Shown in pieces: positions 1-28,367 of a stretch of DNA of 28,367 nt. The DNA is taken from positions 1 to 28,367 of IMG/VR virus record IMGVR_UViG_3300020056_000122; one strand, 5' to 3'. The translations under genes and the position numbers were made by a program. How positions within the stretch are numbered: position 1 is the stretch's first letter; every line of letters begins with the position of its first letter. The stretch comes from a virus. The notes under the pieces were generated by a model that was given only the letters and a program-made list of their open reading frames with translations, made no database searches and was not told where the DNA came from.

Positions 1-484
1 CTTGTGTAAATCCAAAGTACTGATAAAGTTGCTTATAATATTTGTTAAGATCTTTTTCAACTTCATCGCTAACTTCCATTCCAATGATTTCAGGTTGAGC
101 AAAGAAATTTCTTTCATCATAAACTATAGTCTCATCACACATAATATCGAGAATATCCTCGATCTCGTCGTTAAGTGAAAATCTTCTTAGTTCATCTCTT
201 TTACCTTCGTAATCCTTATCAAAGAATGGGATGTTTTTCTTTAAGTTGACATCAGTCATCGACAGAGCGGCAAACGCTCCATAGATGTCATCATTATCAA
301 TACCCATTGGATTCATTTGACCATAGCCAAGTTGATCCTCCATCGGCCCAATTGCTTGAGACTGTCGAAGAACCAAGTCATCGTATCTCATTCCGAACGA
401 TGATAGATTTTTCAATGCGGTAGAGATTCTAAATGGTCTCTTTCCCGTACTTAATGGTCCATTTCTATCAGTAAATCCTGCCAT
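1..484 (-). CDS. 20: Portal vertex protein, gp20-like (N-terminal part, runs off the left edge)
   Basis: The reading frame opens at an ATG at 484 and runs without a stop to base 1, giving about 161 residues of a longer protein. Residues about 105-160 (LNDEIEDILDIMCDETIVYD, then a helical stretch ending near YYKQLYQYFGF) match the T4 gp20 region that reads [20 protein letters not shown] and continues to VLNHLSF. T4 gp20 forms the dodecameric ring at the capsid vertex through which DNA is packaged and to which the neck and tail attach; it is normally over 500 residues, so about two thirds lies outside this window. A candidate late promoter (504-515) sits 19 bases upstream of the start, and the leader is A-rich without a Shine-Dalgarno. 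The order 55, 4, an unknown gene, 20 supports a head-gene context. Assignment rests on remembered sequence similarity plus context. Confidence 0.75.
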   Translation of the reverse strand, partial: MAGFTDRNGPLSTGKRPFRISTALKNLSSFGMRYDDLVLRQSQAIGPMEDQLGYGQMNPMGIDNDDIYGAFAALSMTDVNLKKNIPFFDKDYEGKRDELRRFSLNDEIEDILDIMCDETIVYDERNFFAQPEIIGMEVSDEVEKDLNKYYKQLYQYFGFTQ

Positions 485-503
485 TTTTTTACTATTATAT
501 TCT

Positions 504-515
504 GTTTATATATTC
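504..515 (-). promoter_or_regulatory. Candidate late promoter for the portal gene
   Basis: The minus strand reads GAATATATAAAC between the stop of the upstream gene (516) and the portal ATG (484). It matches the TATATAAA element found ahead of several other genes here and resembles the T4 late -10 element TATAAATA recognised by gp55. The distance to the ATG leaves room for a short A-rich leader. Confidence 0.5.
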
Positions 516-1118
516 TTAACTACCTAGGTGCTTTCTAAATTGTCTTCTGACCTTTCCGACTGTAGATCCATTTAGATCTATAAAGTCACAAAGTGCTATT
601 GTACTCCAATTCTCATATGAAATCACTGCTTGTCCGCTCTTTAAATTTGGTATATATTGTCTAATTGCAAAGTCAAATCCAAATCTACCCAAGAACTTTT
701 TTGCTCCAGAATATGAAAGGTTTATTTGTCCTTGTCTTATCGCATCTCCAGACTTACTGCCTTTCATTTGGTTTTTAATTTGGTTTTGCATAATTGTATA
801 GACATAATCAAGAAGTTCTTCCTTTACTTTAACTGGAAGTAAATTAAGATTAATACCCACGTCATTTCCATTATATGGGTCGAGAGCCAATACCACTGGA
901 TTTTTATCCCACCATTCCAATTTATCTGCCCATTTCGGTGAGGTGTACTCAAAGACATATATCTTTCCAGGTCTAAATCTCTTTCCAGTAGCGACAACTG
1001 ACTTTTCATTCATCATCTTTTTGCCGTTCTCAAACCAAGCATGTGCCTTTACTCTAGCAAGTCTTTTACCACCAGCCTCTTTACTAAGTTTTCTAATTTC
1101 AGTCTTAATAACTCCCAT
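516..1118 (-). CDS. Conserved phage protein of unknown function in the head-gene cluster
   Basis: A 200-residue protein whose ATG overlaps the gp4 stop codon as TAATG, so it is probably translationally coupled to gp4. The N-terminal third is basic. A hydrophobic and aromatic block at about residues 48-93 (KIYVFEYTSPKWADKLEWWD, then NPVVLALD and GINLNLLP) is followed by a mostly helical segment and a strongly basic C terminus (RRQFRKHLGS). I see no transmembrane segment, signal peptide or catalytic motif. The pattern of aromatic block, then NLLP, then helices recalls a small structural or DNA-end-associated protein family of T4-like phages. A gp2-like DNA end protector role is a guess from its place next to gp4 and is not shown by any motif. 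It is certainly a real gene given its overlaps and length. Confidence 0.85.
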   Translation of the reverse strand: MGVIKTEIRKLSKEAGGKRLARVKAHAWFENGKKMMNEKSVVATGKRFRPGKIYVFEYTSPKWADKLEWWDKNPVVLALDPYNGNDVGINLNLLPVKVKEELLDYVYTIMQNQIKNQMKGSKSGDAIRQGQINLSYSGAKKFLGRFGFDFAIRQYIPNLKSGQAVISYENWSTIALCDFIDLNGSTVGKVRRQFRKHLGS

Positions 1119-1591
1119 TATTTAAGAGATTTTTCAGTTAGGACTACGAATCTCCAGCCTCTCTCTTCGGCCCATTTTTTAGCATATGCATATTTATCTC
1201 TATTTTTAACAAACTGCTCTGCTAGAAACTTATATGACGCAAGTGCCTTCTTTGAGTTCTTTTTTGGAGGCTGTGGCTTCTTGATTTGTTCAGAAGGTTT
1301 AATCTCAACTAAGAACTCTTCATAACTATCCCCTTTTTGGACTTTCATATAAAAGTCAGGATAATATTTGCGCTCTTTTTTATCGAGAGTAGACCAGTAC
1401 TTAATTTCTACCGGTTCAGATGACCAATGAATAACATCATCTCTATTGTCACATAAAACCATAAACTTTCGCTCCCATGAGGAACGAAAGATAATTGGGG
1501 TCTTTCCTAAATATTTGTTTGGATATTTTGGTTCGAAATAACCTTGTATAAACCCTGAATTTTTGGTTGGCTTTACGTTTTTTATTGACAT
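1118..1591 (-). CDS. 4: Head completion protein gp4-like (PD-(D/E)xK nuclease fold)
   Basis: A 157-residue protein, close to the roughly 150 residues of T4 gp4 (also called gp50/65). It follows the T4 protein throughout: FRSSWERKFM (residues 35-44, T4 YRSNWEKFFF), a WSSEPVEIKY segment (56-65), RKYYPDFYMK (74-83), FLVEIKP (93-99), and a C-terminal GWRFVVLTEKSL block like T4 GIKFRILTEDGL. E40, D79, E96 and K98 are placed as in a PD-(D/E)xK nuclease core, so the nuclease active site looks intact. In T4, gp4 acts after packaging to finish the head so that the tail can join. The start overlaps the gp55 stop as TAATG, and the stop overlaps the next gene in the same way. That puts late sigma, head completion protein, an unknown protein and portal in one co-linear unit. 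Confidence 0.87.
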   Translation of the reverse strand: MSIKNVKPTKNSGFIQGYFEPKYPNKYLGKTPIIFRSSWERKFMVLCDNRDDVIHWSSEPVEIKYWSTLDKKERKYYPDFYMKVQKGDSYEEFLVEIKPSEQIKKPQPPKKNSKKALASYKFLAEQFVKNRDKYAYAKKWAEERGWRFVVLTEKSLK

Positions 1592-1965
1592 TAAATATTG
1601 AACAGTCCTCCCTCTTCTCCATAGGATCCGCTTGATTTATCAAGACTTAGGGTTGACTTGTATTTTTTAGGGTGGATTTTGTTCCAACCTTTTGCATATC
1701 CACGTTTAGCAATTTCAGTAAAATATGCGAATGCATTAGTATACTTAGGATTAAAGTTTCTCCAGTATTTAAGAAGATCCAATAGAGCAAATTGTAAACA
1801 ATCTTGCCTGTCATCTTCATTTACATAAGACAATTTTCTAATAGCCCGCTCAGCTAGGAGAACCAACATCTTTTCTGCGTCTGCTGTTAATTTGTCCTGT
1901 TCTTTTGATAAAACTATTTGATCGTACAGGTCTCTATTATTTAGATAATTCTTCTTTCTTGCCAC
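1591..1965 (-). CDS. 55: Late-transcription sigma factor, gp55-like
   Basis: A 124-residue protein starting at a GTG codon (1965). The central segment, about residues 50-100, holds the gp55 hallmark: DDRQDCLQFALLDLLKYWRN, then FNPKYTNAFAYFTEIAKRGY and WNKIHP. This is the region 2-like part that binds RNA polymerase and melts the late -10 element. T4 gp55 is about 185 residues, so this is a compact form, as in marine T4-like phages. In T4 the last residues bind the gp45 sliding clamp; here the C terminus is GEEGGLFNI, with a short hydrophobic patch that could do the same (inference). An intrinsic terminator (1995-2022) and a candidate late promoter (1985-1994) lie directly upstream, so the gene may be driven by its own product. 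ATG alternatives are absent near the N terminus, and MARKKNYLNN is a plausible start. Confidence 0.87.
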   Translation of the reverse strand: MARKKNYLNNRDLYDQIVLSKEQDKLTADAEKMLVLLAERAIRKLSYVNEDDRQDCLQFALLDLLKYWRNFNPKYTNAFAYFTEIAKRGYAKGWNKIHPKKYKSTLSLDKSSGSYGEEGGLFNI

Positions 1966-1984
1966 GGTTGGATTATTATTTTAA

Positions 1985-1994
1985 TTTTATATAC
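1985..1994 (-). promoter_or_regulatory. Candidate late promoter ahead of gp55
   Basis: The minus strand reads GTATATAAAA, 19 bases before the GTG start at 1965 and directly after the terminator U-tract of the upstream gene. It fits the recurrent TATATAAA element. If active with gp55 it would give autoregulation of the late sigma gene. Confidence 0.5.
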
Positions 1995-2022
1995 AAAAAA
2001 GGCCAATTGTTTCCAATTGGCC
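1995..2022 (-). terminator. Intrinsic terminator after the 400-aa gene
   Basis: On the minus strand GGCCAATTG pairs perfectly with CAATTGGCC (9 bp) around a GAAA tetraloop, followed at once by TTTTTT. This is a textbook Rho-independent terminator. It lies 25 bases past the stop of the gene ending at 2048. Confidence 0.9.
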
Positions 2023-2047
2023 TCTAGATATTATGTATGTGAATCAA

Positions 2048-3250
2048 TTAGATTGAATCGTCAACCATAAGGTCAACGTGTCTCTTAACAACCTTCATTG
2101 GTTTGTCTTCTACAATCACCGTAATCATATCATCTTTTGCGGCTGATGTATAGTCAAGGGCATCGACTTTAATTGATGTACCTTCTGGGGCTCCGTCATA
2201 TCCAGATCCTAAAGTAGCATCCATATAGCCGTCATTCTTAGTTAACTCATCATCTTCTAAGATAGAAACGACTGCCTCAAACTTTTTAATCTCATCATTA
2301 ATTAGCCTATCTGCCTCTTTAATTTCAGTGATGTTTTTATTTGCTCCGGCAAGAATATTTCTCTGGTCTTTTAAGAATGCGATTAACTCATAGGTCTCTT
2401 CTAACTTCGCATCTATTCTTGACTTTAGATCTTCGTTTGATTGAAGTACGTCTTCGAACATGAATGATACATCCTCTCCTGTTTTTTCAGCAACATAATT
2501 GATCGTTGCAAGTGGAGAAAATTCATTAAATTCTTCTAGTCTAGTTTCTGTGTTATTTCTAAAAGCGTATCCTTTATTTCTAACTCTAAAAGTAGAATAA
2601 GATACACCTCCTTCCTTAACCTCTACTAGGTTTTCTACAACTGAAAAGCTATTAAAGTTTTTAGCAGCTATTTCAAAAGCAGATAGAATAGATTTGTTCT
2701 TAAGATTTACATATCCTGTAGCATATGCTTCATCTGCAAATCCTTCAAGAACTACCTCTCTGTTATTAACGTATACTTTGTTTTCTTCTGCAACATATGA
2801 ATATTTTACGTATGTTGCGCTCTTCTTTAATTCTTCGATCTTTTTAGTTAGATCTTCGATGATCGTTACTGCTTCAGAAACTGCAACTTCATTGTTTGCC
2901 AATTTATGAGTCTTTCTTAAGGCCTCAACTTCAATAAGTCTCTCATTTAATTCGAATAGTTCGAAATGAGCCTCTACTGATTCATTTAATTTATCATTTT
3001 GAAGGTCAGTTGAAATGCTTTCAACCGCGTGTTTGATGCTATTTGCCTTAATATCGTAATGAAATTCGATTCCAGCTTCAGTAACTGTAAAGTTTTCTAA
3101 TACCCACGCTAGTGTTGATTCTAGCTGTGTAGGGTTTGTTAGAGTTACACCATTTTCATTAAGTTCAAAGAATCTACCGGCAGAATAAACTCTACTAATT
3201 GAATCTTCATTAACGCAAACCGTAAAGACATTTTTATTTAATGCTGTCAT
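2048..3250 (-). CDS. Unknown coiled-coil protein, possibly a virion component
   Basis: A 400-residue protein I do not recognise. Three parts can be seen. Residues 1-70 are a mixed beta region. Two Leu/Glu/Lys-rich helical stretches at about 85-142 (for example EDLTKKIEELKKSATYVKY) and about 280-335 look like coiled coils. The C-terminal 60 residues are acidic with Gly and Ser. There are no signal peptide, membrane segment or catalytic motif and almost no cysteine. It has its own candidate late promoter (3271-3283) and its own strong terminator (1995-2022), so it is probably a single-gene late unit that can be expressed at a high level. It lies between the gp15-like tail gene and gp55. A virion or tail-associated structural role is inferred from context only. 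Confidence 0.85.
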   Translation of the reverse strand: MTALNKNVFTVCVNEDSISRVYSAGRFFELNENGVTLTNPTQLESTLAWVLENFTVTEAGIEFHYDIKANSIKHAVESISTDLQNDKLNESVEAHFELFELNERLIEVEALRKTHKLANNEVAVSEAVTIIEDLTKKIEELKKSATYVKYSYVAEENKVYVNNREVVLEGFADEAYATGYVNLKNKSILSAFEIAAKNFNSFSVVENLVEVKEGGVSYSTFRVRNKGYAFRNNTETRLEEFNEFSPLATINYVAEKTGEDVSFMFEDVLQSNEDLKSRIDAKLEETYELIAFLKDQRNILAGANKNITEIKEADRLINDEIKKFEAVVSILEDDELTKNDGYMDATLGSGYDGAPEGTSIKVDALDYTSAAKDDMITVIVEDKPMKVVKRHVDLMVDDSI

Positions 3251-3270
3251 TTTATCGTTTTTTTGATTTT

Positions 3271-3283
3271 TTTTATATATCTC
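3271..3283 (-). promoter_or_regulatory. Candidate late promoter for the 400-aa gene
   Basis: The minus strand reads GAGATATATAAAA, 20 bases before the ATG at 3250, in the short gap after the gp15-like stop. The spacing and core (ATATATAAA) match the other candidates. Confidence 0.5.
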
Positions 3284-3287
3284 AATG

Positions 3288-4094
3288 CTATTCCTTAAAT
3301 GGAAGCTCTCTTCCGATCACGTTATAGTTATCTCCAAGTACAGACTCGCTAGTCTTACCTGATCCGCTATTTCCAACACTTCCAATTTGATACATTCTAT
3401 TTCCAGCATGTCTCTCAGTACTGAAGTCGAATGAAGGAATAAATGAATTAATTTCAAGAGCAAAAGTTACTCTAAAATCCTCTTTTTCACCAAATGCAAA
3501 TTCAACCGGTCTTTCAATAGAGTAATCGTCAGGCACTGCATATTCAGATGATATTCTATATAGCCCTTCCTCTAGATGTCCAACCTCTACATTATAATAA
3601 TTAGAACGATACATCTTTTTGATGATCCCTTCAGTTACCTTAAACACATCTAATTGGCTTGAAAGTACGATTACAACATCAACTCCTATCACTATTGGTA
3701 TCATATCAAATTCTGCCATATAGCTCTGCATCGTACCATTTTCGTCTAGTTTAGCATAGAATCCCTCATTTCTTTTGTTGACCAATTTTGAAGGGTCAAC
3801 ATTAAGTGATGTAACATTAATTACACCTCTTGGAATTTGATCGTAATTACCATCTGCCTTACCAACACCAGGAACACAATTTACTCCCTGTGCTGTCGAA
3901 AATAAGAAGTTGTCTCTTAAAAAGTTCTCATCTCCTGTAATAGAATAATAGAAAGGTACATCAACTTCAACCCTCTGGTCATTAGAGACCTGACGATAAA
4001 AGCTCATCTTTTCATTCAGGTCTGCAAGTAGCCCGATAATTAAGTGACGAACTACACTGTCGTCTTTGTTAAATTTAAGGTTATAAGTTGCCAT
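3288..4094 (-). CDS. 15: Probable tail sheath stabiliser/terminator, gp15-like
   Basis: A 268-residue protein, matching T4 gp15 (272 residues) in length and in the order of weakly similar blocks. The first is RHLIIGLLADLNEKMSFYRQ plus VDVPFYYSITGDENFL (about 16-56), against T4 RYATLMGDLFSNIQIKRQ and VPITYASKEHFM. The second is a segment IPIVIGVDVVIVLSSQLDVF (about 131-150), against IKMIYELSIFTRYEDDMF. The third is DFRVTFALEINSFIP near the C terminus, against RRIEWSLTFEVNGWMYP. T4 gp15 forms the hexameric ring that caps the tail tube and sheath and joins the tail to the neck. A candidate late promoter (4117-4127) lies 22 bases upstream. The C-terminal GSVGNSGSGKTSE stretch looks like a P-loop but is in a flexible Gly/Ser tail with no Walker B, so I treat it as chance. 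The call is distant similarity, hence moderate confidence. Confidence 0.6.
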   Translation of the reverse strand: MATYNLKFNKDDSVVRHLIIGLLADLNEKMSFYRQVSNDQRVEVDVPFYYSITGDENFLRDNFLFSTAQGVNCVPGVGKADGNYDQIPRGVINVTSLNVDPSKLVNKRNEGFYAKLDENGTMQSYMAEFDMIPIVIGVDVVIVLSSQLDVFKVTEGIIKKMYRSNYYNVEVGHLEEGLYRISSEYAVPDDYSIERPVEFAFGEKEDFRVTFALEINSFIPSFDFSTERHAGNRMYQIGSVGNSGSGKTSESVLGDNYNVIGRELPFKE

Positions 4095-4116
4095 CTAATA
4101 TAGAATATTTCTACTA

Positions 4117-4127
4117 GGTATATATCC
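4117..4127 (-). promoter_or_regulatory. Candidate late promoter for the gp15-like gene
   Basis: The minus strand reads GGATATATACC, 22 bases before the ATG at 4094, overlapping the last base of gene 46. The core is ATATATA rather than ATATATAAA, so it is a weaker match than the others. The position separates the replication/recombination genes upstream from the structural genes downstream. Confidence 0.35.
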
Positions 4128-5797
4128 TATTCAATTCTTTCTATTTCGAGCTTTGAGAATCCATTTTCTCTATAGATCTGGATCTTTTTATCAAATATCT
4201 CATGCGGTAGGACTGAGTGATTAATAACGAACGTATTAATTCTGTTCTCTTTAATTACCTGAGAAAGAATCTTTAAAATGTTATGAACTCCATCATTATC
4301 AACTGAACTCAATAACTCGTCCAAAAAGAGCAAGTTTAATTGTGGGAATCTCAACTTCAATATCTTAATAATCGCAATAATGATAATAAAGTCGGCCTTT
4401 TTACGTTCACCTGTTGAAAGAGTCATTGGATTGATCTCTTCTCCAAGGTGATTAATAATACAATTAAACTTTTCGTCAAATTTAATATGAAACGATAGAT
4501 GCATCGTTTGAGTCATTGCTGCAATATTAGTATTAAGTCCAGGCAGGATAGTTTTAACCGCCAAATTCTTAACGCCATCTTCTCCCAAAATATTTTCAAC
4601 CATTTCGGTGAATTGATATTCGTTCGAAAGTTTACTAGACTCTGCAGACTTATCAGCCTCTTTCTCTTCAAAATCAGAAATAAGTTTATTCAAATGCTCG
4701 AACTGATCTTCATCTGCAGTCTCCTTAATTTTAATCAATTCGTTCTTCAAAGATTGCATATCATACTTAATTTGAGAAATCTTTGACTCGATTTCTCTTT
4801 TACTATTATTAAGTTGATTAGTCTTTTCTTTTGCAACATCCATCAATTCTTTTTGCTGCTTGATTTGATCAGCACTATCTTTGAGTTTATCGTTATATGT
4901 GTCTAGTTTTTGATTATGCCATTCACTATCAAGTTTAGTCTCACATGTTGGACAGTTGCCCTCTTCATAAAGATTAATCTTTTTCTTTAAGTACTCAATC
5001 TCGTGCTTAAGTGTACTAGCCTCGCTTCTAGAGTTTTCATACTCTTCCTTTGAAGTTCCTATCTGAGCAACTAAACCGTCTCGGTCAGCATTTAGACCTT
5101 TTACAGTATCATTTAGTTCTGTCAACTCCTCTTTTAATTGCTTAATTCTCTCCTTATTCTTTTGTGAAGATTCTTCGAGCAATGTATTTAGTTTAGATCT
5201 AACTGATTGGATTGACTCCATTATTTGATTGAGTTCACTGTCATATGCACTAATCTCAAGTTTAATATTTCGCCTTTCCTCTTTAATTTTTTGTTGCATT
5301 TCATTCAGGACAGAGAATCCAAACATCTTATCGATAATTTGTTTCTTATCACTGTTATTCATTGTCAAGAAAGACTTAAAGTCATTAATTGATAGGATGA
5401 TAATGTTCTTAAATACATGGTACGGAATTCCATACACCTCTTCTTCAAGATACTCCTGTACGCTCTTTTTACCAGCCTTGTCAAATTCAACTCCGTTTAA
5501 TTTAACCGTAAAAATACCTGGATCTAGACCCCTTTCAATATCTACATCAATTGATCCACATCTTAATTTGATGTTAACCCAAAGTTCACGATTAATTCTA
5601 TTTGGAAGATCGCCAAGCTTTACACCTTCTACCTTTCCGTATAGAGCAAATATGATGGCGTTTGCGATAGTTGTCTTTCCATCTCCGTTTTTACCAAGCG
5701 TTAAGAACAGCTCAGAATGGTCCTGTTCGAACTCAATAGTCTGAAGTTTGTTTCCGTAGCTTGCAAAATTCTTAAATGTTATCGAATCTATTCTCAT
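4127..5797 (-). CDS. 46: Recombination endonuclease subunit gp46 (Rad50/SbcC-like ATPase)
   Basis: A 556-residue SMC-family ATPase, matching T4 gp46 (560 residues). The N-terminal head carries Walker A GKNGDGKT at residues 35-42. A long coiled coil runs from about 165 to 390, with the zinc-hook CPTC at 282-285 at its apex. The C-terminal head has the ABC signature LSTGERKKADF (460-470) and Walker B LLFLDE (489-494). With gp47 it makes the Mre11-Rad50-type complex that resects DNA ends for recombination-dependent replication and degrades host DNA in T4. Its ATG overlaps the gp47 stop as ATGA, so the subunits are translationally coupled. All ATPase motifs are intact. Confidence 0.97.
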   Translation of the reverse strand: MRIDSITFKNFASYGNKLQTIEFEQDHSELFLTLGKNGDGKTTIANAIIFALYGKVEGVKLGDLPNRINRELWVNIKLRCGSIDVDIERGLDPGIFTVKLNGVEFDKAGKKSVQEYLEEEVYGIPYHVFKNIIILSINDFKSFLTMNNSDKKQIIDKMFGFSVLNEMQQKIKEERRNIKLEISAYDSELNQIMESIQSVRSKLNTLLEESSQKNKERIKQLKEELTELNDTVKGLNADRDGLVAQIGTSKEEYENSRSEASTLKHEIEYLKKKINLYEEGNCPTCETKLDSEWHNQKLDTYNDKLKDSADQIKQQKELMDVAKEKTNQLNNSKREIESKISQIKYDMQSLKNELIKIKETADEDQFEHLNKLISDFEEKEADKSAESSKLSNEYQFTEMVENILGEDGVKNLAVKTILPGLNTNIAAMTQTMHLSFHIKFDEKFNCIINHLGEEINPMTLSTGERKKADFIIIIAIIKILKLRFPQLNLLFLDELLSSVDNDGVHNILKILSQVIKENRINTFVINHSVLPHEIFDKKIQIYRENGFSKLEIERIE

Positions 5798-6900
5798 TGG
5801 TCAATATCGTGGTTATATGCGCAAAGATCGTGCAGTTGTTTTAACTTATGCTTTAGTTGTTCTTTCGTCTCATCGTCATAGTTTAGATTATCAACGTAAC
5901 TATCGCACAGGCTAAGTATATTATAGTTCTTATAGATTTCCTCGTCAAGGTCATGAAAGTCCTTATCGATTATATCATCGTCCTGGTAAATGTTTGGTTC
6001 AAGTCTTCGGCCTATGTTCTGAATCTTATTAATTAATTGACCAAGAGAATTTGACGCTGCAATTTTACTAGGAACAAACAGGTCAACAAAGTTATTCTTT
6101 ATCTCTTCCTTAAAAACACCTAGAGGAACATCGTACAATTTGGTTATGTTATACTTTAAGAATTTTGGTGATATATTGTTGGGGAAGAAAGTTTCTTCCA
6201 TATTGTCTAAATCAACTAGGTCAAATCCTTTTTGATTCCCTCTATCCGAGCGAGTTAATTCATATGGTGTTCCAACCATTAAGAGCTTCTCTTTTTCTTG
6301 ACGATAGTGAATATGTCCGCTATAGACTCGAGTGTATTTGCGATATGTTGAAGGTCTGGTACCGTGGTCGTTCTTAACCTTTTCGTTTAGGTAGAGTCCG
6401 CTTACTTCAGAATGACAAAACACTATCTCAGCATTTGGAAATTCTGCAAGAGTCTCGATTTCATGGTCAACATCACGTCTCCAAGGCATTAAGAGTACCT
6501 TTCTTCCGTTCCAGTCTAATTGTTTTGGTTCTTTATATACCTGTACGTTTGGGATCCATTTCAAAGAGTCAATTGAACTTACGTCATTACTTTTCTTTGC
6601 CCATATGTCGTGGTTTCCGACAATAACATGAACTGGTAAAATCTCACCAAGTCTTTCAAATACTTCAACTGCATAGTTTAGTACTTTAATATTGATTGAT
6701 TGTCTATTATCAAAGGTATCTCCGACTTGGACTAAAATATCTCCAGGTCTTACATTCTTTTTGAGTGTTGGAATAAAAAAGTTCTCAAAGAAGTCTTTTT
6801 GAATCTCGAGCCATTCTTGGGAATTTGCCCGCACGCCAAAGTGTAGATCACCAAGAATCCACACTCTTTTTACCCCTTCACTTAAATTTCCCTCAATCAT
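5794..6900 (-). CDS. 47: Recombination endonuclease subunit gp47 (Mre11/SbcD-like nuclease)
   Basis: A 368-residue metallophosphoesterase, slightly longer than T4 gp47 (339). The calcineurin-like motifs occur in order: GDLH (17-20), GDTFDNR (60-66), GNHD (95-98), FCHSE (161-165) and GHIH (195-198), supplying the two-metal site. The C-terminal part is less conserved and ends in a charged helical region that would form the gp46-binding end. The start codon shares one base with the stop of the preceding gene (TAATG), and the end overlaps gene 46 by four bases. It acts as the nuclease of the gp46/47 complex on double-strand ends. Confidence 0.97.
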   Translation of the reverse strand: MIEGNLSEGVKRVWILGDLHFGVRANSQEWLEIQKDFFENFFIPTLKKNVRPGDILVQVGDTFDNRQSINIKVLNYAVEVFERLGEILPVHVIVGNHDIWAKKSNDVSSIDSLKWIPNVQVYKEPKQLDWNGRKVLLMPWRRDVDHEIETLAEFPNAEIVFCHSEVSGLYLNEKVKNDHGTRPSTYRKYTRVYSGHIHYRQEKEKLLMVGTPYELTRSDRGNQKGFDLVDLDNMEETFFPNNISPKFLKYNITKLYDVPLGVFKEEIKNNFVDLFVPSKIAASNSLGQLINKIQNIGRRLEPNIYQDDDIIDKDFHDLDEEIYKNYNILSLCDSYVDNLNYDDETKEQLKHKLKQLHDLCAYNHDIDQ

Positions 6901-7340
6901 TAGAATAATTTATTGATGTTTTTGCGGTCTAATATTCCCGTCTTTCTATCAAGCTCTTCAATTAAATCCTCTTTGTATACATTTGAAAGAGAATTGTAGA
7001 ACTTGGTTGGATTAATATCGAAGTACGTGCACATCTCACTAAAGATATCGATTCGGCTATAGTTCTTAACCATCTCTCCGACAACGTACCCGTATACATC
7101 GTTAATCTCGACCTTCTTTAACTTTGTGTTTCTTCCATGTTCATCGATCTCATTAAACTTCTTAAATCTAGAGTTAATGACTAATTCGTGAATTGTTGTT
7201 GATATTAATTGGTAGTGAATCTTCTCCTCTTCTGACTTTGAATCAGTCCAACTAGGATCCAGATTAAATGAGAAGTTTGGAATTATCTCAAAATCTGGTG
7301 AATCAAAATTATTATCAAATATTTTATCTCTGTTTTCCAT
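6900..7340 (-). CDS. Possible gp33-like late-transcription co-activator, or unknown
   Basis: A 146-residue protein with TAATG overlaps to gene 41 upstream and 47 downstream, so it sits inside the replication operon. The first 35 residues are acidic and probably disordered. Residues about 84-140 (VYGYVVGEMVKNYSRIDIFS through TYFDINPTKF to ILDRKNINKLF) resemble in pattern the helical core of T4 gp33 (FIIEKMVEEFGMSYLEATTAF, then a short Asn/Pro turn and IIEKIQSE). T4 gp33 bridges RNA polymerase to the gp45 clamp through a hydrophobic C-terminal motif (DFLL); the C terminus NKLF here could play that part. The similarity is weak and from memory, so the role is a hypothesis. The gene itself is secure. 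Confidence 0.5.
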   Translation of the reverse strand: MENRDKIFDNNFDSPDFEIIPNFSFNLDPSWTDSKSEEEKIHYQLISTTIHELVINSRFKKFNEIDEHGRNTKLKKVEINDVYGYVVGEMVKNYSRIDIFSEMCTYFDINPTKFYNSLSNVYKEDLIEELDRKTGILDRKNINKLF

Positions 7341-8656
7341 TATATTCCGTGTAGATTGCTGTTTGTTATTTCGTCTGTTTCAATTAGACGCATATAATTC
7401 CAGTTTATATTTAACTTACATTTGGTGCCTTTGCCTTCACCGTCTCTCATCTTTAAGATTTTAAGCCAGTACTCTTCACTTGCTCGCATTAAATCGTCTT
7501 GAATAATACCAAGCATAACATCTGCCGTGTGTGAAAGACCTGCGGATTCAGCAATATCGCCCATCGTTATATCGCTTGAATTATAACCATTTCTAGTAAT
7601 TTGTGTTGCCGTTACAATTAACCAATCATGTCTTTGACCCATTGCTCTTAAATCTTCAGCAATTTGCTTAATCTTTAAGTACATGTTTTCACTATTTGGG
7701 TTTCGATAATTTGCTAAGATATTAATGTAATCAATTACAACTGCTCCGATCTTAATTTGCTTTTCTTCTTCAAGTTGTGTAAGATATGCATCAATATCAA
7801 GTACAGTTGCTTGTGAAGTTGGCATTTGCTTAATAAAAAGCTGACCGGGAGGAGTAAATCCGTCGCCAACGGTTTCAAGTCTTCTCTTAACATATTCATG
7901 GTTCTTTGCTTTCTCTGCATAATCATTGATGTCAACACTTAAAAGATTAGAACCAATTCTCTTTACAAATTTATGAGCTGCCATCTCCGCGGTAATGACG
8001 ACGGTATTAACTCCCATCTTTACAAAATTAGCAGCATCATTTGCTAAATAAATTGATTTACCAATATTTTGCTCTCCAGCATATACAACTAAATTACCAC
8101 CCTTATCATAACCGCCATTAAGTACTCGATTAATAAAATTATATCCTGAGTCTATTTTTTCGGTTTCTTTCTGGTCATGATCTTCTGCGTTAAAGAAGTC
8201 AAGTCCTAGGTCTGAGTTAAAGGTAATATTGTTTCTATCATTAATAAGACCTTTTACCTTCTGAATAATACTGTCTGCATTCTCAGGTGTAACCTGTGTT
8301 GTCTTAATAAATTCAATAGTATCAATCAAAGAAGTATCGAAAGTTCTCCACTTGATCCACGACTCAGCAGTAGATGTTAACCATTCCTCATCGTATTGTG
8401 CAAGGTCAACATCAAAGATGACATCAAGAATACCGTCAGTAATCTTTTCTTTTGCCTTCTTGTAATTTTGTACTAAAAGTTTAAGTTGATCCTTTCCAGG
8501 AGTCTCATTAAACTTAACATAGAATTTATTCGCAAGATAGCTTAAGACATCAATCTCTTCCGAAGTATAATATCCGGTTTTAATTGATTGAAGATACTTT
8601 GGCTTTTCTAATGATAGACGAAAGAATATTTTTTCGAAGTCTTGTCCGAACTGCAT
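7340..8656 (-). CDS. 41: Replicative DNA helicase gp41 (DnaB-type)
   Basis: A 438-residue protein, a little shorter than T4 gp41 (475). A helical N-terminal domain (about 1-150) is followed by the RecA-type motor with Walker A AGEQNIGKS (193-201), an ITAEMAA segment (221-227) typical of DnaB motif 1a, Walker B AVVIDY (305-310), and ATQITRNGYNSSD as motif 3 with its Gln sensor. It would unwind the fork 5' to 3' as a hexamer and load the primase. The ATG follows an A-rich leader with no Shine-Dalgarno, 31 bases after uvsX. Gene order uvsX-41-47-46 matches the recombination/replication block of T4-like marine phages. Confidence 0.96.
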   Translation of the reverse strand: MQFGQDFEKIFFRLSLEKPKYLQSIKTGYYTSEEIDVLSYLANKFYVKFNETPGKDQLKLLVQNYKKAKEKITDGILDVIFDVDLAQYDEEWLTSTAESWIKWRTFDTSLIDTIEFIKTTQVTPENADSIIQKVKGLINDRNNITFNSDLGLDFFNAEDHDQKETEKIDSGYNFINRVLNGGYDKGGNLVVYAGEQNIGKSIYLANDAANFVKMGVNTVVITAEMAAHKFVKRIGSNLLSVDINDYAEKAKNHEYVKRRLETVGDGFTPPGQLFIKQMPTSQATVLDIDAYLTQLEEEKQIKIGAVVIDYINILANYRNPNSENMYLKIKQIAEDLRAMGQRHDWLIVTATQITRNGYNSSDITMGDIAESAGLSHTADVMLGIIQDDLMRASEEYWLKILKMRDGEGKGTKCKLNINWNYMRLIETDEITNSNLHGI

Positions 8657-8686
8657 ATTAATCTTATTTAAAGGTTATAGAGCGGA

Positions 8687-9796
8687 CTAGTCCTCTGTTT
8701 CTTCCATCAATTCTTCATAATCAAATTCAACTTCAGTGCTGTAGTTAAATATTGGTTTGATTTTCTCTTCTATTTTTTCAAGAACTTCTTGTGTAAATAC
8801 CTTTTCTGTGAAGAATTCACTATTTGGTACTGTATGGTCAAGGTGTTTACAGATCCAGTTACGTGCTGTTTTCTTAGGAACATATTCACCCTTTTCGATT
8901 GTACCCTTTGTGATGCCAATATCTTCCCAGTCGATATAGTTTTCAAGCCCAACAAAACGGTTCATTCCTTCACTAAAGTGTAAGTGGAATTTGATAGGTT
9001 GGGGTTTTGCAAAACGATTCTTGTTTGGTCTTGCGGTAACGATAATACCTGCCTTTTCACCGCTAGTATCTTTTAGTTGAGCCTTACCCAAGAATAGAAC
9101 GATAGATGCTGCATATTCAGGACCTGTACCGCCGCCTGCTACTTGACGACTAATAAAGTCTTGGGTTTGATATGTGTGATTGGTAAAGATAAAAGGAATC
9201 TTTAGATCAGCCAATGGCGTCATGATAATACGGAAGATTGACTTCAATATTTTAGAACGGGTCATATCGCTCTTTTCTGAACCACTAACTGCATCATCAA
9301 TTTCTTTTTGAGTTGCAAGGTTACCCGCAGAATCAAGAATAATCATCATCTTTGGAAGTTCAGCTCCAGCTCTCTTTGCCTCTTGCATTCTCTTCGTGAT
9401 TGTAGTTACAGAAGATCTAAACTCTTGAACGGTATTAATTGGCTGATAGTTAACTTTATCGGTATCAATACCAAACTTTTTCATAAGAGTTTTATCAACT
9501 GCTGCTTCTGAATCATAGAAGATAATGTTGTAGCCCATATCAATTGCTCTACGGATAGAATTTAAAACTAGATAAGTCTTACCGGTACCTGAAGGTCCAG
9601 CAATTGAACATGATCTGTTATTTGGCCATCCACCAAATAGACTTCCCGATACACATGCATTTAGATGATAATTACCAGTGTCGATCCATTCTGTAACATC
9701 GCTAAATGTTGAATTAGACATAACTGAGCCTAGCGGATTTAGTGTCGCCAGCTCTGCATTAATGTCGTCAAAACTAAATTGTTTACTTTTTGCCAT
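8687..9796 (-). CDS. uvsX: UvsX recombinase (RecA-like)
   Basis: A 369-residue RecA-family strand-exchange protein (T4 UvsX 391). Walker A GPSGTGKT is at 67-74, the YDSEAAVD segment with the catalytic Glu at about 94-101, and Walker B MMIILDSAG at 150-158. TNHTYQTQDF and the Gly-rich VAGGGTGPEYAAS further on correspond to the DNA-binding L1/L2 region. The C-terminal 60 residues are acidic, ending EELMEETED, as in other RecA-like proteins. It drives strand invasion that primes recombination-dependent replication. The start lies inside the end of the small coiled-coil gene (14-base overlap). Confidence 0.97.
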   Translation of the reverse strand: MAKSKQFSFDDINAELATLNPLGSVMSNSTFSDVTEWIDTGNYHLNACVSGSLFGGWPNNRSCSIAGPSGTGKTYLVLNSIRRAIDMGYNIIFYDSEAAVDKTLMKKFGIDTDKVNYQPINTVQEFRSSVTTITKRMQEAKRAGAELPKMMIILDSAGNLATQKEIDDAVSGSEKSDMTRSKILKSIFRIIMTPLADLKIPFIFTNHTYQTQDFISRQVAGGGTGPEYAASIVLFLGKAQLKDTSGEKAGIIVTARPNKNRFAKPQPIKFHLHFSEGMNRFVGLENYIDWEDIGITKGTIEKGEYVPKKTARNWICKHLDHTVPNSEFFTEKVFTQEVLEKIEEKIKPIFNYSTEVEFDYEELMEETED

Positions 9797-9974
9797 TTTT
9801 TTCGTTTATTTTTTTATCTTTTTCTCGAAGAGCTTCAAGCTTTCCGATTAGGTCTTTTGCCTCCGCGCTTAACTCTGCCATCTGTGACTCCAGATCCTGT
9901 AGTCGAGAATGAATTTGTTGGTATTCATTAACGATTTGTTTTTGTTCTTCTGTGAGTTGATTAAAATCTATCAT
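9783..9974 (-). CDS. Small coiled-coil protein upstream of uvsX
   Basis: A 63-residue, highly charged helical protein (LTEEQKQIVNEYQQIHSRLQ, then DLESQMAELSAEAKDLIGKL) with heptad-like Leu/Ile spacing over about 50 residues and a Lys-rich tail, so probably a coiled-coil dimer. Its ATG overlaps the stop of the 55-residue gene (ATGA), and its end overlaps the uvsX start by 14 bases, which argues strongly that it is translated. I recognise no family. Its position between the polymerase and uvsX suggests an accessory role in replication or recombination (inference). Confidence 0.8.
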   Translation of the reverse strand: MIDFNQLTEEQKQIVNEYQQIHSRLQDLESQMAELSAEAKDLIGKLEALREKDKKINEKNGKK

Positions 9975-10138
9975 CTCTTCATCGAATCCATTTCTTCATT
10001 TGAGAAGAGTGTAAGTTGGTTTGGGTCTACTTCTTGTTTTTCAAGAGACCATGCAATTTTTCTTACTTCTTCACCAAACTCAAAATTATTTGAATATTGC
10101 TTATGTAGTTCTACGATAAGTTGTTCTAAGTTTTCCAT
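9971..10138 (-). CDS. Very small protein with a clamp-binding-like QLTLF motif
   Basis: A 55-residue reading frame (MENLEQLIVELHKQYSNNFE, then an acidic helix, ending DSMKR) that fills the gap between 43B and the 63-residue gene. It starts at the ATG at 10138, two bases past the 43B stop, and its TGA overlaps the next ATG, so it is packed like a true gene of the operon. Residues 41-45 are QLTLF in a flexible Pro/Asn context, very like the bacterial beta-clamp binding pentapeptide QL(S/D)LF. Clamp binding, to the host beta clamp or the phage gp45 ring, is an inference from that motif alone. No other family is recognised. Confidence 0.75.
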   Translation of the reverse strand: MENLEQLIVELHKQYSNNFEFGEEVRKIAWSLEKQEVDPNQLTLFSNEEMDSMKR

Positions 10139-10140
10139 AA

Positions 10141-11343
10141 TTAAAATAGTGCTGAAGCATAAATCAAATTAGTATCGAGCGTTTGTAGTCCGATTGCTTT
10201 TAGTACACGATTAAGTGGGTCAATCATTGACTTTTCAAATTGAGTGTCATAATCTACCGGTGGAGCAAATTCATAAGGATGCTCACTTGGCATATAGGCG
10301 AACATATCGCTAATGTTGCCTTTTACATGATAGATTTTTAACTTCTCTCCATTACCAATTAATTTATACTTGTTCTTGTATTTTTTATTGTTATTCAATA
10401 GGTAATTATAAAATCCTGCCGCCTTTACATTTGGAGGACATTTAGATCCGAATTGTAGTTCGATCTGGTCATCAACAATATATTTTTCAATATTGTTTGT
10501 TCTCTTGTTAAATGCGATGTCATCAACATCCGCTAATTTAAACTCTTTCTTTGCCTGTTTCATGAAATTAACCAACTCTTGTAAATCTTCTGCAGTCGGC
10601 TTTTCATGTTTCTTAAATAGAATCTTAAGTGCATCTACAAGTTTTGCTCTCGCGAAAGAAGGAGTAGAAGACTGAATTGTATCAAATCCGATTGTCTTAA
10701 CTTTCTTTAGAGATGGATGTCGGTCAGTAACCTCAAGTTTATCATCCCATGCGATGTTTTGAATGTACTTCTTTTTACTCATCCAAATACCGCCATATGC
10801 TATCGTCTCAAGTTCAAACATTAGGTAGTTATCAGTATTTCTCTTCTCAGCATACTTTTCCATCGCTTTAACGATGTATTCTCTAAGTCTAAGTGCATAT
10901 AATTCTATAATAAAAGTATCGATGCTTAATTTCTCATCGAGCCATTCAATTGAATTATACATTTCTTCAAACTGAACATAACAAGAATCTGTATCAATAT
11001 AGATTACTGATGGTCTTTCAAGCTTGTGCTTTACTTTGATATTAAAGTGCTCGTGCACAATAGTATCTTTATGAAAGAATTCTTGGAAGTATTTGTTTAA
11101 GATAGCTTCAGAATAGAGGATGGCATCTTGACCCTGTAGTGTGATCGATTCAGCCATGTCAATATTAAAGAAGTGAAACCACTTGTTACCAAATGCACCA
11201 TAGATAGAGTTCAAAGTTACTTTTACCGCCTGCTCATACGCCGTATACTTAGCAGAAAGCTCCTCATAATGTTTAATGAGGAGTTCTGCTTCGTCTTTGG
11301 TTAATTGATCAGTTGGTTTATTCTTTAACTCTTCTAGAATCAT
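10141..11343 (-). CDS. 43B: DNA polymerase gp43, C-terminal half (43B: motif B, motif C, thumb)
   Basis: A 400-residue protein corresponding to the last part of T4-type family B polymerase gp43. It opens with an extra helical stretch, then polymerase motif B KVTLNSIYG (41-49, with the incoming-nucleotide Lys and the Tyr), then motif C YIDTDS (115-120, D117 and D119 being catalytic). A KKKY segment (in SKKKYIQNIAW) and a thumb region rich in Lys and Asn follow. The C terminus LIYASALF resembles the short hydrophobic tail by which T4/RB69 polymerase binds the gp45 clamp. Motif A and the exonuclease are absent and lie in the gene at 16214-17614. The ATG follows the gp45 stop with one base between, so it is coupled to the clamp gene. 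The break falls in the fingers, where Aeromonas T4-like phages are also split. Confidence 0.95.
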   Translation of the reverse strand: MILEELKNKPTDQLTKDEAELLIKHYEELSAKYTAYEQAVKVTLNSIYGAFGNKWFHFFNIDMAESITLQGQDAILYSEAILNKYFQEFFHKDTIVHEHFNIKVKHKLERPSVIYIDTDSCYVQFEEMYNSIEWLDEKLSIDTFIIELYALRLREYIVKAMEKYAEKRNTDNYLMFELETIAYGGIWMSKKKYIQNIAWDDKLEVTDRHPSLKKVKTIGFDTIQSSTPSFARAKLVDALKILFKKHEKPTAEDLQELVNFMKQAKKEFKLADVDDIAFNKRTNNIEKYIVDDQIELQFGSKCPPNVKAAGFYNYLLNNNKKYKNKYKLIGNGEKLKIYHVKGNISDMFAYMPSEHPYEFAPPVDYDTQFEKSMIDPLNRVLKAIGLQTLDTNLIYASALF

Positions 11344-11344
11344 A

Positions 11345-12088
11345 TTAGGCAGTTTGGCAAGTAGATACGGTTAGAAGCGTTTCGCTATCTTTTGATGCGA
11401 ATAGTACTTTTGAAGAAGAGATAAAAACATTTTGCTCTTCCTTATCAAGGAGATTTAAGTACTTCTTGTAAACCGTTACATCACCACTACCGTTACTTTC
11501 TGGATTAATTACAACATTAAAAGATTTACCTTTAACGTTTACTCCACTTCCATTTGCTTTGATTGCAAATGTTTCATCTTTATCAAGTGAGAAAAGATTC
11601 TTAACTTTGCTAATTGAATAAGTATCAAGTTCAAAGTTAAATTCGCTACCATCTTTAGAGAAGATTCCTTCAATTTGGTCTTGTGTAAGATCTTTGAATC
11701 CAAGAGAAGGCTCTGAACATGCAAGAGTAATTTCAAGCTCGTCGTTATGTAGACGGAGTGTTGAAGCTACTAGATCTTCATCATTCTCGATAAATTCAAT
11801 TTCACCTTTAATAGCATCAGTATCAAAGTGCTTAATTGCATCAATAACTTTTGCGCCGTCAAAAAATGCAATCTTCATCTCTTTGTCAGTCTCTGGGGCC
11901 GCGTTTAACTTAAAGATAGCATCAGTGTTAACAGCATGGTACTTAACGGCATCTCTCTGTGGGAGATAAACTGCCGATGTGATGCGATTCGGATCCATCT
12001 TCATGTAGATGAATGAATCGATTAGCTTTACTCGATTGATAAAATCAGTCAAAGCATGTTGGTCAACTCGATCAATTACTAGTTTCAT
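11345..12088 (-). CDS. 45: Sliding clamp gp45
   Basis: A 247-residue protein, near T4 gp45 (228). It has the two-domain repeating beta-alpha-beta pattern of the clamp, with the gp45-like N terminus KLVIDRVDQHALTDFINRVK and IYMKMDPNRITSAVYLPQRD, and a second-domain strand series ending LLTVSTCQTA. As a trimeric ring it tethers the polymerase and, in T4, also activates late transcription through gp55 and gp33. It is the first gene after a terminator (12150-12180) and starts a unit clamp-43B-small genes-uvsX-41. The leader is A/T-rich (AAACAAATAAAAAAAT) with no Shine-Dalgarno. Confidence 0.9.
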   Translation of the reverse strand: MKLVIDRVDQHALTDFINRVKLIDSFIYMKMDPNRITSAVYLPQRDAVKYHAVNTDAIFKLNAAPETDKEMKIAFFDGAKVIDAIKHFDTDAIKGEIEFIENDEDLVASTLRLHNDELEITLACSEPSLGFKDLTQDQIEGIFSKDGSEFNFELDTYSISKVKNLFSLDKDETFAIKANGSGVNVKGKSFNVVINPESNGSGDVTVYKKYLNLLDKEEQNVFISSSKVLFASKDSETLLTVSTCQTA

Positions 12089-12113
12089 ATTTTTTTATTT
12101 GTTTAAAGAATTT

Positions 12114-12123
12114 GATTATTATA
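12114..12123 (-). promoter_or_regulatory. Possible promoter element for the gp45 unit
   Basis: The minus strand reads CATATAATAATC around these bases, 25 bases before the gp45 ATG and after the upstream terminator. TATAAT fits a general -10 box and is also close to the late-type element. A clean -35 is not visible. Some promoter is expected here because the upstream transcript should end at 12150. Confidence 0.3.
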
Positions 12124-12149
12124 TGAGGGCTAGCCAAACTGTTTCACAT

Positions 12150-12180
12150 AAAAAAGCCAGGGAATAGTGAATTCCCTGGC
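12150..12180 (-). terminator. Intrinsic terminator after the 136-aa tagged gene
   Basis: On the minus strand GCCAGGGAAT pairs with ATTCCCTGGC (10 bp, 5-base loop), followed by TTTTTT. It separates the tagged gene from the gp45 unit. Its stem is strikingly similar to the terminator on the other side of the same gene (12659-12690). Confidence 0.92.
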
Positions 12181-12199
12181 AAGCTCTTTAAAAAATAAC

Positions 12200-12610
12200 T
12201 TATTTTATTGTTGAATAGGCTTCAAACCATTCAGGTGTTGAAATAATCTCGCTTATTACGCTTTTGTCATCGATATTGATTTGAATTAATCCACCTTGTT
12301 TTTGGATAGATTTCCAAAACTTCTTTAAGACTCCGATTTTTTTATATTGATTTTCATCAAATTCAAGAACTTCAATTCCAGTAATTTTTAAGACATCGGT
12401 CGGCCTAACAAAGGAATACATTCCAGATCCAACTGCATTTGTTTTTTCATCTCGACCCATTATTGTTCTTGAGTGAATAACTCCAAAATAGTTTAGTCTT
12501 ACAAGGTCTGCTGGTTGAAAGGTTTTAGCGTTTTTATATTTGTTTACAAAATCTTCTACCGACATATTTGCCTCGTTTACAAACTGTTCGAATAATTTTA
12601 CATGTTTCAT
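12200..12610 (-). CDS. Capsid-targeting-leader protein, unknown 136-aa
   Basis: The N terminus MKHVKLFEQFVNE|A matches the leader shared by nine other genes here and resembles the T4 capsid targeting sequence (MKTYQEFIAE|A) cut by the prohead protease after Glu. The mature part, about 123 residues, contains a small beta-rich segment (ADLVRLNYFGVIHSRTIMGR, then VRPTDVLKITGIEVLEFDEN) that might be an SH3-like or KOW-like fold. I do not recognise it. It is a lone cassette between gp45 and nrdA, bounded by two near-identical terminators and with its own candidate late promoter (12638-12647). That fits late expression and packaging into the head. Targeting is inferred from the leader only. Confidence 0.8.
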   Translation of the reverse strand: MKHVKLFEQFVNEANMSVEDFVNKYKNAKTFQPADLVRLNYFGVIHSRTIMGRDEKTNAVGSGMYSFVRPTDVLKITGIEVLEFDENQYKKIGVLKKFWKSIQKQGGLIQINIDDKSVISEIISTPEWFEAYSTIK

Positions 12611-12637
12611 GCTGTTACTTTTTATTTCTAACTTTAT

Positions 12638-12647
12638 CTATATATTC
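12638..12647 (-). promoter_or_regulatory. Candidate late promoter for the 136-aa tagged gene
   Basis: The minus strand reads AAGAATATATAGATAAAG around these bases, 27 bases before the ATG at 12610 and just past the nrdA terminator. The core is AATATATAG, a slightly degenerate match to the recurrent element. Confidence 0.4.
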
Positions 12648-12658
12648 TTAATCTAAAT

Positions 12659-12690
12659 AAAAAAGCCAGGAAGTAGCGAATCTTCCTGGC
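12659..12690 (-). terminator. Intrinsic terminator after nrdA
   Basis: On the minus strand GCCAGGAAG pairs with CTTCCTGGC (9 bp, 8-base loop), followed by TTTTTT. It ends the nrdB-oxygenase-nrdA transcript. It shares the GCCAGG stem and flanking A-run with the terminator at 12150-12180. Confidence 0.9.
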
Positions 12691-12695
12691 AAAAT

Positions 12696-12742
12696 CCGTG
12701 AACTTTCACGGTCCTAAGACGAGGTCTTCAAACCTCACCGTC
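12696..12742 (-). other. Structured nrdA 3' untranslated region (two extra hairpins)
   Basis: Between the nrdA stop (12744-12746) and the terminator are two further inverted repeats. One is CCGTGA/TCACGG around a 4-base loop (12696-12711). The other has GAC/GTC plus GAGGT/ACCTC with a 3-base bulge (12718-12742). Neither has a U-tract, so they may protect the mRNA 3' end or be a small processed RNA. No known riboswitch or RNA family is recognised. Confidence 0.5.
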
Positions 12743-12743
12743 T

Positions 12744-14651
12744 TTATCCATCACATGATAAACAATCAGGATCCATTGCTCTTGTTGCAATATCTCCACG
12801 TAGAACGCTCTCCGTTCTCATGTAATAGAGTGTCTTAATACCTTGGTCATATGCTTCGAGATGAACTTGGTTAATAAACTTAGGTTCAGCCTCTTTTGGA
12901 AATGCCAAGTTTAATGATACTGACTGATCGACGTATTGTTGTCTAACTCCTGCCTGTCTAACCAATTCCATTTGATTAATCTCCTTAAACGTTCTAAACA
13001 CATCTTTCATTGGGATAAAGTTATCTTGATCTGCTGTTAGTTTTGATAACTCTTTTTTATGAATAGGTGTACCAAGACCGTTATTATCATTATATAATGT
13101 TCCGTGATGTACAAAGTAATCATCCATCCAGGCAATTCCCTGAACGCTTCCTCCGTCCTCTAGTATCTTATTCCAAGTTGTTTTTGTATTCTTACCAATT
13201 GCCTCGAGTGCCGTTTCAAGTGTTGGGTTCTTGCGAATGAATGTTCCTTTTGCCGTTTGCTCAGTAAATACGTTTGCTGCCCATGGCTCTACTCCTGGAG
13301 AAACATTACCACTCAACTTTGAATTAGAAACTGTTGGAGCAACTGCTCGTAAGTGAGTGTTGCGCATTCCAGTACCAACACACCATAGAGGTTCTCCGTA
13401 CTCTTTTGCCATATCACGGCTTGCTTTCTCGCTTTCGGTCTTTAATTCACTAAAGATCTTACGGGTTTCAAATTGAGCCGATAAGCCTTCAAATGGAATG
13501 TTACGATCTTGTAGGTATGTGTGCCATCCTAGGACTCCAAGTCCTAATGCTCTTCCTTTTTCTGCTGAACGAATAGAGTTCTCAAACCCTCGCATGTATT
13601 TTGCCTTTTGAATAAACTCTTCAAGAACTCCATCAAGGAACCAAGTTGCTGTGTAAATAAGATCGGTATCTTTCCACTCATCATATTTTGCTAGGTTTAA
13701 TGAGCTTAAACAACACACAAACGAATGATTTTCATCAGTGTGGAGAGCAATTTCAGAACAGATGTTTGTCATAAATACTTTTAGACCATTGTTCTTATAT
13801 GCATCTGGGTTTGCATTATTTACATTACCCTTAAACATGATGTATGGCTCTCCAGTAGCTCTTCTTTTTCTAAGAAGAGCTGCCCATCTCTTGCGAGCCT
13901 CTTTGTCTCCCTCTTTGATTCTTTGCATAAAACCATCAGGAACAATAACACATTGGTGAAGGTTAAGAGATTGTCTGTTTACGTCTCCTTTCGGTTCACG
14001 AATTTCTAACCATTCCCAAAAGTCTTTGTGTTCAATATCAATATTTACCGATGCTGCTCCTCTGCGAACTGAGCCCTGATTTGTCGCAAGAATCGTTGAA
14101 TCATAAATCTTACAAAACGGGACAACACCATCACTGGTACCGTTTCCTCTAATTGTGGCTCCAGCTGGTCTGATTTGGTTGATTCCAATACCAACTCCAC
14201 CTCCATGTTTTGCCAACAACATCATCTCTAGATTTTTTGCACCGATATCATGAATTGAATCGGCAACATCAATTCCAAAACAAGAGATTGGCAACCCTCG
14301 CTCGGTTCCAGTATTTGATAGAACTGGAGAAGCAAGGTTTAACCATCCCTTCCAAATATAATCAAAGAATTTACTTGCCATTTCAGGTCTTTGAAGTCTT
14401 TTTGCAGCTGTTGTCGCTACTCTCCAATAGGCATCTTTCGGAGTCTCACCTTCTAATAGGTAACCCTTACTTATGGTCTTAACATAAACTTCTGTATTTG
14501 CCCATGTTGGAAAATCAACTCCTAGTTCCCAATCAAGATGAGAACCCTGGTTTTTTTCTGATTGTTCTGAGAAACTGTTGCTAACTGCTTTTTTTTGTAT
14601 TGCTTTTAATTCTTTTGAATATGCTTTATCTTGTCTTTGCATTTTAAACAT
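12744..14651 (-). CDS. nrdA: Ribonucleotide reductase large subunit, class I (NrdA), without ATP-cone
   Basis: A 635-residue class I large subunit. Catalytic residues are present: C124 (PISCFG), N296-x-C298-x-E300 (NICSEIAL), C313 (FVCCLS), the radical-transfer pair Y609-Y610 (KTLYYMRT), and the C-terminal redox pair C630-x-x-C633 at the very end (DPDCLSCDG). E. coli and T4 NrdA are about 755-760 residues; the missing part is mainly the N-terminal ATP-cone that gives dATP overall-activity control, so this enzyme may escape that feedback. It reduces NDPs to dNDPs with NrdB for phage DNA synthesis. A second in-frame ATG three codons on is an alternative start. A TATATAAAA match at 14657-14667 lies only a few bases before the ATG. 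Confidence 0.98.
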   Translation of the reverse strand: MFKMQRQDKAYSKELKAIQKKAVSNSFSEQSEKNQGSHLDWELGVDFPTWANTEVYVKTISKGYLLEGETPKDAYWRVATTAAKRLQRPEMASKFFDYIWKGWLNLASPVLSNTGTERGLPISCFGIDVADSIHDIGAKNLEMMLLAKHGGGVGIGINQIRPAGATIRGNGTSDGVVPFCKIYDSTILATNQGSVRRGAASVNIDIEHKDFWEWLEIREPKGDVNRQSLNLHQCVIVPDGFMQRIKEGDKEARKRWAALLRKRRATGEPYIMFKGNVNNANPDAYKNNGLKVFMTNICSEIALHTDENHSFVCCLSSLNLAKYDEWKDTDLIYTATWFLDGVLEEFIQKAKYMRGFENSIRSAEKGRALGLGVLGWHTYLQDRNIPFEGLSAQFETRKIFSELKTESEKASRDMAKEYGEPLWCVGTGMRNTHLRAVAPTVSNSKLSGNVSPGVEPWAANVFTEQTAKGTFIRKNPTLETALEAIGKNTKTTWNKILEDGGSVQGIAWMDDYFVHHGTLYNDNNGLGTPIHKKELSKLTADQDNFIPMKDVFRTFKEINQMELVRQAGVRQQYVDQSVSLNLAFPKEAEPKFINQVHLEAYDQGIKTLYYMRTESVLRGDIATRAMDPDCLSCDG

Positions 14652-14658
14652 TTTAATT

Positions 14659-15090
14659 TTATATAAACATCAAGAAGACTGTTCTCTTGCCTTCATGTGA
14701 AGTAACCATATGCCATTCATCTGATGTATGTGCACATAGGTCGCCAATTGATCTTTCCTGCTTGACAACGTTGGTTTTTCCTTCATCATCAGCATAATAT
14801 GTTTCTCCTCCTGTAAAAGATCCATTTAATAAGATAGAAACTCCTACCTGGCACCACAACATATGATTATTGTCACCAGTGTCTTTGTGCCATCCATGTC
14901 CTTGTGGCATTGTTTCTATTCTCCAATAAGATTCGTCCTTAATTTCAAAGTTAAAATGTTCTCTTAACCTATCAATAACCTTACCGGCTATAGGATTCTG
15001 AACCTTATTAATCTTATAGGAACCAGGTTTTGTCCCTAATAAGAGGGATATTTCATCCATTGTTAAAAAATCTTTCTCGAATATTCTCAT
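14659..15090 (-). CDS. 2-oxoglutarate/Fe(II)-dependent oxygenase (prolyl-4-hydroxylase-like)
   Basis: A 143-residue double-stranded beta-helix oxygenase. Iron ligands fit H68-x-D70 (GHGWHKDTG) and H127 (DEWHMVTSHEG), and R136 (GKRTVFLMF) would bind 2-oxoglutarate. GGETYYAD (94-101) is typical of the family. I chose the ATG at 15090, two bases after the nrdB stop. An upstream TTG at 15117 would add nine basic residues read from inside nrdB and looks less likely. Small 2OG oxygenases are common in T4-like phages, but the substrate is usually unknown. Placement between nrdB and nrdA suggests a nucleotide or DNA-linked role, or simply insertion at a permissive site (inference). Confidence 0.85.
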   Translation of the reverse strand: MRIFEKDFLTMDEISLLLGTKPGSYKINKVQNPIAGKVIDRLREHFNFEIKDESYWRIETMPQGHGWHKDTGDNNHMLWCQVGVSILLNGSFTGGETYYADDEGKTNVVKQERSIGDLCAHTSDEWHMVTSHEGKRTVFLMFI

Positions 15091-15092
15091 TG

Positions 15093-16097
15093 TTAAAACA
15101 AATCGTCTTCGTCCCAATTTTCATCTTCTCCAGCCTTTGAGTAGTCAGTCGGCCTAATCGCAAAAAAGTCAGTGTGTGTTGTTCCTCCAGTCAAATGATA
15201 AAACCAATCTAATTCAGAGGCTTTTTCTTCATCAAACTCCATAAACGGCCCTTCAACATATCCAAGCTCCGCGATCTTTTCATTTGCCCTCTTTACAATA
15301 AAATGTTTTAGGTCATCTGCTTTAAGATTCTCTAGATCGCCCATTTCGAACATCTTTTCGATAAACTTATGTTCCATTTCAACCATTAACTCAGCAGCTC
15401 TGATAACATCATCTCGTACCTCATCTTTTAGTTCAGGGTATTCTTCACACATATGACGGAATAGTTGACATCCCATTCTGCTGTGTAATGATTCATCTCG
15501 AACTGACCATTTCATTTGTTGCCCAATACCTTTCAATAAGTTTCTCATTTGGAAAGAGTATAAAACAGCAAATGAACTGTAGAGAGAAACTCCCTCTGCA
15601 AATGCCGAAAAAATAGCAAGACTTCTTGCAACTTGTTTTCTGGCTTCTGAACTTTTTGCTAGGTCTTCGTGTGTCCAGTCTGCTTCAACTGATGTTAAGT
15701 GCTCGAATTTATCGGCTGTAGCTGGCTCATGTAGAAATGCGGTGAAATCTTCAAGTCCCAGTGTTTCGTTTAAATATGAGTAAGCAGTAGCATGGATCGT
15801 TTCTTGTGACCCGAACATCATTGCCATTTGTTTTATTTCATGTTTTGGAAACCAATTTGTAACCATTCCAGTCCAATAGTCTGAAACTGCGCATTCTGTT
15901 TGTGCAAATCCTAAAAGAATGTTACCTACCAGATTCTTCTCATGTGGTTCCATTCTTTCATTCCAATCTTTTACATCTCCTTGCATAGAGATTTCTGTAT
16001 GTAGCCAAAATGCTTGTGCTTGTTTAAGCCAGCCTTCTGTATAATAGATTGGATATTCAAATGGCTTAAATTCTATTCTTTCATGAAATAATGACAT
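15093..16097 (-). CDS. nrdB: Ribonucleotide reductase small subunit, class I (NrdB)
   Basis: A 334-residue R2 protein. By alignment with E. coli numbering, the di-metal ligands are E68 (Asp84 position), E99 and H102 (QETIHATAY), E168 (FAEGVSLY), E202 and H205 (RDESLH), with the radical tyrosine at Y106. The Glu at the Asp84 position is unusual among tyrosyl-radical R2 proteins and is better known from Chlamydia-type class Ic, although the Tyr is retained here. The C terminus (AGEDENWDEDDLF) is the acidic tail with a terminal aromatic residue that docks on NrdA. The order nrdB-oxygenase-nrdA differs from T4 nrdA-nrdB. Its leader contains a strong 13-bp hairpin (16131-16160) behind a candidate late-type promoter (16173-16185). 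Confidence 0.97.
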   Translation of the reverse strand: MSLFHERIEFKPFEYPIYYTEGWLKQAQAFWLHTEISMQGDVKDWNERMEPHEKNLVGNILLGFAQTECAVSDYWTGMVTNWFPKHEIKQMAMMFGSQETIHATAYSYLNETLGLEDFTAFLHEPATADKFEHLTSVEADWTHEDLAKSSEARKQVARSLAIFSAFAEGVSLYSSFAVLYSFQMRNLLKGIGQQMKWSVRDESLHSRMGCQLFRHMCEEYPELKDEVRDDVIRAAELMVEMEHKFIEKMFEMGDLENLKADDLKHFIVKRANEKIAELGYVEGPFMEFDEEKASELDWFYHLTGGTTHTDFFAIRPTDYSKAGEDENWDEDDLF

Positions 16098-16130
16098 AAT
16101 ATTCTTATAATACCTTATTTTTTAGACTAC

Positions 16131-16160
16131 AAAGGGTCTAAATAGAGATTTAGACCCTTT
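16131..16160 (-). other. Strong hairpin in the nrdB leader (possible attenuator or terminator)
   Basis: AAAGGGTCTAAAT and ATTTAGACCCTTT pair perfectly over 13 bp around a 4-base loop. On the minus strand no U-tract follows (GTAGTCTAAAAAA), so it is not a standard terminator for 43A. On the plus strand a T-rich but broken tract follows. It lies between a promoter-like element and the nrdB ATG, so it would be part of the nrdB 5' untranslated region. Confidence 0.7.
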
Positions 16161-16172
16161 GGTTGTTTGTTG

Positions 16173-16185
16173 TTTTTTATATATC
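16173..16185 (-). promoter_or_regulatory. Candidate late-type promoter ahead of nrdB
   Basis: The minus strand reads GATATATAAAAAA in the 43A-nrdB gap. It matches the recurrent element, but it lies 76 bases before the nrdB ATG with the hairpin in between, so the leader would be longer than for other genes. Confidence 0.45.
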
Positions 16186-16213
16186 AAACTCTCCAAAGGG
16201 ATGTTGCACTTTT

Positions 16214-17614
16214 CTACTTAAATTTTTTTTTAAGTTCGTGTGCTTTTTCGTAGTATTCATATGAGGTCTTTTTATACTCTTTACGTTGAGCATATAGATC
16301 ACTCAGGATTCTTTTAAGAATTGAGTCCTCTTTTGAATAGACTACACCATTTTCACAGACAATTTCATCAGGATTCTTCCTACGTTCTTCGATTTGATCC
16401 TTTGGTATCATATCGATATATGCATCAGGAGAAATATTAAACTGTCTCATAACTGACGGATATAGGGATGCGAAGTCAAATGCACTTACTCCAGAATAAT
16501 AACCAACAATTGGTTGTTTTACAAATGCTCCAGCATATTTACCATCCTTCTTGCCTTCTTCTCGATTGTAATCAACTCCAATCTTATGATTTGTTTCAGC
16601 AAGCTTTCTAGCCATTAGAGCCTCAGTAACTGCTACCGGAGAAGCCGCTTTATAAAGTGGCATCTGGGTAATTGTTGCAAGAGTCAAGAGTACTTCCATT
16701 GACTTTAACTTTTGGTCAATGTAATATACGAGGATTGAATCGACAACATTATAATAAACATACTTTTGAAAGTCGTTTTCATAAAGGTCCTGTAGACCTC
16801 CAGTATATTTAATCTTTGCGACATCAAGTACTTGACCTGAAACAAAGTCGAGTTTATTTGACTCTTTTACTTTTACACTTCGATCATACTTATCATAAAG
16901 TTGCATATAATCGAGAATGCCCATATGGAGAGGTCGACTATCATTATTATCAAGAGAACCTGTAACTGCTATTTCTGTCAAGTCGATCTGAAGTCTCTTA
17001 CAACGATTAACGATATACTGCCAGTCATAATTAATAAAGTTCCAACCCGTCATCATTGGGAACTTAGGAAGGAATTTATGTAAGAACGTATACAACATAT
17101 TGTATTCGTCTTTAAACTTGTAATAACTAAACTCCCAGTCCTGATCGTACTTTTTGAAATGCTTAAGCGTATCGTCTTCGATCTTTTTAATTTGTTCAGC
17201 TGACAAATCTTCAAGACCTAACACGATTGCCTTTCTCTCAGGTGTGATGATTGAGAATGTTAAGATTCTACTTTTAGCCTCTTCTGCTCTTGGAAAACCA
17301 TCGAGGATTTCAGTTTCAATATCGACAAAGTATGTTCTTGGAATATTAAACTCAAATATTTCTTCACGATCACGCTCTGGCAGAGAATCCATAAAATAAA
17401 CAAGCGAGAACTTATTAAATGATCTCGCTCGCTGTCTTTTAATAGGTCTTCCGTCCCAATTTGTGAAACTTCCGTCTTTCCACTTATCTTTTTCTTCCGT
17501 AACTACCCAATTCTCAAATTGACTGACTGGGTACCTCTTAAATGCTACTTTACCCTCTTTGTTATAATATGATACGATTACCTCTTGGTCTTTTTGTTCT
17601 ATATCTAATAGCAT
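16214..17614 (-). CDS. 43A: DNA polymerase gp43, N-terminal half (43A: exonuclease and motif A)
   Basis: A 466-residue protein equal to the first half of T4-type gp43. The 3'-5' exonuclease motifs are complete: Exo I FVDIE (D98, E100), Exo II NFINYD (N192, D197) and Exo III YNVVD (Y288, D292). Motif A is FDFASLYPS (D380). The chain then enters the fingers with AQRKEYKK (442-449) and stops at KKKFK. Motifs B and C are in the separate gene at 10141-11343. The two halves total 866 residues against 898 for T4 gp43, so little is lost and an active two-chain polymerase is likely. The end shows no intein N-terminal Cys block and no frameshift site, so joining by splicing is not indicated. A candidate late-type promoter (17636-17646) precedes it, overlapping the end of mgsA. 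Confidence 0.95.
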   Translation of the reverse strand: MLLDIEQKDQEVIVSYYNKEGKVAFKRYPVSQFENWVVTEEKDKWKDGSFTNWDGRPIKRQRARSFNKFSLVYFMDSLPERDREEIFEFNIPRTYFVDIETEILDGFPRAEEAKSRILTFSIITPERKAIVLGLEDLSAEQIKKIEDDTLKHFKKYDQDWEFSYYKFKDEYNMLYTFLHKFLPKFPMMTGWNFINYDWQYIVNRCKRLQIDLTEIAVTGSLDNNDSRPLHMGILDYMQLYDKYDRSVKVKESNKLDFVSGQVLDVAKIKYTGGLQDLYENDFQKYVYYNVVDSILVYYIDQKLKSMEVLLTLATITQMPLYKAASPVAVTEALMARKLAETNHKIGVDYNREEGKKDGKYAGAFVKQPIVGYYSGVSAFDFASLYPSVMRQFNISPDAYIDMIPKDQIEERRKNPDEIVCENGVVYSKEDSILKRILSDLYAQRKEYKKTSYEYYEKAHELKKKFK

Positions 17615-17635
17615 TCAATTTATATTTTAATTAGT

Positions 17636-17646
17636 GTTTATATATG
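17636..17646 (-). promoter_or_regulatory. Candidate late-type promoter ahead of 43A
   Basis: The minus strand reads CATATATAAAC, 21 bases before the ATG at 17614 and overlapping the stop of mgsA. It is one of the best matches to the recurrent element. A late-type signal ahead of a polymerase gene would be unexpected in T4 terms, so this element may not be late-specific in this phage. Confidence 0.45.
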
Positions 17647-18039
17647 AGAATCTTGAGATGTTTCCACCCGGCTACTTAAATATTTAGCAATAATATGGGC
17701 GGCTTTGTAATTTGTTGCAAGTGGTACATTATGAACATCACATAGCCGCATTAGCATTGAAATATCTACATCATGCGGGTGTTTGTCGAGTGGGTCTCTA
17801 AAAAAGATAACTGCATCCATTTCTTTTCGGGCAACCATTGCTCCGATTTCTGCATCTCCTCCAAGAGGACCACTGTTGACGCGCTCTACCTTTTCCACTC
17901 CAGCGTGCAAGATGCTGGATCCTGTTGTTCCCGTTGCTACAAGTTCTACGTCTTCCCGGTTGAAAAAGTCTAGTCTCTTCATGACAAAGGCAACCATGTC
18001 GGCCTTTTTGCCATCGTGTGCTATTAGTGCTATTTTCAT
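17638..18039 (-). CDS. mgsA: Methylglyoxal synthase
   Basis: A 133-residue MgsA that aligns along its length with E. coli MgsA (152 residues), lacking only the N-terminal extension and part of the C terminus. Conserved points include IALIAHD (H8, E. coli H19), the phosphate-binding TGTTGSS (36-42), SGPLGGD (56-62, catalytic D62 = D71), and FFRDPLDKHPHDVD (79-92, H89 = H98 and D92 = D101). It would convert dihydroxyacetone phosphate to methylglyoxal and free phosphate, bypassing lower glycolysis. Its ATG overlaps the stop of the HAD gene as ATGA. A phage copy could release phosphate from sugar phosphates for nucleotide synthesis or shift host carbon flux; both are inference. All catalytic residues appear intact, so it is not a decaying gene. 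Confidence 0.95.
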   Translation of the reverse strand: MKIALIAHDGKKADMVAFVMKRLDFFNREDVELVATGTTGSSILHAGVEKVERVNSGPLGGDAEIGAMVARKEMDAVIFFRDPLDKHPHDVDISMLMRLCDVHNVPLATNYKAAHIIAKYLSSRVETSQDSHI

Positions 18040-18641
18040 TTATTATCATTTAAAAATTTAAGTATTTTATCCTTTATGCCGGACTGCTTAATTCCTTCGT
18101 TAGATCTTGGAGTATGTACAAAATTGATTAAACCTGGCTTATTATCCGAGCCATCTTTTGCCGCAAACCTATCTCCTAAGAATTCAACTCCCATATCTAA
18201 ATCATCAATTGCAACCCAGTCCGTAACCTCGTTGTTATCTAACCAGTGTTGAATTTCCATACTGCGCTCTAATTCAAGATCTGCCCTAGATCTAAACCTC
18301 GGCCATTCACTTGGAAATAAGTCTTTAAACATTCCAGTAGCGTCAATCGGTCTCTTTATAATACCCTGAGACTTGTAGTAATCTCCCAATTCTTCCAGGT
18401 TTGCATGAAATCTCCAATCTGATGATACTACTATCTCCGCTCCTGTTTCTTCTAGGATTGAGTTAAGTAATTTGACTGCTTTCTTGTCAAAGTTATCGAA
18501 ACGCACTTCAACTGGCTCATTATCACCAAAGCCTCTGCGGGGGTTATCTTCGGTAAAGAATGCGTTCTGTTTCTTAAATCTACTACCCCAGTTATTTGAG
18601 AGGCAAATTACACCATCATTGTCCAAAAAGATTACCTTCAT
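18036..18641 (-). CDS. HAD-superfamily phosphatase (RNA-repair-associated HAD_SAK type)
   Basis: A 201-residue HAD protein. Motif I is FLDNDGVI (nucleophile D7, D9), motif II VVSSDWR (71-77), and motif IV VAIDDLDMG (143-151, D146-D147). The pattern DxDGV, then ETGAEIVVSSDWR, then EIQHWL and the ID-D pair is that of the HAD domain described in Swiss Army Knife RNA repair proteins, often found as stand-alone phage genes. The likely reaction is phosphate removal from a nucleotide, RNA end or small molecule; the substrate is not deducible. It overlaps mgsA by four bases, so the two are co-expressed. A TATATAAA match (18645-18655) sits only a few bases before the ATG, which would give an almost leaderless transcript. 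Confidence 0.78.
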   Translation of the reverse strand: MKVIFLDNDGVICLSNNWGSRFKKQNAFFTEDNPRRGFGDNEPVEVRFDNFDKKAVKLLNSILEETGAEIVVSSDWRFHANLEELGDYYKSQGIIKRPIDATGMFKDLFPSEWPRFRSRADLELERSMEIQHWLDNNEVTDWVAIDDLDMGVEFLGDRFAAKDGSDNKPGLINFVHTPRSNEGIKQSGIKDKILKFLNDNK

Positions 18642-18644
18642 ATT

Positions 18645-18655
18645 GTTTATATAGG
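18645..18655 (-). promoter_or_regulatory. Possible late-type promoter directly before the HAD gene
   Basis: The minus strand reads CCTATATAAACAATATG, with the ATG ending the string. The core matches the recurrent element, but the distance to the start codon is only a few bases. If used, the mRNA would be leaderless or nearly so. It lies after the terminator at 18690-18717, so some promoter is needed in this gap. Confidence 0.4.
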
Positions 18656-18689
18656 CGGGTTTACACTTGTTTCTTATACTAATATAAAC

Positions 18690-18717
18690 AAAAAAGCCGA
18701 GACTAAAAAATCTCGGC
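18690..18717 (-). terminator. Intrinsic terminator after the 288-aa gene
   Basis: On the minus strand GCCGAGA pairs with TCTCGGC (7 bp, 8-base T-rich loop), followed by TTTTTTG. It closes the accessory block and separates it from the HAD-mgsA unit. Confidence 0.9.
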
Positions 18718-18742
18718 TTAAATCTTTTAAAAATTATGTAAG

Positions 18743-19609
18743 TTATCTAAAGTCAGCTCTAACCTTAAACTTTCGGTCTTTAATAACATTATTCATCTCG
18801 TTAGAAAGGTAGGCTAAGATTTCCATCTGAGCATTCTTAGCAGCTTCATCAACAGAATCTTCGGCCATATATCTTGAAAAATCTTCCCAATTATTTGCAG
18901 TTTCTTTATACCAATCTTTAAACTCTTCAATTAGGTTCGTTGCTGGTACATCAAAACTCGGTAGTTCAATATATTCTTCATTGACTTTAGATTCATTAAC
19001 TGTAAGTTCGTATCTGTACTTAAATGCTTTATCTGCTGTAGACTTTGACATCGTTTTAGCTTTGATGCCCATCTTTTTAAGTTTAGCTTCAGTTTCTTTG
19101 CGATCGTAATTATCTTCAAATCTTAAAACTAATTGATTACCCCAGTTTTCACTTTCGACATACTCAACAGAGTTTGCACCTATGCCGTACGGATTGTCTT
19201 TATACTTATCTACAAGATCTTGAAATGTCATTGCCTCATTAACGATGCCCTCATTTACAAATGCTTCAAATGTTTTTAAATGTTTCATTTTTCTTTTCTT
19301 TTTTCTGTATTCTTCTTCAGCATCTCCTTGCCCTGCAGGAACATCACCAGAACCGTTCTCTGTAGATGTTGGAAGCTTGACCGGTCCGATTCCTCCGACG
19401 CTATCAATTGAGATATTTTCAACAACCTCTGGGAGGCCTTCGTGTTTTGTTTCTGCAAAACCTTTTAATTGTTTTAGAGTCATACCACTGGCAAGATCTT
19501 TTACTTTGTCTCTATAATCTACATCGACGTCCGAAATCTGCATATCGCCCTTTTTAACAGCGTATGCTACTCCCATTAATCTTTGCTGCGTTTTACTTTG
19601 ACTTGGCAT
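18743..19609 (-). CDS. DUF3008-like N-terminus joined to a capsid-targeting-leader protein
   Basis: A 288-residue frame with two unlike halves. Residues 1-62 (PSQSKTQQRLMGVAYAVKKG, then AETKHEGLPE) match a small phage and bacterial protein family of unknown function that starts P(S/A)KSKxQQRLMGMA. A Gly/Ser/Thr linker and a basic run (YRKKKRK) follow. Residue 108 then begins a full leader, MKHLKTFEAFVNE|G, trailed by IVNE|A. This internal ATG (19288) follows A-rich sequence like other starts here, so a 181-residue tagged protein may be made from it. The tagged part has a repeated-helix pattern with no known motif. Either a fusion of two genes or one gene with two starts is possible. A terminator (18690-18717) follows. 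Confidence 0.8.
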   Translation of the reverse strand: MPSQSKTQQRLMGVAYAVKKGDMQISDVDVDYRDKVKDLASGMTLKQLKGFAETKHEGLPEVVENISIDSVGGIGPVKLPTSTENGSGDVPAGQGDAEEEYRKKKRKMKHLKTFEAFVNEGIVNEAMTFQDLVDKYKDNPYGIGANSVEYVESENWGNQLVLRFEDNYDRKETEAKLKKMGIKAKTMSKSTADKAFKYRYELTVNESKVNEEYIELPSFDVPATNLIEEFKDWYKETANNWEDFSRYMAEDSVDEAAKNAQMEILAYLSNEMNNVIKDRKFKVRADFR

Positions 19610-19627
19610 AGTTTGCTTTTATTTTGA

Positions 19628-19822
19628 TTAGAATTTTTGATATTTTGATGTAAAATCTATCATTTGGGGTCCCATTTTCCTAATAAAATCAATAGTTTGT
19701 TGAGATATATCTGAAGTGTTTTCTAAATAATCACAAGCTTCTTCAATTTCTTTCTTTAATGCTGATGTAGAGATTACCTTTGCTTCATTTACGAAATGTT
19801 CAAGTAATTTTACGTGTTTCAT
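19628..19822 (-). CDS. Small capsid-targeting-leader protein (64 aa)
   Basis: A 64-residue protein, of which the first 13 residues (MKHVKLLEHFVNE|A) are the shared leader. The remaining 51 or so form short amphipathic helices (TSALKKEIEEACDYLENTSD), with a basic end. After removal of the leader it would be a peptide of about 6 kDa, comparable with the small internal proteins of T4. No family recognised. It lies 18 bases before the 288-aa gene in the same unit, after the 792-aa gene. Confidence 0.78.
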   Translation of the reverse strand: MKHVKLLEHFVNEAKVISTSALKKEIEEACDYLENTSDISQQTIDFIRKMGPQMIDFTSKYQKF

Positions 19823-19843
19823 TTTTATTAGTATAGTTTTTAA

Positions 19844-22222
19844 TTACCAAACGTAATCCATTTTTTTAATCTTAGAGATTCTGTCTTTAATTGACTTAGC
19901 GTAATTCTTTACTTCTCTTGAGTAGTATTTGCTAGGGTAACCTTCTTCTTCTTCACGCTTTGCTTGATTTGTATAGTCTACATATCTGTTAAAATCATCT
20001 AGAAGATTTTGCATTACGTTTGAAGCATCTCTTAGTTTAACCTCACGGCCTTTAGGATCCTTTCCGATGATAACATCTCCGTACTTTCCTTTTTCACCAG
20101 TAGCTAAACCATCTTTAATTTGAGAGGTAACTACATCAATTGCATTTAAGACTTCTTTATCGATAGGCATTTTAGCAGCTCTATCTGCTAGGATCATGTG
20201 GTATCTGTCAAGATTTTCTTTCTTAAAGTCTTTATCATTTTTAAACGAGATTGCTCCTTTTCTTGCAGTAGTTCTTTTAACACGCATTCCCTCGGTAGAA
20301 TATCTTGCTCTTAGAATGTCAAGATCAAGAACATATGCTCTATCAGCAAGTTCAGCTACTTTAGTAATACTTGAGATTCCAGATCCCCATGAGTCTCTAA
20401 CGTTACTTTTATTAAACCCAACAGCATCCTCTTTTCTAGATGTTGATAAGGTTTTCTCTCTTGATGCTCCAAATCTTCTAAGATATTCACTAGCAAGCCA
20501 TTCATTTTTTCCATTAGTTGCACCTAATAATGTGTTTGCAGGAATCACATATACACCCCAAGAGTCTTTACCTGCATATGGGTTCTTCTTTTCATTAGTT
20601 GTAAAATACAGGTAAACTGCATTATTTCTCTTTTCTTTTCTTGCATCAACTGGATCCATTTCGATAATATCTACATCTTGGATTTTATCAAGTTGAATCT
20701 TTGCCATATTGTAGAATACTTTAGCAAAATCTTTTTGCATAGAGCCTGCGCCCGTTAAGATTGACTGTAACTTCATTGATTGAAATGCTTCGGCAACCAT
20801 CTCTTCAGCTTCATTAACTGACTCTTTAATACCTAAGAATTCAGCAGCAGCTGATTTAAGTTCATCATAGGTGTATCTTCCTGTTAGTGCGTCGTCTAGA
20901 ATAGTTCCAGTCTTTCTACCTCCAGATGCATATAGCGATACGTGGTCAAAACCTAACCAGTCTCCACCTCCAAACTCATCCTTTGGATTCAAACCAAGAT
21001 CGGTTGAAAGTGTGAATGAAAGTGATTTTCTTCCTAAGAATTGGTCATTGTAACCTAATTTTCCAGCCTTTACATAGGCTGCTGGGTTTTCAGCTTCATT
21101 AACTGACTCTTTAATACCTAAGAATTCAGCAGCAGCTGATTTAAGTTCATCATAGGTGTATCTTCCTGTTAGTGCGTCGTCTAGAATAGTTCCAGTCTTT
21201 CTACCTCCAGATGCATATAGCGATACGTGGTCAAAACCTAACCAGTCTCCACCTCCAAACTCATGTTTAGGATTTAGACCTAAGTCTAATGAAAGTGCTT
21301 TAGAAAGAGATTGTCTTCTATCTAAAAACTGATCATTATAACCAAGTTTACCAGCGCTAGCATATTTATTCTCATTTAGCGATTCGATGAATTCACCAAA
21401 TGATTCATATACAAAATTATTTTTCATTTCTTTATTATTGTTTTTTGATTCAAATGTTCCTGTTGATGCTAGGTTGTAAAGGTGATCGGCAATCTTTTTA
21501 GCTTTTGAACCCTTATGTCCATAAGTTGCAACTGTTTCTTCAGCCTCTTTGGGCATCATCTCTGTTAATTCCCATGGGTCAAACTCATCCATTAAATCAT
21601 TTAAGATTTGTTTAGCCTCTTTTTCAAACCTATCGGCCTCGTGAAGTTGATCATCTTCTTCTTCGTCTTCAACGCCATCGCCGTCCTCATCATCGATTAC
21701 GCTAGCATCAAGGCCAGTTCCTCTTGGTACACCAATTGTATCTGCTAGAGCTCCTGTAAGTCCTGGAGCCAGCTTTTTAGCTAGGTTTGGAGCTTTTTCC
21801 TCTAACTCTTCTTCTAACTCTTCTGAGTTTTCTTTAATTGTAACTGGGAAAGTTTCTCCGTCAAACTCAAATTCTTCTTTACCTTCGTCTTTTGCTTTTT
21901 TAGCAGCAGCAACAAATGCTCTACCTTCTTCAATAACTGCAATCTGTGAAAGTGCTCTTTTTCCAAATGTAGAAAGCGAAATACCGTCTTCCGAAACGTT
22001 AAAGTATTTTGTGTTTCTTCTGATCCACTTTGAAGAGTCTTTAGAATATTCTTTTAAGATCGCATCAAATTCTTCCTGTGTAATTTTTCCATCGGCAATT
22101 GCTTCAAGCATTTTATTTCTAACGCTAGCGCTTTTTCCAACTTGTACCGCAGGATGATTTTCAGTGTATCTTCTCTTAAGGGTTATTTTACTTCCCTCGT
22201 TTAAAAAATCTTGAAAATTCAT
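19844..22222 (-). CDS. Large modular leader-tagged protein with internal tandem repeat (putative internal polyprotein)
   Basis: A 792-residue multi-part protein. It starts MNFQDFLNE|G, a short form of the leader. Residues 177-191 are a run of Asp/Glu with a DxDxDG calcium-loop look. A second leader-like unit starts near 266 (MKNNFVYESFGEFIESLNEN). Two copies of a domain of about 90 residues follow (290-378 and 386-473: AGKLGYNDQFL, GGGDWLGFDHVSLYASGGRK, ending IKESVNEAE). Each copy ends in the same protease-site-like IKESVNE|AE. The last 310 residues are a separate basic domain I do not recognise. The order suggests that a prohead protease could cut this into several mature pieces. No enzyme motif is visible. 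A candidate late promoter (22241-22257) precedes it. It is a real gene; the polyprotein idea is inference. Confidence 0.82.
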   Translation of the reverse strand: MNFQDFLNEGSKITLKRRYTENHPAVQVGKSASVRNKMLEAIADGKITQEEFDAILKEYSKDSSKWIRRNTKYFNVSEDGISLSTFGKRALSQIAVIEEGRAFVAAAKKAKDEGKEEFEFDGETFPVTIKENSEELEEELEEKAPNLAKKLAPGLTGALADTIGVPRGTGLDASVIDDEDGDGVEDEEEDDQLHEADRFEKEAKQILNDLMDEFDPWELTEMMPKEAEETVATYGHKGSKAKKIADHLYNLASTGTFESKNNNKEMKNNFVYESFGEFIESLNENKYASAGKLGYNDQFLDRRQSLSKALSLDLGLNPKHEFGGGDWLGFDHVSLYASGGRKTGTILDDALTGRYTYDELKSAAAEFLGIKESVNEAENPAAYVKAGKLGYNDQFLGRKSLSFTLSTDLGLNPKDEFGGGDWLGFDHVSLYASGGRKTGTILDDALTGRYTYDELKSAAAEFLGIKESVNEAEEMVAEAFQSMKLQSILTGAGSMQKDFAKVFYNMAKIQLDKIQDVDIIEMDPVDARKEKRNNAVYLYFTTNEKKNPYAGKDSWGVYVIPANTLLGATNGKNEWLASEYLRRFGASREKTLSTSRKEDAVGFNKSNVRDSWGSGISSITKVAELADRAYVLDLDILRARYSTEGMRVKRTTARKGAISFKNDKDFKKENLDRYHMILADRAAKMPIDKEVLNAIDVVTSQIKDGLATGEKGKYGDVIIGKDPKGREVKLRDASNVMQNLLDDFNRYVDYTNQAKREEEEGYPSKYYSREVKNYAKSIKDRISKIKKMDYVW
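20804..20979. repeat. Perfect direct repeat, copy 1 (176 bp)
   Basis: Identical base for base to 21089-21264 (offset 285 bases). It encodes the conserved part of the tandem domain from DEFGGGDW or HEFGGGDW to the IKESVNEAE linker. Sequence on either side, though from the same duplicated domain, differs at many positions, including silent ones. Confidence 0.97.
21089..21264. repeat. Perfect direct repeat, copy 2 (176 bp)
   Basis: Partner of 20804-20979. Perfect identity over 176 bases inside a domain whose remaining third has diverged points to recent gene conversion or unequal recombination between the tandem copies. Confidence 0.97.
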
Positions 22223-22240
22223 ATTTAATTGTTTCTTTGT

Positions 22241-22257
22241 TTTTTTATATATCTTTC
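22241..22257 (-). promoter_or_regulatory. Candidate late promoter for the 792-aa gene
   Basis: The minus strand reads GAAAGATATATAAAAAA, about 19 bases before the ATG at 22222, overlapping the end of the upstream gene. It is one of the best matches to the recurrent element and fits late expression of an internal head protein. Confidence 0.5.
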
Positions 22258-23510
22258 TTAGTTAAGAACTGAGAAAACGTAAGAAGATTCGACTCATCGA
22301 TAGGACTCTCTTGCGTTTTTAACTTTTGATGGTTCAAATAAGTCTTAAAGGGCATTACGCTTGATTCGTTACTCTTTAACATAACAATTGCCTCAATTTT
22401 ATCGACAATTGTATTGATTTGCTCCATTAAGTCTGCATTTATAATATCAGTCTCTTTTGCTCTTCTCTTTCTAAATGAACCAATTGCAATCTTATATAGT
22501 TCTGAAAGAACCCTATTGTTTACGTATTCGATTGTCTTTTCGTTCTTGATAAATTTAGTATTTAATTCAAATTCAGGTCGATCACTAAAATCCGCAGAGT
22601 CAAAACTAACACCAACATATTTTGCTGCATTCTCATTAACATATGCGTTAAATGCATTTGAAATTAGTTCAATGTATCTCTCGTCTGCTTGGTCTGATTC
22701 AAGTTGAATATTATCAACATCATATTCAGAAAAGAACTCAACTAGGTCTAATAGTGAAATTTGATATGTGTCGCTTGGTTTTCTAGACTCACTAACCTCA
22801 GTTTTTGTTCCACTAAGTTTAAAGTTTTTTACCGTCTTGCCATCAAAGAAATTAATAACTAAAGAATCAATATCTCCGTCAAGATCTTCATTAAGAGCCG
22901 TCTTACTTAACGAATTATTAAAAATGTTATATGCTCTTCTGGTAAAACTTAACGCTTCATATGCTTGATTTCTTTCGGCATCACTCATTTCTAATAGTTT
23001 TACTAGCTCATCTTTCTGATGAGAACTCAATACTCCTTTAAAAACAACCTGTGGTCTTTGAACATCTAATTTATCTGCCCATTCAAAAAGAACCTTTGGG
23101 TCTCTAATAACCTTCTTTATTAGTGTATTGTCTAGAGGGTTCATTACCTGAATATGCGTTAAGATAAGCCCGTTCTTTGGTGTTTGATCGTATTTAATGT
23201 CAATTGTTTGACTGTCTGTCATGTAGTCAAAACCAAACTTCCAGTCAAGTGGCATTTCAGCCTTTGTCGCGTCATCAACCGATTCAAAATATTTAATTGC
23301 ATTCTCATAATATTTAGCGATTGTGCGATCTACTTTATCCAACGACTTCTTTTTACCACTCTTAAAATAGGTGTAACCAACTGAATTGTTTTGAACGTGA
23401 AACGAAGATGCCTGTACTTTTTCAGTAACAACACATGGAGACTTTAGCATCTCCATAAAATCTTCTCTATTCGTTGATTCAAAATATGTATGTAAGCTTT
23501 GTAGTGCCAT
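22245..23510 (-). CDS. Unknown 421-aa protein, possibly a divergent ligase-like nucleotidyltransferase, with a leader-like C terminus
   Basis: A 421-residue protein without the N-terminal leader. Residues 27-37 (VVTEKVQASSF) look like nucleotidyltransferase motif I (K31-x-Q-A in place of KxDG). WKFGFDYM could be motif III. IDSLVINFFDGKTVKNFKL, about 100 residues later, could be motifs IV and V of the ligase/capping-enzyme fold. The match is weak, and D and E residues at key points are missing, so this is tentative. Residues 280-400 are helical. The final residues, SNLLTFSQFLTKKDI, strongly resemble the leader of the neighbouring ligase-like gene (KLFTYEEFLTE), but at the C terminus. It sits between the 371-aa and 792-aa leader genes. 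Function unknown. Confidence 0.75.
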   Translation of the reverse strand: MALQSLHTYFESTNREDFMEMLKSPCVVTEKVQASSFHVQNNSVGYTYFKSGKKKSLDKVDRTIAKYYENAIKYFESVDDATKAEMPLDWKFGFDYMTDSQTIDIKYDQTPKNGLILTHIQVMNPLDNTLIKKVIRDPKVLFEWADKLDVQRPQVVFKGVLSSHQKDELVKLLEMSDAERNQAYEALSFTRRAYNIFNNSLSKTALNEDLDGDIDSLVINFFDGKTVKNFKLSGTKTEVSESRKPSDTYQISLLDLVEFFSEYDVDNIQLESDQADERYIELISNAFNAYVNENAAKYVGVSFDSADFSDRPEFELNTKFIKNEKTIEYVNNRVLSELYKIAIGSFRKRRAKETDIINADLMEQINTIVDKIEAIVMLKSNESSVMPFKTYLNHQKLKTQESPIDESNLLTFSQFLTKKDI

Positions 23511-23517
23511 AGTTTTA

Positions 23518-24633
23518 TTATTTAGCGATGTCTTCTGGTAGAGGCAGACCTGACATTCCTAGTTTAACTTCAAATTCTTTAAAGATCTCATCTCTCTTTT
23601 TAGGAAACTTAAACATTGATGAGTTAATTAAATCTCTTAAACTCTCATATGTCATTAAATCACTTACTTTTGCGCCATCGAAGAGAAGGTCTGCTATCTC
23701 TTCTGGTAGTCTTGTAATTTCTTTATCGAATTCTTTTAGTAACTTTGCGTTTTTAACCAATCCTCTCTTACCAACAAATGATTTACGAACCTTTACAACT
23801 CCTTGATTCAAGCGAATTACATATGCTTCGTACTCTTTTGTTTCTCCCTCTTCTGTTTGATCTATAATCTCAACAAATGATTTACCAATTGCTGACATTA
23901 GGAGGATGTTTCTATATGCACCTTTATATTTTGACTCGTCTTTTGTAAAGTCTGGAGAGTGGTACATAAATCTACTCCAATTAATATCTCTTGATAACAT
24001 TAGGTCGACTTGACCTACTCCATTATTTGATTTACCCTCAATAGGAGCAGCGATTGATACCTGCTGGAATCCTACAGCCATCGAGGTGTCTAACCCTTTT
24101 TCTTTCAATAAATCATTCATATCGAAAAGAACTTTAGCCAGTGAAGTGTCTAAGTGTCCTGCAATCTTATCGGCAGAAACAGCAATATCAATGTCTCCGC
24201 TAGTCTCTCCTGGATTCTTTTTTCCAGCGCTACCAATAACTGCAGCATCCTCTCCGATACCATCAATTCCTAAGTGTGGAAATACGTTTTTCTCGATCCA
24301 TTCTAGGGTTGCTGCAACTTCATGTTGTTCAAATGGTCTGGACTGTGCAATTGCATTACCACTTTCACTTACAAACTGTTCAAACGCAGCTGCAACATAT
24401 TTACGACCGTGTTTATTATGTAATATGTCTGAGATTAGACCTTCTTTGTCAAGCCCTTTAGGGTTACCAATTTTATAACTTAGCGACCACATCTTTCTTA
24501 ATTCAGCAGTTGACATCTTTTTAAGTTTTTTGTACTCTCTGCGGATTGATTCAGGATCCCTCTTTGAAGAAAAGTTTGATCGCGGAATCTTATCTTCACT
24601 TACAAACTGTTCAAATAATTTAACGTATCTCAT
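23518..24633 (-). CDS. Leader-tagged two-module protein with a pol-beta-type nucleotidyltransferase domain
   Basis: A 371-residue protein. The leader MRYVKLFEQFVSE|D (1-13) is followed by a basic helical module of about 75 residues, then a second copy of the leader core, FEQFVSE|S, at 84-90. The second module has the nucleotidyltransferase pattern: GSAGKKNPGETSGDIDIAV, with G134-S135 and D147-x-D149, and a third acid at D210 in GQVDLML. That is the DNA polymerase beta-like fold (CCA-adding, poly(A) and related enzymes). If the prohead protease cuts at both sites, it would free a small basic protein and a nucleotidyltransferase of about 280 residues inside the head. The substrate is unknown. 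Start chosen for the leader. Confidence 0.78.
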   Translation of the reverse strand: MRYVKLFEQFVSEDKIPRSNFSSKRDPESIRREYKKLKKMSTAELRKMWSLSYKIGNPKGLDKEGLISDILHNKHGRKYVAAAFEQFVSESGNAIAQSRPFEQHEVAATLEWIEKNVFPHLGIDGIGEDAAVIGSAGKKNPGETSGDIDIAVSADKIAGHLDTSLAKVLFDMNDLLKEKGLDTSMAVGFQQVSIAAPIEGKSNNGVGQVDLMLSRDINWSRFMYHSPDFTKDESKYKGAYRNILLMSAIGKSFVEIIDQTEEGETKEYEAYVIRLNQGVVKVRKSFVGKRGLVKNAKLLKEFDKEITRLPEEIADLLFDGAKVSDLMTYESLRDLINSSMFKFPKKRDEIFKEFEVKLGMSGLPLPEDIAK

Positions 24634-24641
24634 CTCTGTTT

Positions 24642-24995
24642 TTACTTATTATGATATTCTATTTGGTCTTTTAAAAATTCCTTAATTGTTGGAATTACAT
24701 CATCTTCAGAATTAATTTCATCAGCCCAGTTGTCATCACCAAAAACCTCTCCATTTCTAAAAAATCGAATAGATCCGTAATCACGATCATTATCTTTGTA
24801 TTTAGGTCCAGTCAGAATATAATCCATTCTATTTGGCAGAATTCCCTCTTTTTCAATAGTTGCCGGATACCCAGCCTTTTTAAGTATCTTAGCCACTTTT
24901 CTCAGGTTTAATTTTACACCTCTATCTCTTCCTACTTCTGTAGGCGTTATCGTGTATTCACCTATAAACTGCTCAAATAATTTAACGTATCTCAT
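24642..24995 (-). CDS. Capsid-targeting-leader protein, unknown 117-aa
   Basis: The leader is MRYVKLFEQFIGE|Y, differing at the cut site by a Tyr. The mature part (about 104 residues) is a small alpha/beta protein: a basic helix LRKVAKILKKAGYPATIEKE, then strands around YILTGPKYKD and SIRFFRNGEVFGDDNW, and an acidic C-terminal helix. I do not recognise a family. The ATG overlaps the stop of the adenylyltransferase-like gene by one base (TAATG), so it is in the same unit. Confidence 0.78.
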   Translation of the reverse strand: MRYVKLFEQFIGEYTITPTEVGRDRGVKLNLRKVAKILKKAGYPATIEKEGILPNRMDYILTGPKYKDNDRDYGSIRFFRNGEVFGDDNWADEINSEDDVIPTIKEFLKDQIEYHNK

Positions 24996-25591
24996 TATAT
25001 GTGTTTTCTTAATTTGTCATAGTATTTATAAAGATATTTCGGCACCATCTTTTCGAATGCTTCTCTATCATCATTTGCAAGTGCTTCTCTAGTCTTTGTA
25101 CCGCTAGGTCCTCCTTCTGCTCTTGCATCTACCATTTCTAGTTTAAAATCCGGATGTACAACCGTATCAGTCTTTGGTCCAGTAACATATTTAATCTGTG
25201 GTGTGTATGCCTTGATTCTGTCGCTTCCAGCACCTACACCAACAGTCTCATATCCTTGTTCTCTTAAGAATCTAACAAACCAAGGAATTACTGTTCTACC
25301 ATAGCTATTTGGGTAAATAAAGAAATCTGCGATCTCCTTCTCGTTCTTTGCAACCTCTTGTCCAATTTGAAGTAGAAGGCTTTCTGGGAATGGAGACTCT
25401 TCACGCTTTGAAACTATTTGCATTGCAACTACTGGCTTGCCAAAGATTTTAGCAGCATTTTTAAGTGCCGCGATATGACCATTGTGAAATGGCTGAAATC
25501 TTCCAGGCATTACAACAATTTCAGTACCCTCAATTGGTTGAGTTACATCAGCCTCGTTAATGAATTGTTCAAATAGTTTAATATGTTTCAT
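24995..25591 (-). CDS. Leader-tagged NMN adenylyltransferase-like nucleotidyltransferase
   Basis: A 198-residue protein: leader MKHIKLFEQFINE|A, about 10 linker residues, then a cytidylyltransferase-type Rossmann enzyme. The signature GRFQPFHNGH (30-39) supplies the HxGH ATP-binding site, and SGTKTREAL (163-171) is the C-terminal (S/T)xxxxR phosphate-binding motif. GRFQPFHxGH with this C-terminal motif is typical of nicotinamide-mononucleotide adenylyltransferases (NadM/NadR type), which make NAD+ from NMN and ATP. Pantetheine-phosphate or other adenylyltransferases are alternatives. Such genes occur in T4-like phages as part of NAD salvage, but a capsid leader on one is unusual. If delivered with the genome, it could act at once in the cell (inference). 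Confidence 0.78.
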   Translation of the reverse strand: MKHIKLFEQFINEADVTQPIEGTEIVVMPGRFQPFHNGHIAALKNAAKIFGKPVVAMQIVSKREESPFPESLLLQIGQEVAKNEKEIADFFIYPNSYGRTVIPWFVRFLREQGYETVGVGAGSDRIKAYTPQIKYVTGPKTDTVVHPDFKLEMVDARAEGGPSGTKTREALANDDREAFEKMVPKYLYKYYDKLRKHI

Positions 25592-25619
25592 AATTATATG
25601 TATTCTTTAATGTGTTTCA

Positions 25620-25979
25620 TTATTCCTTTATGAATCCCATCCAATTATCAGTAATACCTAAAACACCACTTCCACCGACCATCTTATCCCCAGCCTTCCA
25701 GTCCATGTAAGGTCTATTTGTGGAACGACCATCGCTGATATAGGTAAGTCCTAGGTCTTTCCCAGCTGCTTTAAGTTTAGCTCTATCTGCATAGCGAGTA
25801 TAGTTAACAAAAAGTTTTACTTCACCTCTGTGGTTAGCAGCTTTAGCTTTAGTAACAGAAGGAACTGCTTTCTTTAGCTTCTTTTCGTAGTCTGCTGCTT
25901 GTTTTAAGTTGATTCTCTTTTCAAAAAGATTTGATTTTGCTTCATTTACAAATTGTTCAAATAGTTTTACGTGTTTCAT
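25620..25979 (-). CDS. Capsid-targeting-leader protein, unknown basic 119-aa
   Basis: The leader is MKHVKLFEQFVNE|A, identical in protein sequence to that of the gene at 12200. The mature part of about 106 residues is strongly basic (many Lys and Arg: KQAADYEKKLKKAVPSVTKA, then ANHRGEVKLFVNYTRYADRA), with a small alpha/beta core and a Gly-rich C-terminal part. Basic internal proteins that bind DNA or core are usual for T4 (IPII, IPIII). No family recognised, and no catalytic motif seen. The 42-base leader coding sequence is nearly identical to that of the next gene. Confidence 0.8.
   Translation of the reverse strand: MKHVKLFEQFVNEAKSNLFEKRINLKQAADYEKKLKKAVPSVTKAKAANHRGEVKLFVNYTRYADRAKLKAAGKDLGLTYISDGRSTNRPYMDWKAGDKMVGGSGVLGITDNWMGFIKE
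25938..25979 (-). repeat. Dispersed leader-coding repeat, copy A
   Basis: These 42 bases code for MKHVKLFEQFVNEA and differ at only two positions from 26205-26246. More diverged copies begin the genes starting at 12610, 19822, 24633, 24995 and 25591, and occur internally near 19288 and 24382. Confidence 0.85.
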
Positions 25980-25997
25980 TTTGATGCTATATTTTAT

Positions 25998-26246
25998 TTA
26001 ATAACCAAACTCATAACCTAGAACGTTTTCAACATGTGATTCTAATTCTTCTCTAGTATCGCTTAGTTCATCTGAATTTGGATCTACTAGACCTTTATCC
26101 ATTAAATAGTCAATAAACATGTCCATGTCTTCTGCATCCCAAACATCTCTTCCTTTCATTGTTTTAGCCCACCATTTTTTAGCCTCTTTCTCGATTTTCT
26201 TATCGGCTTCATTTACAAATTGTTCAAATAGTTTTATGTGTTTCAT
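25998..26246 (-). CDS. Small capsid-targeting-leader protein (82 aa)
   Basis: An 82-residue protein with leader MKHIKLFEQFVNE|A and about 69 residues of mature, acidic, helical protein (KKIEKEAKKWWAKTMKGRDV, then EDMDMFIDYLMDKGLVDP, ending ENVLGYEFGY). It is much more acidic than the neighbour at 25620, so the pair could be complementary. No family recognised. It has an A-rich leader, and spacing to neighbours of 18 and 8 bases places it in the same transcription unit. Confidence 0.8.
   Translation of the reverse strand: MKHIKLFEQFVNEADKKIEKEAKKWWAKTMKGRDVWDAEDMDMFIDYLMDKGLVDPNSDELSDTREELESHVENVLGYEFGY
26205..26246 (-). repeat. Dispersed leader-coding repeat, copy B
   Basis: These 42 bases code for MKHIKLFEQFVNEA, with 40 of 42 identical to copy A at 25938-25979. 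Conservation at the DNA level as well as the protein level suggests copying or recombination among these leaders, not only selection on the peptide. Confidence 0.85.
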
Positions 26247-26254
26247 TTCTATCT

Positions 26255-27544
26255 TTATTTTTTGTACGCTAAGATACTTCTGATTTGATGGATTGGTGCA
26301 AAAATACCAGTGTACTTATAGACTTTACCTTTATAAACAAATGTAATACCTTCGGTAGGTACAATGTTCTCTAATCCTCCAACTGCTGCAACTCTACTTA
26401 ATTCATGTTCAAGTTTTTCAACATCTGTCGCATCTCCATTTTTTCTAATAGTATTAATAGCAGTCTCGATCTCTTTGCGCATCTGCTCTCCAGCATGTGT
26501 TGGGTTTGCGGATAAGAAAGCCTCCATGTGCTGCATCATCTCTGTACCAACCTCTAGGAAAAGATTTTCAAGAGGAGCATAGATTTGCTTCTTAATCATC
26601 TTTTCGTTCTTTTTCTCGAAATCACTATACTCTTTTGTTAAATCAGGACCCATGTCCTTTTTCATTTTGGCAACACTATATGATTTGTTGATCCCTCCAA
26701 GTCGATTAGCAATTCCTTCAATTGACTCTTCTGGAATATCCATGTCTAGGCCTCTAACGACGTTAACTGCTCTACCAACGACAAAATCCTGTACTGTTGA
26801 ATTTAAGTTAATACCTGCATCCTGCATGATACCTTTTAGTTTGTCATTATAATACTTTGCTCTCGCTTTGGTATTCTTAAATGGCTTGATAGGAATATCC
26901 TGAGGACCCCTAACATAAAACATCTCTTGTGCAGCAGCATTTGCATCGGCTATCATTTTACCAAGATCTCTACCAGCCTGCTTGTCTTCTCCAACTACGT
27001 TTCCATCAATGTCGTATTCTACAATACCATGAAATACTAGCATGTCTTGACCATAAGGAACAGTGTTCTGTGTTACAGGAGTCATAATCTCGACGCTTGC
27101 GAATTTTGTACCTTCACCAAACATCTTTTCTTTATCACCAGGAGAAAGGGCTCCAATTGAAGCATTTAGATCGCGCATTGCTGTGTTGTATGCAATTTCA
27201 ATATCTCCTCTGTCTTTAAATTTTGCAGCAACATCGGCTGCTGTCATTGCGTTTTCACCAGCATTCTTAAGATGACTCTTATTTCTTGCAGCGATTAGTT
27301 GACCATTCTTCCATGAAATTGAAAGCTGCTGGCCGTCAGTTTTTTCTTGGACGAAGTTTTCTGGACCAAATGCTCCTTGAACTGTAGCATCAATCATATC
27401 TTTTACATCCGTCATTGTTAAACCTAAGTCTTCAAACGGGTGAGTAAGGTGACCATATGCTCCACCTTCAAATAACGGTTCGAGGTCAGTATTTCTGACC
27501 TCTCTTTCCGTTAAAAATTCTTCGTATGTAAATAGTTTATTCAT
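26255..27544 (-). CDS. Leader-tagged ligase-like covalent nucleotidyltransferase (KxDG motif)
   Basis: A 429-residue protein starting MNKLFTYEEFLTE|R, close to the T4 capsid leader. Residues 67-71 are EKTDG, the motif I of ATP-dependent DNA/RNA ligases and capping enzymes (K68 would be adenylated), with RNKSHL as motif Ia. FASVEIM (E152) fits motif III, EGITFV (398-403) motif IV, and KVYKYTG (K407, K410) motif V, near the C terminus. Motifs III and IV are about 245 residues apart, much more than in T4 DNA or RNA ligases, and the intervening part is helical. No OB-fold domain remains after motif V. DNA or RNA ligase, or another nucleotidyltransferase, cannot be told apart here. The ATG directly follows the upstream stop codon. 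Confidence 0.68.
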   Translation of the reverse strand: MNKLFTYEEFLTEREVRNTDLEPLFEGGAYGHLTHPFEDLGLTMTDVKDMIDATVQGAFGPENFVQEKTDGQQLSISWKNGQLIAARNKSHLKNAGENAMTAADVAAKFKDRGDIEIAYNTAMRDLNASIGALSPGDKEKMFGEGTKFASVEIMTPVTQNTVPYGQDMLVFHGIVEYDIDGNVVGEDKQAGRDLGKMIADANAAAQEMFYVRGPQDIPIKPFKNTKARAKYYNDKLKGIMQDAGINLNSTVQDFVVGRAVNVVRGLDMDIPEESIEGIANRLGGINKSYSVAKMKKDMGPDLTKEYSDFEKKNEKMIKKQIYAPLENLFLEVGTEMMQHMEAFLSANPTHAGEQMRKEIETAINTIRKNGDATDVEKLEHELSRVAAVGGLENIVPTEGITFVYKGKVYKYTGIFAPIHQIRSILAYKK

Positions 27545-28367
27545 TTATCCTAATGAAGATTGTAAGGCTCCTACCATTGCACCATAATCTCCGTTATGTT
27601 TTGAAATTAAACCATCGACTATTTCTTGTGCTTTTTCTTCGTCAAATTTATCTCCGAATGCTTTTTGAAGTACTGCAAAAGCATATTCTTTGAAGTCATC
27701 ATCTGATTTTACTTCAGCTTCAGTAACTACTGATTCTTTAAATTGCTCAATATCTTTATATTTGATTTCAAACTCTTCACCGTCTGGATCAAGTGCGTAG
27801 ATATAATCATCGGCAGCCCACATCTCAGTGTTTTCATCGTTACCATTATCTGGATTATAGATGATGTACCACTTTCCATTAACTAGGATTTCGGCGTCAT
27901 CGTGATTCTTGATTAACTTTAAAAGCTTCTTCTTATCGTATTTAGCTTCGGTAACTACTGATTCTTTAATATCAAATGAATGAACTCCTCCACCTGACAT
28001 AATACTACTCCATTTAACGTGCGTTAGCTCTACTTCTGGATATAGCATCTTTACTTGAGCGATTACATAGTCTGGATTTACTCTATATGCGTATCTAACC
28101 TCTAGTTTTTTCTTATTAAGTTTTACAACCTTTGGTGGTGTATTACCATTATGTGCTATGCTAAGTTGATATTGTACATCGCTCTTATTTAGACCTTCGC
28201 TTACTTCAACAGCCGCTGATTCCATTGGCTCAAACATTTTAACCATCATTTCAAAGTCTTTCCTAAAATAACTTCTTAGGTAACCTCTAACCGCATCGTC
28301 AATTAAACCATCTCTATCTCTTTTGTATTCTGGCCAATCATCCCAGTGCCAATCAACTGCATTTTCA
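27545..28367 (-). CDS. Modular protein with repeated KESVVTEA linkers (partial, runs off the right edge)
   Basis: The frame is open from the TAA at 27545 to the end of the window (about 273 residues). The ATG at 28249 is internal: upstream codons read WHWDDWPEYKRDRDGLIDDA and on into MMVKMFEP without a stop. Three segments are separated by near-identical linkers. IKESVVTEA lies near 27944-27970 and FKESVVTEA near 27716-27742, both followed by a charged start (KYDKK, EVKSD). EVSEG farther upstream may be another. The linkers resemble IKESVNEAE in the 792-aa protein and have the (hydrophobic)-x-E|A form of prohead protease sites. The middle segment is a small beta domain (DAEILVNGKWYIIYNPDNGN), the last is helical. 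Function unknown; an internal head polyprotein is the working idea. Confidence 0.72.
   Translation of the reverse strand, partial: ENAVDWHWDDWPEYKRDRDGLIDDAVRGYLRSYFRKDFEMMVKMFEPMESAAVEVSEGLNKSDVQYQLSIAHNGNTPPKVVKLNKKKLEVRYAYRVNPDYVIAQVKMLYPEVELTHVKWSSIMSGGGVHSFDIKESVVTEAKYDKKKLLKLIKNHDDAEILVNGKWYIIYNPDNGNDENTEMWAADDYIYALDPDGEEFEIKYKDIEQFKESVVTEAEVKSDDDFKEYAFAVLQKAFGDKFDEEKAQEIVDGLISKHNGDYGAMVGALQSSLG

What the first reader, a model, noticed from the sequence alone, without database searches (positions are those of the whole stretch)
12200..28367. Ten genes share a T4-type capsid targeting leader: a set of capsid-delivered proteins
Nine gene starts, plus one in-frame internal ATG (19288), encode MKHxKLFEQFVNE|A or close forms (starts at 12610, 19822, 22222, 24633, 24995, 25591, 25979, 26246, 27544). 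The pattern of Met-Lys, aromatic residues, FxxF(V/I/L)xE then A/G matches the T4 internal-protein capsid targeting sequence MKTYQEFIAE|A, cut after Glu by the gp21 protease. T4 has only a handful of such proteins. Here unrelated mature domains share one leader, so the phage seems to have a general tag for loading proteins into the head.
Basis: partly seen in the sequence, partly recalled or inferred. Interest (0 to 1): 0.88.

Follow-up and report, generated by a model that had tools for sequence, protein, structure and literature searches.

The report
Phage genes sharing head-loading peptide tag
This marine phage, probably of Bacteroidota bacteria, and its uncultured relatives put one short peptide tag, the same kind that phage T4 uses to load a few proteins into its head, on about 20-28 unrelated proteins per genome, including RNA ligases and a likely immunity blocker, which suggests they inject a whole kit of ready-made proteins along with their DNA.

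Summary
Nine gene starts in the window encode MKHxKLFEQFVNE|A-type leaders, plus one in-frame internal copy. Shuffled N-termini give none at that score. The window is a fragment; relatives (a 98%-identical contig and a 167-kb genome) carry a gp21-type protease with its His and Ser conserved, and gp23. Counts are 21 leader genes in the 167-kb relative, 25-28 in three more distant ones and 27 in a 462-kb huge phage.

A profile trained only on this clade picks exactly three T4 genes: ipII, ipIII and 61.1. An acidic protein between portal and protease (the gp67 slot) has the same leader, and the fused protease-scaffold carries a conserved [VI]NE|[SA] site at the junction. Window cargoes are mutually unrelated, the leader is conserved as peptide rather than DNA, and cargo genes turn over even between 98%-identical phages. 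Cargo includes a KxDG ligase-like protein, an NMN-adenylyltransferase-like protein and, in relatives, an Acb1-like (anti-CBASS) phosphoesterase.

Best reading: a greatly expanded T4-type capsid-targeting system in probable Bacteroidota phages. Packaging, cleavage and injection are inferred, not shown. Corrections: the internal copy at 19288 belongs to a C-terminal/internal tag family, and 22245-23510, an RNA ligase, carries a conserved C-terminal tag.

The parts
12572..12610 (-). leader MKHVKLFEQFVNE| of gene 12200-12610 (136 aa, unknown mature domain); gene present in the 98% relative, not found in the 167-kb relative
   Evidence: 27.5 bits; homologue L099:7389-7799 97%
18743..19609 (-). DUF3008 protein followed by an internal tag MKHLKTFEAFVNE|G (codons begin at 19288) and a further ~170-aa domain
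   Evidence: PF11450 E=2.6e-8; family with variable tails after the tag
19784..19822 (-). leader MKHVKLLEHFVNE| of the 64-aa gene 19628-19822
   Evidence: 13.8 bits; same mature sequence behind a different upstream context in the 167-kb relative
22196..22222 (-). short leader MNFQDFLNE| of gene 19844-22222 (792 aa, repeated units, internal SVNE|A-type sites)
   Evidence: 17.6 bits; C-terminal domain occurs as separate leader-bearing genes in L023 and L059
22245..23510 (-). RNA ligase (Rnl2-like) without N-terminal leader but with a conserved C-terminal tag PIDE|S..LLTFSQFLTKKDI
   Evidence: Foldseek: T4 RNA ligase 2, E=3.9e-7, prob 1.00; C-terminal tag in all 16 relatives, also those with a fused NMNAT-like domain
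24595..24633 (-). leader MRYVKLFEQFVSE| of gene 23518-24633 (371 aa, putative nucleotidyltransferase); second tag copy FEQFVSE|S about 70 aa downstream
   Evidence: 22.5 bits; alignment A3 shows different inserts between two tag copies in L004, L005 and window, none in L003
24957..24995 (-). leader MRYVKLFEQFIGE| of gene 24642-24995 (117 aa)
   Evidence: 23.4 bits
25553..25591 (-). leader MKHIKLFEQFINE| of gene 24995-25591, NMN-adenylyltransferase-like (PF01467)
   Evidence: 27.7 bits; PF01467 E=2.1e-7; fused to the RNA ligase in distant relatives
25941..25979 (-). leader MKHVKLFEQFVNE| of gene 25620-25979 (119 aa), absent from the 98% relative
   Evidence: 27.5 bits
26208..26246 (-). leader MKHIKLFEQFVNE| of gene 25998-26246 (82 aa); two copies in the 98% relative
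   Evidence: 27.5 bits
27506..27544 (-). leader MNKLFTYEEFLTE| of gene 26255-27544, KxDG ligase-superfamily protein
   Evidence: 18.8 bits; EKTDG/EKLDG conserved in 17 relatives; the best Foldseek hits are RNA and DNA ligases, weak (best E=0.011)
1..484 (-). 5' part of gene 20 (portal); marks the edge of the head gene cluster that continues outside the window as core protein, protease-scaffold, gp23
   Evidence: identical order in G001/G002

Best explanation
The leader is a capsid-targeting sequence and propeptide of the T4 internal-protein type, used here as a general tag. Tagged proteins bind the scaffold core through the KLFEQF part while the prohead forms. The gp21-type protease then cuts after the Glu of [VIL]xE and frees the mature proteins inside the head, and they are injected with the DNA. 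Shown here: the tag, its recurrence on 21-28 unrelated proteins per genome, its quantitative identity with the T4 leader, the protease, a core protein with the same tag, a matching cut site between protease and scaffold, and peptide-level selection. Inferred: packaging, cleavage, injection, and action on the host (RNA repair, nucleotide metabolism, counter-defence).
For: A profile trained on this clade retrieves exactly ipII, ipIII and 61.1 from 253 T4 genes. Genomes with the leader have 14-28 tagged genes against <=0.5 expected. gp21 is present with conserved His and Ser motifs. The gp67-slot acidic protein begins MRYVKLFEQFIKE|E in G002 and MKYVKLFEQFIKE|D in G001. A [VI]NE|[SA] site is conserved at the protease-scaffold junction in six clade records (and INE|S in Lak), matching the leader cut motif and T4's own ITES. 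Upstream DNA is unconserved (0.35-0.42 identity) and codon choice is only modestly above genome expectation (0.58 vs 0.49 in G002) at 60% amino-acid identity, so the peptide is selected. Cargo turnover between conserved flanks resembles T-even internal-protein loci, described as diverse defence proteins sharing only the CTS (PMC3012670). An Acb1-like cargo carries the leader.
Against: There is no virion proteomics for any leader-bearing phage of this clade. Lak and PTm1, which share the fused protease, lack this leader, so it is not universal in the wider group. Some leaders lack the Glu (7 of 129). P1' is often K, R, S or N rather than A. The Acb1 match is modest in G012 and below the Pfam cut-off in G005. 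Most cargoes have no identified function.
Confidence: 0.86

Rival explanations
1. The tagged proteins are loaded into the prohead and cut, but mainly as core or DNA-condensing components; they do not act in the host after injection.
For: A gp67-like core protein shares the tag and many cargoes are small and of unknown function.
Against: Several cargoes look like enzymes: NMNAT-like, HD domain, GNAT-like, kinase-like, Acb1-like and a KxDG ligase-like protein. Rapid gain and loss between 98%-identical phages fits accessory functions better than head structure.
Confidence: 0.15
2. The shared leader is a by-product of gene duplication or a recombination handle for swapping cassettes, without a targeting role.
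For: In G005 and LR756500 some leader genes are true paralogues, and the leaders sit in plastic gene clusters.
Against: Window cargoes share no homology. Upstream DNA is unconserved and synonymous codons are close to random at high peptide identity. The leader is also on the gp67-slot core gene and matches the experimentally defined T4 CTS.
Confidence: 0.05
3. The leader directs proteins somewhere else in the infected cell (membrane, replication site), or is a translation or stability element.
For: No direct localisation data exist. Leader genes are spread over replication and structural regions.
Against: A cut motif [VIL]xE is built in and matches the site in the phage's own protease-scaffold; the T4 internal proteins are the only T4 match of known function. 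Versions of the tag at the C-terminus and inside proteins rule out a start-codon-linked translation element as the sole role.
Confidence: 0.04

Closest known systems
T4 capsid targeting sequence (CTS) of IPI, IPII and IPIII
   Same: N-terminal, about 10-13 residues, MK + aromatic + ..F[IVL]xE|A; gp21-type protease; unrelated mature domains; variable loci. T4 ipI has FKEF and a separate later site ITE|A, like MKHIKLFEQFVND..VINE|G here.
   Different: T4 has three internal proteins (about 10 known across T-even phages, PMC12373910); here 21-28 per genome. The gp67-slot core protein carries the same tag, tags also occur internally and C-terminally in some families, and cargoes include several likely enzymes.
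T4 Alt and gp21 C-terminal propeptides
   Same: C-terminal processing by gp21 (PMC9026906) is a precedent for C-terminal propeptides.
   Different: Here the C-terminal element looks like the N-terminal tag (TFEQFI) preceded by a [VI]xE|S site, in the RNA-ligase family.
phiKZ-like giant phage ejection proteins (SPN3US, phiKZ)
   Same: Many head proteins with N-terminal propeptides cut by the prohead protease and injected (PMC5694885).
   Different: SPN3US propeptides are mostly >100 residues and not one shared short tag; here T4-type gp23 and a 13-residue tag.
P1 DarB capsid targeting signal
   Same: An N-terminal signal loads an anti-restriction protein into the head (PMC9024508).
   Different: Different signal; one known cargo rather than dozens.

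Membership tests
T4-type capsid-targeted internal proteins | Short N-terminal leader with aromatic at T4 position 4, Phe at 7, I/L/V at 8 and Glu at 10 | tested here: met
   Clade-trained profile scores T4 ipII/ipIII 18.4 bits; 9 window genes 13.8-27.7 bits; expected by shuffling 0
T4-type capsid-targeted internal proteins | gp21-type (S77) prohead protease encoded by the phage | tested here: met
   Not in the window (fragment, cut inside gp20), but in 98% and 93% relatives with catalytic motifs conserved
T4-type capsid-targeted internal proteins | Unrelated mature domains behind one leader | tested here: met
   0 homologous pairs among 9 window cargoes; 76 clusters among 120 leader-type proteins in window plus four genomes
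T4-type capsid-targeted internal proteins | Variable, dispensable gene loci | tested here: met
   Between 25591 and 27544 the window has 2 leader genes, the 98% relative 4, the 93% relative 4 others; dispensability itself untested
T4-type capsid-targeted internal proteins | Leader cleaved after Glu in virions | not testable with these tools
   Needs N-terminal peptides by mass spectrometry
T4-type capsid-targeted internal proteins | Protein present in the mature head and injected | not testable with these tools
   No isolate carries this form of the leader in the phage collection
Acb1 anti-CBASS phosphodiesterase (cargo in relative G012) | Over the Pfam cut-off, with two H-x-T motifs | tested here: met
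   PF23474 31.3 bits vs cut-off 27; HCT and HMT present. The G005 homologue is just below the cut-off (26.5)
RNA ligase (22245-23510) | Nucleotidyltransferase fold with motif I lysine | tested here: met
   E30 and K31 of the EKhxAsxF stretch are invariant in 16 relatives; Foldseek top hits T4 Rnl2 E=3.9e-7, prob 1.00; model pLDDT 75. Activity untested
DNA/RNA ligase superfamily (26255-27544) | KxDG motif and ligase fold | tested here: inconclusive
   EKTDG/EKLDG, with K-x-D-G invariant; all top hits are ligases but E>=0.011 and TM<0.4

The most novel reading that the evidence does not exclude
These phages inject a pre-made repair and counter-defence kit: RNA ligases, an NMN-adenylyltransferase-like enzyme, HD-domain and CCA-adding-like proteins, and an Acb1-like phosphoesterase. 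They would act before any phage gene is expressed, to reverse tRNA cleavage, NAD+ loss and CBASS signalling. The tag would work in any position, with a gp21 site wherever mature domains must be separated, so that some cargoes travel as strings of domains cut apart inside the head.
Probability: 0.3. Interest if true: 0.88.

Novelty: new variant of a known kind. Interest (0 to 1): 0.74.

Why it matters
T4's capsid-targeting signal has been known mainly from a few anti-restriction proteins of enteric phages. If tens of unrelated proteins, several with recognisable folds, carry it in one genome, then the tag is a readable label for the injected proteome of uncultured phages: anyone can list which of their many unknown genes act at the first moment of infection. 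That makes the function of hundreds of orphan phage genes directly testable and points to a pool of new anti-defence proteins. It also shows what a natural, multi-cargo version of a signal already used for protein delivery looks like.

Tried and rejected
(1) First idea: in the DUF3008 family the cut-site Glu is kept only when another domain follows the tag. It looked good in the first members but failed on the larger sample: 20 of 39 followed versus 5 of 13 terminal, p=0.53 (an earlier parse had mis-set tags). Dropped. (2) A genome-wide class of C-terminal tags: no excess over shuffles; the C-terminal tag is limited to the RNA-ligase family and DUF3008 proteins. (3) Non-N-terminal tags in general: only a small excess, confined to a few families. 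(4) Flavobacterium phage immuto as a cultured relative: only nrdA is shared and it has PolA, not a T4-type gp43. (5) Sequence-profile searches of the PDB for the KxDG protein and the 23518-24633 family gave nothing useful. (6) PADLOC on ten cargoes: nothing significant. (7) A cultured phage with this leader: none in the phage collection. (8) Leader as conserved regulatory DNA: rejected.
Full report
WHAT IS THERE. The window is a 28.4-kb fragment of a T4-related phage genome (virus record G000), almost entirely minus-strand genes. On a nine-column profile these nine genes score 13.8 to 27.7 bits; shuffled N-termini of the same genes never reach 8 bits. The mature parts of the nine share no similarity with each other.

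RELATIVES AND THE PROTEASE TEST. The window stops inside gene 20, so the head genes lie just outside it. Contig G001 (98% identical) and the 166,616-base record G002 (93%) continue the same order: gp20, a small acidic protein, a gp21-type protease, gp23. The protease keeps the LGELDHP and SSR..G motifs of T4 gp21. It is fused to the scaffold in one frame of about 595-717 aa in this clade, in Lak and PTm1 and in the 462-kb phage LR756500, whereas T4, KVP40, P-SSM2, HTVC008M and Mel-JY01 have a protease frame of about 220 aa. At the junction sits a conserved [VI]NE|[SA], the same sequence as the cut site of the leader.

SAME SIGNAL AS T4. A profile trained only on this clade finds three T4 genes above 8 bits: ipII and ipIII (18.4 bits) and 61.1 (18.2 bits), the next being 6.2 bits (identities). 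T4 ipI (73591-73878, MKTFKEFTSTTTPVSTITE|A; assigned as ipI from general knowledge) scores near zero because its cut site is displaced from the FKEF part. T4 work assigns targeting to residues 4 and 7 and processing to residues 8 and 10, with cleavage motif L/I-x-E, and Asp at position 10 blocks processing but not targeting (PMC9026906). The leader here has F/Y at -6, F/Y at -3, L/I/V at -2 and Glu at 0. Of seven leaders lacking the Glu, four have a [VIL]xE[ASG] site within the next 21 residues, as in MKHIKLFEQFVNDPVINE|G, against 22 of 122 for leaders that have it (p about 0.02, small numbers).

SCALE. Leader genes per genome at >=10 bits: window 9 of 33, G001 14 of 78, G002 21 of 182, G005 25 of 284, G012 28 of 284, G009 26 of 207, LR756500 27 of 634; expected 0 to 0.5. 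T4 has 3; KVP40 and P-SSM2 have 2; HTVC008M, PTm1 and the 400 kb of Lak examined have 0. Each genome has its own form: MKHIKLFEQFVNE (G002, G012), MKNIPTFEDFVNES (G009), MKYIKEYEEFLLE (LR756500). Lak phages appear to have another shared leader, MNKNIKKLLE|SLFDDD. One exact form is found in at least 119 stretches of IMG/VR contigs, where the scan hit its limit.

SELECTION ON THE PEPTIDE. Among leaders of one genome the peptide is 47-64% identical on average, upstream DNA is 35-42% identical, and where the residue is the same the codon agrees 56-67% of the time in the four genomes where the expectation from codon usage was computed (49-55%). Recent duplication of DNA or a shared regulatory element does not explain this.

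CORE PROTEIN. In G001 and G002 the acidic protein in the gp67 position begins MKYVKLFEQFIKE|D or MRYVKLFEQFIKE|E; in G012 a weaker form. A protein expected in the prohead core by position and composition thus carries the same tag.

CARGO. Window: an NMN-adenylyltransferase-like protein (24995-25591, PF01467 E=2e-7), a KxDG protein whose closest folds are RNA and DNA ligases (26255-27544, weak), and a putative nucleotidyltransferase (23518-24633, motif GS..SGDIDI). Gene 22245-23510 has the fold of T4 RNA ligase 2 (E=3.9e-7); it has no N-terminal leader but ends, in all 16 relatives examined, in a tag-like TFEQFI sequence with a [VI]xE site just before it in most of them, even where the NMNAT-like domain has become fused to its C-terminus. 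Relatives add an HD-domain protein, a GNAT-like protein, a zeta/AAA-type kinase and, with a leader-like N-terminus below threshold, a CCA-adding-like protein, an ATP-grasp-like protein and an Acb1-like 2H phosphoesterase over the Pfam cut-off with both HxT motifs. Acb1 is an anti-CBASS protein, which fits T4, where the three internal proteins block different GmrSD restriction enzymes (PMC12373910).

PLASTICITY AND STRINGS. Between the conserved NMNAT-like and KxDG genes the window has two small leader genes; the 98% relative has four and the 93% relative four others. Gene 23518-24633 has two tag copies flanking an insert; L004 and L005 have other inserts and L003 none. The C-terminal domain of 19844-22222 occurs as separate leader genes in L023 and L059. 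This suggests that some cargoes are strings of domains separated by protease sites; it is an inference.

HOST. Genes of this clade lack Shine-Dalgarno sequences (5-12% versus 4-6% by chance; T4 59%, HTVC008M 52%; PTm1, which infects Tenacibaculum, 4%), and the nearest named gp23 matches after LR756500 are the Prevotella Lak phages, with Tenacibaculum phages a little below. A Bacteroidota host is likely.

VERDICT. The finding is right and larger than stated. It works like, and meets every computable criterion of, the T4 internal-protein system; packaging, cleavage and injection remain to be shown. It is a new variant (scale, leader forms, core protein with the same tag, internal and C-terminal tags, likely enzyme cargo) of a known kind.

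Noticed in passing
window 16214-17614 and 10141-11343 (minus strand): The family B DNA polymerase looks split into two genes between motif A (DFASLYPSV) and motif B (KVTLNSIYGAFG), separated by nrdB-like, nrdA-like, a leader gene and a gp45-like clamp; the same split in G002.
   Followed up: no
G002 43482-45410 and homologues in G001, G005, G009, G012, LR756500, Lak, PTm1: Prohead protease and scaffold are one polypeptide with a conserved [VI]NE|[SA] junction, unlike the separate genes 21 and 22 of T4.
   Followed up: partly
T4 NC_000866 18966-19130 (gene 61.1): The uncharacterised T4 gene 61.1 starts MKTFKEFIKE|D and scores as high as ipII/ipIII on the leader profile: a candidate further internal protein of T4 (note Asp at P1').
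   Followed up: partly
Lak-A1 (L216-L235), e.g. genes at 21479, 59059, 183581, 193058, 304508: At least six Lak megaphage proteins share an N-terminus like MNKNIKKLLE|SLFDDD, possibly their own head-loading leader.
   Followed up: partly
PTm1 (L151-L162), genes at 139854, 141765, 148753, 208828, 224211: Several Tenacibaculum phage PTm1 proteins share a short N-terminal I.E|[NS][FL] pattern that could be its version of the leader.
   Followed up: no
G012 105915-106457 (L120:5915-6457) and G005 196819-197370: Acb1-like 2H phosphoesterases with a head-loading leader; in T4 an acb1-like ORF (73952-74410) lies next to the presumed ipI.
   Followed up: partly
DUF3008 family (window 18743-19609; L238-L317): A small phage protein family with a tag at its C-terminus followed by highly variable extra domains.
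   Followed up: partly

Follow-up and report, generated by a model that had tools for sequence, protein, structure and literature searches.

Proteins encoded in a contig from a marine T4-like phage are likely (at about 0.8) to be capsid-cargo precursor polyproteins, each with one leader and with protease sites between its modules; cleavage, packaging and injection are inferred, without virion or expression data. The usual view of phage cargo is one leader, one protein. The window, meaning the whole stretch of DNA analysed, is 28,367 nt of IMG/VR record IMGVR_UViG_3300020056_000122, and we compared it with about 100 related viral contigs; all window features given below are on the minus strand, and a slash marks a predicted cut. 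In the mechanism we propose, the N-terminal leader would direct the entire chain into the core of the prohead, where the phage's S77 prohead protease would cut on the C-terminal side of the Glu in each [V/I/L]-x-E, both at the leader and between folded modules. A single packaged chain would then give several small mature proteins, which would most likely exit the head together with the DNA during infection. An initial annotation, made from the sequence alone, had suggested that a prohead protease frees several mature proteins from one precursor, and our comparison of relatives supports this suggestion.

Nine window proteins carry targeting leaders that end in hydrophobic-x-E, in a register matching T4 IPIII (MKTYQEFIAE). 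The leader consensus, M-K/R-x-x-K-L-F-E-Q-F-V/I-x-E, resembles the capsid targeting sequence of T4 internal proteins. Single leaders are found on proteins of 64 aa (19628..19822), 117 aa (24642..24995; leader MRYVKLFEQFIGE, predicted cut before Y), 119 aa (25620..25979) and 82 aa (25998..26246), on a 198-aa cytidylyl/adenylyltransferase-like enzyme (24995..25591), on a 429-aa protein with a ligase-like KTDG motif (26255..27544; leader MNKLFTYEEFLTE, predicted cut before R) and, outside the cluster, on a 136-aa protein (12200..12610). A sequence search with the 429-aa and 421-aa families found no matching solved structure. Many leader proteins carry one to seven additional site motifs, at domain boundaries. 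The homologue of the 198-aa enzyme has a module between leader and enzyme in L077, and forms a fusion with a homologue of the 421-aa protein in L083 and others.

The 371-aa protein (23518..24633), a predicted capsid-targeted precursor, comprises a leader (residues 1-13), a 77-residue module (14-90) and a pol-beta-type nucleotidyltransferase (NTase; 91-371). As the initial annotation had reported, it contains FEQFVSE twice, at residues 7-13 and 84-90. The leader pattern predicts a cut after E13 (MRYVKLFEQFVSE/D; codon at 24595..24597), and an internal cut is predicted after E90 (AAAFEQFVSE/SGNAIAQ; codon at 24364..24366), which is exactly where the free-standing NTase domain of relatives starts. 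Specifically, about 16 relatives have a single leader joined directly to the NTase domain with no module between, and leaderless NTases begin at the equivalent of E90/S91 in a Lak phage (MSGMAIKG), Phosso (MGGAAFKD) and L076 (MGGNAIQE). [VIL]xE immediately precedes the NTase domain in 17/17 homologues having upstream sequence. The leader-NTase junction holds differing modules in the window and L007, in L010, in L011 (two units), in L072 and in L074, and the units inserted at this junction in other relatives are 70-80 aa long. Relatives with a single leader, no leader or differing modules at the same sites thus provide comparative evidence for the polyprotein reading. In the structure model, pLDDT falls below 50 only at residues 1-24, 78-92 and 289-299, and both cut sites lie in low-confidence disordered linkers beside two folded units.

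The 792-aa protein (19844..22222), a predicted multi-module precursor, has a leader, a KRRYTE domain, a GRAFVAA module, an ADRFEKEA module, two AGKLGYNDQ repeats and a conserved C-terminal domain of ~310 aa. A leader cut is predicted after E9 (MNFQDFLNE/G; 22196..22198). The sites that follow are E99 (VIEE/GRAFVAA; 21926..21928), with E preceding the GRAFVAA module in 20/20 copies; E195 (DDQLHE/ADRFEKEA; 21638..21640), the ADRFEKEA module of L007 being preceded by DESFVNE/; E284 (M266-KNNFVYESFGEFIESLNE/N; 21371..21373), at the end of a complete leader-like unit (266-284) with an in-frame Met; E376 (IKESVNE/AENPAAYVKAGKLGYNDQ; 21095..21097), after which comes a unit that exists in L083 as a free-standing 109-aa leader protein; E471 (IKESVNE/AEEMVAE; 20810..20812); and E478 (MVAE/AFQSMKL; 20789..20791), where the C-terminal domain starts and where [VIL]xE precedes that domain in 28/28 homologues. 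A multiple alignment with the 792-aa protein could not accommodate short free-standing proteins, which were therefore excluded from the structure alignment. A fold search with the 792-aa model matched no solved structure.

Only the 3' part of the right-edge polyprotein is present (27545..28366), as an open frame whose 5' end is missing at the contig edge; its orthologues are 467-736 aa long. Counted along this frame, the sites are E54 (EPMESAAVE/VSEG; 28205..28207), at which L009 carries an extra inserted module, E140 (DIKESVVTE/AKYD; 27947..27949) and E216 (QFKESVVTE/AEVKSDDDFKEYA; 27719..27721), where a conserved C-terminal domain begins. The 288-aa protein (18743..19609) contains a DUF3008 domain, an internal full leader (MKHLKTFEAFVNE/) and more modules after it. 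In both the 792-aa and right-edge proteins, whole modules are gained or lost among relatives at such sites, and the orthologues L069 (541-aa) and L068 (315-aa) likewise differ by whole modules between sites. No named phage was matched by tblastn with either the 792-aa or the right-edge protein.

The initial annotation had named a second leader-like unit near residue 266 and two IKESVNE/AE linkers in the 792-aa protein, which lies outside the span it covered, as well as IKESVVTE/A and FKESVVTE/A in the right-edge protein. All of these held (M266-284; linkers ending at E376 and E471; E140 and E216), and it had overlooked E99, E195, E478, E54 and similar sites in the 288-aa protein. Its further claim, that the sites sit between separate domains, was favoured by structure prediction. 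Besides the two sites of the 371-aa protein, 6/7 sites of the 792-aa model are in or border low-confidence segments, though overall confidence in that model is low (mean pLDDT 61), and linker placement is contradicted only at E99, which lies inside a helix.

Beyond residue 25, the motif ES[VIL]NE[AGS] occurs 17 times in 25 non-redundant loci. Shuffled sequences gave 0.00 and control patterns 0-1, and no match to the motif falls outside a leader-bearing protein or polyprotein. In an unselected test, internal positions of longer proteins were aligned to the leader end of free-standing leader proteins; [VILMF]xE lay within 3 residues at 131/189 of these positions, with 28.3 expected. These strict-motif controls and the leader-end test led us to reject both a chance origin of the sites and an unrelated linker-repeat family. 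Across eight domain families, E precedes 106 of 107 domain starts (background 8%), the sole exception being a regex false positive. Anchors for this count were picked after the sites had been seen, a bias from which the leader-end test is free, and the family counts are not phylogenetically independent. A broader site regex applied to single contigs was only about 2-5x enriched, which is weak and not decisive. An unselected breakpoint test placed 96 of 842 breakpoints at sites (31.6 expected); it was noisier because alignments were fragmented and because contig edges and collagen-like fibres interfered, and the leader-end alignment test was used in its place.

In T4 IPIII (MKTYQEFIAE), residues 4 and 7 (P7 and P4) target the protein, and residues 8 and 10 (P3 and P1) are required for processing (PMC9026906). 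Among the proteins compared here, an aromatic residue occupies P7 and P4 in 70% and 66% of N-terminal sites but in only 14% and 4% of internal sites, where P3 is still mostly hydrophobic (V/I/L) and P1 is E. Internal sites therefore retain the processing residues, usually without the capsid-targeting aromatics, and the two sets of residues are separated in a natural system, in agreement with mutational work on T4 IPIII. The close relatives G001 and G003 each encode an S77 (Pfam) prohead protease, as do 16 of 18 other contigs longer than 100 kb; in G003 it is encoded at 43482-45410. The window itself has no protease gene, the contig ending inside the portal gene, and matches of window proteins to Pfam, PHROGs and NCBIfam include zero peptidase families. 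In G003, the portal-protease-capsid cluster (~40-48 kb) and the polyproteins (~66-77 kb) are ~20 kb apart.

Polyprotein genes would originate by fusion of adjacent leader genes, a route that we infer; the downstream leader would at first be intact and would then shed its targeting aromatics, retaining processing residues only. Fusions of a ligase-like domain with a cytidylyltransferase are seen, the NTase occurs with varying modules, and the multi-domain architecture of the 792-aa protein places unrelated domains in one chain. A bolder reading, towards which we lean without firm commitment, is that a widespread group of T4-like phages loads and delivers effector sets via modular polyproteins, with one tag, interchangeable cargo and a processing-only leader before each, freed in the head by the prohead protease. 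Injected proteins, whose functions are likewise inferred, could be added or swapped by gene fusion without new tags. If true, the scheme would explain the quick change of injected proteins in these phages and would hold co-delivered products at a fixed stoichiometry. Unknown injected proteins would also become readable from sequence, since any stretch delimited by [VIL]xE sites in a chain with a leader would be a candidate mature cargo. For phage delivery tools, the scheme suggests that a single tag could serve to load several proteins.

Among other explanations, the loss of single modules from the head, a limited form of the scaffold reading taken last below, remains possible. Internal translation starts, by which some downstream products would begin with their own leader and not be cut from the long chain, are an unlikely substitute for cleavage. 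At two sites (792-aa protein, M266; 288-aa protein, M108) an in-frame Met opens a full leader-like unit, and the A-rich DNA upstream looks like that of ordinary gene starts, which makes internal initiation possible at both; in addition, many homologues have a Met preceding the C-terminal domain, and internal starts are annotated for T4 genes 17 and 21. However, they account only for Met-bearing units, and the ES[VIL]xE sites and E90 of the 371-aa protein have no leader-like Met. They are also compatible with cutting of the long form and do not exclude it. We consider it very unlikely that the sites are fusion scars, that is, old leaders that persist uncut as linkers within packaged multidomain proteins after neighbouring single-leader genes fused by stop-codon loss. 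In favour of scars, the internal site of the 371-aa protein (RKYVAAAFEQFVSE) resembles a worn version of its leader (MRYVKLFEQFVSE), MKNNFVYESF is preceded by a Lys/Asn-rich linker that is encoded by A-rich intergenic-like DNA, and gene fusion is probably how the polyprotein genes arise. A neutral scar, however, should erode all residues equally, whereas internal sites keep P3 and P1 and lose the P7/P4 aromatics, and many of them are ES[VIL]xE, not worn leaders. That the chains are scaffold whose modules are cleared from the head by cutting, as with T4 gp22, gp67, gp68 or giant-phage propeptides, is also very unlikely: core proteins and propeptides are known to be cut at several points (PMC9026906, PMC5694885, PMC10052503) and many of the modules are small, with no known function, but several are recognisable enzymes (pol-beta-fold NTase, cytidylyl/adenylyltransferase), many also occur as free-standing leader genes, and the genes are ~20 kb from the portal-protease-capsid cluster.

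For the polyprotein reading, the literature searched (most subscription papers being outside its scope) contained no direct precedent of phage polyproteins cut by a prohead protease. The T4 internal head proteins (IPI, IPII, IPIII, Alt) share with these proteins a short N-terminal leader ending in hydrophobic-x-E, an S77-type prohead protease and a repertoire of many small unrelated proteins; both IPII and IPIII begin with MKTYQEFIAE/A. They differ in having one mature domain and one leader cut, whereas the polyproteins have up to seven internal sites and several modules behind one leader and, given the extra predicted cuts, do not fit a definition by leader removal only and a single mature domain per precursor. 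The initial annotation's statement that T4 internal proteins are mostly cut a single time close to the N terminus has exceptions, since Alt is also cut C-terminally. T4 gp22, gp67 and gp68 and the propeptides of giant phages (SPN3US, phiKZ) resemble the polyproteins in receiving several prohead-protease cuts per chain, which are predicted here. In contrast, their fragments mostly leave the head, while the sites here separate folded domains, some of them enzymes, also found as free-standing cargo genes. Nor are the polyproteins encoded in the portal-protease-capsid cluster, as scaffold and core proteins of T4 are (in G003, ~66-77 kb versus ~40-48 kb).

In the polyvalent proteins of phages and conjugative elements (Iyer et al. 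2017, PMC5512222), several unrelated domains, including pol-beta NTases, share a chain for which injection along with the DNA is predicted. The criterion of at least two unrelated domains in one predicted injected chain is met here, with injection again a prediction. Polyvalent-protein processing is ascribed to embedded peptidases, mainly zincin-like (about 36% zincin-like; PMC5512222), whereas no embedded peptidase was found in the chains here, and their junction sites match a separate prohead protease. The authors of that work compared polyvalent proteins with RNA-virus polyproteins (PMC5512222). Our proteins have no homology to the latter, are inferred to be virion cargo of a DNA phage and have their protease encoded elsewhere; the likeness is an operational analogy only, consisting of one precursor, several products and short repeated cut sites between folded units. 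We infer that the polyproteins are best classed as a variant of the T4 internal-protein system.

The initial annotation had proposed, from the sequence alone, that internal leader-like sites mark capsid polyproteins in the window. Every motif it named was found: FEQFVSE at residues 7-13 and 84-90 of the 371-aa protein (23518-24633, minus strand), a leader-like unit at residues 266-284 and two copies of IKESVNE↓AE, with predicted cuts after E376 and E471, in the 792-aa protein (19844-22222, minus strand), and KESVVTE↓A in the right-edge protein (27545-28366, minus strand; 5' end lost), where the predicted cuts follow E140 and E216 of the open frame (arrows, predicted cuts). Its span of 23518-28367 did not hold for the 792-aa gene, which falls outside it. 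Using domain starts defined from relatives, we found additional sites at E99, E195 and E478 of the 792-aa protein, at E54 of the right-edge protein, and in the 288-aa DUF3008 protein. Past residue 25, ES[VIL]NE[AGS] occurs 17 times in 25 loci (shuffles, 0.00; control patterns, 0-1), always in leader-bearing or polyprotein genes.

The 371-aa protein carries a pol-beta-type nucleotidyltransferase (NTase) domain. The NTase of about 16 relatives is a protein of about 294 aa whose single leader ends directly at E↓SGNA; Lak phage, Phosso and locus L076 have a leaderless form that begins at the same residue. The window and L007 place a 77-residue module between the leader and E90↓S91, L010 a different module, L011 two modules, each with a site at its end, and L072 and L074 still other modules ahead of the NTase. 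These homologues show that the internal site E90↓S91 marks the start of a free-standing domain. In the predicted structure, low confidence is confined to residues 1-24, 78-92 and 289-299, so both sites are predicted to lie in linkers; the matches to its large domain are polymerases of the pol-beta type and terminal transferases.

Modules are gained, lost and reused in the longer proteins as well. The C-terminal domain of the 792-aa protein, found in 79 contigs, is preceded by a leader alone in a 349-aa protein (L120) and by up to several modules of varying order in other relatives. Its KRRYTE domain and its repeat unit also occur as free-standing leader proteins (110-116 aa in L055-L062 and 109 aa in L083). 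Right-edge orthologues of 467, 649, 678 and 736 aa gain or lose modules at ES-type sites, and a 227-aa protein in L043 consists of just the two terminal domains with a short middle part between them. A 541-aa chain in L069 has one site per 50-75 residues, and some of its modules are missing, exactly from site to site, in the 315-aa orthologue from L068. In L083 and others, homologues of the window 421-aa and 198-aa proteins are joined into a single chain, the junction reading SPITE↓AL. The 792-aa structure model is weak (mean pLDDT 61, no convincing PDB match found), with good local confidence in the C-terminal domain. Sites 9, 284, 376 and 471 lie within segments of pLDDT below 50, 195 and 478 right on the border of such segments, and E99 inside a predicted helix; this predicted placement gives only mild support, because about one third of all residues fall in such segments.

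Taking the point where the leader of a free-standing protein ends as a domain-start marker, we defined 189 internal positions in longer proteins. [VILMF]xE lies within 3 residues at 131 of them, compared with 28.3 expected from nearby positions, although the positions are not phylogenetically independent. Anchored on the sequences of eight domain families, Glu precedes the domain start in 106/107 cases, the lone exception being a regex false positive. N-terminal and internal sites share Glu at P1 and, mostly, a hydrophobic P3, whereas aromatic residues at P7 and P4 are found in 70% and 66% of N-terminal sites and only 14% and 4% of internal ones. Mutational work on T4 IPIII (MKTYQEFIAE↓A) ties residues 4 and 7 mainly to targeting and residues 8 and 10 to processing (PMC9026906); these four correspond to P7, P4, P3 and P1. 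Thus, internal sites likely represent processing-only versions of the leader. The strongest argument for their retention as cut sites, and not as scars, is this mapping.

The window, a 28-kb contig from an uncultured virus, has a T4-type portal and genes that we take, from our own reading of their sequences, to encode a recombinase, clamp, polymerase and ribonucleotide reductase. Its near-identical relative G001 and the 166-kb relative G003 encode a gp21-family S77 prohead protease to which a scaffold-like tail is fused, adjacent to the portal and a major capsid protein of T4-like type. S77 is present in 16/18 further contigs above 100 kb carrying these genes, always in a frame of 600-830 aa (one contig has an additional short copy), and is absent from 14 control genomes. 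The fused protease at L020:3482-5410 (G003:43482-45410), like those of the contigs above 100 kb, has a long, repetitive scaffold-like C-terminal part with candidate cut sites of its own, SVAE and SINE. The nearest named capsid proteins belong to Lak phages, Tenacibaculum phages and an uncultured phage of 462 kb, which by inference suggests a Bacteroidota host.

Several nucleotidyl-transfer-type enzymes are encoded at window 22245-27544: the pol-beta NTase, a cytidylyl/adenylyltransferase, a KTDG protein (429 aa) and a protein whose EKVQASSF motif resembles RNA ligase motif I. Of these enzymes, three bear capsid leaders, and they could conceivably be packaged along with the DNA as a set for nucleic-acid repair. 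A homologue of the 429-aa leader protein (L043:8995-10734, plus strand) has an apparent mini-intein (Cys first, His-Asn last, Thr next after) inside KTDG; its position supports reading KTDG as the active site of a ligase-like enzyme that transfers nucleotidyl groups, an activity we infer. The same enzymes are fused in differing combination orders, the 421-aa homologue to a cytidylyltransferase in the 462-kb phage (L047:15949-17910) and the KTDG protein to one in Microcystis phage Mel-JY01 (L045:5290-7209). Leader-like C-terminal tails (LLTFSQFLTKKDI; MKHVKTFESFLADSK; MKHLQTFESFIADFK) on proteins at window 22245-23510, L011:12259-12627 and L012:5233-5592 may be C-terminal capsid-targeting signals; the window DUF3008 protein runs on beyond this point, via FVNE↓, into further modules. 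Far from the main cluster, a 295-aa protein (L024:15462-16349; G003:135462-136349) bears a leader with slight changes, MKHIKLYEDFINN, together with five or more candidate ES[VI]xE sites.

Among alternatives, internal translation starts at the two Met-bearing leader units remain possible and have precedents in T4. Some single modules could instead be disposable core peptides. That the sites are uncut fusion scars is unlikely, since this leaves the selective retention of P3 and P1 unexplained.

Small cargo proteins with leaders, scaffold and propeptides that are cut repeatedly, and injected 'polyvalent' proteins of several domains all have precedents. In the literature searched, we found no precedent for chains of interchangeable, folded cargo modules that share a single leader and have prohead-protease-type sites at their junctions. 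Cleavage, packaging and injection of these chains are inferred.
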